This document shows positions 1 to 64,000 of a stretch of DNA of 64,000 nt, in pieces. Location of the stretch: contig CP126192.1 in assembly GCA_030272155.1 (NCBI GenBank), positions 6,606,501 through 6,670,500 of the forward strand. The letters run 5' to 3'. This DNA is from Tetradesmus obliquus (taxonomy: Eukaryota; Chlorophyta; Chlorophyceae; Sphaeropleales; Scenedesmaceae). Both the position numbers and the translations under genes were made by a program. The notes below the pieces were generated by a model. It worked only from the letters and a program-made list of their open reading frames with translations, had not been told where the DNA came from and did no database searches. Position 1 is the stretch's first letter. Every line of letters begins with the position of its first letter.

Positions 1-54
1 GCCAGGTGCTCGTGGCACCTGTGAAAGCGGCGAGGACACAGGACCACTGCTGGG

Positions 55-87
<33 letters not shown>

Positions 88-518
88 AGAGCTGGTTGCA
101 TCTGCCTCTGCTGCAGCTGCTGCTGCGGCTGCTGATGTGGCGGTGGCAGAGCTTGCGCTGTTGCTTGCCACTACTCCTGCTGCTGCTTCAGCCTGCTGCT
201 TCCTGCCTGCAATGGACAGCCGAAACACGAATCAGCAGCACAGACAGTTCAAGTCAGTTGGCTCAGCACGTCAACACGTCATTATGTGCACCTGAGGTGC
301 ATAGTAAGCCAGTAGCTGACATACCACATGTTCCAACAGGTTCAAACTGGCAGAAGTAGCAGCTGCTCAATGCCACAATCAGTCCCCAGACGTAGGCACA
401 GCTGCACCCTGGACGTGCCCTCGACTCACTTGCTATTTTGTGCACTGCTTCACTCCTGCGCACCAGCTGCTTCAACTTCCTTGGATTTGAAGACTTGGAA
501 GCTTTGTAGTCTGCAAGA

Positions 519-554
<36 letters not shown>

Positions 555-1162
555 TTCAGCTCCTTCACTGCAGACCATCAGCAGCAGCACACGCAATGAC
601 TGCAGCCTGCAGGCAAGCCAACGAGGCTGCTGCTTGCCAACAGCAGCAACATAACGCATCAATAGCAGGCGATTCCAATGGATGCCTACCGTTGAAAAAG
701 CTCCGAGCTGCCTGCAGCCCAAGTACCTCTAGCTGTTGGCAGTGCTGCTGGTGCTGCTGCTGTAGGCCTGCCAGCACCCCACGGTGCAGTGCACGCTGAA
801 CGCGCCCCAACATCGTGATTGCAATTGATGTTGCCAGTAAGTATAGTACGTTGTTATCAGGTGCGCGTTGGCTGGCTGCAGCAGATCTGGCACTGTACGC
901 GGCGAGGCGATCGGTGGTGAAACTACAGTTGTAAATCAGTGATTAAGTGGACATAATTAAAGACCAAAGTAATTCAAGCACATGCACGTGCGTGTGTCGG
1001 AAGTACTGCAGGTTACTTTGTCACCCTGGTAGGGCTCTGTCCCTGGTGTGTACAGGGCATCCAGCAGACGGTGCTTTACGATGAACTGGGCTGACATTTA
1101 CATCACAAACACCAACTCAGCGACGGCTGCTCGCACGCTAGCCAACAGCACTGCAGAGCAGT

Positions 1163-1198
<36 letters not shown>

Positions 1199-1475
1199 GC
1201 AAGTTTGACAGCAGCATGTCAACACTGAGAAGGGCCTTTGCAAGCTCTGCTCTCCAAGCGCTGCTGAAAAGCTCAAGCTTCCAACAATGTACGTGACTGT
1301 GCTCTACAGAGCTAGCTGTTTGGTGTGACAGCAAGCATGCACGCACTGGGAGGCGACTGTCCTGCAGCTTGTGTTCACACCTGTGCATGTGCCTTGCTGC
1401 ATGCTGTAGCCTGCACCCATTCTGTGTTGTTGTACACTGATGTACAACAACTTGCAATAGCTTTTGTTACAGTGG
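1..1475. other. CAG-rich stretch with no supportable gene
   Basis: Several open frames cross this stretch on both strands, but all are built on CAG/CTG runs (for example around 55-90, 520-552 and 1158-1197). They read as poly-Leu, poly-Ala, poly-Gln or poly-Cys depending on frame, and none contains a stretch of ordinary protein. It may be the tail or introns of a gene outside the window, plus the upstream region of the gene at 1476. Confidence 0.6.
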
Positions 1476-1863
1476 ATGGTGTTGCTGGTGTGTGCAGGCC
1501 TGCTTCCCATCAGTAGCACCATGTCAGGGCAAGCGGGTGTTTCTTTGAACAGTGAGTGCCTCAACCGCCTCTTCAGCAGCAGCAGCAGCAGCAGCAGCAG
1601 TGGCGGCAGCAAAGGAGGCAGCAACAGCCAGAAAGGCAAGCGGCCAGACACACACAAGGCAGCCAGCAGCAGCAGTGGCAAAGGACAGCAGCCGAAACAG
1701 CAGCAGCAGCGCAAGCAGCGGTCAGCAGCAGTACCAGGACCATGGCCTCAGCCAGCTAGGCTGGTACTGCCAGACCGCAAAGCCACAGCACCCGCCCTGG
1801 GCAGAGTACCCCCAAGCAGCAGTGCTGCAGCAGCTGCTGCAGCATCCATGCTGCAGCCTGCAA

Positions 1864-1908
<45 letters not shown>

Positions 1909-2925
1909 TGGCAGCGACAAGTCAAGAGCAACCACAACTTCCCAATAGCAACGGCCCCACCCAGCTGCAGCAGGAAGAGGGCAGCTCAGCAGCAGCAGCA
2001 GCAGCAGCAGCAGCGCAGCCCTGGGAGGTTGTTGCAGCACTGCCGCAGACCAGCGCCTACTCACTAGACCGCATGGCAGACTCTGACCTGGCGCTGTTTG
2101 TCAGTTATTTGAAATCAGCCAGGCTCGGCATGCCGTCAGTTTTCGAACTCGGCATGACACGCGAGCAGGGGTACAGGGGCAGGATGCAGCTGCTGCGGCG
2201 CGAGACGCTGCTGCGTCACCTGATGCAGCAGCTGCTGCGGGTGACACCCGGTGACGCTAGTGACACTAGTGACATCTACCACAGCAGCAGCAGCAGCAGC
2301 AGTGGGGGCGCAGGTGGCTGGGAAGTTCACGATGGCAGCAGCAGCAGTGGCGGCTGGGAAGTTCGTGATGGGAAGTTCATGCAGGCTCTTAGTGACGAGC
2401 AGCTGCAGGAGCTGAGTAGTGAGCAGCTGGCAGCAGCAGCAGCGGCCGCTGCTGCTGCGTGCCATGCAGCAGCAGGCGCCACTGGGAATGAGGTTGGGGA
2501 GTGCCTGCTGGACTACTTTGTGTTCAAAAGGTAACATTTGCGTTTGTGTTGTTTGTGTGATGTAACACTATTGCAGATACAGTCTGCAGCGCGATGAACA
2601 ACAACAAGTTCCAGCTTTGCTTCAAGCCAGTCAAAGGGTGTACATTGCTGGGTGGTTGCCCTGCTCTAATACGCAAGTCAAGTGTGAAATGTTCACGATT
2701 GCAACAACAGCGCATGTGATGCTGTGAGTGCCACTAGCATTGCTCAACTCGCTGCTGCTGCTGCTGCTGCTCATCATGTGCCGCCACCCTGCAGGTGCAT
2801 GCAGCTGATGCTGCTGCATCGGCAGCACAGGCGCCTGGTGCAGCAGCACCACCTGTCACACCAGCAGCAGCAGCAACAGCAGCATCAGGAGCAGCAGGAG
2901 CAGCGGTCAGCTGAACAAGAGCCTG

Positions 2926-2957
<32 letters not shown>

Positions 2958-3464
2958 GTCCCTGCTGTTTCACCAGAGGAGCTGGCAGAAGTCGACATCT
3001 GGGACGCATTCTTTGATGCTGACCTAGACGACTACATCCAATACCTGCAGGCAGCAGCAGCAGGAGCGCCATCCGTCTTCACAACTGTCAACCCCAACGC
3101 GCACCCCCAGCAGCAGCAGCAGCAGCCGCAGGGCTTGACATCACACAAGCCATCCAAGGCTTCCAGAAAGGCTCAAGAAAGCAGCGCAGCCGCATCCCAG
3201 CAGCAGCAGCTGGCAGAGGCTCGGCAGCTTCTGTCAAACTCAGCAGCAATGCTGTCTATTATGCCTCCTGGCATAAAAAGCCGGCCGCTGCTGCTGCTAG
3301 GGAGCTCTCAGCTGGTGCAGCTGGCTGCCATGGCTGGCGGTAGCCCTGAAGATGTGGTTGAGGTCCTGCAGGATTTCTACAAGCTGAAAAGATTAGGGTT
3401 CAGGGCGGCGCTGGAGGAGCTGATGGATGTTGCAGATGAGCAGTCGGTGGTGGAGCGGTTTTAG
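1476..3464 (+). CDS. Poly-Gln/Ala/Ser protein with duplicated module, unknown function
   Basis: I do not recognise a family. Two exons: 1476-2530 and 2795-3464. The intron starts GTAACA and ends CTGCAG, and the phase was checked (AG|G gives Arg). The first ATG after the in-frame stop at 1458 is 1476; the ATG at 1521 is an alternative. The protein is mostly low-complexity Ser, Gln and Ala runs, but each exon carries a similar ordered module. Exon 1 has DLALFVSYLKSARLGMPSVF and exon 2 has DLDDYIQYLQAAAAGAPSVF. Each module is followed by a QL-rich helix and an ending like LLDYFVFKR or LQDFYKLKR. So the gene looks like an internal duplication with one repeat per exon, the exon boundary falling right after the first KR. 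The C-terminus ends LEELMDVADEQSVVERF. Nuclear or RNA-linked roles are common for such poly-Gln proteins, but nothing here proves one. Confidence 0.7.
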
Positions 3465-3915
3465 GCATAGTTCTTTGAACCCTCAGCTGCGGCACCTGCT
3501 GCTGGTATGTGATGGCTACGTTTGTGCGAGTAGAGCACATCGACGCTAGGAGTGGGCTGTTGGCTTGCGGCAGCGCTGAGGATGTGGTGGAGGTCCTGCA
3601 AGATATCTACAAGCTCAAGAGGTTAGGGTTCAGACGCGCTAGAGGAGCTGATGGATGTTGCAGATGAGCAGTCGGTGGTGGAGCGGTTTTAGGCATAGTT
3701 CTTTGAACCCTCAGCTGCGGCACCTGCTGCTGGTATGTGATGGCTACGTTTGTGCGAGTAGAGCACATTGCCGCTAGGAGTGGGCTGTTGGCTTGCGGCA
3801 GCGCTGAAGATGTGGTTGAGGTGCTGCAAGATTTCTACAAGCTCAAGAGGTTAGGGTTCAGGGCGGCGCTGGAGGAGCTGGTGGCAGATGAACAGTCTGC
3901 GGTGGAGCGGTTTTA
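3339..3915 (+). repeat. Three tandem copies of the 3' end of the upstream gene
   Basis: The 3' end of the poly-Gln gene, from the codons for EDVVEVLQDF to past the stop, recurs twice downstream with a period of about 228-230 bases. The shared word gatgtggt starts at 3351, 3581 and 3809. Copy 2 has lost the reading frame after KLKRLGFR. Copy 3 still reads in frame to LEELVADEQSAVERF and a stop. The copies lie in what should be 3' UTR, so they may be alternative terminal exons or relics of unequal exchange. Confidence 0.85.
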
Positions 3916-4381
3916 AACGCCACAACACAAAAACTCAGCAGGACAGTTGGGCTCAGCACGGACAGGGCTGTTGGGGACAGAGTTGTGAGCAGTGTAGTAT
4001 GGAGAACCTCCATAATACTTCTAGCTTCTAGCCCCTGGTAACAAAAAATAATAATACTTCTAGCTGTACAGCGCCTTGAGCAGGGGATGCAGTCACGGTG
4101 CAGCATGCACAGCTATCCACCTTGGTGGAGCCAATCCCCCGGGTTTGCTATTCAACAGCTGAGTCGGCGCTTGCATATGCATATGGTTCACCTGGCATAG
4201 TTTGGTTACCAGGGGGGCGGAACCCTACTGGCTCGCCACACCCAGCACAATTGAGCACCTGGCATATCACGAGAAGGGCCATGTTAGCCCTGCAAGACTT
4301 CAGACGTTAGGGTGCAGGGCACCTCCTGTAAAGGCGTGTTAGACGTGTCTTCCTGGTGGAGGCAACGCCTTTGTGTCCCCT

Positions 4382-4403
4382 GCAGTCAGGTTCGCCTGAC
4401 TGC
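4382..4403. other. Perfect 9-bp hairpin with TTCG loop
   Basis: GCAGTCAGG at 4382-4390 pairs fully with CCTGACTGC at 4395-4403 across the loop TTCG. This would be a very stable RNA or DNA hairpin. No surrounding tRNA cloverleaf was found. A GTTCGAACCC word nearby (4428-4437) resembles a T-loop, but its stem does not pair. Confidence 0.8.
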
Positions 4404-4949
4404 TGCGTGTGACTAGCCAGTAGGAGTTCGAACCCCCTGGCAAGGTGCCGCTAGTAACATAAAAAATGCCCTTAAGTGCCCTTAGGCCTGTTGCCACTGG
4501 CAGTGCACTTGCTGAGCCTGCTGTTGGCCCCGATTAGGTGATGCCTTTGAACTGTTACATTCCAGCTGTAAGACCATGTAACAACATTCAAGCTTTGCCC
4601 AGCCGCACGCCAACACGCTGCAGCTGCAGCGCAGCTCCACCACCAGCAAGCGTGTTCGGCTCCTCAGTGCCTTCCCAGTGCTTTTGCAACCACCCCGACT
4701 GCGGCCAGCATACTGTCCAAATTCCACAGCCGCATGCCACGCACAACCTCTTCAGCAGTACCAGGCCCGCAGTGTTCTGGAACTGCAGCTTAGCATTCAA
4801 AGCAGCTCGTTAACATGCATTATGCGTGAGTATATGTATGAGTATGACAATGAGGGTGCCCAGTCCATCTGCAAGTCCTCTTTAACAGTACGTAACACCA
4901 ATATAACATAACAAAATGTAACATAACATAAACCTCATAACATAAACCT

Positions 4950-4977
4950 CTAAACCCTAAAACCCTAACCTTAACCC
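4950..4977. repeat. Interstitial telomere-like repeat (CCCTAAA/CCCTAAAA)
   Basis: The stretch reads as about four degenerate units of CCCTAAA type, preceded by several ATAACATA-like words. Plant-type (TTTAGGG) and Chlamydomonas-type (TTTTAGGG) telomere units differ by one base, and both lengths occur here. It is short and lies inside the window, so it is interstitial, not a chromosome end. Confidence 0.6.
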
Positions 4978-6466
4978 ACCTGGGGCCATAACTGTATCGT
5001 TCAGAACTCCAAAGACCTTTCCAACAGAGGCGCTGAACATGAAAGCGTTATGGCAGACTGACAGTTGAAGTATAGATGAGCTGCAATCTGGGCGACAAGC
5101 AGCAGCAGCAGCAGCACCGCCCCCAATATCCCTGACACCATACGGGTTTGCAGAGGTCAGCCGTGCAACAGCTCTGCATGTCATGCACCTTGTCTGATGT
5201 GGGAATGCACGGCAACCCATCGGTAAGGAAGGAAGCAGCCGCGCGTGCAAAGGGACTCCTGCAATCCCGCTTGGCATACAGCCGAGCTGGAACAAATGCG
5301 TGGCATTGGTGCAGATACAAACGGAAACTTTCATTTGTGCTTCAGCAGCACAGTTGGTGATGATGTCTGATCGTCTCATGTGCCAAAACCCAGACGTTGC
5401 ATGCAGGTGATGATCAACTGCCAACATGCATGCAATGCAAAGCTTGCGCCTGATGCATGTATGCCATGGTCATGCTAATATGATGAAAAGGATCCACAAG
5501 AAACTTCTGCAACCCCTGGTCTCATGAAAGCCAGATGATCCTTGCCACATGTGTACAGCCAATTGTCAACTCAATTCGTACATCTGGTTGTGTGGATCCC
5601 CCTTGCCGCCAGCAACCGCCACGCTGCGCGATCCAGCTGTTGAGAGCGTGGATCTGCTCTGAATTGAACAAGCCATGCGACAAGCAACATCTGCAACAGA
5701 CAAGAAGCGCTATGAAACTCGCAGCGGTGCATCTGTGGGGCAGCAAGCGCCTGTCCCTCTTCATCAGCCACATCCCTGGCATGCCGCCACAAACCCCACC
5801 ACCCCACAAACACCATGCAATCGCGTTGCTATCTATGTATCACTTCACTGTGATGTTTGGCATAATGCGCTTGAGCACGTGCACCGGGAGCCGGGCAATG
5901 AGTGGCTTGTGGCAGGCACTGTAATGCCCGCTTAAACCACCCAGGCCCGGATCACAGTGTATGTGCTGAAGCGCATCATGCCTCACACCAACCAAAGAGT
6001 TCAATGCGTGTGAAGTCACCATGGATCCCAACTTGACAAGCCCCTTCGCCTTGTGTGTTTGCGCATAGGCTCCGGAGAAGTCGCTCGTGCTGTGCATGCG
6101 CACGCGCTCACGCGTAGGAAACCCTTTCGACATGTATGGCCTTGTTCCCTGGCCGCAAACCCCTTGGTATCTTTGCAGCACTCGCAAATCTCCGTCATGC
6201 TGCACAAACATGGTGCATGCAGCAACCCACACATCCCCACATCATCATCAATGCAAGCTGCGCAGCCTTGACATTCACCCCATCTCATCTCATCTCATCT
6301 CACATCAGACTGCTGCACGGCCGTCACTCACGGCTCCCCGCCTTTTCTTCTCACACCTGGTGTGCACCCGCAGCAGCACCGCCAGCCGTATTTTTTTCTG
6401 GCTGCGGCATGAAATGCACCTGCCACCTCCCCTCTCACACCTGGTGTGCGCCCGCCATTTCCCCTC

Positions 6467-6701
6467 TCAAACCTGGTGTGCACCCGCCACGGCACCGGCA
6501 GGCACATGGTCATGGTTGTTGCCGCGCGCATTCATCATCGGCACATGCTTCATGATGCCCACTGCTGCACACAGCGCCACAACTGCCAAGATGATCAGGA
6601 TGACGCCAGCCGCCACTGCACCGGGCTGCAGGGCCATCGAGAGAGCCTGGATCATGAATGGGAGGCAGCCGCCAAATGCCACCATCGCTGCGTTGTGGCC
6701 T

Positions 6702-6744
<43 letters not shown>

Positions 6745-6955
6745 TGATAACATGTCAGCAGAGTTCGTTGCAAACACACAGCTGTCAGATTCAACCAGAG
6801 GAGCCCTCAACAGCTGCTGCTGACACGCACATTGTGATGCACCAGGCAAGAACCCTGGCTGAACCTCCGCTGCTGGCTGGCTCTCTGTGCGCTCGTACAT
6901 GGTGCTACACAGAAGCCGCCGCTGCCGCAGCAAATGCGATTTCACCGGCAGCAGC

Positions 6956-6995
<40 letters not shown>

Positions 6996-9900
6996 CCACG
7001 CACCAATGTTGAAGCCGCTGGCTCCCACTCCAGCAGGGTACATCAACGGCAGGAAGGGTTTATAAAACCCTCTCCCAGCAGGCCAGTTGTGCCGCCCATC
7101 AGCGGCAGCAGCAGGAACACTGCCACAGCAGACCCACATGCAGAACCAGACCACAAACTACAGACCCAGCTCAACCAAACACGCATGTACAGCAGGGAAA
7201 AGGACCACAGAAAACTCCTGTAACAGCGCGCACCAATGTTGAAGCCGCTGGCGCGCACTCCAGCAGGGTACATCAGCGGCAGGATGGTTGGCACAACCCT
7301 CTCAGCAGGCCAGCGGCAGCAGCAGGAACACCACCACAGCACACCCAAATGCAAACCGCGGCCACAAACATAGCTCCAACTCGAGCCAAAAACGCATGTT
7401 CAGCAGGGAAAAGGACCACAAACAACCACTTTGGAAGCACGCACCAATGTTGAAGCCGCTGGCACGCACGCCAGCAGGGTACATCAGCGGCAGGATGGAC
7501 ACATTGAACCCTCCCAGCAGCCCCGTGATGCCCATCATCAGCGGCAGCAGCAGGAACACCGCCACAGCACACCAAAATGCAAAAATGAAACCACAAACAT
7601 AGCTCCAACTCGAGCCAAAAACGCATGTTCAGCAGGGAAAAGGACCACAAACAACCACTTTGGAAGCACGCACCAATGTTGAAGCCGCTTGCGCGCACTC
7701 CAGCAGGGTACATCAGCGGCAGGATGGACACATTGAAGCCTCCCAGCAGGCCAGTGATGCCCATCATCAGCGGCAGCAGCAGGAACACCGCTACCAGGCT
7801 TCCGGTGTGCAGCGCCAGCAGCACCGGGATGCAGATGGCTGCACCTGCCACAACCAGGGCCATGAAGCAGGTGACCTGCAGCAGCAGCAGCAGCAGCATC
7901 AAGGCAGAGTATACAAATAGAGGATCAGCAACGGTGTGCAGCGCCAGCAGCACAGGGATGCAGATGGCTGCACCCGCCACCACGAGGGCCATGAAGCAGG
8001 TGACCTGCAGCAGCAGCAGCAGCAGCAGCGTGAAGGCAGAGAGGATCAGCAGCATCGTACTGCAGATGGCTGCACTCAACACAACCTTATTTCTTGAAGG
8101 GATAATGAAGGCATAAGGGATCGTGCACTGCAGCAGCCGCAAGGCCAGTTGCCGATGTCTGATCAGATGAGGCATGCACAGATGCAACGGAGCAGCTGCA
8201 TGGCAAAGCACTTTGCAGGCATGCAAAGCCATTTAGCCAGGGCCACCGCTAGTTGTTGCGGACATGATATCGCATTGTTGCATGCATGCAAGCAGGCCAT
8301 ATAAGCATCTGAAACGTATAGGGCAAACGCGTTGTGTGGCAACAATCTGGTGGCAGCACACTGACTCAGCACATAAAAAACTAACAAACCAACGAATCTG
8401 CTGACCTTTGGAGCTCCCTTGTCTGACAGGTGTCCTCCCAGAGGCACCATCACCAGGAAGGCAATCATGCCCAGCAGACTCAGCACGGACAATAAAAGAT
8501 TTCGCAGGCTTCTACAGCAATTGGCTGAATGCATCTCACAGCATGCTGACTCAGCACGGACAATAACAGAAACTGCTGACCTTGGGTGCTCCCTTGTCTG
8601 ACAGGTGTCCTCCCAGAGGCACCATCACCAGGAAGGCAATCATGCCCAGCAGCACTGCCCACAGCGATGTAGTCAGCTTCACGTGGCCGGCAGTGCGCAC
8701 GTACGCGGGAGCCCAGCTGTTGTTTGGAGCGCAGCGGCAGCGGAAGCGCGGCACAGAGGTAGGTGAATTTGTGAGTCAGCATTGGGCAGCAGGGGCGGTT
8801 TACAAATGCACATGCAAGTGCTGTCAGGTCCACAGTAATGCGCTTATCACCAGTGGCAGATGCAACACAAGCACAGCAGTGACCAAGTCAGCTCAGCTGT
8901 ACTCAGCCAGCTGTGCGCAGCTGTTGATCAAGCTGCAGCTGCAGCACTGCTCAGTTCTATACGCATGCAAATGTCGCGGTTTGCAACCAGGTGATTGAAG
9001 GCCCTGCCCTGCTGGCACCTCACCTGAACCATACAGTGTTGCACCTATTCACCAACACAACAAAATCAATAGTTTAATAGAGCCATAAACATAAGGAGCT
9101 TGGTAGCGCTGCCCACCTCACCTGAACCAGGTGTAGAAGCCTGAGCCGAGTGCAGCCTCCACCAGGAACTGCAGCAGCAGGCTCACCCAATGGTCCTGCG
9201 GCACGTGACAGCGTAACATGTTTAGTTATCAACACAGCACAGCACACAGCACAGCACTCATAATCGCAACACAGTAAAGCACACAGTGCAGCACACAGCG
9301 CATCACACAGCACAGCACACAGCACATCACACAGCACAGCAGCCTCGCCTTGCACACAGCACAGCGCAAAACACAGCAGCCTTACCTTGCACAGTACACA
9401 GCGCATCACACAGTACAGTACACAGCGCAGTACACACACAACATAGCACACAGTACAGCGCACAGCACAGCACAACACACAGCGCAGCAGCCGCACCTTG
9501 AAAAGCACAGCCAGGGGCACGTGGTACAGTAGAAAGTGCAGCACACAGCACAGCACAGCACAGCAACCATTACAGCACACAGCGCAGCAGGCCCACCTTG
9601 AACAGCACCGCCAGGGGCACGTGGTGCTTGATCTTGGGGGCCAGCTGGGTCACCTCCTTGGCATACGCCTGCAGCAGCAGCAGCAGCAGCAGCACTGCGT
9701 GATCACACAAGTCCAATGACACCTCTCACCACCAGTTGCAGCATCTCAGGCCGGCACAGTACAGCATACAAGCAGGGCGCAAATAGTAACACAATGTGTT
9801 ACATTCAAGCTAAAATGTGACAGCTCAGCGCCGCGCACCTTCTCGCACTCCTGCATGGCCGGATCATTGTCATGATCCAGCTGCAGCTCCAGCTGCTGGT

Positions 9901-10361
9901 GGTGGAAGGGCGTACTAGCAAGGCACAGAAATGTAACACAGTGTGTTACATTCAACTCAAATGTAACAGCTCAGCGCCGCGCACCTTCTCGCACTCCTGC
10001 ATGGTCGGGTCATTGTCATGGTCCAGCTGCAGCTCCAGCTGCTGGTGGTGGAAGGGCGAGGCAGCATCTGCATCTTTTTTCATTGAAGGGCTCGCATACA
10101 GCTTGATGGAACCGGCCTTCTTGTAGCTCTGAGTCTTGTGCGCTGCCTTCGCGCAAGCAGCTGCGTCGGCCGCAACATCTGCTGCGGTGTTTGTGGTGGC
10201 GTCCTTGTTGCTGGTGGTGGTTGGCTTGGCGGCGTTGCTGCTGTCTGTGTTGAGGAAGTAGGCATCATCATCATCCTCAAGCAGTGAGGACTGGTGGGGG
10301 CTAGCCAGAGGGGAGGCCACCACGTGAGTCATGTCCTGCAAAGCCCAGCAGCAGCAGCAAT

Positions 10362-10397
<36 letters not shown>

Positions 10398-10480
10398 GGG
10401 TCATCATCTTCCTCAAGCAGCGAGGACTGGTGTGGGCTAGCCAGTGGGGAGGCCACCACGTGAGTCATGTCCTGCAAGGC

Positions 10481-10521
<41 letters not shown>

Positions 10522-13415
10522 GGGTCATGCATGCCGCGACAACTGCAAACCCAGCCCAAATACGTGCACTGCTGACAATGCTCCTGATGTCCACTTGGAA
10601 ACATCTGGCAGCAATGCACAGCTGGCACAAAGCGAGCGACGCAAACAAACATAACAACAACAAAGTCCTTTAGACACCAATTTGCCCCCGACCACGGCTG
10701 CTCACGTGCAGGCGCCTGCTCAGCTGGTGCGAGGTGACGGGCCGCACAGAGCTGGCCTGCTTGGAGATCTGGCGGGAGTAGGTGCGAGCCACCCTGCAGG
10801 ACAGCAGGGCAGCCACAACAGCAACAGGGCATGCGCAGCAGCCAGTCAGGCAGGCAGGCAAGCGCGCTGCTTGCATGGAAGTTTCACAGTGTTGGGCAGT
10901 GTGGTGTGTATGTCAGCAGTCTAGCAGTGCAGTAGGTTTTTAGACAGTAAAAATGCACGTGTGCGGCCTCTCACTTGTGTGCTGCAGTGCTGGCCACGCG
11001 CTCCAGCTTCATTTTGCCTGCTGACTCCATGAACTCATACGGCTCAGGCCTGCAGGCAGCAGCAGCAGCAGCAGCAGCAGAAGAAGAAGTTTGTAGCTGG
11101 CGGCTAGCAGCAGCAGCATGCCGCAACCGACCTCTGCAGCTGCGCCAACATGTAGGCGCCCAACCAGAAAGGTGTTGTGCTTGCAAAGGTTTTGGCAGCT
11201 TGGCTGCGATCTCAGCCAGTGCTGACAGAAGTGAAAATGGCAGATTGCAGCACACATGTTTCTGCCAGCCACGAACCCTGGTTCGCTGGTTGCATCAGAC
11301 GCCCGTGCACAACCACATGTCTATATGCATGTAGACGCCGAGTTGTGGCTGCTGCTGCTGCTGCTGCTGCGCCTGCTGCTGCTGCTCACATGTGCATGCG
11401 CATGATGATGGCGATGGGTGTGGTGATGATGGTCACAAGGAAGGGGATGCGCCAGCCCTGCAACAGCCCGCCAAACCAAAGCAAGCATGAGCACGTTAGT
11501 GTGTCAATATATGTTTTTCTTGATTGAACATGTACAAGCCGGCGAACATCAAGAGCAGCACTCTGGTTGCATCATCATGCACGCACAGTGCCTAGCAGCA
11601 GCCCACCACACCAAAGCAAGCATGAGGTCCTCAGTGCGTCATTGATGTTTGTCTTGATTCAACGAAACAAAAAGCTGCCGCTCGTCGACAGCAGCGCCAA
11701 GGATGCATCATTCATGATTGCACAATGCCTGGCAGCTAACAGGGGTGCTGCAGCAGAATGCAAGGTAGTTCAGCTAATGCAAGAGGCAGTACCCCAGCAT
11801 GTGCTGCAAGCGGGCTGCCTGCCATCAAATACAAGCTACACACGATTGCAGCAGCAGCAGCAGCAGCAACGTCTGCATCACTCTCACCCAGAGCTCCAGT
11901 TGCGCTGCACAGCACAGCAGGTCGTCGCCACAAGGTTTAGTGCCCATGCGCCAGGGCAGGCAGAACAGCAACGGCACATCACCCAGTCAGCAGGATTCAG
12001 TGTGTGGGATGAGCAGCCGAATCAATGCAGAGAAAGAGCAGGCGAGAGAGGTCTGTTACAGGGGTGGGCAAGCTATCACCCTAGAGTGAGTCACTTGCCC
12101 CAGCAGGCACAGTCATTGCACTGCAGCAGCACTCAATGCATGCCTACGAGCCTCTGGGTGGCTCCTGAATGGGCTGCCCGCTGCCTTGCTGGTTGGCCAG
12201 GGATAGTATGCAGCGCAATGTCATGCAATGCATAGGACGGGCAGTACTGCAAGTGTATGGCAGGTGCAGGTTCGAATCCTGCTTTTGCCAACGTGTGTTT
12301 TAGGGGCTCACCCTTGGAGCAGGGGTAGATGACAGCAAGGCACACCAGGATACCCAGAATGATGCCCGGGGCCTGCAGCAGATGAAAACAGGCGTCAGTG
12401 CACATGGCTTGTGCAGGTGGTGGTGGATGGCTTTAAATGCACATGGCTTGTGCAGGTGGTGGTGGATGGCCTTAAATGCACATGGCTTGTGCAGGTGGTG
12501 GTGGATGGCCTTAAATGCACATGGCTTGTGCAGGTGATGGTGGATGGCCTTAAATGCACATGGCTTGTGCAGGTGGTGGTGGATGGCCTTAAATGCACAT
12601 GGCTTGTGCAGGTGGTGGTGGATGGCCTTAAATGCACATGGCTTGTGCAGGTGGTGGTGGATGGCCTTAAATGCACATGGCTTGTGCAGGTGGTGGTGGA
12701 TGGCCTTAAATGCACATGGCTTGTGCAGGTGGTGGTGGATGGCCTTAAATGCACATGGCTTGTGCAGGTGGTGGTGGATGGCCTTAAATGCACATGGCTT
12801 GTGCAGGTGGTGGTGGATGGCCTTAAATGCACATGGCTTGTGCAGGTGGTGGTGGATGGCCTTAAATGCACATGGCTTGTGCAGGTGGTGGTGGATGGCC
12901 TTAAATGCACATGGCTTGTGCAGGTGGTGGTGGATGGCCTTAAATGCACATGGCTTGTGCAGGTGATGGTGGATGGCCTGAAATGCACATGGCTTGTGCA
13001 GGTGTTGGTGGATGGCCTTAAATGCACATGGCTTGTGCAGGTGGTGGTGGATGGCCTTAAATGCACATGGCTTGTGCAGGTGGTGGTGGATGGCCTTAAA
13101 TGCACATGGCTTGTGCAGGTGGTGGTGGATGGCCTTAAATGCACATGGCTTGTGCAGGTGGTGGTGGATGGCTTTAAATGCATGTGCAGGGGAAGTCAGC
13201 GCAGCCGCAGACATATGACACAGCGCAGCTCCACAATGCACAATGTATGCGCAACAACAGCAACAGCCTGTGCGGTTGCTGGCTGGGGTACACTTGAATG
13301 CACAACCAGCACGCAGAGGCACAGCAGCTGCAGCTTCAGCAGCAGCAGCATCATGCGCAAGCAGGGAGCTGCTGCAGCTGCCCCGCATCCATTTGCACAG
13401 TGTGCATCAACAGCA

Positions 13416-13447
<32 letters not shown>

Positions 13448-14479
13448 GTTGTGCACTCACGATTGCCGCCTGGCCGAATGATGAGAACAGTGCCTTCCTG
13501 TGCTTGGGCGCGATCTCAAAGAGGTACACGATGCAGCCTCCAAACTCGCCACCCACAGCCAGCCCTGCACAGCAGCACACAATGCATAAAGGTCGCATTG
13601 GTTCATAGCATGTTTTCCAACTGTTGTCATCCTCACATGATGCACCATGTCGCGGTGTATGTCCAAAACCACCAACTGTATCACACCCGCTGCTGTGGCT
13701 GGTAAGCGGATGCTGCTGGCCGTGCTGGTGGTGATGTACAGCACCTCAGCTTGCAGGAACCCCAGGATAGCCAGCAGCACAGCACTACCCGGATTCGTCA
13801 ATGGTTGACTAGGTTTGACTGGCGTTGACTTTGCAGCACTGACACGCCAACAAACAAAAGTAGCAGCCATGCCCAAGCACCTCACCTTGCAGGAACCTCA
13901 GGATAGCCAGCAGCACAGTATCACCAGGTTTGACCAGATTGAGTGGCCAGCAGCACAGGCGCTGCAATGCTAACCATGTGGCATGGCAATGGCGCAATAT
14001 CAGCTGCGCATCCCTCACAACAATCACAATCTGAGTGAATCAAACAGCACCTCACCTTACAGGAACCTCAGGATGGCCAGCAGCACAGGCCCTGCACTGC
14101 CGATCATGTGGTGTGGCAATTTCAAGAGTTGCAACGTGCAATGGCGCAACATACGCCGTGCATTCTGAGAAAAACTCATATCACCGCTTACCTTGCAGGA
14201 ACCTCAGGATGGCCAGCACAGGCACAGCACTGCCAAGAAGGTAGTGCGGCAATGGCACAATTCGATGCCGTGCATTCCTGCAAATGATGACAACTTGAAT
14301 GCATCAATCAGCACCTTACCTTGCAGGAACCTGAGGATGGCCAGCAGCACAGGTGCCGCAATGCCGATCATGTGGTAGCTGGGCAGGCAGCCGATGAGCA
14401 CAGTGGGGAGCGTGATCAGCAGGATGGTCAGCAGCATCGTGATGCGCCGCCCATACGCGTCACCAACGTGCCCAAACCT

Positions 14480-14521
<42 letters not shown>

Positions 14522-14818
14522 GCAGCAGCAGCAATTGCAAGTACGAGACACTGTTGACTGCTGCCCACCTCCACGTTCCTGGTATTGCACGGTATTGCAA
14601 ATCAGCAGAGGAAATCGCTGCTTGCACCTTAGCTGTTGTGTGTGCAGTGCAGGACTAGACAGAGAGAACAGCAGCGTCTGCCCCCATGGGCACAGACCAG
14701 GGCGCACAGCACGTGCAGACAAGCAAGCAGGTGTGTTTGAACCCCCCCCACAGCACTCACAGCATGGCGCCCAGGGGCCTGGAGATGAAGCCCACAGCAA
14801 ACACACCTGCAGTGATGT

Positions 14819-14883
<65 letters not shown>

Positions 14884-15802
14884 GCGGCGGTGTGAGCTCG
14901 AAACTATGTCAGCATCCGCATCGTGGCACCGCAGCAGCACAACCACCTGCAGCTGATACTGGCAGCGGCGTCAAGTCACTAGATGACCATCGCAGCATTT
15001 GCGGGGCATGCTACAGCACGCCAGTGAAGCCTAAACCAGAAGGCTCCAGCTTCAGCTTGAAACTTGGAACATTTTGAACCCAGCAGCAGTGGATGTGGTG
15101 CGCTGCTCTCACCCCAGAAGCTGAGCAGGGATGCGCTCTCGCTTGAGGAAGGGAAAAACACTGCCGTCAGCACAGTGCTCAGCTGGGCGTACACTGCAGA
15201 AAAAAGAAGAAGACAGCAGCAGGCAGAAGAGTAACAGGCATTGAGAGTGAGAGGCAGGAGGCAGCAGTAGCGCAAAACAGGCTGGAAGCAGGGGTAAGCG
15301 CCAGCGTGTTGGGTTTGCGAATATTGGAGTGAAGGTGGCAGCACAGAGTTGCGGGCACGCTGCTGCTGCTGCTGCTCTGCCTGGTGCTACCGGTCACCGG
15401 TGACCACCGGGTGGTCACTACCGCACTCGTGCTGCAACCAGCACATACCTGTGAAGTCGAACTGCACGGCAAAACACAATAATTGATCCAAGTGAAAAAA
15501 GGCATTTAAGCGTCAGCATCCGCGATGTGAGGGGGGTCACCGGAACGAGACCCCTTTCGGTACTACGAACTTTCGTGCTTCGGACTCCGAGCTCACCCTG
15601 CACAGCATAACACGCTTATTGTCAGCAGAAGAGAAATTTGCGCGGCTGATGGGACGACAACAGAGCACCAGCTTGAAAGGCAGCGTCGTTGCTGTTTGCC
15701 AGCGTGGACAGCTCACCATTCGACCACCGTGCCCAGACAAAGAGCGATAGTAAGCCTCACAGCTTGAGCATGGGTCAGATCTGCACCGTATCCGTTCGCC
15801 AT
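6467..15802 (-). CDS. MFS transporter, metabolite:H+ symporter-like, many duplicated exon ends
   Basis: A 12-TM major facilitator protein, probably a plasma-membrane or organelle-envelope symporter; the substrate cannot be read. ATG at 15802 gives MANGYGADLTHAQAVRLTIA. Checked exons: 15717-15802, a 13-nt microexon 15449-15461, 15113-15193, 14761-14806, 14320-14477, 13461-13564, 12312-12372. Further clear exons: 11400-11457 (WRIPFL), about 10975-11050, 10711-10793, 9985-10336 (acidic/Ala loop), 9600-9669, 9118-9205, 8578-8770, 7672-7882, and a last exon from about 6700 to the stop at 6467. Family marks: GAMLFGHVGDAYGRR (the RxxxGxxxDxxGRR-type loop 2-3), GLAVGGEFGG, FEIAPKHRKALFSSFGQ, WRIPFLVT, MYPAGVRASGFNIGHN. 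The join from 12312 to 11400 does not keep frame directly, so a small exon between them is probably missed. The central loop is unusually long. At least ten partial exon copies lie in its introns. Confidence 0.88.
6995..7790 (-). repeat. Four-copy tandem array of an MFS exon donor end
   Basis: The coding-strand segment ending YPAGVRASGFNIG plus its GTGCGTG donor occurs about every 213-231 bases, ending near 7672, 7441, 7228 and 6995. The copy in the full exon 7672-7882 and the 7441 copy are intact; the other two are decayed but keep GFNIG and the donor. The intron between copies also repeats (AGCAGGGAAAAGGACCAC near 7190, 7400 and 7630). Downstream copies lack an obvious acceptor. The last exon joins in phase to any of them (AAC ATT G|GC CAC AAC). 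Confidence 0.85.
7800..8013 (-). repeat. Duplicated acceptor end of an MFS exon
   Basis: Two near-identical copies of the exon start VTCFMALVVAGAAICIPVLL, each directly after a (CTG)n-CAG acceptor, begin at about 8013 and 7882. Only the lower-coordinate copy continues into the full exon; the other runs on into VADPLFVYSALM and a second CTG tract. Confidence 0.85.
8405..8645 (-). repeat. Duplicated donor end of an MFS exon
   Basis: The segment encoding LLGMIAFLVMVPLGGHLSDK plus its GTCAGC donor occurs at about 8578-8645 (in the full exon) and again at 8405-8470. The nearby GACTCAGCACGGACAATAA word is also repeated, so flanking intron was copied too. Confidence 0.85.
9225..9600 (+). repeat. 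CACAGCA/CACAGTA satellite in an MFS intron
   Basis: About 370 bases built from imperfect CACAG, CACAGCA and CACAGTACA words. On the transporter's coding strand it is TGTGCTG-rich. A CCTTGAAAAGCACAGCCAGGG-like piece at about 9495-9530 is a degenerate copy of the exon end at 9600 (VPLAVLFK), so the exon's donor end was also caught up in the array. Confidence 0.75.
9835..10480 (-). repeat. Two duplicated exon ends in the MFS central-loop exon
   Basis: The donor end encoding ELQLDHDNDPTMQECEK is at 9985-10055 and is copied at about 9840-9910. The acceptor end encoding DMTHVVASPLASPHQSSLL is at about 10280-10336 and is copied at 10410-10468. A CAG run on the plus strand (CTG on the coding strand) lies upstream of each acceptor copy. 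Confidence 0.85.
12266..12290 (+). other. tRNA T-arm-like fragment with perfect Pol III B box
   Basis: GCAGG, loop TTCGAAT, and CCTGC form a perfect T arm. GGTTCGAATCC (12269-12279) matches the Pol III B-box consensus. It is followed by TTTTGCCA, which looks like an acceptor 3' half. No matching 5' acceptor (GGCAAAA) or clear anticodon arm is found upstream, so this is best read as a tRNA relic inside the transporter gene, antisense to it. Confidence 0.45.
12400..13186. repeat. 39-bp minisatellite, about 20 copies, in an MFS intron
   Basis: A 39-base unit (starting GCACATGGCTTGTGCAGG, then GTGG/GATGG repeats and GGCCTTAAAT) repeats about 20 times with very few differences. The word ggcttgtgcagg recurs every 39 bases from 12406 to 13147. 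Since 39 is a multiple of three, all frames stay open, which creates long false open frames on both strands. It lies between checked exons 12312-12372 and 13461-13564, so it is intronic. There are no spacers, so it is not a CRISPR array. Confidence 0.95.
13740..14360 (-). repeat. Five-copy array of an MFS exon donor end
   Basis: The segment encoding VLLAILRFLQ plus the donor (CAAG|GTAAGG or similar) ends the real exon at 14320. It occurs four more times toward lower coordinates, at about 14190-14225, 14050-14095, 13885-13925 and 13743-13785. The copies keep the splice donor but not the upstream acceptor or the preceding TM segment. All could splice in phase to exon 13461-13564. Confidence 0.88.
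14819..14882. repeat. (CAG)21 microsatellite
   Basis: An uninterrupted CAG run in the intron just upstream of the transporter exon 14761-14806. On the coding strand it is (CTG)n, directly ahead of the acceptor CACTGCAG. Confidence 0.95.
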
Positions 15803-16953
15803 GTTGGCCAGAGCTGTCGATAGTCTCAGCAAAGCGTACACGAGCAGTGGTTCGGCAAGCGGCTTGCAGAATGGCGCAAAGAGATCAAAAGATGTCCTAT
15901 TCCGATAGCAACAGCGCTGTGATCCAAGCACAGGAGCGGTTATCGTTCAGTGAAAGCAGGCGCTTCCGAGGGAGTGCTTATGCTGACAGCTTGAAGCCGT
16001 TGCCGCTGTTGCCATAGACGCTACGCAGTTCAGTAGCTGTTGCCCTCTGGAGATGTACCCCGTGGTGCGCTTTGGGCACATGACAGTGTCATCTGACAAG
16101 TGGACACTTCATTGCCCTGCGCGGCGCAGCGGCGTTGTTCGCCGTACGAAACGGGACTCAGTATCATTGTTTGTTGTTTGGCGTAGCGCTGCAGCACGAA
16201 GCGAGGCAGCAACTACTGAGGTCTGCAGGGCGGGTGTGCAGTACCCTGCTGAGTCTAATATATTCTTCCGTTTTCGACATGCTGCCCACTGCTGCTGCCA
16301 CTGGTGTACAACCCATTCGAGTAATACATTGCGAAAGGTTTCTGCAGTAGCATGGTGGTACTGTCAGCTCTCGGGCGGTCACAGCACCGTGTGACTGCGC
16401 AGGGACTACAGCTGCCTGCTACTGGCTGTCGCAGGGCCCATGCTGTGCACAGCACTATGCCACAGTGCTCTGGCAGAAAAAAACCATGGGCAGCGCCTGA
16501 CATGGCTATTGTAAACTTTTGCTCAAAGCTGCCAAGCACGCGGCGTCCATGTGCTGGCAACTGGACACATCAGTAACATTGGAAAGTGTTTGAACAAGAG
16601 CAGCAAGCACACCACCTTCTGTGCCATGCTGTGTTGCTGCCAACACAAAAAAACCGGAGCTGCTAACTAACGCCTACAGCTACTGCTCCTAACAGCCTGC
16701 AACCCCGCTATCCTATGGCCTACTCTACTCGTGCGCAGAGTACTAACTGAGCACCACACACGAAGCCACACTGCGTACTGCTCCTCTGCATGAAAGCTAG
16801 TGCTGCCAGCACCGCTGCTGAAGCCCAGCAGCAGCAGCCGCACCAGCAAAGAATCCCTGCAACAGCGCATGCTACGCCACATGCAACTGCTCTTGACTCA
16901 GCAAGTAACATCCCACTAAGTTTGATCTATATTCCGATCTCATCACCTCATCC
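15803..16953. other. Intergenic region upstream of the MFS gene
   Basis: No gene seen. It lies between the MFS start (15802) and the stop of the Cys-rich gene (16954), so it should hold that gene's 3' end and the transporter promoter. No clear TATA box or poly(A) word was assigned. Confidence 0.55.
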
Positions 16954-16963
16954 CTAGTTCTTC

Positions 16964-16997
<34 letters not shown>

Positions 16998-18680
16998 CCA
17001 GCCTCATGTTGCTGGAGCCCCTGGCAGGTGCAGACGGCACCTTCACAAAACCGCCAGCTGTCTTTGCTGCATTGGACAAGAACGCGCCCATGCCGCTGCT
17101 TGCAGGAGTGGATGCGAACATCTTCACTGGAGTTGGTGCAGGGGCAGAAGGGCGGGACACCACCTTGACTAGACCCTGCAGGCCCTGCAGCATGTTGCCG
17201 AGGCCATTATCGGAATTACTGCTGCTGCTGCTGCTCTTGACGTTTCCTGCAAGGCCTGACAGCAGGCTGCCGACCTGTGCCAGGCCAGCATTGTTGCCAT
17301 TGCCAGTTAGTCCTGCCAGCAGCTGCGCTGCCTGGCCCAAGCCACTGGCGCTGCTGCCGCTGTTTCCACCAGCCAGACCTGCCAGCATCTGGCCAAGTGC
17401 GTTGCCGCTGTTTCCGCTAGCACCGCTGCTGCTTCCAGACAGGCCAGACAGTAGCTGAGCCAGCTGGTTGCCTTCGGGAGCATCGCCACCTGCTGCTCCC
17501 CGCATGCCCTGGGTAGCTGTATCGATTGATTTAAGAGCCGAACCCAGCGTCTCGACAACCTTCACGAGGTCTCCGGACTGCACTGCGGTAGCCAAGTTTG
17601 GAATGGCGCCAGCTGCGGTACCGAGGGCAGCACCAAGCCCGCCTAGGCTTGCAAGCTGGTCCAGGGAGGGTGCCTTAGGCTGTTGAACCGGCTTGGTTAG
17701 CACCTGGTACAACAAATCTCCGGGCTGCGTGATGTTTGCTGCTGCGTTGATGGGCTGGCCCATAATCATCTTCTCGGCCACGCTGCCGATAAAGTCCGTG
17801 ATGGGGTTGGTGGTGTTACGCGTTGACCGGGTCTGGAACTTCCAGTCCTCGGCAGCAGTGTCGAAGGTGGAGTCGTTGTACAGGCGGGGAGCAGGGGGAG
17901 CGGGAGGGGGACTTGGGGGAGAGGTTTGACCCATGAGGTCAGCCAGGGTCATGGGGGGTGGGGGAGGGGCGGCAGCGGTGGTGACTGCAGGCAGCAGATG
18001 AAGAAAAACAGCTGGTGTAAGTTAAGCGGCGGGAGTCAGGTGGGTGTGCAAATGCTGCATGTCAGTCGCCTGGTCGGTGTGCTGCTGTACTCCTGTGGCT
18101 GCTGCTGGTGGAGCTGCTACAGCCAACATCAGTTAGTCGAGCTTTGGATGCTACTCTCTGGCTGCACTGCAACTACTGTACGACTCACTCTTCTGACCAA
18201 AACCACTTCCCGCTGATGCTCTTTGCGTGCAAACCACCGCAGTCACGCAATGTGTTGTCAACCCTGCTGACTATGCCAGCACACATGCTGCAAGATGTGG
18301 CTGCATCCTACAAATGCTGCAACTGCCCCCTGATGCTGCCATCTCTTGCTCCTACCTGCTGTGTAGAAACCCAACAGTCACATTCCCCACTCACCACAGT
18401 CATCAAAGATCTCATTGGGTGAGGAGCCAGCAGGGCAGGCGCGGCAAGTGTGGCTGCACTCTACTGCAGCCGCCTGCTGCTGCCCTCGCTTGTTACTATG
18501 CTACTCACCGCAGTCGTCGAAGATCTCGTTGGGTGATGAGCCAGCAGGGCAGGCGCGGCACTCGGCAGCGGAGCGGGAGCCGTCACGCGACACGGGGCGT
18601 GTGCCGGGGCACTGGTTGCAGGTGGCCTGGCGGGTCACACTGTTGGTGTAGCCATACCAGCCGGATGCGCAGACTACACA

Positions 18681-18718
<38 letters not shown>

Positions 18719-19297
18719 GCAGCAGCAGCAGCAGTCAGTTAGTGGGACGTGTACGTCAGCTGATGATTGCGCGAGGAACGGCTGAGGCGTCCGACAAAGT
18801 GCGGGGAGAGGTGGGGTGATGAACACAAGCTGCTGCAGCGTCTGTTTGGCAGCTAGTGCCGGCATGACACTATTTGTGATAAATGCATGGGCTGCAGGTA
18901 CCTGCTGTTTGTCCAAGCACGCCTGCATGCAGATGTGGACGCTGCATTGACAACGATTTAGCTTCTGGTTCTCTTTCCAGTGCCAACAACTAAAACTGCA
19001 GCTGCACCATCAGCCAGTCATGTGCATCACCAGTTAGCAGACAATTTGAAAGCAAAGAGGCAGCAGCACCGCAAGCAGCTGCCGCCAGCACAACGGCACA
19101 TGCAGCAACTTCAGCAGCAGCATGTCAACACTCCAGCCGCCTGCCACTCACTGCACATGGTGCGGTCTTCAGTGCTCCAGGCCACGTTCTCACACTCCAC
19201 GCAGGTGGAGCGGTGCCCGCCCAGGGACACAAAGCCTTCAGGGCACTGGTTGCAGTAGCCGGTGGGCTGCAGGTCACCAAAGCCGGCCTTGCAGTCT

Positions 19298-19344
<47 letters not shown>

Positions 19345-19828
19345 TAGTGATGCACAGACTCTCTATGCAGCGCTGCAAAATGCAAGGCATAACTGCAAAG
19401 CAAAATGCAAAGCGCAATGCACAGCAACATCACAGCAAAATGCACAACGACGCAACATGCCGCTTGCGCCTACGCCACACGCCTGCCTGCCCAGCAGCAG
19501 CAGATACTCACTGCATTTGCCGTTCACGCCCCTGGTGTAACCCGGCGCATCGCATGCCGTGCACATGGGCAGGTTTGGCTCGTCATAGGGTGACCTCAGC
19601 AGCGCATCAAAGTTAATGGTGGGCTTGCCGGAGGTTGTTACGCCGCTGATCAGGTTTTGGCGGCCGCCGCCAAAACCCTGGTTCATGCCACCCATGCCGC
19701 CCATGCCGCTGTTCATCAGCTTGCGGGATCCTGCAGGCTTGGCTGTACTGCTGGCACTGGGGATGCAGGCAGTACAGCCTGGCACTGCCAGACAGGGGTC
19801 CTTGGGTGCGGCTGGTGCTGCTGGCGCC

Positions 19829-19875
<47 letters not shown>

Positions 19876-20487
19876 AGGGTCTTCGCTTGATGAAGAGGTG
19901 GTGGTGGTAGTGGTGGTGGTGGTGCTGCCAGTGGGAATGGTTTGTGTTGTGGTGGTGGTGGGGGGTTCTGTGGCTGCAGGAGTGGCCTCAGGGGTAGCCT
20001 GCACTGGTGCCGGTGCTGGTGCTGGAGCAGTAGCCACAGGTGCAGGTGTGGTTGCAGCTGGCTCAGCAACAACAGGTGTGGCTGCAACTGGCTCAGCAGC
20101 AGCAGGGGTGGCAGCAGCGACAGGTGCTGCTGGTGTTGCTGCCACTGGTGTGGTGGCCTCAGGAGCTGGCACTGGAGTTGCCACTGGTGCTGTTGTGGCC
20201 TCAGAAACAGGCACAGGGGTGGCCACAGCTGCTGTTGCCTCAGGTGCTGCCACTGGCTTCGTCTCAGTTGGAGCAGTCACAGGAGTGGCCTCAGGTGGTG
20301 TTGCTTCGGGTGTGGTGGCCTCTGGCACTGCCACAGGCGTTGCCTCTGGAATTGTTACGGGAGCTGCCACTGGTGCTGCCGCGGGCGCAGCTGCGTTTAC
20401 TGGCGATGCGGTGTTGGCATCGGCAGCGTACGCCGCTGTGCAGAGCACCAGGGCAACAGCGAGAGCTGCCAACAACCTCCGAGCCAT
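16954..20487 (-). CDS. Secreted Pro/Thr/Ala- and Cys-rich protein (cell wall or surface)
   Basis: Four exons with checked phase: 19512-20487, 19152-19295, 18509-18673, 16954-17984; all donors are GTGAGT-type. ATG at 20487 starts a clear signal peptide (MARRLLAALAVALVLCTAAYA). Next come about 200 residues of Ala/Pro/Val/Thr repeats of the PEAT type, a poly-Thr/Ser run and a poly-Ala run. Then a Cys-rich zone spans exons 1-3 (CTACIP, CTACDAPGYT, GYCNQCPEGFVSLGGH, CNQCPGTRP, CRACPAGSSPN). Its spacing resembles GCC2/GCC3 or ephrin-receptor/TNFR-like modules. The last exon is Gly/Ser/Leu-rich with many LLSGLxG repeats and a Ser tail ending SSSKKN. Probably an extracellular or wall protein; the function is unknown. 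Exon 3's donor end is duplicated at 18395-18470. Confidence 0.85.
18395..18600 (-). repeat. Duplicated donor end of Cys-rich exon 3
   Basis: The exon end CRACPAGSSPNEIFDDCG with its GTGAGT donor (18509-18575) recurs at about 18410-18470, with silent-type differences and its own GTGAGT. Confidence 0.85.
19296..19342. repeat. (CAG)n tract abutting a 3' splice site
   Basis: An almost pure CAG run on the plus strand. On the coding strand it reads (CTG)n-CAG|AC, ending exactly at the acceptor of Cys-rich exon 2. Confidence 0.9.
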
Positions 20488-21929
20488 TGCTAAGGCTTTT
20501 AATGTAATTCTATACTAGGTTAAGACGTAAATGCTGCTTGGCAGCAGCTGCGCGAGCTGCACTGAGGCTACCGCCCTATCTCCCGCGCACTGGGGCGTGC
20601 AAGTATCCAGCTACTGTTACGTCTCAATGTATGGTGTTTCACACGTATCATCAAACATGTGCTCTACAGTAGGACGTGTGCGAAGGTATCAATGCGCTCT
20701 GCACGCGAACTCCGCACAACAAAAATGACAGCAGTACATGGCTCGCAGTTGTCCACGCCCGTCATAATGCATCGGAGTTAATCTAAGCCATAAAAGTTTA
20801 TGGTTAAGGTGTTTGAGTATTTCATATGTGGCAAGCGACCTGCGTGGCAGCCGATCGCGACTAGTGTTCGATCAATGTCAACTTGCGATGCTGGGGAGCG
20901 CCTGATATGCAAGGACCTGCTAAACGCCGAGAAAAAAAATTAACCATCCTAAACATTCACTGTTGCAGCAACGCTAGCTGCCAGGCGTGTGACATGGTCA
21001 TCGTGTGCTGGTAAAGCAGGCTCAGCAGCACTGTATTTACATTTGACGTCATGAGTGTGGTGATGCAGCCCAACAGCTCTTGAGCATGACAAAGACCCAA
21101 AAATGATCTAACCTTGAACATCATAGCACCTGCAAGTATCTTGGCTGAGCCAACCTGCCACAGCCATCATCAGCGGATCCAGTTGCACTCTTGTCGACAG
21201 CCAGACAATCAAAGAGCTGTGTTACACAGACACAAAGATCGCTGTTTGCCAGCCAATGACACCACTCTGCACCAAAATAAGCCAAAGTCACATTGCCACT
21301 GGCCGCGTGCACTGCTACAGCGGCAGGAGAAAAGGGCGCTGCTTGGCAGCTGCACAGCTGCACTCTGTTGTTAAACTGACAGTGGGCTCTCACAGGCCGC
21401 CAGGATACAGCCGAAAGACCTCAATCAGCCTGCAGCAGCAAACACACGCAGCACAGTGTGTTCAGTGCCACATGCAGCAGCGCACCGCTGGCCATACAGC
21501 CCCACTACGTGTGGCAATTCACCACCACACACACTCAAGCCAGCTGCAGTGGTGCTGAATGGCCCTTGCGCTACTCACTGCAAAGCACACAGTGTTGCAA
21601 GCACAACTGCACAAAGCCACACCATCACTCCCGCCCTGACGGCAGCTTTACAGCACCACTGCCGCCAGCTGCTGCAGGCACTTCATCAGTACAACACTCA
21701 CCACGTGATAATGTCGCCGTGGCGCTGCAAGCACAACTGCACAGAAGCACACCACCACCCTACCACTCCCATTATGACTGCAGCTTTACAGCACTACTGC
21801 CGCCAGCTGCTGCATGCATTTCATCAGTACAACACTAGCAGGAAGATCTTTTCGATGCCCACTTCGTTCGACTATTTCCATCTTCTTTACATGCTAAAAC
21901 AACTCTGCAAACTCCATTTTAACAGCACT
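20488..21929. other. Promoter of the Cys-rich gene and unresolved 3' part of the DUF262 gene
   Basis: 20488-21100 shows no gene and should carry the Cys-rich gene promoter. 21440-21930 holds decayed copies of the DUF262-gene exon end RHGDIIT with a GTGAGTG donor (about 21700-21735, and 21590-21620 partly). The true terminal exon of that gene must lie here, but I could not identify it. Confidence 0.5.
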
Positions 21930-22250
21930 CACCGCGTGATGATGTCGCCGTGGCGCTGCCTGCATTCCTCGGGGCAGAACATGTCGCGGCTGTAGCGCCC
22001 GCTGAGCAGGCCGCCAGTGAACTCCGGGAAGTGCTCATCAGCAGCACAGGCGCTGTAGTGCTGCAGCTTTGTGGCTAGGTCAGCCGACAGGTGCGTGGTG
22101 GCGGCAGACTACAATACAGCGCAGCAGCAGCAGCAGCAAGGCATAGTGAGGCTGACGTCAGCAGCACAGGCGCCGTAGTGCTGCAGCTTCGTTGCCAGGT
22201 CTGCCGACAGGTGCGCGGTGGCGGCAGACTGCAATACACGCAGTAGCAGT

Positions 22251-22297
<47 letters not shown>

Positions 22298-25200
22298 TGC
22301 ATAGTGAAGTTGATGTCGGCAGTACAGGCGCCGTAGTGCTGCAGCTTGGTGGCCAGTTCAGCCGACAGGTGCGCGGTGGCGGCAGACTACAATACACGCA
22401 GCAGCAGCAGCAGCACGGGGACAGTTAAGACCAGGGCTGTCGACAGGAGGGCAGTGGCGCAAAGTGAAAACCAGATGCTGCAGAAGCAGAAGCAACAGCA
22501 GCAGCATAGATAAATTGTGAACGCCAGGTCAGCTGACAGGAGGGTGACATCAAATCAGCATTGCAGCATCAGCATTGCAGCATCGCCACACCACATCCCT
22601 GCTGCTCCTGCTCAAGCTGGTATTGTTGCTGCTGCATGGCAGCTGCATTGAACAGCAGGCCATCGTCCGTGCTGCTGACGCACCTGCTGCCCTGAGGGCT
22701 GCAGCAGCACCAGGTTGCCCAGCCTGTTGACCCAGTGGCTGCGAGTCATCTCATGCCAGTACAGAACCTCTCGCATTCCCGGCGGCACATTGCTGCTGCT
22801 GCTGCTGGTGCCTGCTGCACCATGCGTGTCTGCATTGCTGCCGGCTGATGCTTCGTCCCCAGACGAGACAGCGAGGCTGCTGCTGGCAGCGCTGCTGCTG
22901 GTGCTGCTGGTGCGGCTCCTGCTCCTGCGGCTGCTGCCGCCGCTGCCGCCGCTGCCTTTGCCGCGCTGGTAGATCAGGCTGTGGTAGGTTGAGGTGCTGC
23001 TGCTGCTGGCTGCTGCTGCCGCCGCTGCTTCGTCGTCTGACAGTGCTGGCAGCAGCAGCTTCTGCCGCCGCCACTGCGAGCCTTTTGGGGGCTGTGTGGG
23101 CACGATGCGCTCCACCTGCAACACCACCAAAATAACGCAGTAGATATCAAAGTATAATACAGAAAGCATGCAAACCTAGCAGCAGAAGCTGCTGAGCACG
23201 GAAGGCACGACAAGCCTGCCGGCCTCTGTAGCAGCTCTCACAGCTGGGGGCGCATTTGTACGACCGCAGCTGATCGGCAGTCGGGGCGAAGTCAGCTACG
23301 CCGCAAAACCAATCAGCACACAGCTAACCTGCCTAGTAGCATTGCCTGCCGTCCGCCACTACCAGCCATCCCTACTCCCTGCAAATCATCCAGTCAGCAC
23401 ACAATGAGCAAGCTCGACGGCTGACAGCAAAGCAAGTCTGTTGCAGCGGCCCACCTTGAGCCGCCGCCAGTGCAGCGCCTTGCGGTTGATGCTGTCGGCG
23501 CGCAGCAGCAGGTGCGTCAGCAGCCGCTCATCAGCAGCGGCGGCCAGCTCGCGGCTGCCCAGCAGCACCACAAACTCATCCGCCTCATCTGCACCACGCA
23601 TGTAACGTGTTGCGTCAAGCAGGAGTGGTAAGCAGCAAGTTGTGTCAGCAGCTGTTTGTGTCATATTGTCTCAACCAGCAAAACGGAGAAATATGTAATG
23701 GGATGGTTGAGCAACCTGTCAGCAAGCCGCAGCGGCTGCGCAGATGTCATAGCTATGCAACTGCCGGCTCCCGAGGCAAGGCTGTGGATGTGTTACATAA
23801 CATGTTATAACATGCCTCACCTGGTGACAGCGCCAGCGCTGACAGCACCTGGTCCGAATAGAAGGGCCGCTGCAGCAGCTGGCTGCCCACAGCCAGCCAC
23901 CTGCAGGACACACGAAAGCACAACAACTTCACGTTCAGTAGTTCATGCTCAGTGGCGGAGAGCATGTTCACAGACGAACAGGGCAACAGACAAGCAGAGG
24001 GGCCACAACATCAAATGCGAGTAGCCACCACCGTGCTGCACATACGCACACACCGAGCAAACATGTCACATCACGTTGTCCACCATACCAGCCCGGGCAC
24101 TCCACGCGAGCGTGCATGCACCCTACCCTACAGCAACACAGGCTGATGCATCACATATGTGTGGCGGTGCTACTCTCCAAACTGCTGCAACAACCATCAT
24201 GCAGCGCCCTCCCCGCACAGTCGACCCTTTTCTTGCCACAATGCAGATATCACCATGCAGTGTCCTCGACTCCCCGCACCTCTCCCGCTTGAAGCCCTCG
24301 TCCTGCTTCAGCTCGCAGAACAGGCTCAGCAGCTCCGCGCCCCGCAGGAAAGCAGCGCGCTTCGCGTCGTCGGCAGACTGGTAGAAGAACTCCAGCGCCC
24401 AGGGCTGCCAGGCATCATCTGCCAGCAGGTTGATGAAGAAGCAGGCCTCCGACAGCTCGGCAGCGATGGCGGGCGCTGCACGGCAGCAACATTGCGCAAG
24501 GATTGCAAAAGGACAGGTAGCACGTGAGCAGCGTGACCAAGCAGCATGAAGTTGTAGCAGCGCTGTTTGGAGGAGTGTGCTTCCCTGTAACAGGTAGGGC
24601 CAGCCGGCAGATGCTTATTCAGCAGCAGGCCATTGGCATGCAAGCACGCACATTGCAAGCCAAGGGCATGCAAGCACGCACACACGCAGGCACACATGCC
24701 CAAGATGCATCCATTCAACCGCACCGTCTCAGCCATGATGCAAAGCAGCGGCACGCGCGTCCATACCCACACTGCCACCATACATTCACCCACCCACAAC
24801 ACTCAAACCACACACACCTGTGCCCCCTCAGCCTCCAGCGCGCGCCAGTCACTCACAACATGCAACCACCACACCCGCGTCATCAACCCACACATTCCCA
24901 TCACCCCCCTTGTCCTCAAGCAAGCACGCAAACACCCCACTCACACACCTGTGCCTCCCTCAGCCTCCAGTGCGCTCCAGTCATTGGCGCGTATCTGCAG
25001 CAGCTGCTGCCCATACTCTAGCACCATGCTGAGCACGACCTCCACATCACTGCGCCCCGTCAGCTGCTGCAGCACGTCGTGCCGCTGCTGCTGCCCAGCC
25101 GCACACACCACGCCATGCATGCCTGGCAAGCTGCCTGGCAGCATTTGCTGCATTTCATGCTGCTGTTGTTCGTTGCTGCTGCCGTTGCTGCTGTCTATCG

Positions 25201-28200
25201 CGTGTGGGTGCATCAATGAACTCCCGACAGGAATAAATGGTACAATGCTGCCGCTGCTGCTGCTGCCGTTTGATGCTGACTGGTCAGGTGTATGCGCCCA
25301 CGACGAGTTCTGCTTAGAATTGCCTGCCCCATTGCTGCTGCTGCTGTTGCCGGTTCCATTGCTGCTGCTGCTGCCGTCCTGCGCTGCTGCTGTCGCCTGC
25401 TCTACAGTGATGTAATGGTCAAACAGTGCATGGAATGAAGGGCGCCCGAGAGCTGCCTCCAGCACTGACCAGCGGTCCGCAAATGATTGGCGCTTGGGTG
25501 CGGGCAATGCCTGCATATGCAGACACCAGAACAAATTTGAACAGCAGACAGAAATTGACCTGTAAGAGCAGTTGCAACGCAGGCCAAGAAGACGACCGGC
25601 AGAGCGCTGACAGACAAGCAGGCAGACATACCATTATACAGGCGGCACATACTACACAACCAGCCCAGCCTTCCACTGTGCCGCACCTGCAGCAGCTCCG
25701 GCTTGAGCTTGTCCACCACTGCCGGGTTTACAATGGCCAGGCAGTGAGACAGGCGGTCATGCAGACAGGCAGGCAGGCGACCACACCAACAGGCGACACA
25801 CCAACAGACAGGCAACACACAAACCAAGCAGCTGCACCTGCAGCAGTTCTGGCTTGAGCTTGTCCACCACTGCCAGGTCCACACAGACACTCAAACACAC
25901 AAGTATGGCAGATCAATCCACTGCAAACAGCCGCCACGCCTGCAGCAGCTCTGGTTTGAGCTTGTCCACCACTGCCAGGTCCACGCCCCTGCCGTTGAGT
26001 GTGGAGAAGATCTTGAAGCTGGTGCCCTCGTCACGCGCAATCATCAGCACCACCATGCAGTTGCGCAGCACGTGGTGCATGAAGTCCTGCAAGCGCATGC
26101 GGGTGTGGCGATGACACTGGTGGGTGGTGAATTGCCGGGTGCTGGCCGCTAGACAAACGAAACAACTTGCTGGCAAGCGTGCAAGCATGTGGGGCAAGTG
26201 CATCTGCATGCAGACACCACAGCACAGGCACGTACGGAGTTCTGCGAGCACGGCACGCCAGCACCAGCATGATGTGGGCTGCAGGCGTGGCGATGATGGC
26301 TGCTCTGCCGGTGAGCAAGTGCGTGTCTTACGGAGGAGTGGTGGTGGAGCATAGCAAGGTGGCAGCTGCGACACAGTCCGCGCCACAGCCATGCGCCACA
26401 GCCTGGTGTGATGTGAGGCGCTGAGCTCACTGTCTTGCTTCGTCGCATGAGATGCAGGAAAAGGTGGCAACAGACGGTTTTGCATCCTAGTTTCGCGCGG
26501 TGCGTACCTGCAGATTCAGGCCTTGCTGCATTGCTGATGCAAGGTAGCACGCCAGCACATCACCAGCTCCATACAGCCGCCACCAGGTCTCATTGCTCAG
26601 CGGCACACCCTGCCCTCCTTGCTGCTGCTGCTGCTGCTGACTGCCAGCGTGAACTGCCACCGCTGCAGAGCCGCCTGCACCGGCTGCAGCAGCTGCTGCT
26701 TCATGGTAGTTGCTGGCGGAGTTAGCTGGGCTGTCCAGCTGCGTGCTCAGGCTGTAGCGCGTGGGCAGGTAGCTGGTGATGAAGTTGTCTACGAAGAACT
26801 GCTGGTCGCTGCTCCTCAGCAGCAGCCGGTACCTGCGGGTGGCAGCGCAGCAGCAAAAGCCAACGCCACATGCAGGTGCGGTTTTGCGAAGCTTCCCAGG
26901 CCCTGCTGCTCAACACAGCCACAGCCACAAGCAACACATACACAGACAACAACACTTGACACACTCACCTAGCTTTTGCTGCTGGATTCAGCGGATCAGC
27001 GGGGATGTGCAGCATGCGCTCCACACGCTCTGCCAGGCTGCCCAGGTCCTGGTGCTCTGCTGCCCAGGCGCGCAGGTAGCCCAGCAGCATGACCAGCGTG
27101 GTCAGGCGCTGCTGCCCGTCGATGATCTGCTTGCAGGAAACACGCAGGGACATGCAGGAAACATGCAGGAGGCATGCACTCAGGGTGCAGTGTGCTTGTT
27201 GTGCTCGGCACTGGCAGCTTTGCTGATGTGCATTTGCAGGAGGCACGCAGGGGCTGTGCAGCAGTGGAAAGCAGGACGAGTACATGGTTGACGCCAGCAC
27301 AGGCACGCGCATTGCCTCTGCAGCACATGCAGCATGCACCTGTTCCATCTGTTACTCTGTTAGACAGCTACAAGATGTGTATGCACGTACAACACAGCTG
27401 CGGGCTCTGCAACGTGCCGCCACAGCAGTGTTAGCAGCAGCAGCAGCAGCAGACTGTCGCCTCACCCAATATGGCTCTCCCGCTGCGCTGCCTTGGCGTG
27501 TTGTGACGATGTTTCCCAGGAAGTACTCCTGACCTGACAGGTAGGCTGCATGCAGATCAGCCAGCAGCTCCTGCACCTGCAGGCAGCAGGGGCCACATGC
27601 TGTTGACCAGATGCAGTCTTGATCAGCAGGCTGCACATGCTGTGGACCGAAAGCAGGGTTGGTCAGCAGGCCAGCAGCACCGCACTGCAGCGCAGCACCC
27701 AGCTAAGGAGTTGCGGGGCGAACTGCTGTGCGGGCAAAAATAAGGTTGGCAGCCCAGGCAAGGGCATGCCAAACTGCCCTGTTCCCGGGCAATGTTTTGA
27801 CTTCAGCTGGTTGTGCCTACTGCAAGTTCCATGTGGCCTTGCGGACGTTGGTGAGGCGCTGGCGCGTCTGCTGTTGCTGCTGCTAGTGCTTGCCTGCTTC
27901 GCGCGCCAGGCGTAAGGCCTTTGATACTCTGGCACATCCAGCTGGTATTGAGAGCCATCAAAGAGCTCGTATAGGGATATCTGACGCGCCTCCAAGAAGT
28001 CCCTGCAAGTTCCAGTTGTACACGTGTGCTGTGCTCATGAACAATAGGGTGGAGCAGGCATGCAGTCCACAACTGTCAACACAGAAGTGCAAGGCGGCAT
28101 ATAAATGACTGCGCGTACTTTCTAAAGGCAGAACAAGACAAAGATGAACAGTTAATCGGGATGATGCAGTGCTGACGTACCTGCGAGGTGCCTTGCTTGT

Positions 28201-28386
28201 GGTCCCGTTGCTGGTGCTGCTGCTGTTGGAGGTGGTTGAGGCGTGCCTCTTGCTGTCCCACTCCCTGAACGCCAACACCTTGTTCGGCTTTCGGCTCATC
28301 CTCGGCAGACCACGATAGAGACATGTGCCTCTCTGTTGAACGAATGCAGACATCGCTAGACCGGTTCGCAGCACTACCCGCAGCAT
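21930..28386 (-). CDS. GmrSD-like DUF262/DUF1524 protein, eukaryotic, spliced
   Basis: Relative of the bacterial GmrSD/BrxU type IV restriction family. The N-terminal DUF262 domain is clear: DVPEYQRPYAWR (27894-28002), YFLGNIVTT (about 27474-27576), IIDGQQRLTTLVML (about 26969-27130, the family signature), FKIFSTLNGRGVDL (about 25943-26087). The C-terminal DUF1524 part shows HLLLRADSINRKALHWRRLK, then VERIVPTQPPKGSQW, then HWVNRLGNLVLLQ (22690-23110), then KLQHYSACAADEHFPEF (21945-22110). In canonical members the nuclease motif is EHIxP; here the His position is Arg. ATG at 28386 (or 28353) gives an Arg/Ser-rich start that looks like an organelle transit peptide (MLRVVLRTGLAMSAFVQQRG). The first two exons join in phase; intron 2 has a GC donor. 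Several exon ends are duplicated, and the 3' end is unresolved. Confidence 0.82.
22020..22400 (-). repeat. Three-copy array of a DUF1524 exon acceptor end
   Basis: The exon start SAATTHLSADLATKLQHY recurs at about 22020-22110 (full exon), 22150-22240 and 22320-22400. Each is preceded on the coding strand by a (CTG)n tract and a TATTGTAG or TTGCAG acceptor. The CAG run at 22248-22297 is one of these tracts. Confidence 0.88.
25690..26000 (-). repeat. Three-copy array of a DUF262 exon donor end
   Basis: The exon end (A)VVDKLKPELLQ occurs at about 25943-25985, 25850-25885 and 25690-25735. The two lower-coordinate copies carry a GT donor (CAG|GTGC). The copy attached to the full exon is followed by GCGTGG, so the amplified copies may supply the donor actually used. 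Confidence 0.8.
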
Positions 28387-28820
28387 ACAGTAGGAGTCAA
28401 AACTGGTCACGGACTGCGCATCGCTTCACGATCAGCGCCCTCGCCACCGTTGCTGCGCTTTAAACTCAAAAAGCGACTGCTCAGGGCACGTTTATGTTCG
28501 GAGCTTTGCTGTTCCGTTGCAGGTCATGAAGCAGACGAAAGTGATCGACCCAAATGCATGCTTAACTACGATACCACCTATGTCTGCGTTGAATGACGCT
28601 GCTACTTCGCAAACAATCAACACAAGATAGCCTTGGCAATCACAATCTGGCTTCCAAGAGGTGACAATCTAACACGAATTTGAACGGATGAACAGCAGCT
28701 TTTCAACAGCTGTTCATCCCAAGAACTGCAATGCAACCTCTCCAGCAGAAGTCAAATCCTGTATCTTTGATTTGCTACATCAATCGACGATGCCCGCTCA
28801 GCTGGGCGCAGCCGACAGTC
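28387..28820. other. Spacer, likely promoter of the DUF262 gene
   Basis: 434 bases without a gene, between the DUF262 gene start and the stop of WW/RS copy A. No specific element identified. Confidence 0.5.
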
Positions 28821-30296
28821 TCATGCTGCCTTATGGATCCTGGCAAAATACGCCATCAAGTACGAAGGCAAATGCCTTACGTCCTGCAGCTTCCAGGCAG
28901 GCATGAACCTCAACTGCTGCAGGGCATGATTCAAAGCAGACTCTTCCATGCTGCGGATCAGCTGCACCAGGTGTGTGTCAAAATGTCCCGCCCGCAACAC
29001 GCCAGCATGCACTGACAGCGCGCGGCGCAGCACCTGCTGCTGCTTGGCAGTCAAGTCTGGCAGCACAGCAAAGATGGCTGCAGCATCCGCCGCAGTCCTG
29101 CGCGACCTGCTGCTGCTCCTGCTGCTGCGCCGCCTGTGAGGTGGGGTGCGGGCATTACGCACGTTTCTGCGCTTACTCCTGCTCCTGCTATGGCCCCGTC
29201 GGCTTCTGCCAACAGATCTGCTGCGCCTCCTGCCCCTGCTCTTAGATCTGCTGCTGCTGCCGCTGCTGCTGCGGTGTCGCCTGCTTTCATTCCTGCTCCT
29301 GCTGCTGCTACTGCGGCCCCTCTTGGCCTGCTGGCTGCTGGCAGGCCTGCGCAGCTCGCCGGTTTCAGCAGAGGACGCAACATCAGCCCGCGTTTGCTGC
29401 TGCTGCTGTTGCTGAACTGGCAGCGGCGGCTGCCGCTGCTGCTGCTGTCGTGGCAGTGGCAGCCGCAGTGGCACAGGAGGATGCTGTGGTTGCTGCTGCT
29501 GCTGGCTGGGAAGCTCCCTGCTGCTGACCGGCACAAGTGGAGGCGGCTGCTGCTGCTGCTGCTGCTGCTTGGCTGCTGTAGCGCCTGCTGCAGTCGGGCC
29601 AGCAATTGCCTGCCCGACTGCCTTCTCTGTTGATACGCCTCTCTGAGCGGCATTGCTGTGTGCTGCTGTGACAGGCACGTCAGCTGCTGTCACGCTTTGC
29701 TGCTGCTGCTGCTGCTGCAGGTCCTGTGCTTGCTGCCGCTCCTGCAGCTGCTGCCGCATCTGTGTCAGGGCCATCTGCAGCTGTGCCTGCAGTCCTGGCA
29801 GCATGCGGCACTCCCGCAGCAGCTGCTGCAGTGCACCAGCCAGCTCCAACGCCTCCTGCAGCTGCAGCAGGTGAAGAAGATGCAGCAGGGCACATACATA
29901 CAAACAAAGGAGCCGTATAGAATGTTTTTTTACAAATGTTTCTTACAAGTGTGAAATAGGGCAAATTGGGACTTTAGCATTGTGCTGAACGAGGCAGAGC
30001 ATCTGCCGCACCTGGCTGTGCAACACACACACTGTACCGACGGGGCTAGCCTCAGTCAGGCAACACAGTTTCTACCTAGCATGCTGCTGTAGGCAGTAGG
30101 ATGACATGGATGTTCCCAAACATGAATGCTAGTGTCCAGAATTGCTGCGTCATTGTGCCCAATGAGCAGTGGACAAGCAGGGTCCCTGTTCACCTGCTCC
30201 ACCGTCACTGTCTTGGGGCTGCCGCCAGAAGCATTGCTGTCCGGCTGCGGCCCCTGTTGCTGCTGCTGTTGAAGGGGCAGCTGGCGCTGCCAAGCT

Positions 30297-30340
<44 letters not shown>

Positions 30341-30441
30341 AAGGGGCAGCTGGCGCTGCCGAGCTGGCTGCTGCTGCTGCTGCTGCTGTTGTTGAGGTGG
30401 CAGCTGAAGCTTCTGCTCTGGCTGCTGTTGTTGCGGTGAAA

Positions 30442-30485
<44 letters not shown>

Positions 30486-31087
30486 GGACTTGCTGCAGCA
30501 GCGACTACAGGCTGCACAAGAGCAGCGCCTGCAGGTGCTGTGCTGCTAGCTGCTGCTGCTGCTGCTGCTGCTGCTGCAGCAGGTGCCTTGACAGGTGCTG
30601 CCTTGCCAGGTCCCACCACTTGCCACTGCAGCTTTCCAGAAGGCCTGGCGCGGCTCTGCTCGGCACCATGTGCTGTAGCTGCTGCTGCTGGTGCTGGTGC
30701 TGCTGCTGCTGCTGCTGCTGCTCGCGCCTCTGCTTCCTGCAAGGTGCATCAACCAGGTGCAGTATTGTTGTTAGTGTCAGGCAAGGCAGGCGATGAGAGC
30801 TGCAAGAGCAAGCAGGCACAGCAATACATGGAGGCAGCTTGCTAGTCAGCAGGGCAGCGTCACATGTGATTGCAAACCATAGGCAAGGTGATGGCTGCTG
30901 GGTGCTGTGTGATGCTAAACCACCCTGCAAATGCATTGTGCCACAGCAGATTGTTGCGGGTGAGCTGCTACAAAAACCCCACCTGCTTTGATACTGCTGC
31001 ACGGAGCCGCAGGGACCCAGCCAGGGAGTGGGGTGTAACAGCTGCAGCAGCAGCAGCAGCAGCAGCTTGAGGACTTGGCGATGCGCC

Positions 31088-31118
<31 letters not shown>

Positions 31119-31119
31119 G

Positions 31120-31152
<33 letters not shown>

Positions 31153-31340
31153 GCTGCTGGTTGTTGTTGCCAACCAGCACTGCTCCAGGCGGCAAGCGCC
31201 ATGTGCTTTTGTTCAAAACCTTGTTGTGATAGAATGGGATGCCATCTTTGATGTACTGCTTCCAAACGCCCTGTGCAGCGTCAGGATTGCCTGCTGCAGT
31301 TGCTGTTCGTGCAGCTGCTTCACCTGAAGCAGACGCTGTC

Positions 31341-31390
<50 letters not shown>

Positions 31391-31425
31391 GCTGAGGCAC
31401 TGCCCTGTGCAGCAGCCACAGGCAT
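28821..31425 (-). CDS. WW-domain / RS-rich protein, copy A
   Basis: Probable nuclear RNA-processing protein. Three coding exons on the minus strand: about 30982-31425, 30195-30736 and 28821-29860; the boundaries repeat in all three copies. Order: a short MPVAAAQ start with poly-Ala; a WW domain (GVWKQYIKDGIPFYHN, then KSTWRLPP) with both Trp, the Phe-Tyr pair and the final Pro; poly-Gln; an Ala/Gln exon with KLQWQVVGPGKA; a coiled coil (EALELAGALQQLLRECRMLPGL); a long Arg/Ser domain; and a helical C-terminus (LTAKQQQVLRRALSVHAGVL to LPSYLMAYFARIHKAA) resembling the hnRNP Q acidic domain. The MPVAAAQ start and the WW domain are in different frames here, offset by one base beyond the poly-Ala run, so this copy may be non-functional or start elsewhere. 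Confidence 0.72.
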
Positions 31426-32867
31426 GACGGACGCACCAAGCAGCAGTATTTTCACTATTGTATACGGCCTTCAAGGTTATGCTCTAATATTCGCTCTTTA
31501 TGGCAATGCGCAAATGCTGAAGGTGCTCTGTCACATATCACGCGCAGCACGCCTCGATTCAGCGAACAAAGCAGGCCCAGCTTGGCAGTGTACGGTCGAA
31601 AACAGTTACATCTTGTTTGCTTTGACGAGTCGTGTATATTGGTCAGGTGTTCGCAGGTCCTAGGTTTCTCCTTGCTGTGGGCTGCTGTGCATAATTCTTC
31701 ACAGGCGCCCTCACTTGTGGTGCAGCAGGCTGATTGGCCCTTTTGTGTCATTCATCCAGGCTTAATGCTGCTCACAGCACTGTAACATGTCAGCATGCAA
31801 CTTGCAGGCTGCAAGGCATGCATGTGAGGCGTGCAACAGCCTGTCACAACGTTGATGGGCACCCTAGCAGCTGGATAGTGAAAAACAAGGACGAAATGGG
31901 TTACTAAGCCTGCCAAGGTGCTACTACGTGGATCAAACAAGCTCCGATCAGCATACTTGTTCTCCCATCAGCCGCCAGGCACTCGGCAAAAGGATGGCAT
32001 GTGCTACATCATCAGCTGCTCCTGCTGCTACGGCTGCTGGCAGGATCCCACACCCTGCCTCCGCTGCTGACAGCAGCAGCAGCAGCAGCAGCTGACTCCG
32101 CCCCCTTGAAGCATATAACCTCGCCAGCCAAAAAGGCAGCCTCAAACTCATGTACACGTGCTACATACAATCGACTCTTCATGCAAAGGGTAAAAACATG
32201 AGTGCATGGCAGAATGATAACTTCCATGGCTGCCCAGCCGCTGGGCAGGCTGGAACTCTTTATGCTGGGCCAGCTGCCTGTCACAGGCACAGAATGTCGC
32301 CACGAATGCTTCTGAACTTGACCTTGGACAAACATACGCAAGATATTGATCCGAAGCTGGAGTTCCGGCTCAATTTGTGTTGCAATGCTTCTGATGATGA
32401 GATGAGATGAGATGAGGTCATGCCAAACAAATATGTGTAGATATGATAGCTCACACCACACAGGACCACCTCCACCAAGGCAACACGACCAACCAAAGTT
32501 CATGGCATGCCCGGGGCCCTGCAGGGGTCCCTGCACTGCATCCTCCTCCATCAATGCAACAATCACTGTTCTTCATGGCGTGCCCCCTCTACAACTTGAC
32601 AGTCACAAAGATGCGTGCAGCGCATAGCTGGATCACTCAGCTGTGCACCGGCTGCATAGCCGTTGTACGCGGCTATACAGGCGTTATTGACGTCCGTTCC
32701 TCAACTTACGCAGGCTTCTGCGTCCCTGGTAACCAGGAATGCACCTCAGCCTCGCGTAGCCTCTCTCTTTCGCTGAATGACGTTGTGGAGGACCCGCGTG
32801 CCACCCGCCACACCCTTGCAAACAGGCTCTGCAGGAATGCAGGCATATTCCTGATGCCAGCCAAATA
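31426..32867. other. Spacer of unit A with a fragment of the membrane-protein tail
   Basis: No intact gene. 31651-31710 (AGGTCCTAGGTTTCT and following bases) matches spacer sequence at 36170 and 39870, which marks the repeated unit. 31990-32130 minus matches the tail of the type I membrane gene at 40522. A GATGA pentamer run lies at about 32395-32416. Confidence 0.7.
31990..32130 (-). pseudogene. Fragment of the type I membrane protein gene, tail end
   Basis: The minus frame reads an Ala run then SSGGRVWDPASSRSSRSS. It matches the cytoplasmic tail SNGGRASDAASSHSSRSS of the gene at 40522-42246. The TM segment and ectodomain are absent, so this is a relic left by the tandem duplication. Confidence 0.7.
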
Positions 32868-34362
32868 CTAAGCCGGCAGAACCTGCAACTCCATCAGGGC
32901 AGCATCCACAGCAGGCGCTGTCATCCGGCAAAGCTGCCGCCGCACACCAGCATCAAAACGCTCCAGCCGCAACACACCAGTGTGCACCGTCAGCAGCTGC
33001 TGCAGCACCAGCTGCTGCGGCGCCGTCAAGCCTTTCAGCGCAGCAGCGCCGGCAGCAGCAGCAGCAGCATCCGGCGCAGTCCTGCGGGCCCTGCTGCTGC
33101 TCCTGCTGCTGCTGCGCCGCCTGTGAGGGAAGGCATGGTCAGCGGTACGCATGTGCCTGTTCTTGCTTCTGCTGCGGCCGAGCCGGCTTCTGCTGCTTGA
33201 TCTCGTAGGGGGTTTGCTTCGCCTTCTGCCCCTGCTGCTGCCGCTGCTTCTGCCGCTGCTTCTGCCCCTGCTCTGTCCCCTGCTCCTGGACCTGCTGCGA
33301 CGTCCCCTGCTGCTGCTCCTGCTGCTGCTCCTGCCCCTCTTTGCATGCTGGCTGCTGGCAGGCCTGTGCAGCAAGCTGTTTTCAGCAAAGGGCACACCAT
33401 CATCACCTGCCCATTTGTGCTGCTGCGGCTGCAACGGTCGCTGCTGCTGCAACGGCTGCTGCTGCTGCTGCTGCTGCTGCACCGCCGCCTGCGGCACAGG
33501 AGGATGCTGTGGCAGTCGCTGCTGCTGCTGCTGCTGCTGTTGGCTGGGAAGCTCCCTGCTGCTTACCGGCACAAGAGCAGGCTGCGGCCCCTGGAGCTGC
33601 TGCTGCTGCTGCTGCTGCTTGGCTGTTGTAACGCCTGCTGCTGTAGGGCTACCGTCTGTTTGCTTGACTGCCGCTGCTGTTGACACTCCTGTCTGAACTG
33701 AAGGTCCTTGTGGTGGAGCAACATGCTTTTCAGCTGCTGCCTCAATCTCCATACCATTGCACACCACCTGCTGCTGCTGCTGTTGCTGTGACTGCTGCGG
33801 TTGCAGCTGCCGCTCCTGTAGCTGCTGCCGCATCCCTGGCAGGGCCACCTGCAGCTCCCTGTGCAGGCCTGGCAGCATGCGGCATTCCCGCAGCAGCTGC
33901 TGCAGTGCAGCAGCCAGCCGCAGCGCCTCCTGCAGCTGCATCAGCAGAAGGAGTTGCAGCAAGGCACATACGTTACGTTACGTTCTCACCCGGCCATTGT
34001 AACGTGAAGTCCATAATCCACTCAACCAAGGAGTGGGAACCCTAATCAGGAGCTACGGAGAGGCTCATAGGACAAACAGATGCAAGCAAATAGGACGAGG
34101 CATGGCGTAGGTATTGTGCTGGGTGTTGCAGCTGAGCGTGCCGCAGATGCGCGTGCAAAGCACATTGCACCCAGCAGGCTGGCCACAGTCAGGTGATCCC
34201 TGGTATAGCTGGCTTGTCCATTGGAGATAGTCAGAAGTGCTGCAAGCACCAACAATGTCCCGTGCTGATGCACCATTGTGGCACATGGGCAGTGCACAGG
34301 CAAGGGCCCCACCCACCTGCTCAGCTGTGACTCCCTCAGGGATGGTACCCAAAGCATTGCTG

Positions 34363-34395
<33 letters not shown>

Positions 34396-34625
34396 AAGGA
34401 CAGCCGGTGCTGTGGTCCTGGCTTCTCCTGGTGTATTGCTGTCACTGTCAATGCATGGCCGCGAAGCGGCTGATCCCAGTTGCTGACCCTATGAGTGTGG
34501 CTGTTCTGCAGCCGCTCCTGTTGCTGCTGCCGGGATGGCAGATGGTGCTGTTGATCTGCCTGCTGCTGCTGTTGATGTGGCAGCTGGTGATGTTCATCTG
34601 CCTGCTGCTGCTGCTGCGGTTGTTG

Positions 34626-34674
<49 letters not shown>

Positions 34675-35375
34675 TGCTGGAGTGGCAGCTTGTGCTGCTG
34701 CTGCTGCTGCTGTGATAGCTGTGCACTTGCTGCAGCAACAACTGCAGGCTGCACAGCAACAGCCGGTGCAGCAGCAGGTGCCGTGTTACTAGCCGCTGGT
34801 GTTGCTGCTGCTGATGATGATGCAGGTGCCTTCACAGTTGATGCCTTGCCAGGCCCTACCGCGTGCCACTGCAGCTTCCCAAAAGATCTAGCTCGTCTCT
34901 GCGTGCCACCTTGCGCTGATGTTGCTGGTTCTTCTGCTGCTGCTGCTTCTGTTGGTGCTGCGGTGGCTGGTGCTGCTGCTGCTGCTGGTGCTGCTAGCTC
35001 TGCTTCCTGCAAGGTGCATCATGCAGGTGCAATGCAAAGTAAGGCAGGCAGTAAGGGCTGCAAGAGCATGCAGGCACAGCAACACATGCAGGCAGCTATT
35101 CAGCACGGCAGCATCACATGTTGTCACAGCATAGCCACGCTTACAGCTGCTGAATGCAGAGTGATGAGTCACCACCTCTGCTGGCATGAGCACAACTGCA
35201 TAGTAGTGTATCACATAAAGCTGTGGGGAACTGGTTGCCGGAGCTGCTGCAGTTTCCCACCTGCTTTTGCGATGCTGCTGCACTCTGCAGGCAGCTGGCC
35301 GAAGCATGGGTTATGTCCACAGCAGCGGCAGCAACAGCGGCTGAAACACATGGCGCTGTGCCCTGCTGCCGCTGC

Positions 35376-35416
<41 letters not shown>

Positions 35417-35594
35417 AATGCTGCCAACCAGCACTGCTCCAGGCGGCAAGCGCCATGTGCTTTTCTTTGTCAGCTTGTTGTGATAGAATGGGATGCCATA
35501 CTTGATGTACTGCTTCCAAACGCCCTGTGCAGCGTCAGGATTGCCTGCTGCAGTTGCTGTTCGTGCAGCTGCTTCACCTGAAGCAGACGCTGTC

Positions 35595-35659
<65 letters not shown>

Positions 35660-35694
35660 GCTGAAGCAGTGCTTTGTGCGGCAGCCACAGGCAT
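32868..35694 (-). CDS. WW-domain / RS-rich protein, copy B, C-terminally short
   Basis: Same architecture as copies A and C. ATG at 35694 (MPVAAAQ), poly-Ala, WW domain (GVWKQYIKYGIPFYHN, KSTWRLPP), Gln/Ala exon (about 34330-34995), and last exon (about 32868-33935) with coiled coil, RS domain and C-terminal helices. The C-terminal domain stops at ALMELQVLPA; the closing helix seen in A and C (LPSYLMAYFAR, MPAYLMAHFAQ) is missing. As in copy A, the start codon and WW domain are one base out of frame across the poly-Ala tract. It is therefore probably a decaying copy, although most of the frame stays open, which argues for recent loss or remaining use. Confidence 0.62.
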
Positions 35695-36812
35695 GCTGTT
35701 TTTGCTGACTTGGTAAGCGTCTGTACTCAGCAACAACATTGCAGCAACAGCAGTGCACAGAACACCACCAGCACTTCATCAGATAAACACAGTATGCTCG
35801 TCGTGGCTTGTGCTTGATGCCAGCATGCTCAGGCTCTTGCTGAACTGTTATCGTGTCGGTAAAAGAGACGTTTATAGTTATTTGAATGTGCCTGCGAGCT
35901 CCGCATGCTGCAACAAACCCCAACAACAGCCCGAACACCTACCACCTGGCAAAGCAGCAGCCACCAGTCGTCAACTACTGACAAAAAAACTTCAAAATTC
36001 GCACCGACACTTACGGCTTCACCGCAAAGTGCAACTGGTGAAGGGGCTCTTTCGTACAGCACAGCACCCTTCGATCGAGAGCAACAAGCAAGGCTAGCTG
36101 GGCACTAACTTCTTGAAACGGGTATGTGCTGGAAATCTGCTGTGAGCAGTGTGATGTTGCCCAGCTGTCAGCAGGTCCTAGGTTTCTTTTCAAACATCTT
36201 GCCGTGGGCTGCTGTGCACGCTTTCTGCAGGGCAGCTGCTATGGTTCAGCAGAATGAGTGTCTTCGGTAGATTACTGGCTTGCTGCTCGTCATCACTGTT
36301 AAACGTCATCCTGCAAGGCATGTGAGGCGCGCAACAGCCTGTTACAACACACCCCTTATAAGCTTTACTTGATGCTGTACCTCATCAGTCAGAAACTCGG
36401 CACGGGCCGCATGCGCTGCATCACAAGCTGCAACTGCCGATCCACCTGCTCATGCCTGACCCGTCGCTCCACCCACTTTGACATACTTGTCAGCAGAGCC
36501 AGCACAATGAACACACTGGCAGTGGTGATGCCCATGAGTGTGCACACATGCAATTCGTCACTGCATGGTGCCATGCAGATCAAGCACGGTGCCACAACAC
36601 ATAAGCCAGTACGCGCCCTGTCATGGTTCTTGGAACCGCAATGTGGCGCCCACAAAGCAACGAATCAGGAGCGCGCAAGCAAATTATGTTTGCCAGTTAC
36701 CAAAGATACCAGTTACCAAAGTAGGGCCACAGGCCCACCCACAAAGGAGCCAGACAAGGCTCATGGGGTTTGAAAGACCAGCAGCTGGGCATGCAACGTC
36801 ACCAACGACTTA
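35695..36812. other. Spacer of unit B with a membrane-protein fragment
   Basis: Contains the same spacer sequence as the other units (36170-36250) and a fragment of the type I membrane gene at 36389-36560. No other gene seen. Confidence 0.7.
36389..36560 (-). pseudogene. Fragment of the type I membrane protein gene, TM segment
   Basis: The minus frame reads MGITTASVFIVLALLTSMSK then WVERRVRHEQ. It matches MGITTVSVFIVLALLTIMSK and WAERRVRHEQ of the intact gene (40522-42246). It diverges and stops soon after. The ectodomain upstream is not preserved. Confidence 0.85.
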
Positions 36813-37443
36813 TTAGTAGTACCCGCGAGCCGCCCGCCGAACCTGCGCAAAGTGTGCCATCAAGTATGCAGGCATGTTCCTCACTCCTTGTACCTTCCAG
36901 TCCGGCATATATTTGAGCTGGTGCAGTGCAGCATCAACAGCATCCTCATCCATGGTGTGGATAAGCTCCACCACACCCCAATCAAAGTCATCTAGGTGCA
37001 GCACACCAGCGTGCACCGTCAGCACCTGCTGCAGCAGCTGCTGCTGTGAGGCATTCAGGCCTGGAAGGGCGAGAGAGCTGGCAGCAGCAGCAGTCCTGCG
37101 GCCCATGCTGCTGCTCCTGCTGCCATGCCGCCTGTAAGAGGAATAGCGCGGGGAGTTGGCGCGTACATCCCTCCTGATCCTTCTGGGGCATCTGCCAAAG
37201 GATCTGCTTCGCCTCCTGCCCCTGCTCCTGGACCTGCTGCTGCTTCTGCTCCTGGACCTGCTCCTGCTCCTGCTTCTGCTCCTGCTCCTGCTGCTGCTTC
37301 GTCTCCTGCTGCTGCTACGCTTCCTGCTGCTGTTCCTGCTCCTGCTGCTGCTGCTGCGGCCCCTCTTGGCCTGCTGGCTGCTGGCAGGCCTGCGCAGCTC
37401 GCCGGTTTCAGCAGAGCACGCAACATCAGCGCCAGCCGAGATG

Positions 37444-37480
<37 letters not shown>

Positions 37481-37526
37481 GCCGTGGCGGCGGCGGCGGC
37501 TGCTGCACAAAAGGATGCTCTGGCAC

Positions 37527-37570
<44 letters not shown>

Positions 37571-38306
37571 TGCTTAGGACTCCTGAAGGACTCGGAGTCC
37601 TCTGCTGCTGCTGTGGCTGCTGTTGCAGCTGCCGCTCCTGCAGCTGCTGCCGCATCACTGGCAGGGCCACCTGCAGCTCTCTGTGCAAGCCTGGCAGCAT
37701 GGGGCACTCCCGCAGCAGCTGCTGCAGTGCACCAGCCAGCCGCAACGCCTCCTGCAGCTGCAGCAGGAGAAGAAGATGCAGCAGGACACACCAACACACA
37801 CACATATGGGCAGGGTTAGCCAGGAGCCACAATGGCATTGTGCTGTGCCACAAAGGCTACCACAGCTGCCAGCAAAGCGCACAGCACACGCTGAGCTAGC
37901 CACGTTCAGGCGCTGCACACTCTAGCTTGCATTTGCTCTCTTGAACTGCAGCCAATATTCCAATATAACAGCAACATCCAAACATTCAGTGCTGCTGCAT
38001 TCCTGTGACCCTGGAGCAGTGCACAAGCAGCTGTGTTCACCTGGCCAGCCGTCACTGTCACTGTCACTGCTAATGCGTTGCTGCCATGCGGCTGCTCCCA
38101 GCTGCTGGCCCTATGATTGTTGCTGCTCTGCAGCGGCTCCTGTTGCTGCTGCCGAGGTGGCAGGCGGTGCTGTTGATCTGCCTGCTGCTGCTGCTGCTGC
38201 TGCTGTTCATCTGCCTGCTGCTGCTGCTGCTGTTGCTGCTGTGAAGCTGGCAGCAGCTGCTGTCGCTGCCGCTCCTCTTGGTGTTGCTGGAGTGGCAGCT
38301 TGCGCA

Positions 38307-38344
<38 letters not shown>

Positions 38345-38440
38345 GGTAGCTGTGCACTTGCTGCTGCATTATCTGCAAGCTGCAGAAGAGCAGCGCTTGC
38401 GGCAGCAGGTGCAGGGCTGCTAGCTGCTGCAGCAACAGGC

Positions 38441-38484
<44 letters not shown>

Positions 38485-38598
38485 AGATACCTTTAAACGT
38501 GTTACTCTGCCTGGGCCCATCACCTGCCACTGCAGCTTTCCCACAGGCCTGGTTGTCCTCTGCATGCCACCGTGTGCTTCAGTTGCTGCTTCTGTTGG

Positions 38599-38632
<34 letters not shown>

Positions 38633-39019
38633 GTCATTTCTGCTTCCTGCGAGGCGCATCAACCAGGTGCAGTATGATGTGAGGCAGGCAGGACAGCAAC
38701 ACATGCAGGCGGTGTCAGCGAGGCAGACTGAAAAGCATCACACAGCTCATTTCACACCTGATCAAGCACATGGCTGCTGGATGCAGAGTGACATGCTACC
38801 ACCTCTGCTGGCATGAGCAACTCGTGCTTGAACCGTGTCACCAAACGCCACAGTGCTTAAAGATACAGCCGTGGGAGACTGGGTCACAGGACCACTGCAA
38901 ACGCCCCACCTGCTTTGTCGCTGCTGCTGCAGTCTGCAGGGATCCAGCTAGGGAGAGGGTGCTATCCACAACAGCAGAACCAGGAGAAGCTTGAGCATTT
39001 TGCGCTGCGCCCTGCTGCG

Positions 39020-39050
<31 letters not shown>

Positions 39051-39064
39051 CTGAAGCTGCTGAA

Positions 39065-39097
<33 letters not shown>

Positions 39098-39356
39098 TGT
39101 TGTTACCAACCAGCACTGCTCCAGGCGGCAAGCGCCATGTGCTTTTGTTCAAAACCTTATTGTGATAGAATGGGATGCCCTTCTTATCAACATACTGCTT
39201 CCAAACGCCCCGTGCAGGGTCAGGAATGCCTGATGCAGTAGCCGTTTGAGCAGCCGCTTCACCGAAAGCAGGCACAGTGCTTGGCGCTGCTGCTCCTGCC
39301 GCTGCTGTCGCCCCCGCTGCCGCTGAGGCACTGTCGTGAGCAGCAGCCACAGGCAT
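36813..39356 (-). CDS. WW-domain / RS-rich / hnRNP-Q-acidic-like protein, copy C (intact)
   Basis: The only copy whose start codon and WW domain share one frame. Exons about 38905-39356, 38058-38637 and 36813-37765. ATG at 39356 gives MPVAAAHDSASAAAG; the WW domain is GVWKQYVDKKGIPFYHN, KSTWRLPP; then poly-Gln; then KLQWQVMGPGRV and Ala/Gln runs; then the coiled coil EALRLAGALQQLLREC. It ends with an RS domain of about 60 residues (SRSRSRSRS type) and LTVHAGVLHLDDFDWGVVEL, MDEDAVDAALHQLKYM, MPAYLMAHFAQVRRAARGYY. WW domains bind Pro-rich ligands such as the branch-point protein and RS domains mediate splicing-factor contacts, so a spliceosome-linked role is likely (inference). I know of no named protein with this exact domain order. 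Confidence 0.82.
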
Positions 39357-39907
39357 GATGTACACACTGGGTATGCCGCAAACCCTGCTTGTTTTGCTGA
39401 GCTAACGAGGTTAGGGGGCGTCTTCACCTAGCAAGAATGTTGCAGCAATAGCAGCCCAAAGCACACCACTAGCACTTGAGCAGATGAACACAGCGTGCCC
39501 ATCGTGGCTTGTGCTCGATGCCAGCATGGTCAAGATCGTGATGATTTTGAATCTCAGTGGCAAAAGAGACACTTGGATTGACTAGAATCGCCACTACGAG
39601 CTCCGCCTGCACCGACAGTCACCTTACAACAGCAAGACCCCTCACCGCATAGCAAAGCAGCGGAGACCGGTGCTTTGCCACGAACCAAGAGATTTAAGGT
39701 TTGATCTGGCGCTTACGGCTTCATGGCAACGCGCAAATGCTGAAGAGGCCTTTTCACGCAACACAGCACGCTTCGATTGAGAGCATTAAGCAGGGCTAGC
39801 TGGGCAGTGGACCTTTGAAAACGTTTAGGATTGAACTCAATTTCGTTGGCGTGTTTTGTACCAAGTGTCAGCAGGTCCTAAGTTTCTTGCAAAACCTCTC
39901 GCTGTGG

Positions 39908-39959
39908 CCCTGGCCAGGGCGCCCTGGACCCATGCATGGGTCCCAGGTCACAGTGTGAC
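39908..39959. repeat. Cluster of three adjacent palindromes, absent from sister copies
   Basis: CCCTGGCCAGGG (39908-39919), GGACCCATGCATGGGTCC (39926-39943) and GTCACA-g-TGTGAC (39947-39959) lie end to end. The flanks align with the unit B spacer near 36190-36230 without this piece, so it looks like an insertion of roughly 50 bases. Confidence 0.75.
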
Positions 39960-40144
39960 AGCAGCTGTGCACGCTTTCTGCAGGGCAGGTGCCATGGTTT
40001 CACTGCAGGATAACATTCGGCCTTTCTGACATGACCTTTCTGGCTTAATGCTGCTCGCAGTATCGTTGTTACCCATCAACATGTCATTCTGCAAGGCATG
40101 TGCATGGCATTCCTGTCTCTTGGTAATCGTGCAGCTAAGGGCCG

Positions 40145-40372
40145 ATACCAATACCAACGGATTACCAATACCAATACCAATACCAATACCAAAGCACATG
40201 TAATCACTTTTTCCGGCGACAAAGCAGGCGCGCCGGTCCAGTTCGTACGCATAGATCGATGAAACGTGTGATATGAAATCTGTCACAACTTTCCGATTGC
40301 GCTGCTGGCCAGTATCGACGTAGCTATCGCCAAATTACCAAAACACCAGTACCAATACCAATACCAACACAT
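40145..40372. repeat. CCAATA hexamer runs
   Basis: Two clusters of tandem ACCAAT/CCAATA units (about 40145-40193 and 40349-40372) separated by unique DNA, upstream of WW/RS copy C and downstream of the membrane-protein gene. Confidence 0.85.
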
Positions 40373-40521
40373 TGCCAACGAAAGCCTTAGCTGTAGCTGC
40401 CCAATCCTGGGCTGTGAAGAATGCCATGGAGGCGTGCTGTCGCAACAGCCTGCCACCATATACAACTCGGCCTGCAAATCAGCCTGCAGCAACACAACAT
40501 AAATAGGCTGCATGCGCTGCA

Positions 40522-42246
40522 TCACAAACTGCCACTGCTACTCCTGCTGCTATGGCTGCTGGCAGCATCCGACGCCCTGCCCCCATTGCTGGCAGCAGCT
40601 GCTGCTGCTGCTAGTGCTGCTGCTTCCTCGTTCCTGAAGCGCTCGGCTGCTGCTGCAGCTGCTGCAGTGGCTTGCTGCACTGCTGCCTCTGCAGCAGCCT
40701 CCTGCTCATGCCTGACCCGCCGCTCCGCCCACTTTGACATGATCGTCAGCAGAGCCAGCACAATGAACACACTGACAGTCGTAATCCCCATCACCATCAG
40801 CCCTGTGAAATTCGGCCCTGGCGCAAAAGGCGTCATCATGTAGATGCCATCCGATGGGACGTTATTCTGATTGGCAGCAGCAGCGACACTGCCGCTGCTG
40901 CCGCTGCCGCCAGTAGACCAGCTGTTGCCGCTGCTGCTGCCAGCAGTGCCGCTCACCGCAATGCTCTGCACGTAACTCCTGGACCCCTGGACTCCCATCT
41001 TCACGTACTGCGCTGCAGTAGGCTCCCGCGGCAAACTCGTCACATTTTGAACTGCAGCTGACAGTTCGGGGTCAGCTGCCTCGTCAAACAGCGCCTGGGG
41101 GTTGCTGCTGACCAGGCTTTGCCAGATGTCTGCTGTCACCTCGCAGTTGGCGGGTGACAGCCACACGTAAGCCTCCAGCCACGTCTGCCCTGGTTCGCTG
41201 GCTCCTGTGTCTACCCAGCACATCACGCGGCCTGCATCTGGGTCCCCGCTGCTATCTAACAAGCGCAGCTGGCGTGCAATGGCAGCAGAGACCTGCAGGA
41301 GGGGGGCGGGACAGGCAAGCCATGATGTGGGTGATTTGAGCACTGCAACCCTTGAGGGTGGCACCAAGACAACCAGTTGCGCGACGCTGCGCAAGCAACT
41401 GTTGACCTATCCTGAGCTGCCAAGGGTTGACCATGGCAGGGCTTTCAGCACACAGAACATTGCTGTTTTACGCGTGCACCACTTGCAGGACTAACTCTTT
41501 GAACCGTTGAGTGTGCTGCCACGGCATGCTTGCAGGAACCAGCTCCATTGCAGTGATACCATGACGTTACTCTGCAGGTGAGGTGCTGGAGCAGCTGCCG
41601 CAAGCAGAGCTCCCAACAAGCTGCTGCATGCTACTCAAGCACTTACTTGCTTCTCCAGTTCGGACATGGCTGTGTTGTTGTTACGCACGTCCAGCGCCAG
41701 CAGCATCCTGATCTGGGCATAGAACGTCCTGCCATTTTTCCCGCTGCAGTTTTCAGTGGGTGATGGCTCTTCCGCTGTCGAGCTGGTTCTCTTGACATCA
41801 CTGCTGACGCTCTGGTCACTGCTACTGCTGTTGCTGCTGCTGTTGTCCCGGCTACTGCTGTCACTTCTGATCTCCTCTTCACTGCTTTCGCTCCAAGGCA
41901 TCCACAACAACAACAGCTGCCTCCTGCCTGTCCTGTACACTGCTGACTGCTGGTGCTTTCTGCGTAGTGGCTGTACCACAGCTGCTTCTAACTGCACTTT
42001 GTTCATCCATTGCTTACTGCTGCTGATCTGAGCTGGCAATACTACACCAGGCGCTGGCTGCTGCACTGGCCTGAGCTGAAGCGCCAATCCTGATGGCAGC
42101 AGGCTGCTGCTGCTTTGAAGCGTCTTGGCCTCACGCATGTGCCTAATGGCTGGTGTCTGGAGCCTTAAGTAGGTACGTCCACATTCTAGCAACGGTGTAT
42201 TGACCAGCAAGGCAAACACGAGCAGCAGTACCTGTGTGCTGTACAT
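40522..42246 (-). CDS. Type I membrane protein with signal peptide and Ala/Ser tail
   Basis: Two exons, 41647-42246 and 40522-41292, joined in phase 0 (GAG AAG CAA|GTC TCT). ATG at 42246 starts a signal peptide (MYSTQVLLLVFALLVNTPLL). The ectodomain is a basic/Ser-rich stretch with an acidic Ser/Asp/Asn run, then an ordered region: NGRTFYAQIRMLLALD, VSAAIARQLRLLD, VMCWVDTGASEPGQTWLEAY, PANCEVTADIWQSL. One TM helix (VMGITTVSVFIVLALLTIMS) is followed by KWAERRVRHEQ and an Ala/Glu-rich cytoplasmic tail ending SSHSSRSSSGSL. The alternating residues in the ectodomain suggest a compact fold, but I do not recognise the family. Its 3' half was copied into the neighbouring tandem units as fragments. 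Confidence 0.8.
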
Positions 42247-43570
42247 TGCTGTGTAGTGCGTATAACAAGGTGGTGGCACACATATGCAGACTGAACACTA
42301 ATCAAACAAAAAATGAATTTGCTTCGATGAGCTCAAATCGCCTACATCAAGAACCAGTATGCGTGAGTGACGAACCCTGCGATGCAGAAGGGGCGTTCGA
42401 TTCATACATCAGCACTTTTACACTAGTGTAAACGCCGATACTTTGCTTATTGCCTTTTAAGTGAAACGTTTGCTCGAAGAAAGCATAGGTGTAGCCCAAA
42501 CCCTAGTTTCATGCACTGGCAGTACAGTACTGCACTGCAGGACGTCTTTGCCACCGTGGGCGATGTTGATACAGTCGAACACTTGAACAGATACTATGCA
42601 TGTTAGGTGTCAGGTTTTCATGCGGTCGCCAAGTGCTTTGAAAAGTGTCCATATTACTGGCCAGCAGCTGCTGAGCAGTCACCAGTCCATGACTGGCTGG
42701 TGCACCAGCCACAGCATTCATGGGCGGCAAGCCTGGCAGGCCAGCTGAACCTGCGGCATTCCTGCACAGTCATGATACTCTTTGGCACTAGCACCAACTG
42801 TTGTAATCAGGAACATGATTCTCATTAAAATTGCTGACAGATGCTCTTGTCCAATGGAAAGCTCCTGTGGTTAGGCACACACACCCGTTAGCACATGCCG
42901 CACACATGTGCAAGACGGTTCGATGCAGAACGGGTGAGCAGTGAGCACATCTACAGGACACAGCACAGAACTTGCAGGTTTCCAAAAGCCTTTCAACTAA
43001 TCTACCAGTTTCTTGCGCTGGCTGATGCAGCAACGGCATGTGCCGCCCCTGATGGAACTAGCAGATTGAACTCAATGGTCTCTGTTGGTGCAAGGATCCA
43101 CATGTGACTGAGCCTCAGGTGTTGGTTGCTCATTGTTGCAGAGCAACACCCGTGCATGGTGCGGGAATCCACACTATGCCAGCAGATCCCCAAACATTCA
43201 GAAACATGACCAGAATGCAGTGTGAGCTAGCCACGTGACCTTCTGTGTGCTCACACACCTCAAAGCATCAGTCATGTATAAAGCACATCTGGCTGTAGCG
43301 CTGCCAGCATTCCTGCTAGACATGTTGCCAGCCAGCTGCCGGTGACAGCAGACAGGGTAACACACTACTGGCATATGAATAAAGCTTTATCCTGCAAGCT
43401 GCATGCATGTTTACAAAGCAGACCTATAAGCCTTTCTCATGAATGGAAATGACGAATGCGCTGGCCAAGCAATTGCATTGGCTATCAGCCACACAAACGT
43501 ACCCTGCATCTACCACAGCCGGACCACTGCTTGGGCCAGCACAGCTCAAGCATCTCTCCGGATTTGCCAC
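42247..43570. other. Intergenic region
   Basis: Nothing recognisable on either strand. It should contain the promoter of the type I membrane gene and the 3' end of the LRR gene. Confidence 0.55.
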
Positions 43571-46500
43571 TCACTGCTCTCCATCGCTCGCCGCTTCATC
43601 CTCAGCTGCCGCATCCGCCTCAGCGTCCGCTGCTGCTGCGCTTGCCAGTCCAGCACTCTGCGGCGTCCTGGCCATCAGGGCCGCCACGCCCCTGGGAGAT
43701 GGCAGCCCTGACCCCATCAGCAGCATGCTTGCGGGACAGAAGCCTCCCCCCACTGGAGAGCCAGGCCATGCTAAGCCCTGCGTGCCGCCCAGTGCCACAG
43801 CCACCAGTGGCGCCTGCGCCATTGCAGCGCTGCCTGTCGCAGCAGACTCCACAAGGTCATCATTCTCTTCCAGCGCTCCATCTGCTTCGAGATCTGCTGC
43901 ACTGAATGCTGCCCCAGCTGCCCCGCCCGCCATGGTCTCTGGTGCTGCATCTGCACTGCCAGCTGCTGCCCCTCCTGCTGCTGCATCAGCTGCCACTGCT
44001 GCCTCTTCATCCTCTGGTGCAGCTGCAGCCGCATCCACACCAAAGCGCTGCCTGCTGTAGTCTGACGCTGCTGCCAGAGAAGACATCGCCAGCTCTGATG
44101 TTGGCGAAGCAGGCCGCTCGTGCCCAAACAGCCGCTCCATGCGCGCCCTCAGGCCGGCCAGGCTAGACGGACTGCCAGGCCGCAGCGGCGTGCCCTGGCT
44201 AGACTCGCGCGCCTTGATTGCTGAGCCCCAGGCGCCAACAGCAGGAGAGCCGGGCACAGACTGAGCTGGGGTGCGCAGCGGCGTGTGTACCTGGCTTGAC
44301 TCCCAGCTGCCGCTGCCATAGCCCTCATCGCTGGCGCGGGCACCTGCAGTTGCACCTGCAGCTCTGCCCTCAACTGCTGCTGCAGCAGCAGGTGCTGCTG
44401 AGCTGCTTCTGGCCTGCTCAACAAACTCAGCGCCAGCTACGCCGCCCGTGGTTGCAGCCATGGCATACCTGGCAGCCACTGCCACCTGCAGCCCACCAAA
44501 ACCGTCAGCACGGTTGCCTTCGAATGAGGGTGAGCGTGCCCTGCTGATGCTGCTCCCTGCATCAGCTGTGCTGCTGGCACCAGCGCTGCTGCTGCTGCTG
44601 AAGAGCCGCCGTGGCTCTGCAACTGGTGCGGCAGCTGCTGCTTCGACAGGTGACGCAGACAGCAACATCCATGCATCGGCAGAAGCTCCTGGCAGTGCAC
44701 GTGGAGAGGCCTCCTCCTCTTGCATTGCTGCACTGCTGCCATACGCCAGCCTGTGCTGCTGCTGCTGGGCCAGGGCTACCACGGCAGGGCTGGGAGGTGC
44801 TGGAGACACAAGGCTGGGGGTTGGGGATGCCACGCGCAGAGGGGTGGGGCTCCGTGCGGTAGAAGGTGGCGAGGGAGGGGGCAGTGACATGGCTGCCATG
44901 CCTGAGATGCTGCTGCCTGGTGATGCTGGTCTGGACGGTGGCCCTGGCAGCAAACAGAAGAAGGAAGGCATACATGCAGCAGGTGACAAATAACCGTTAC
45001 GTAGCAGCCTGGCCAGGCTTGGAGCATGTGGTTCTGGGGGCACTGTCATGCACAGGCAAAATGCGTGGTGGTGCATGGTGGTGTGGCGGCTGGCAAGATG
45101 CAGCTGCTTGCAAGCCAGTCAGTGCATTTGGTGGCTGCTAGGAAGAATATTGGCTGCAGCCCAAGTGAAAAAGAAAACTGCCATGAATGCCGGCGCTGTG
45201 TTGATAGCGACTGGTCAGCCGTGCCTACTTGATAAGCCGACGGTGGATGTTGTTATGCTGCGTGACGCTAGTACCGCCAGCTGTGCTGATGGGCTCTGCC
45301 TGCTTCGCACAATGAGGTAGGCAGCACTTGCCAACAACGCCGTGCCTACTACACTAGCACACACGCCTGCCATGGCAACGAATCGGCAGCAGCAGCAGCA
45401 GAACACGCGGGTTGAGGCGTACAAGCAGACACGTATGCAGAAACACACACAGTGCTACTGTTGACTGTCAAGACCAATGCCGCAGCCTCGCATCTGGGTG
45501 CATGAAGTGGTGCTGTCATTACTCTGTACAGCTCCTTGCCCAGCGGTGGCTGTCTCCATGCAGGTGCTGCTGTAGCCTGCATATGATGGGCTGACGCTGT
45601 CACTGGTCGGCACCGGCAGCCCTCGTTCCGTTCAAAGGTTGTTCCTAGACCTGCTGTCACAACTACCAAGCCGCAAACTGATATCTGAGCAAGAATCTCA
45701 AACAATCACCCTATGAACCCACCTACAGCAATGGCGGCAGTCAATGGGATTCCCTGCGACTTGCACTTCTTGCCGATTTCAGTCCTGCTCGCCTGCAATG
45801 CAGTGTTGCAAGACAAAGGAATCAACATTTGCCCACCCATAGGCCATTTAGGTTGCAATAGCCTTAAGCAGGTTTCAACGGAGAAATAGACAATGTACAG
45901 CAGAACAGGAAGTGTGTATGTAGCCCAGCATGTGCAGCGCACGGTTCTTCAACTTCCAAAGTCTTGTCACAACATGCTTGCATACCTGCAAATCCCAGTT
46001 GGTAGGCATCTTCCCACACATCTGCTGGTTGCCAGTCAGGTCCAGGCTCAGGTTTTGCATCCCAGCACGCCATGCAGTGGGCACAGCTCCGGTCAGCATA
46101 TTGTTGCTCAAGCGCAACTCACGCATCTGCGATAGCTTGGCCCAGCTGGCAGGCAGGGAGCCTGCAACGTACAGGTGAGTGACGCAGCCCAGCTGTATGA
46201 TTGTGTTGCTATAGCAGCATGTGTGACATGTGATTATCCAGCGACTCTTTGACACCTGCAACTGCATGTCCACCAACAGTGATTGCATTGCCATACATAT
46301 TGGCAGAACAAATGATCGGCGCTGCGTCATAGAGCATGCATATTTCTGGCCTGCAGGCAACATGCACGACGCTCGATGGATGAGCCAAGTTCATGCTGAA
46401 TGTTTTGTGGGAACTGCAGCCACCATCTTCTGCAGTGGACACTACCGAGTTGCCGTTGTGGCTAATCGTGATGCAGCGCACACACCTTGAATTGCTGTGG

Positions 46501-49500
46501 AGTCCAAGTTGGCCTGTTGCAGAGTTCCCAGGGCAGCCCAAGATGCTGGCAGTGTGCCGTTCAGCCTGCGGTTGCTGTTCAGCACCCTGCAGCACACCAG
46601 ATACGTGCGCCATTGGAAGGCAATGATACTCAGTCGAGATGCAATGCTGAAAGAGGGCAGCTGTCACCAGGCCAGTGCGCAAAAGTGTTGCTAAGGGTCA
46701 ACACAACAGTGGAGACCAGCACTGCCTCTAATCATGCAGATGCCTCAACCTTATCACTCACAGCGTGGTCAAGTTGGTGATGGCAGACCATGCCTCTGGC
46801 AGCTGCCCGTCAAGGTCGTTGAACGACAGGTTGACGCGCTGCAGGGATGCCAGTCGGCTCCAGGTGTCAGGCAGCGGACCAGTCAGCCCATTTCGAGACA
46901 GGTCAATGACAGCCAGGCTTGGGACAGCATTTTCACCCCAGCTTGCAGGCAGTGTGCCTGCACGTTACAAATGTCGTGCAGGTATATGCATGGCGGGAAC
47001 ACAACATGCAGCGCAGCACCACATACCACTTCCTGGTATGTATCTCGCATGAATGCGATTGTTGAGGCACTGAGGCATGTTGCGCACATGCTTCTCGCTG
47101 CAGCCATGTTGGTGTCGCTGCAGCTGCACATGTGGTGCAGCAAGGTCACCACAACGAATTTGTTGAGATGTCCTGCAAGGCTGTCCAGACAGACCTACCT
47201 GTGAGCTGGTTGTTGTCCAGGTGCAGTTCATGCAGGTTGGCGACCTTCACAAGCCCCTTGGTCAGTGGGCCCCGCAAAGACTGTCCCCCAAGCAAAACAG
47301 CCACAGCCCTGCCATCTTTGCAGGAGACCCCATGCCAAGGTTCTGCCCCGCATGGGTTGCTGCCCTGTCTCCAGGTGGCCAACGCAGCTGAAGGGTCGGC
47401 GACAGCAGCCTTGAAAGCCAGCAAATGCTCGGCTGCAAGCAGAAGATGTGCAGAGAGGCAGGCACTTTCCAGCCTGCTTTGCAGGTGTTGCAGGCATCAA
47501 GAGCAGCCAACAGGACACTCTGCTATGGAGCCTGGCCTTGGTTAAGTTCTAGCAGCATGCAATTGCCTCAAACACAGCGTACACATTGTAGAGCACTGCT
47601 GTAGGACGCAACTTACCATCTGCCTCCCAATGGCATGTGGTGTTTATCTTTGTGGAGTTGAGGCCATCAACAATGTCAGACACTTGGCTCGGAACATTGC
47701 CACATATGTCCTTGTTCCGCATGACGTTCAGAGCATACAGGTTGCGCAAAGTGCCCAACGCTGGTGGTATGGACCCAGTCAGCTTGTTGTTTGCCAGGTA
47801 CCTGCAGGGCAAGACAGGTTGTTTCAGTTGTTGTCTTTTTGCCAAGGTCCATGCAAGCGCCATGGTACATGGCTGCGATAAGCATTACATGTCATATCAA
47901 GTTGATAGGCAGCAAGCTACATTGTGACAACATGCAGTTGCTTGCCACTCACAGTGCTTGCAGGGACGTCATGTTTGACCAGCCGCTAGGAAGGGATCCT
48001 GCGATTGAAAAAGCGACGCAGATGAAACAGTGCCTCTGGTGTGTCAATGCTGTACCTTGCCATGATTATGGCATGCAAACAACGGTAACTGCTACACTAG
48101 CAAGCAACCACCCTGCACCGCCACCCCACCGACCTGACAGGCTGTTGTCAGTTATGTTGACGACTCGAAGGCTGTCCATGCCAGCAGCCCATTCAGCGGG
48201 CAGTACACCTTCAAACAGATTGCCGCCCAGGTTCCTGCAAGCACAAAGGTAGTGCGCTGGGCACAAAGCTGGTAACGCTGATGACACGCAACTGCAGTGT
48301 TTGCTGGAGAGACTGACTCATGTGTTTCAAACAGTATGCTGCATCTGCTGTGCACTGCAGGGCTAGATGTTTGTGGCAGCATCCAGCATCAAGGCAATAG
48401 CAGCAGCAAGGCAGAGCAGATAACACATTTTGTGGTGGCCAAGCAATGCTGGTGACGGTCCAGCACTGTATCCTGGCTGTACTCACAAGTTCAGCAGTGC
48501 ACGCTGCTCTGCCCACTCAACAGGCAGTGTGCCATTCAAGCTGTTGTTTTGCAAGGAAAGCACTGACAAGAAGGACATGCGTGCCCAGCAATCAGGCAGG
48601 CTACCAACCAGCCGGTTGCTGCTGAGGTCAAGCACCTGGCATAGGTTGCAGACAAACACAGCAGCCACAAAGGCGGCAGATGGTGTGGCACTGCTTGCAG
48701 GAAACACGTGCAGCATGCATATGTGCATTACAAACTAGCAACCAGAGACAGGCGTGCAGGGGTGGCACTGCTGGGATCTATCTTGCATGCTATAATTGCA
48801 CCAGAAGGATCTACTGCTAAGCTGCTCTGGTGACGCATTCAGGCAGCTGCTGCACAGCAATTGCAGCTGCATCCTGGTGCGCACCTCCAGCAGATTCATG
48901 CCAGCCCAAGCACCAGGTAGCTGGCCAGTCAGCATGTTGTGGTGGAGCTCAAGGGTCTGCAGGAAAGAGCAGCATAGACACGGCCAGCAAGCAAGCTTAC
49001 ACACTTGCAGGAATTGTCCACAGAGGCTGCCTGGTGGTAGATTGACCCGCTGGCCAAGATTCCTGCTGGGAGCTGTCCAGACTGATACTGTCCCATGCGG
49101 CAGTGGCATTGTATACAGCAAATGCTGCTGCACAGTTGCGCATAGATTCACAAAACATCCTGCTTCCATGCTACTGCTGAGTGCATCGACCCACCTGCAT
49201 CGCCTCCCAAGCACTGAAAGCAGCTGGCAAGGGCCCTGTAAGCTTGTTGTGAGAGAGGTCCACGAAGTCCAGTGATGTGAGATTGCTCCATACCAATGGG
49301 AGGCTGCCGTAAAACGCGTTGTTGGACAGGTCCCTGCACATGGTAGCCGCAGGTGATGGCAGCAGCGACTCGTGCTTCGGCAGTTGGCAGGCTCAACCTG
49401 AGGTTCATGTAGCTGCTGATTGCTTCTGTGTGTTGGTTTTGCAGCTGGGTAACTATGCAGCAAAAGTTGTTGTCCATCAGGTGCTGTGTTGAGTGCCGCC

Positions 49501-50140
49501 TGCACAGGCACCGTGATACCACAGTGGCTGATAGGCAGCAATACATGCTTTCCTGCAGGACGTCTTGCTGTGTAGCAGATTTACTTACAGTGAACGGAGT
49601 GTCTTGAGCACTGAGATGCTGTCTGGCAGCAACCCTGAGAGGGCCTTGCCGCGAAGTGAAATACCCGTAACAAATGCTGTGGGGGCATTGCAGGTGATGC
49701 CAGGCCACGGCTTGAAGTTGTTTGAAATGTCACCACAGGGATGAGACTTTCCATCCCATAGAGGTAGTACACCAGATGGGTCAGCGTCGAGTTCAGCAGC
49801 AAACTCTGCTAGTGCTTGGGCTGCAGGAGGGGCAGCAGCATGTGGCATGAACGCTTACATGTGCAGCGACAGCTTGCCAGCAGCTGCAGAGGATAGAGAA
49901 GGCAAGAAACTATGCGGTATACCTCCTACACCTATCACACGTACGATACCGCAGTGCATCTGGCACCATACCTTGATAATCCAGGGCACCAGCTGCTGCT
50001 GCTTGCTGCTTTGCCATCTGCTGCACCTCCTCCAGAATGCGTGTTGACGCGCCCGTGGCTCCAACTAGGAGTGGTACATAGTGAATAAAGCATGCACAAA
50101 ACAGTAAGACCGCCGTCAGTGGCTTTGCTAGGACGCGCAT
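43571..50140 (-). CDS. LRR receptor-like protein, double ectodomain, no kinase
   Basis: Signal peptide from ATG 50140 (MRVLAKPLTAVLLFCACFIH). First LRRNT-like cap at about 49610-49830 (ALAEFAAELDADPSG, WPGITCNAP). Then LRRs spread over small exons: LSGLLPDSIS, LTGPLPAAFSAW (49210-49335), LTGQLPGAWAGMN (48880-48960), LVGSLPDCWARM (48480-48640), FEGVLPAEWAAGM, LTGSIPPALGTL (47590-47810). A second cap (HLLAFKAAVADPSAALATW, WHGVSCKDG; 47200-47440) joins in phase to the first block. More LRRs follow (LTGPLPDTWSRL, LDGQLPEAW, LTGAVPTAWRAGM). A TM helix (VAMAGVCASVVGTALLASA, about 45310-45385) precedes a Ser/Pro/Ala-rich cytoplasmic tail (43571-44951) with three TPLR motifs beside SP sites. Plant-type LRR consensus, surface receptor likely. 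The TM-exon boundaries are not fully resolved. No kinase domain was seen. Confidence 0.8.
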
Positions 50141-50532
50141 GGCGCCTCTCGTTGATTTGGAGCGTGTGCTGCTTGGCTGTCTACATTTTGACAAGAAGCT
50201 GCAGTAGTGGTCTTAACAAAATAAGGTAAAGTCTCAAACGATTGTCATATGCGCGGCATGGGTCACAACGGCGCAAAACCTGCTTAGCAGTGCTAGGGTT
50301 GTTTTTGAATTTCTCGAGACGCGACTCAGACAGACGGGCTAAACTTGTTGACTGCTTGCTGTCTTTCGTCTCATAAGTTTTAGACAAATTAAACTATCCA
50401 CGTCGCTGAAAATTGAGTGCGCTAGCTGTTCTCAAGGAGGCAGCACTGCTGATACAGCTGAGCAGCAGCAGCGATTGTCACTGCATCGGTTTGCTTTCCT
50501 GCTCCATCAGACCTGAACAAAAAGATTTTGTA
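50141..50532. promoter_or_regulatory. Divergent promoter region
   Basis: 392 bases between the start codons of the LRR gene (minus) and the coiled-coil gene (plus). Their head-to-head arrangement implies a shared bidirectional promoter. The plus frame stays open back to about 50413 but has no ATG before 50533. No specific box was identified. Confidence 0.5.
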
Positions 50533-52409
50533 ATGTCACATCCGCATCAGCAGCTGCTGCAGCAGGCTTCCTGCCCTCCTCAGGCCCGCAGCAGTGACCC
50601 CAACACAACCATCAAAGAGGCACTAGCTATTGCCATTGTCAGGCACAAGCGCAAGGCCAACCAAGAAGCTGACGAATGGCGTGCAAAGGCACAGAAACTG
50701 GAGGCTCAGCTGCAGGAGCAAGCAGCAGGCAACGCAGCATTGAGAGCTTGGGCAACATCCATGTTCAACAACAGCAGCGATAGTGATGTACTAGCCAGGC
50801 CGGGACAGCAGCACAGCAGCTTCCTGCAAGACAGCAAAAGCACCAAAGGGCAAGGCTGGGGGTCAGAAGCAGCGCCAGCAGCAGGATCAGTACCAGCAGG
50901 GATTTTCCTGCCGCCCCTTACCCTGCCAACAACATCAGCAGCAGCTGCAGCAGTGGATTGTGACGGGTACTTTTCCTGCAACCCAAGTTCAGATGCACAC
51001 GCACTGCAAGGCGACTACCAAAGTCTGCAGCAGCAGCTGCTGCTGGCAGCTCAGGCAAGCAGCAGCAGTGCAGCGAGCAGCGTCCTCAGTGGCAAAGCAG
51101 CATCACTGTCAGACATGCTGCTTACCAACATGCACATGCTGCTGCGCCTGCAGCAGCTGGGCAACAACAGCACATCCAACACCAGCTCTGTCAGCAACAC
51201 AACAGCAGCACCATCGACACGCGCTGCCATGAGCGGCAGCTTGCAGGACAGCTGGCCCCCTGAGACTATTGCAATGCTCAGCAGCTTCATCACAGGCACT
51301 CTCCTGCAAGTGCCAGGCAGTTTGCTGCAAAGGGCCTACATGCAGCAGTGCGCTGCACTGCTGGGTGCGCTGCTGGCACGCCTGCCAGCCACATCACCGC
51401 AGCAGGAGCAGCAGCAGGAGCAGCACAGCCACTTGGGCAAGCCTCTGCAGCAGCAGCTAAACAAGCAGCTGCAGGGCAGCCAGGCTGGTGCGGTGGCAGT
51501 GCAGGCAGTAAACCTCATGCAGCAGCTGCTTGTAGAGAAGCTGGCGCTGACAGGCAGCAGCAACGGCAGCAGCAGCAGCAGCAGCAGCACAGGCGCTGCC
51601 AAGTTCATGCTGCAGCAGCTGTCAACCTTCCCGAGCACAGCTTTGCTGCTGGCGCTAGCAGTGGCGCAGCAGCTACAGCGGCTGGTGCAGCAGCTGCAGC
51701 AGGCTAGTGCCACAGCCAGCACTCCACAGCTAGGAAAGGGCTTCAGCTTTAGCCAGCTGCAGCACAGCAGTAGGGCGCTGATGGTGGCTGCGGAGCTGTT
51801 TGAAGCATCACATGGCCTTGTGGAGGAGCTGGTGAGCCTGTGCTGCTGCTGCTGCTGCTGCTGCATCTAGTGCATGCTGGGTGCTGGAAACAGCTGTGTA
51901 CAGCATGCGTACTGTGTAAGAACAGATTTAGATGTACCGTGCATGCATGTTGCACGCCAGTCGCTACCTGCTGCGCAGCTGCAATGACAGCCGGCATCTC
52001 TTTACTGCTCCAGTGCTGTTGCTGATGACCCCAGTGCAGTGGCTGTCAGCTCACGCAATGTGTTCAGCACCATGTGTGGTTTGTCCTGCAGGACTTTGCG
52101 GTGCAGCAGCTGCCCAGTTGGGCAGTGGCGCTGTGCAACTGCAGCTGGACAGCCAGAGCGTTTGAAGACCTAGTGGCAATGACAGCAGCACTGTACAGCA
52201 GCTGCCAGTCCCTGCAGCAGCAGCAGCCTCTGCTGGCCGACAGGCTGTGCCAGCTGGCAGCAGGTGTGGCAACGTCACTGCAGCACTTGGCGACGGCAGC
52301 AGATGCACCTGGCATGCGCAGCGGTGCAGGATCAGCACTGCGCAGTGCATGCGGTGGCATGTGCATGAGGCTGCGTGATCTGTTCATGCCGTCTCCCGCT
52401 GCTAGCTGA
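50533..52409 (+). CDS. Coiled-coil, Gln/Leu-rich protein; possible MEI4/PRD2-like
   Basis: Two exons, 50533-51831 and 52092-52409, phase 0 (GAG GAG CTG|GAC TTT GCG), about 538 residues. ATG 50533 gives MSHPHQQLLQQASCPPQ. Near residues 25-65 is TIKEALAIAIVRHKRKANQE, then ADEWRAKAQKLEAQLQEQ. A LAIAIxR helix followed by W-K-x-KA-x-x-LE is what I recall of plant PRD2/MULTIPOLAR SPINDLE 1 and animal MEI4, which promote meiotic double-strand breaks. The rest is helical and Leu/Gln-rich with a conserved-looking core (WPPETIAMLSSFITGTLLQV, RAYMQQCAALLGALLARLP) and a second-exon end (LPSWAVALCNCSW, FEDLVAMTAALYSS). The family assignment is tentative; an ordinary coiled-coil protein is the alternative. 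Confidence 0.6.
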
Positions 52410-52976
52410 ATGGGTGCTAGGGGCCCCCTGGGTGACTGGTTGGGGAAGCTGTCACTAGTCACATCATAGTCATCCGACGACAGGTGACGAAAATTTTACC
52501 TGAGAGCTGGTCGGCTGACAGTGCGTTCCTGGGTCATCAGTACGATTTGATATGTCGTGCAGCAACGTGGGTAACATTTGCCGAATGCGTCATGTCTTTG
52601 CGTCCGTGCCACCCGCACCGGCACCATTTCTAAGAGACACACGTGTTGCTGGGCAACATCTGTATTTCGCTACGAAAACTATTGGATTAAAGCTGTGGAT
52701 TGAGCTTCAGCGTGGTGAGCCCGCGAGGATGACGGGTACATTCTGTCAATAGACGCCCAAGATCCTTCTTCTGACCGGTGCGCCGAGTGCCTGAGACTTT
52801 CAAAGGTGTTTTGGTTGGATTGTGAAACACTCCGGGATTGTCCGCTCTAAGCTAGTGCTGGGACTGCTGCTGCTGGCGCTGCTGCTGCTGCTGCCAGCAG
52901 GATTCAAACGCTACAGCATTGAAGCAACACGTTCACATTAGTGTGAAGAGGTCACTCAACTTCAGAGCAACTCAGT
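52410..52976. other. Intergenic region
   Basis: No gene. 3' end of the coiled-coil gene and 5' region of the secreted CCP-like gene. A short CTG run lies near 52865-52895. Confidence 0.55.
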
Positions 52977-55376
52977 ATGGTCAGGTGTCAGCATGGTCTG
53001 CTGGCGCTGCTACTGTCTGCGTGCACGCTGCTGTCATTTGCCAGTCTGGCAGGCAGCATGTGCATCTACTGTGATAGCGTGCAGTACCTGGCGCCTGGGC
53101 AAAGCTGCGGAGCGGGCTTTCAGCAGCTACCCAACCAGATGTGTGATAGCCGTGGCACAGCCTACCACTTCTGTGACGATCTGCAGCCCTGGGGTAACTC
53201 TAAAGGGCGCAAGCTGCTGGGTGATCTGCAGCGAGAACAACCGCAGCAGCTTGCATCATCGCCGCCAGGGCCTACAATTGACAGCAGCATAGCTGAAGCA
53301 GATCACGGTGCTGGCAGCAGCAGCAGCAGCAGCACGGCAGCAGCACGAGCTGTGGACGGCAGCAACGCCATGGCGTCTGGCTACTACCGCCGCAAGTACC
53401 GCCACTATCACCAAAAGCACTGGGGCAACGGCAGCAGCAGCGGCGGCGGCTACTGCAGCGGAGCTAGGCGCAAGCTGGCAGAAACAGGCACAGACAGTCA
53501 GCAGGCAGCATCCGTGCAGCCCGCAACCACAGCCACTGTAGCAGCTGTGCAGCCGTACGCGCAAGGCAGCTACATCGAATACGGCGACAGGATAACTTAC
53601 ATCAGGCAATACACGTGTCAGATCACTCAGAGCTTTGGAACGAGCTCTGGCTACGTGTGTGGCTGCTTGTGCATTCGGCCAGCGTCTGCGGGCCCTGTCA
53701 CTCCACCTCCAACCCCAAACCCCAGCCCAAGCCCTGCTGCTCCTGCAAGCCCCCAGCCAGCCAGCCCAAGCCCTATGCCTAGCCCAGGTACGGCTACTGG
53801 TATGGCTAGTTACTATACAGCACTGGTTTTGATTATTTGGTTTGATGCAGGCAGCTGTAGCTGGTGGATAGGGTGGCAGCAATGTGTGGGAGAATGTACA
53901 GAGCTGCTGCGTGGTGACATGATTTGTGCAGTGCGCTTTGAGCAATGGTTTGCGGCTGTCCTTGTGACTGCTTCACTGATGGCATGGAACTGCAGCTCTG
54001 TATCTTCAAATCACATCTCAAACACTGCCACTCACTGCTGCACTGTTCTTCACCTGCTGCGCCTGCTGCTGTCTGCCTCCACTCCAGCACCCTCCGAGTG
54101 CAACCTGCCAAATGATGTCATCGGCCAGACCTGCGCAACGCCGCCCCCCACAGCACCCGCAAACACTGACCCAGAGAGTGTCTCAAGCTGCACAAGCGTT
54201 GCCAGCAATACCTACTGCTGGGCAAGCTGTGCTGTAGGCTTCTCTTCCAGCAGCCCGCTACAAGCCCTCTGCTGCAATGCACAGTGGCTGCCATGGATAG
54301 GTGGGCCCTGTGTGCGTGGCAGCAGTTGTACCACTCCTCCCTCCTTTGCACCAGATCACGTGAATGCTACGTCCGTCCAAGGTTGCGTCAATGTCATGAG
54401 CGGCAGCAGCTGCGTCGCAAAGTGTGCAGCAAATTTCACGGCGAGCGTGCCGCCGCCGACGGCGATCTGCGACAATGGCGACTGGACAGATTGGAAGGGC
54501 AATTGCACGGCGACTGGCAGCAGCAACACAACGGCACAGAATGGCACAGCTCGGTTGGCAAATTGGTGGCCCAGAACCCCTACAAAGGCCAACACCAAAT
54601 CAAGCTCAACAGCATGTAAGCTTTGCGAGTGGTGCAGCCTGCAGAGCGTGCATATCGTTACTAACGGTAGTACTAATGGTACTATTAGTACTATAAGTAA
54701 TTGCACCCTGTTGGCTGCGCCAGATCTGCATGCGTGTCTGCTTCAATCTGTGTGGCTGCACTGGCAGAACTTTTACAAACTGCATGGCATGTCATGCCAG
54801 GCGAGCTGCGGACGGTGGTTGCAGCTGCACAGCTTGTTTGCAGCTGCACAGCCAAACAGCATGGCACACTGACACGCATCAACAGCGCTTCTTGCACACC
54901 CACATCGGTGTTGCTCATGCGCACACTTGCAAGCGACACTGCTGATGATGCGCCTGTTGTGTGCTGTTTGTGGTGCCTGTGCAGTGTGTGCAACAGATCA
55001 GCTGCCGCCCAAACCCAACAACAGTGGCGGCTGGAGGTGCTCAACCTCACTGGCAGCACTTCAGCAGACAGGCGCACTTCCCACACTTTCAGGACTCGCT
55101 CTGCAGGGTGACAACACACAAAAGGGCATACAGCAGCAGCAGCAGCAGCATGAGCAGGTTGGTGGTGCTCGACTTGCAGGTCTTATTGTGGACTTGCCAG
55201 GTCATCAACACGCACAGCAGCAGCGGCGGCAGCAGGCGCAGCCAGCAGCGCAGCTGCCGCTGCAGCAAGCACGCAGCTGTGTGGCAGAGTGCCAGTCTGC
55301 TGGCGCAGCAGCAGCAGCAGCTGTTACTGTCATTTGCCAGCAAGGCAAGTGGGGACAGCCTCAGGGGAACTGCTAG
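52977..55376 (+). CDS. Secreted Cys-rich protein with Ser/Pro stalk and CCP/sushi-like repeats
   Basis: Three exons with matching phase: 52977-53787, 54088-54615, 54997-55376. ATG 52977 gives a signal peptide (MVRCQHGLLALLLSACTLLS). An N-terminal Cys-rich domain follows (MCIYCDSVQYLAPGQSC, YHFCDDLQPW, YTCQITQSFGT, YVCGCLCIRP), interrupted by a low-complexity Ser/Ala and Tyr/Arg/His section. A Ser/Pro stalk (TPPPTPNPSPSPAAPASPQP) resembles the hydroxyproline-rich rods of volvocine pherophorins. Exons 2 and 3 carry three similar Cys modules with the pattern C...PP..P....V..C......C...C..GF.......C....W, like CCP/sushi repeats (CNAQWLPWIGGPC, CDNGDWTDWKGNC, CQQGKWGQPQGNC). Likely an extracellular-matrix or wall protein. 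Reading straight through intron 1 also stays open for some distance, so the intron is inferred from phase and the recurring Cys module. Confidence 0.8.
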
Positions 55377-57036
55377 CCCTGCTGGCTCTGCAACCGCACC
55401 AACATGCTGTGCATTCTGCATGTTTTGCAGCCTGTCTTACACAACGCTTTTTGCAGTAATCCAGTCCTAAACAAAAGCAATTGCCGCAGCAGGCACTAGC
55501 GACGCATGTGTTGCATGGGAGTGCACCCGTCCTTGGTTCTTTGCATGTCTGTTAATGGTGCTGATAACAATTGTTGCTTGGGATTGTTTCCCTCACTAAG
55601 AAAGCCTGCCTGCTCTGGAACAGCATGCCGCAAAAGCTCTTCTTCTGCAGTGATGCATCAGTCCACTGGTCCGTTTGATTTCTTGGTCGAGATAGCTGCA
55701 GGTGGGGATTGTCAATCTATGTGGCTGCTTTGTTTACCGGCAGCATCCTGCCTAGTCCACAGCTGCTGCTACTGTGTGCATTATTACATGGCACTTGCAA
55801 CTAGTGCACTGCTGATGCCCAGCACCCACCATAAAGCCATGTGGGTGATTTGTCAGACAGGCTGGCTAAGTGTGTCTGCATTCATGCGGTGAACATGCAG
55901 CAACAGCCAGCACATGTTATTCGTTGCATCATTGCTTGGGCTTCAAACAACCAGCTCAACACCTTTGCTGCCAATATGATTGAAGTCCATGGGATACAGT
56001 AGCACCTGCTGTTGGGTGGCCTGGCAGAGGCTGCACACAAAGCAGTGGGCAAATGGCACAGCAGCAGCAGCAGCTACCTGCCGCTGCTTATGTCCAGCAG
56101 CGTTATATGTGGCTGTGGTGCAACAGCTGTTCTGTCTGACGTGTGAGGGATTCAGGCATTTTGTGCCAGGCTGTTGTCATAATCTGCCAGCAGCAGCAGC
56201 TGTGTGATAGCTGGCCTACCAGCACTTACTGCGGTCAATTTTGAGGGCTCTGGTCTTCATACATCGTGCTGGCTGTGCTAGTGGTCCAGCATGTGGCATT
56301 GCAGTTAAAGGATTGCATGCATGCTCTTCGCTGTGTTACTGGCTGTTGAATGTTGCAAGCAGGCAGTGTGTGATGCGTTTGCTTGCACGCGATTGGTGGA
56401 CGGCAGTGCTTGTGTGGCGAGGTGTGAAAGATTGCACGTCTTTGTGTTTTTGATGGGTTTTGACTTTGGTAATGCCGTGATTATTGCTGTTCTAGACCAG
56501 ATTGTGCACAGTTTCCCGTATGTTGCGTTGGTGCCACTTTGGACAGTCCAAGTCCAGGGTTGCTGCCAGCTGGCAGGTACAGCCGCTGCCAGGCAGCGCC
56601 CACATATGTGGTCATGAAGTGACCAGAGAAACAAAGCTGATCTCATCTTTTGTTCTTCGTGCAGTTCTGGTGGGTGAATCGGCCGTGATCATGCAGCGTT
56701 GGTCAGTACCATCCATCCTGCCGACAGCTCGCTGACGGCAAGCATCATATCACAAATTTGTGACACGAGAGATATTGTAGACTAGTGCAATGCAACACAA
56801 GTGCCGCGTTGATGGTGCCGGGTGAGCAAATGGCCGATGACAGTTCATTACCCAAGAGTGGACAAAGCCGCTTGCTGCCACCACTACGTATCCGCCGGCT
56901 CATCTGAGTTGATGTAAGATGCTTCACTTCTGCTTTTGTGTCTGCGACTTCATGCGATCGTGTAGATCGCCGTGAGTTCCGCTTGCAATTCCCTTCATTT
57001 GTGGCGTAGACCACCCTTGGCCATTTGACTGGTTCG
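55377..57036. other. Intergenic region
   Basis: About 1.7 kb with no convincing gene. Open frames at 55506-55892 and 56305-56646 have no recognisable domain. GC content looks lower than in neighbouring exons. It should contain the P450 promoter. Confidence 0.55.
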
Positions 57037-57498
57037 ATGGCATACCAGGAGGTAGCCCTGCTCATACAGTTCGTTGCTGGAGCAGCTGCCGCATGGTTGT
57101 GCAAGCAATTCGCTGTCTGGCTGTGTACGTTCTACAGCACACAGCGATGGCTGAAGACCACAAGCATTCCCGGTCCTTCAGCGAGCAATAAGCTCATTGG
57201 TGAGGCGTCCATCAGCTCTTATGCAGCGATGCAGCAGCACCTTGCAGCCAACAGCATTGCTACAGCCTGAAGTCTGTGTATGCTGCTACAGCTGCCAGCG
57301 TCAGGCTAGCATGCAGCTGCTGCCCCATCATCATGCATACACAACATATCAACTGCAAATGCATGCTTGTATGTGTGTTGCTGTCAGTGAGCACATTGTA
57401 CGTCTCTGTGTAGCAAGGCTGTCCAATGCACTTTAAGCAGTGGTGGTGCACGAGGTTAGCGTGCTGCTCCTGCACTGTTACAACTCGATTGCTGCTGC

Positions 57499-57534
<36 letters not shown>

Positions 57535-59372
57535 CTTCTTCAGGCCATGTCAGTACCCTCCTCTCTGACCGCTGCCCCCTGCAGCTGGCAGACTGGGCCA
57601 ACAGCTACGGCCCAGTCTACAAGCTGCAGCTGCTTAACAGGGCCTGCGTCATCCTCACAGACCCAGCTGCTGCACACGAGCTCATCAGATGGGGCAACAG
57701 CGAAAACTACCTTGGCAAAACGCGCGAGCTGTATCGTGCGCTGGAGCTAGGCACTGAGCCAAAGATGCCAAACATCCTGACATCGCCAGATGATGTGTAT
57801 TGGAAGGCTGTGCGGCAAGCGACTGCTCCCTGCTTCAGCATCAGCAACCTCAAGCTGGTGAGGGCTGATTCAAAAGTCAAACGTTGACTGAAAACTCATA
57901 ACGTTGACTTTGCAGTGGTGATTGGTGGGGATGCGCATCATGTGTGGCGCTAGCAGCACATTCTGAGCAACGACGCGGCCTCTGGACAGCTGTTGTTTTG
58001 TTTGTTAGGGTTGGGGACTGCAACAGCAGGGGGTTGGGAGTGCTGGTGGGTTTATTGGGGAGTACATGTGAGGTGCTTATATTCTGCCACAACGTCGCAT
58101 GCAATGCACGCAAGCATCTGTCTAGCACTGTCATGGCGAGTGCAAGGTTCAAAGGAATTCGGCAACTGTCTCACGTTGTGGTTACCACCATGCTTCTGCT
58201 TGTGCTGCCTCCCCAGGTGTTCCCCTGGGTGCTGCAGCTTTGTGACAAGGCAGTACACCACGTGACCAGCACCAGCAGTAGCAGCAGCACAGCAGATGGC
58301 AAGCCTGGACCTGCTGCTGCTGCTGCTGCTGCAGCATCGATTGATGTGGAGGATTTGGCGAAGCGCTTCACTGCTGATGTGATTGGCCACATGCTGTTTG
58401 CAGAAGACCTGAAGAGCATGGACATGGGGTGAGAAGCGAGGCAGCGCATATTTCGCGTTGTTCTTTCGCGCTGCAGTGGTGCAGGCACTGAAATTATGCA
58501 TGTCATTCACGCTGTTGCTGCCTGCGGGAGCAGTGTATCCGTCACATTGGCAAGCTGCACCGACCCATGTCGTACAGCAGGCCGCACTTTCAGTGAGCAT
58601 CTGCTTGTTCATCTGAAGCATACCATATTTATTGCATGGTATTCATTTCACTGCCAAAAGCCTCACCCGCCCATGGAATTGATTGGTCACAATCACCATC
58701 ATCAACCACATGAGCTCAACGTGTCCACATTTAACTTGATGTCTGCAGAAAGAGCCAGTACCTGGAGATCTGTGCTGCGCTGCTGGAGGAGGTGCACAAC
58801 TTGCTGCATTATCAAGCTTCATCAGCATTACATCAAGCCTGCAACGTGCACACTTTGATCGCGTGCGCTGCAACAAATGCACACGCTGTTCAACATGCTG
58901 ACTGCTGCCATGCCTTTCCGTCCGCGGCACCTCACTGACCACCTAACATGTTTGCAACAATCTTTTGCCCTTCACAGCAAGAGCCAGTACCTGGAGATCT
59001 TTGCTGCGCTGCTGGAGGAGGTGCACAACCACTTCAGCAACCCGCTGCGCCCGCTCATGCTCAAAGCCATGGGCTGGCGCCCAGAGGTGGCCCGAGGCCG
59101 CGATGCATTGGCCATCCATGACCGGCTGATGGGAGCTAAGCTGAAGGCCCAGCTGGCCAGTCCGCCACCAGAGTACACCATCACAGGTGAGTCAGGGCTG
59201 TTGGGGTGTGCCCTTTCCATTTGCGGCCACCTGTCTGCTCAATCCTAGGGTACTGCGCTGGGGTCTGTTTGAGGACGGCCCGGCAGGCATCTCATCCGTC
59301 AATGCAGCTCTGCGCTCATATCTATGCTCTGCCTTGCTGCAATCAGAACGCACTGCATGTGCGGCTGCTGCA

Positions 59373-59408
<36 letters not shown>

Positions 59409-59661
59409 CTTGCATGTCTGCTGCCACCGCGCAGGCCACCTGCTCAAGGTGCGTGACCCTGCCACTGGGCAGCCGCTGACTGTGCTCAATATGTTCCGCC
59501 TTGCAGTCAACCAGTGCTGATGCCTGCTGCTGCTGCGCATAATTTCTTTTATGTCTTGCAGGCCACCTGCTCAAGGTGCGTGACCCCTCCACTGGGCAGC
59601 CGCTGTCTGTGCTGCATTTCTTTGCCGCCTGCCGCCTTGCTACAATCAACCCGCGCTGATG

Positions 59662-59723
<62 letters not shown>

Positions 59724-60791
59724 GTGTTTGCTGTCACCGCGCAGGCCACCTGCTGAAGGTACGCGACCCGGCCACTGGGCAGCCGCTGAGCTTTGCACAG
59801 GCCAAGGCGGAGATGGCCATCATGATGGGAGCAGGTGCGGCGGCTGGCTGCCTTCTGGTGTATCAGTTGCTGCTGCGGCTGTTGTTGTTACTGTCGTTAC
59901 TGTTCAGTACACTAAATGCGTGTTGATGGTTGGGAGTTATAGCCAACATAATGGGCGCAGGTGCGGCGGCTGGCTGGAGCACTGCTCTGTTGCTGTCGTC
60001 ACTACTGTTCTAAACACCAAAGCCAGCTGCCTTCTTGCGTGGTAGAGGTTTAGCCTCTCACTTGCAGCCACCTGCGCCAGTCCCTTCACGCATTCCAGCT
60101 GTGTATGGCTGGTCGTAACTCCCCTGCTGCTGCTGCTGCTGCTGCTGCTTTGACTGCCACAGGCTTTGAGACCACCAGCCATGCGCTGAGCTGGACGCTG
60201 GCAGCACTCGCAGCACACCCAGATGTGCAGGACACACTCGCAGCAGAGCTGGCAGCAGCAGGCCTGACACCAAACAAGCAGCAGCAGCAGCAGCAGCAGC
60301 GGCCGCTGGAGTGGGGTGACCTGGCACTGCCGTACCTGAATGCAGTCATCAAGGAGAGCCTGCGGCTGTTTAGCCCTGCAGCGCTGGGCACCAGCAGGGC
60401 TTGCCACAAGGACGTCAGCGTATGCGGCCACACACTGCCTAAGGTGAGGCGGCTATTTACTGTGTTATGTAACATGTTATGCAGCAACGGCCTGCACAGC
60501 ACCAGCAGGGCCTGCCACAAGGATGTGACTGTATGCGGCCACACACTGCCCAAGGTGAGACGTCGTCTCACGGTGTTATGTAACATGTTATGCAGCGTAA
60601 CTTATGCTGCAACAGCCTGCCAAGCAGGAGCCCCGCGCTGGCCACGGAGGTGATACCCACAGGCATGTTGGGCAGGGTGACAGGTGGCGTCCTGTAATGT
60701 TTGCTGGGCTGTGCACTGAGCTCAAAACACTGTTAGGATGGAAATCGCCGGTGGATCACTGCTGAATGCCCATCACCGCTGACATGTCTGC

Positions 60792-60832
<41 letters not shown>

Positions 60833-61517
60833 CCCTCAGGGCATGCACGTGATCATCCCGCCCTACCCCATCAGCGTCAGCATCGCCAACTATGGCCCCA
60901 CCACTGACCTGCGCTCTGCTGCTGCTGCTGCTACTGCTACTGCTTTCTTTCAGGGCATGCACGTGATCATCCCGCCGTACCCCATTGGCGTCAGCATCGC
61001 CAACTATGGCCCCACAGCACCTCGCTTCATCCCAGAGCGCTGGCTGGACACACAGCAGCTGGAGCACTTGGATGCACTGCGAGAGTCTGCAGGCCTGCTG
61101 CCACGCGCTGCAGCCGCAGCAGCAGCAGTAGGGTTTGGCCACAGCAGCAGCAGCAGCGGCAGCAGCAGGAAGCTAGCTGAGCTGGCGTTCAGCACTGGGC
61201 CGAGGGACTGTGTGGGTCAGTCGCTGGCAAAGTTGGAGCTGCAGGCAATGATTGCCACGCTTGCAGGACACTTTGCGCTGGCACCTGGGAAGGTCTTGCA
61301 GGAACGGCTGGCAGGGATAGCTACAGCCGCAGCAGCAGATGAAGCAGCAGGCAGCGCAGCAGTAGATGAGGATGCGGATGCGGATGGGGAGGGCGAGTCA
61401 GCAGGGTTTGTCAGCCAGCCCAACCCGGCAGATGCGCTGAAAGCGTGCATCATGTACCATGTTACGCTGCAGCCACGGGGTGGCAACATGGTGCTGCGGT
61501 TCACCCCACGTTGCTGA
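57037..61517 (+). CDS. Cytochrome P450
   Basis: Membrane-anchored heme-thiolate monooxygenase, about 610 residues. Seven exons, all joins keep phase: 57037-57199, 57544-57857, 58217-58428, 58978-59186, 59745-59834, 60163-60443, 60954-61517. The N-terminal hydrophobic anchor is followed by STQRWLKTTSIPGPSASNK (Pro-rich hinge). The I-helix oxygen motif AGFETT forms exactly across the 59834|60163 splice. K-helix ExxR is in VIKESLRLF; the PERF-like region is APRFIPERWLD; the heme-binding loop FSTGPRDCVG has all key residues including Cys. Low-complexity inserts (poly-Ala before IDVEDLAKRF, poly-Gln at about 60273-60300, Asp/Ala run near 61340-61400) lengthen it beyond the usual 500. CYP clan and substrate cannot be decided. 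Introns contain partial copies of exons 4, 5, 6 and 7. Confidence 0.92.
58749..58801 (+). repeat. Duplicated acceptor end of P450 exon 4
   Basis: CTGCAG followed by the codons for KSQYLEI-ALLEEVHN matches the start of exon 4 (58978) with few changes. It runs out after about 50 bases into unrelated sequence. It is an alternative 3' splice site without a full exon. Confidence 0.85.
59430..59970 (+). repeat. Array around P450 exon 5: three acceptor ends and two donor ends
   Basis: The exon start encoding GHLLKVRDPATGQPL occurs at about 59433, 59562 and 59745 (the last is the full exon). Each copy has an upstream CTG run, and the first and last follow a CCGCGCAG acceptor. The exon's donor end (GGAGCAG|GTGCGGCGGCTGG) at 59834 recurs at about 59950. 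The exon therefore has decoys on both sides. Confidence 0.88.
59663..59723 (+). repeat. (CTG)20 microsatellite upstream of P450 exon 5
   Basis: A pure CTG run ending about 21 bases before the acceptor at 59744, on the coding strand. Confidence 0.95.
60390..60560 (+). repeat. Duplicated donor end of P450 exon 6
   Basis: The segment for TSRACHKDVSVCGHTLPK plus GTGAGG (to 60443) recurs at about 60500-60555 with GTGAGA. The intron word TGTTATGTAACATGTTATGCAG follows both copies. Confidence 0.88.
60840..61016 (+). repeat. Duplicated acceptor end of P450 exon 7
   Basis: GGCATGCACGTGATCATCCC and following bases occur after acceptors at 60839 and 60953. The first copy lacks a donor but is open into the second copy, so use of the upstream acceptor would add about 38 residues in frame, including a second IPPYPISVSIANYGPT. 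Confidence 0.88.
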
Positions 61518-62591
61518 GGGTTGAAGGGTAAAATCACCCTGCCATCCTGTTGTTCCGGGTGGTGTTGCGTGGAGCAATGAGGTGTGACAACCTGCAGTTG
61601 TTGCGCTGAGTTGTATGAGTTGAAGTGTGACGGGATGCGCAGGGCTGAGTGCATGCAATCAATTGCAGGCTCTGCAATCTCTGGGAGCGCATGAGAGATG
61701 ATTTGTCCATTGCAGCTGCACATGCTGTGTGCACGCTTAGTGCTGGAAATGACGGGTTACGCTTGTCACCACGTTGTCAAGGGTACGTGTCTGGGAGCAA
61801 TGTGTTGCATGCAGCTAGTGCAGAATGTAACATGTGTTATTGTCTTCCCTGCGATTCTTTGTAGTGCTGGCCCATGGCTGTGGTGAGGTTTAAGTGCTGC
61901 CAGTGCCCCTCAGGGCCTGCCTCCATCAATTGTGCCTGGCTGCGCCACAGATACCATATATAGGTAGGGTTGAGTCGATAACATGTGCAACCTGGCACGA
62001 AGGAATGGAACAGCAGCGCAGCGGGCACATCTGCTTGTCCCTTGGACATATCAAGACAACTGCTAGCATTACTGGCAGTCAGTGTGCACATTGTGTTAGT
62101 GCTTGTTTGATTTTGGTAACGACAACTAAATATGCTCTCAAGCTCATTGGGTAGAACGGAGGGGGTTCCACGGGCAGGAGATTTAGTCCCTGTCAGACAG
62201 GCTGCCTGAGACAGATGGTGCTACAGCAGAACCCGCGCACTGCCTGACGTGGCTCAGCCACGGTGTTGCCCGTATGTGCCAGACCGGCTCGGTGTCCTTC
62301 GCAGTGAGACTAAGGTTGTTTCAATGTTGTTGTGTTGTGATAGTCGGGCCACGTAGTTTCTGATCGTTGGATCTTGACTTGCAGTACCTGGGTGCATCTC
62401 TCTTGAGTTGCGGATTGCCGTTGTTTCAGCATCAAATCTTTTTGGCTAAGTTCCTTCAGCTTTGGCTGGGCCGAAGCTCTGTTTCCTCGACGATACAGTC
62501 CTGTGCTTCCTTGCTCTCACGTTAACTGCTGCCGTTCGCTCGCGCCGTTGCTCGATCGTGGTGCGAAGCCGTGATTAGCTCCTAGCAGCTT
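61518..62591. other. Intergenic region
   Basis: No gene seen. P450 3' end (a TGTAA word is present near 61826) and the promoter of the F-box gene. Confidence 0.55.
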
Positions 62592-63560
62592 ATGGATTCC
62601 GCAGCTGCTGAGGACGAGGAGGCTGTACAGCGTCAACATCAACAGCAGCAACAGCAGCAGACCGACCATGCCAGCATCAACAACCTGCCACCAGCAATCC
62701 TGCATGGCGTATTCTCGCATCTGGGACCTCAGGACTTGTGTTGCGTTTCATGCACGTGCATGCTCTGGAGGCGTTTGACTCGCGACAGGGTCAGCAACAG
62801 CACATGGAAGCACTTCTACACGCAGCGCTGGTCAGTCTCGCCTCCTGCAGGAGACGAGGTCTGCTGGCAGAGCAAATACGGCAGCAAGATGAAGCAGGTG
62901 CGGCTTTTGATCGTTGTGGATGGCTGCAGCCAGCCAGAAACAGCAGCGTATTTGTTCAAGTAGCAGCGCCTTGTGCCCATTGTACAGCAGCATGTAGCGT
63001 CTGCATGCTGTCCTGGTTAGCGTGCTTGCAGCATGTCGACAATCGATGCTTTTACACAGCATGTTGATTGGATAAAATCCAGGGGATCACAGACATCAGG
63101 CATCTTTGTGTTGAAAATTTGCTGCTGTTTGCCTTGCAGGGCAAGTACTGGACTGGCAAGTATGAGCATGACAGCCTGTATGGCCACAAGGCAGGCGTGA
63201 AGTCACTCAAGCTGCTGCCATCACATGGCATGCTGCTCACAGGTGGGTTAGCAACAAGGATGTTATGGTTATCATCATTGTTAAGGGATTATAAAATGCC
63301 TGCTGCTGAGCAGGTTGATGGAAGCCTGTTAAAGCCTGGGTTGCAGCAGCAGCTGAGCAATGGCACGTGTGGCAATTCTGCACGAAGCAGCTGTGCTAAT
63401 TGCAGCGCCGATCTAGGACATTGCCATGTGGGCTTGCCGCAGGTGCATGAAACTTTGATTAACTTTCCTGTCTTCAAGTGCACACGTGCTTCGCGTACGC
63501 ATTGCCAGCAGCTCCGCATTGCATTACTCCTCTCACTGCTTCCTCCTGCGCCTTGCTCTG

Positions 63561-63591
<31 letters not shown>

Positions 63592-64000
63592 CGCTGCTGC
63601 TGCTGCTGCTGCTGCTGCTAGGCTCGCTTGACCGCACCGTCCGTCTGTGGGACCTCAAATACGGCATGCCCCTGTCTATCAGCCGGCCACACGGCAGCAC
63701 CGTGCGTGCTGTGGCGCTCGATGCGCAGCTCGTGGCCAGTGGCAGCAGTGACAATGTGGTGCGGCTGTGGCATGCGCGCAATGCGAGCGAGGGTGCTTCG
63801 CTGCTGGACCCTGCGGCGGCTGCAGAGGCTGCTGCGCTGCTGGAGGTGGGTGGGGGTGTGCGGGATGAGGGTTTTGACAGCTGCTGGTGCTTTGCTTGGA
63901 GGTTTCACGGTTGCAGAGGCTGCTGCGCTGCTGGAGGTGGGTGGGGGTGTGCGGGATGAGGGTTTTGACAGCTGCTGGTGCTTTGCTTGGAGGTTTCACG
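62592..64000 (+). CDS. F-box/WD40 protein, 5' part (runs off the window)
   Basis: Likely substrate receptor of an SCF ubiquitin ligase. ATG 62592. Exons 62592-62897, 63140-63242 and 63622-63845 join in phase (CAG|GGC; ACA G|GC TCG). A poly-Gln stretch precedes the F-box (INNLPPAILHGVFSHLGPQD, then LCCVSCTCMLWRRLTRD). The F-box is followed by WKHFYTQRWSV and the linker KYEHDSLYGHKAGVKSLKLL. WD repeats begin with GHKAGVKSL, LDRTVRLWDLKYG, and HGSTVRAVALDAQLVASGSS followed by DNVVRLWHA. More blades must lie beyond 64000. Intron 2 has a long CTG tract ending in the acceptor CTGCTAG. Exon 3's donor end is duplicated right at the window edge. Confidence 0.87.
63821..64000 (+). repeat. 91-bp tandem duplication of an F-box/WD40 exon donor end
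   Basis: The sequence from TGCAGAGGCTGCTGCGCTGC across the donor GAG|GTGGGT into the intron recurs with a period of 91 bases (starts 63821 and 63912). It is essentially identical up to the window end, so the duplication is recent. Confidence 0.92.

Follow-up and report, generated by a model that had tools for sequence, protein, structure and literature searches.

In a 64,000-nucleotide stretch of the Tetradesmus obliquus genome (the window), one end of an exon, together with its splice site, is repeated close by in several unrelated neighbouring genes. The locus therefore raises the question of whether such repeats gather at exon ends more often than chance would place them there, what unit is duplicated, and whether the copies serve alternative splicing or are by-products of duplication. 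The window lies at C2:6606501-6670500 of a genome of 104,662,953 bases in 17 contigs, its G+C content is 0.566, and the median predicted exon and intron are 135 and about 305 bases long. The table printed in PMC5966456 gives a G+C content of 57% and a mean intron of 462 for this species.

Arrays of duplicated exon ends in the window

The preliminary description had listed donor-end and acceptor-end arrays in several genes. In a self-comparison of the window, each listed coordinate coincided with a duplication or had one close by, and the copies were aligned together with their splice-site scores. The arrays in the MFS gene are as follows (positions within the window):

6994-7799, minus strand: donor-end array of four copies; exon-attached donor at 7673, copies at 7444, 7233 and 7003
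7803-8032, minus strand: acceptor-end pair; exon-attached acceptor at 7875, copy at 8004, period 129
8391-8652, minus strand: donor-end pair; donor at 8580, copy at 8405, period 175
9472-9627, minus strand: donor-end pair; donor at 9596, copy at 9496, period 100
9805-10066, minus strand: donor-end pair; donor at 9984, copy at 9838, period 146
10262-10523, minus strand: acceptor-end pair; acceptor at 10335, copy at 10471, period 136
13738-14376, minus strand: donor-end array of five copies; donor at 14319, copies at 14191, 14055, 13885 and 13749

The copies of the 7673 array are spaced at 229, 211 and 230. In the 7875/8004 pair all of the 20 amino acids compared were identical, with four synonymous differences beneath them, and the 8580/8405 pair differed at 2/72 positions of the exon stretch, its intron part having diverged. 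In the 14319 array, the copy at 14055 carries an in-frame TAA ahead of the donor and the copy at 13749 has lost its GT. The 9596/9496 pair is absent from the earlier list.

The remaining arrays of the window lie in a Cys-rich gene, a GmrSD-type gene region, a P450 gene and a WD40-repeat gene:

18387-18564, minus strand: Cys-rich gene, donor-end pair; donor at 18508, copy at 18394, period 114
21637-21964, minus strand: GmrSD-type, donor-end copy; donor at 21932, copy at 21701, period 231
22036-22415, minus strand: GmrSD-type, acceptor-end array of three copies; acceptor at 22108, copies at 22228 and 22386
25680-25986, minus strand: GmrSD-type, exon-end array of three copies; exon end at 25939, copies at 25837 and 25686
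58742-59034, plus strand: P450, acceptor-end pair; acceptor at 58978, copy at 58749, period 229
59360-59789, plus strand: P450, acceptor-end array of three copies; acceptor at 59745, copies at 59562 and 59435
59813-59976, plus strand: P450, donor-end pair; donor at 59835, copy at 59961, period 126
60388-60564, plus strand: P450, donor-end pair; donor at 60444, copy at 60555, period 111
60833-61018, plus strand: P450, acceptor-end pair; acceptor at 60954, copy at 60840
63812-64000, plus strand: WD40-repeat gene, donor-end pair; donor at 63846, copy at 63937, period 91

The positions 22108, 25939 and 60954 were assigned manually on the basis of the copy alignments; the gene model had chosen 22060, 25969 and 60840 instead. 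The stretch 21637-21964 also holds a repeat of period 138; its donor copy (21932/21701) was likewise not on the earlier list. In the 25939 array, GC follows the exon-attached end, and GT follows only the copies at 25837 and 25686. For the P450 acceptor at 60954, the exon head GMHVIIPPYPIGVS agrees with relatives, and the copy at 60840 has S where the six relatives examined have G. The 63846/63937 pair is near identical and extends to the end of the window.

Survey sample and gene model

The survey sample comprised 244 kb, made up of the window and eighteen 10-kb pieces, all from contigs C1-C6. Duplications were sought by self-comparison, with at least 31 of 36 bases matching and low-complexity sequence masked. 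The exon-intron model was self-trained on P450 coding seeds, independently of annotation and RNA, and its donor (CAG/GTGAG) and acceptor (TGCAG/G) came out of the data themselves. An initial gene model was dropped because it collapsed and took CAG repeats for acceptors; the model was rebuilt with an exon length minimum and heavier repeat masking. The rebuilt model misses some exons, merges some adjacent genes and sometimes chooses a site inside a copy, and all site classes given below are relative to it, the nulls having used the identical model. Pfam searches of the model-joined exons returned MFS_1, GmrSD_N and p450, indicating that the model's exons are sensible; the WD40 match came from a single ORF piece of 62 residues. 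GmrSD_N corresponds to the DUF262 of the preliminary description.

Duplications containing one splice site are in excess

Of the 66 duplication families found, 25 lay in the window and 41 in the rest of the sample; when every piece was shuffled once in 100-bp blocks, the same search yielded none. Thirteen of the 66 were dropped, four because they lay in the satellite-like piece L010 and the rest because they had a short period, were long or were mostly of low complexity. The 53 families that passed included 45 in predicted genes, of which 27 contained exactly one splice site, three contained two or more, four lay within exons and 11 were confined to introns. Random placement of families of identical shape within genes gave 10.9 +/- 2.7, 1.2, 9.2 and 23.7 for these classes. 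Within the window, 12 of the 21 in-gene families were one-site, as were 15 of the 24 in the other pieces.

Because the original unit is longer than the similarity that survives, and because copies of conserved exons remain recognisable for longer, the full pipeline was also simulated, with random tandem duplications, neutral copies, constrained exons, even ages and re-annotation by the same model. The result showed that one-site families made up 560/1939 (0.29) of the one-site and intron-only families in the simulation and 27/39 (0.69) in the data (p = 2e-7); a simpler simulation of random duplications gave a share of 0.40. The simulated share of 0.29 is too low for the simple persistence of exon parts to be the sole cause. 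If anything the excess is understated, since at least two intron-only families (22121 and 59428) are pairs of one copy with another inside arrays of exon edges, and a further one (3405) is a coding repeat. Counts of splice motifs made independently of the gene model showed a weak excess for donors (11/57 versus 5.8; 5/57 versus 1.9) and no excess for acceptors (25/57 versus 27.4; 10/57 versus 15.4). In a small, exploratory comparison, five of the six youngest in-gene families (identity at least 0.93) contained splice sites against an expected fraction of 0.38 (p = 0.03), which hints at a bias at birth; the remaining one, at 3405, is a coding repeat that ends in VERF.

Copies are thus not spread evenly with respect to exon ends, by either the random-placement null or the full simulation, in keeping with the enrichment that the preliminary description had predicted. 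Its further expectation, that the process reaches beyond these neighbouring genes, held in the other pieces, given the one-site share there and the repeated exon parts in P450, kinesin and FKBP genes. These results demonstrate that exon-edge copies in introns are a real pattern that is not limited to the window.

Arrays outside the window

P450 genes on C8, C12 and C14 (sequences L032-L035) contain repeated partial profile segments. The largest array, of seven copies, was found in a kinesin gene (L031, on C2), in which an exon head (DVIVSLANKESHIPYRNSKLTWL) recurs six more times, each time behind a CTG run followed by an AG; at its start, the same intron also holds the tail of the upstream exon twice more. 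An FKBP gene (L018), named from its relatives, has three acceptors of the exon-edge copy type. For the last predicted exon of the L022 gene there are four acceptors, of which one is exon-attached, and the C-terminus differs for each; read by eye, these copies retain the peptide AFKAVAKKA, differ mostly at third positions and look constrained.

Among relatives, the P450 protein P0001 (68% identity), which comes from an independent data set, contains at the corresponding place only a decayed second version of its own exon head, lying 39 residues upstream (0/5000 shuffles), at a spacing of 117 bases as compared with 114 here. No second copy was seen in any of 11 short FKBP relatives read by eye, a protein search with the MFS frame for relatives gave no match, and DNA searches for relatives in viral contigs and bacterial and archaeal genomes found none.

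The duplicated unit includes intron sequence

Beyond the splice site, 17 of the 26 pairs compared keep gapped intron homology (p < 0.05, with one borderline pair at p = 0.05), and in the other nine such homology is below detection. Beyond the exon-side break, homology was found in 2/26 pairs, which is the chance level. The duplicated unit therefore included intron in most pairs and its exon-side break is sharp, which argues against the exon edge itself being the copied unit.

Opposite splice sites were not enriched at the far ends of the 26 copies (p = 0.93 and 0.89), and an acceptor-like site scoring >4 was found near 5/15 donor-end copies, the control median being 3.3. This agrees with the earlier observation that the copies mostly lack the opposite site; exonised mini-exons, considered as a possible identity of the copies, were rejected for the same reason. 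The copied sites had also been described as being of equal phase. Each copy does retain the phase of its exon, but the spacing is a multiple of three in only 11 of the 27 one-site families, against an expectation of one third, so that most intron-side sites, if used, would shift the frame.

The copies are direct, local and in tandem. In a search of the whole genome (104.66 Mb, very common words skipped), the FKBP stretch and one GmrSD stretch matched only their own arrays, and the other GmrSD array matched itself and one 43-base stretch; apart from that match, the three arrays searched are not dispersed. The most fitting description of the copies is that of tandem duplications spanning exon boundaries, and not of small exons or a dispersed element.

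Divergence and constraint of the copies

In the two-way comparison of 26 pairs (7/33 having been dropped for a weak site or a short exon stretch), exon differences at codon positions 1, 2 and 3 numbered 27, 22 and 89, giving a third-position share of 89/138 (0.645). At 12 homology-anchored exon edges, a set that overlaps the 26 pairs and from which five rows were excluded, the share was 50/68 (p = 6e-6), including one row re-read in its correct frame; the uncorrected share was 42/68 (p = 0.009). The simulated share was 0.44-0.47 for a neutral copy, and 0/4000 resampled sets of 27 reached 0.645, whereas two fully constrained copies gave 0.77 and nearly all sets were at 0.645 or above. The observed share thus falls between the neutral and the fully constrained predictions. 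CpG mutability was rejected as the cause of the bias, the non-CpG rates at positions 1-3 being 0.045, 0.042 and 0.140, and gene conversion between copies was set aside by reasoning alone, as it would reduce the third-position share rather than increase it.

Identity between copies falls from 0.88 at intron positions 3-6 to 0.62 at positions 7-12, a steeper step than the 0.89 to 0.83 of the neutral simulation. The splice dinucleotides are retained in 25/26 pairs and in 28/29 copies of multi-copy arrays; with 28/271 lost in the neutral simulation against 1/26 observed, this retention is within what neutrality allows.

Changes were assigned to one or the other side in a polarised test of ten multi-copy arrays of the sample and the kinesin array, with two exon stretches shortened and L022 excluded because two of its copies were misplaced. 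The result showed that changes unique to the exon-attached copy numbered 3, 0 and 12 at positions 1-3 (12/15 third), and those unique to intron-side copies 15, 9 and 21 (21/45 third), 25/44 of the latter changing the amino acid (Fisher p = 0.03-0.04). Intron-side copies are thus less constrained, and the test is diluted, because for the oldest copy some of the changes counted as unique arose on the line of the exon itself. The 7673 array combines 83 identical intron bases and 16 identical exon bases with an adjacent stretch in which 9/42 third positions differ, a patchwork suggesting that exchange between copies takes place.

Origin of the arrays

Taken as a whole, the observations are best explained by tolerated local tandem duplications across exon boundaries whose copies are mostly relics, an explanation that we put forward tentatively and rate somewhat short of an even chance. 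Along the genome, short local units (roughly 90-300 bp) would be duplicated in tandem, and many units would run from a break within an exon to one in the neighbouring intron, hence carrying a single splice site. Such an event would be tolerated if the exon-attached copy spliced normally and the spare copy sat within the intron. The intron part of the copy would then decay through substitutions and indels, and the exon part would stay recognisable because its partner is under selection and the copies keep exchanging. An existing array could expand to several copies, which would be mostly relics with intact-looking splice sites. We suspect that the third-position bias comes from exchange between diverged alleles: most simply, it is a trace of unequal exchange between such alleles or between array members, each still a working exon end at the time the copy split off, and we do not read it as current translation of the copies. 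Decay since that time would reconcile the signs of constraint with the damage seen in the copies. As the introns of diverged alleles would already align poorly, this would also give a higher apparent exon-end share and a sharper edge. This explanation draws on the intron homology past the splice site, the local confinement of the arrays searched, the lack of a frame preference and of an excess of opposite sites, the weaker constraint on intron-side copies, the damaged copies of the 14319 array, the decayed copy in P0001 and the patchwork of the 7673 array. The one-site excess above persistence, the third-position bias itself, the steep identity step, the constrained look of the L022 copies and the five of six youngest families count against it.

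The preliminary description had proposed that the copies feed alternative splicing. Intron-side copies would then be working donors or acceptors that compete with the exon-attached site, give alternative transcripts and are kept by selection. Such use would account for the third-position bias, the drop of identity immediately past the splice consensus and the four acceptors of the last L022 exon, each with a different C-terminus, and the near-complete retention of splice dinucleotides would fit it too, although that retention is no higher than the neutral simulation allows. It is hard to reconcile with intron-side changes that mostly alter the amino acid, with copies that carry a stop or have lost their GT, with spacing that shows no preference for the reading frame and with the missing excess of opposite sites. 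We consider it unlikely; the last three of these points favour tolerated duplication over a device for alternative splicing. A duplication process aimed at exon ends, acting for example through breaks at splice junctions, RNA-DNA hybrids or the CTG runs on the acceptor side, is an alternative to which we likewise assign a low probability. It would explain the excess above the persistence model and that among the six youngest in-gene families, but these families are only six and the gene model behind their classification is self-trained and incomplete. CTG runs, judged by eye, adjoin several acceptor copies, most strikingly in the kinesin array, but are lacking from most donor-end arrays; moreover, the unit enters the intron, and its end is not fixed at the splice site.

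An assembly that interwove two haplotypes or strains of diverged sequence could also produce false tandem copies with synonymous exon differences and strong intron differences. The pattern of divergence is that expected of allelic sequence, and in vertebrate assemblies divergent haplotypes are documented to have caused false duplications, false gains of exons among them (PMC9516828). We regard an artefact of this kind as very improbable, given that arrays of 3-7 copies are impossible from two haplotypes, that the divergence of the copies is graded and the contigs are chromosome-scale, and that P0001, from independent data, has its decayed copy at a nearly equal spacing. Tolerated tandem duplication across exon boundaries thus remains the reading that we prefer.

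Relation to known systems

Mutually exclusive tandem exons also present adjacent repeated exon sequence within one gene. Every copy in such a system has both splice sites, whereas the copies here show no excess of opposite sites at their far ends. Ubiquitous internal gene duplication is reportedly the subject of a paper by Gao and Lynch. Isolated examples of a duplication that spans an exon boundary have been published. In potato, a tandem duplication over an intron-exon boundary created a new intron (PMC4974935). As in the present arrays, that duplication crosses an acceptor boundary, so that the exon head is copied along with its 3′ splice site and part of the intron, and the copies differ by few bases; in potato, transcript reads show the new intron spliced via a cryptic donor of the upstream exon. 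The arrays described here differ from the potato case in involving donor as well as acceptor ends, in many genes and in up to seven copies, and in being described from genomic sequence.

Duplication of an exon segment bearing AGGT is an established route of intron gain (PMC3443670), and there too a local tandem exon duplication gives extra donor- or acceptor-like sites. The site copied is in that case an internal AGGT, whereas here it is an existing exon boundary with its intron. Introner elements (PMC9860276) resemble these arrays in striking many introns of unrelated genes; they are dispersed copies of one element, unlike the three arrays searched here, whose only match elsewhere is one of 43 bases. 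Among the matches listed in literature searches on the partial duplication of exons, on duplicated splice sites and on tandem duplications that cross boundaries, none was a genome-wide report of exon-edge arrays.

Implications for the genome of T. obliquus

One-site families occur at about one per 9 kb in the sample (27 in 244 kb), which extrapolates, crudely, to about 11,600 genome-wide. It is conceivable, if doubtful, that the introns hold thousands of exon-edge copies that are constrained in their coding and splice-site sequence and compete with the exon-attached site, forming a standing pool of alternative splice edges. Copies with no evident opposite site differ mainly synonymously, implying that they either are used or were built by exchange between diverged alleles. 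For annotation the arrays are a warning, in that an ab initio model can choose intron-side copies, as when the P450 acceptor at 60840 was taken in place of that at 60954. A genome with families at the density given above would allow intron growth, intron gain and alternative splicing to be followed from their starting material, at many different ages.

Repeats outside the window

The following two genes lie outside the window.

G000:C2:7430301-7432400 (piece L031), minus strand: kinesin gene array in which a single exon head occurs as seven acceptor-end copies, accompanied by CTG runs
G000:C8:3939301-3941000 (piece L032): P450 gene in which the profile 230-310 region is repeated several times in tandem

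The spacings of the kinesin copies are 123-141, every one a multiple of three, and a single open frame runs across all seven exon heads. The intron that holds these copies opens with the tail of the upstream exon in two additional copies. In the P450 gene, the repeat spacings are approximately 241-255, and four profile matches lie inside one 511-codon open frame. The P450 open frame of a relative (P0001, 68% identity) also contains, upstream within residues 1-39, its own exon head a second time in decayed form, with a copy spacing nearly equal to that of the window P450 (117 versus 114 bases).

In a satellite-like piece, L010 (G000:C2:5200001-5210000), repeat pairs are numerous at 2007-3200, and every offset listed for them is divisible by three; this piece was excluded from the duplication-family counts.

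Repeats and exon-end arrays in the window

3331-3915: 228-base repeat, 2.6 copies

Each copy of this repeat encodes AEDVVEVLQDFYKLKRLGFR...VERF with small differences; the encoded segments occupy two reading frames and are separated by stops. The repeat is likely to be another partial exon array, beyond the range given in the preliminary description.

At 28800-39400 on the minus strand, inspection by eye showed three similar genes side by side, carrying serine-arginine-rich stretches as well as long glutamine and serine runs; they are apparently tandem paralogs. At the GmrSD exon end (25913-26086), the exon-attached copy is followed by GC and both intron-side copies by GT, which means that the donor is of the GC type or that the gene is damaged.

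The MFS gene region includes a minisatellite at 12391-13186, in which a 39-base unit recurs approximately 20 times at 98% similarity and through which frames on both strands are open. In the four-copy donor-end array at 7673 (minus strand), comparison of 7591-7673 with 7362-7444 showed that 83 intron bases are identical, whereas in the adjoining exon stretches 9 of 42 third positions are different. This patchwork of identical intron and diverged exon third positions points to exchange inside the array.
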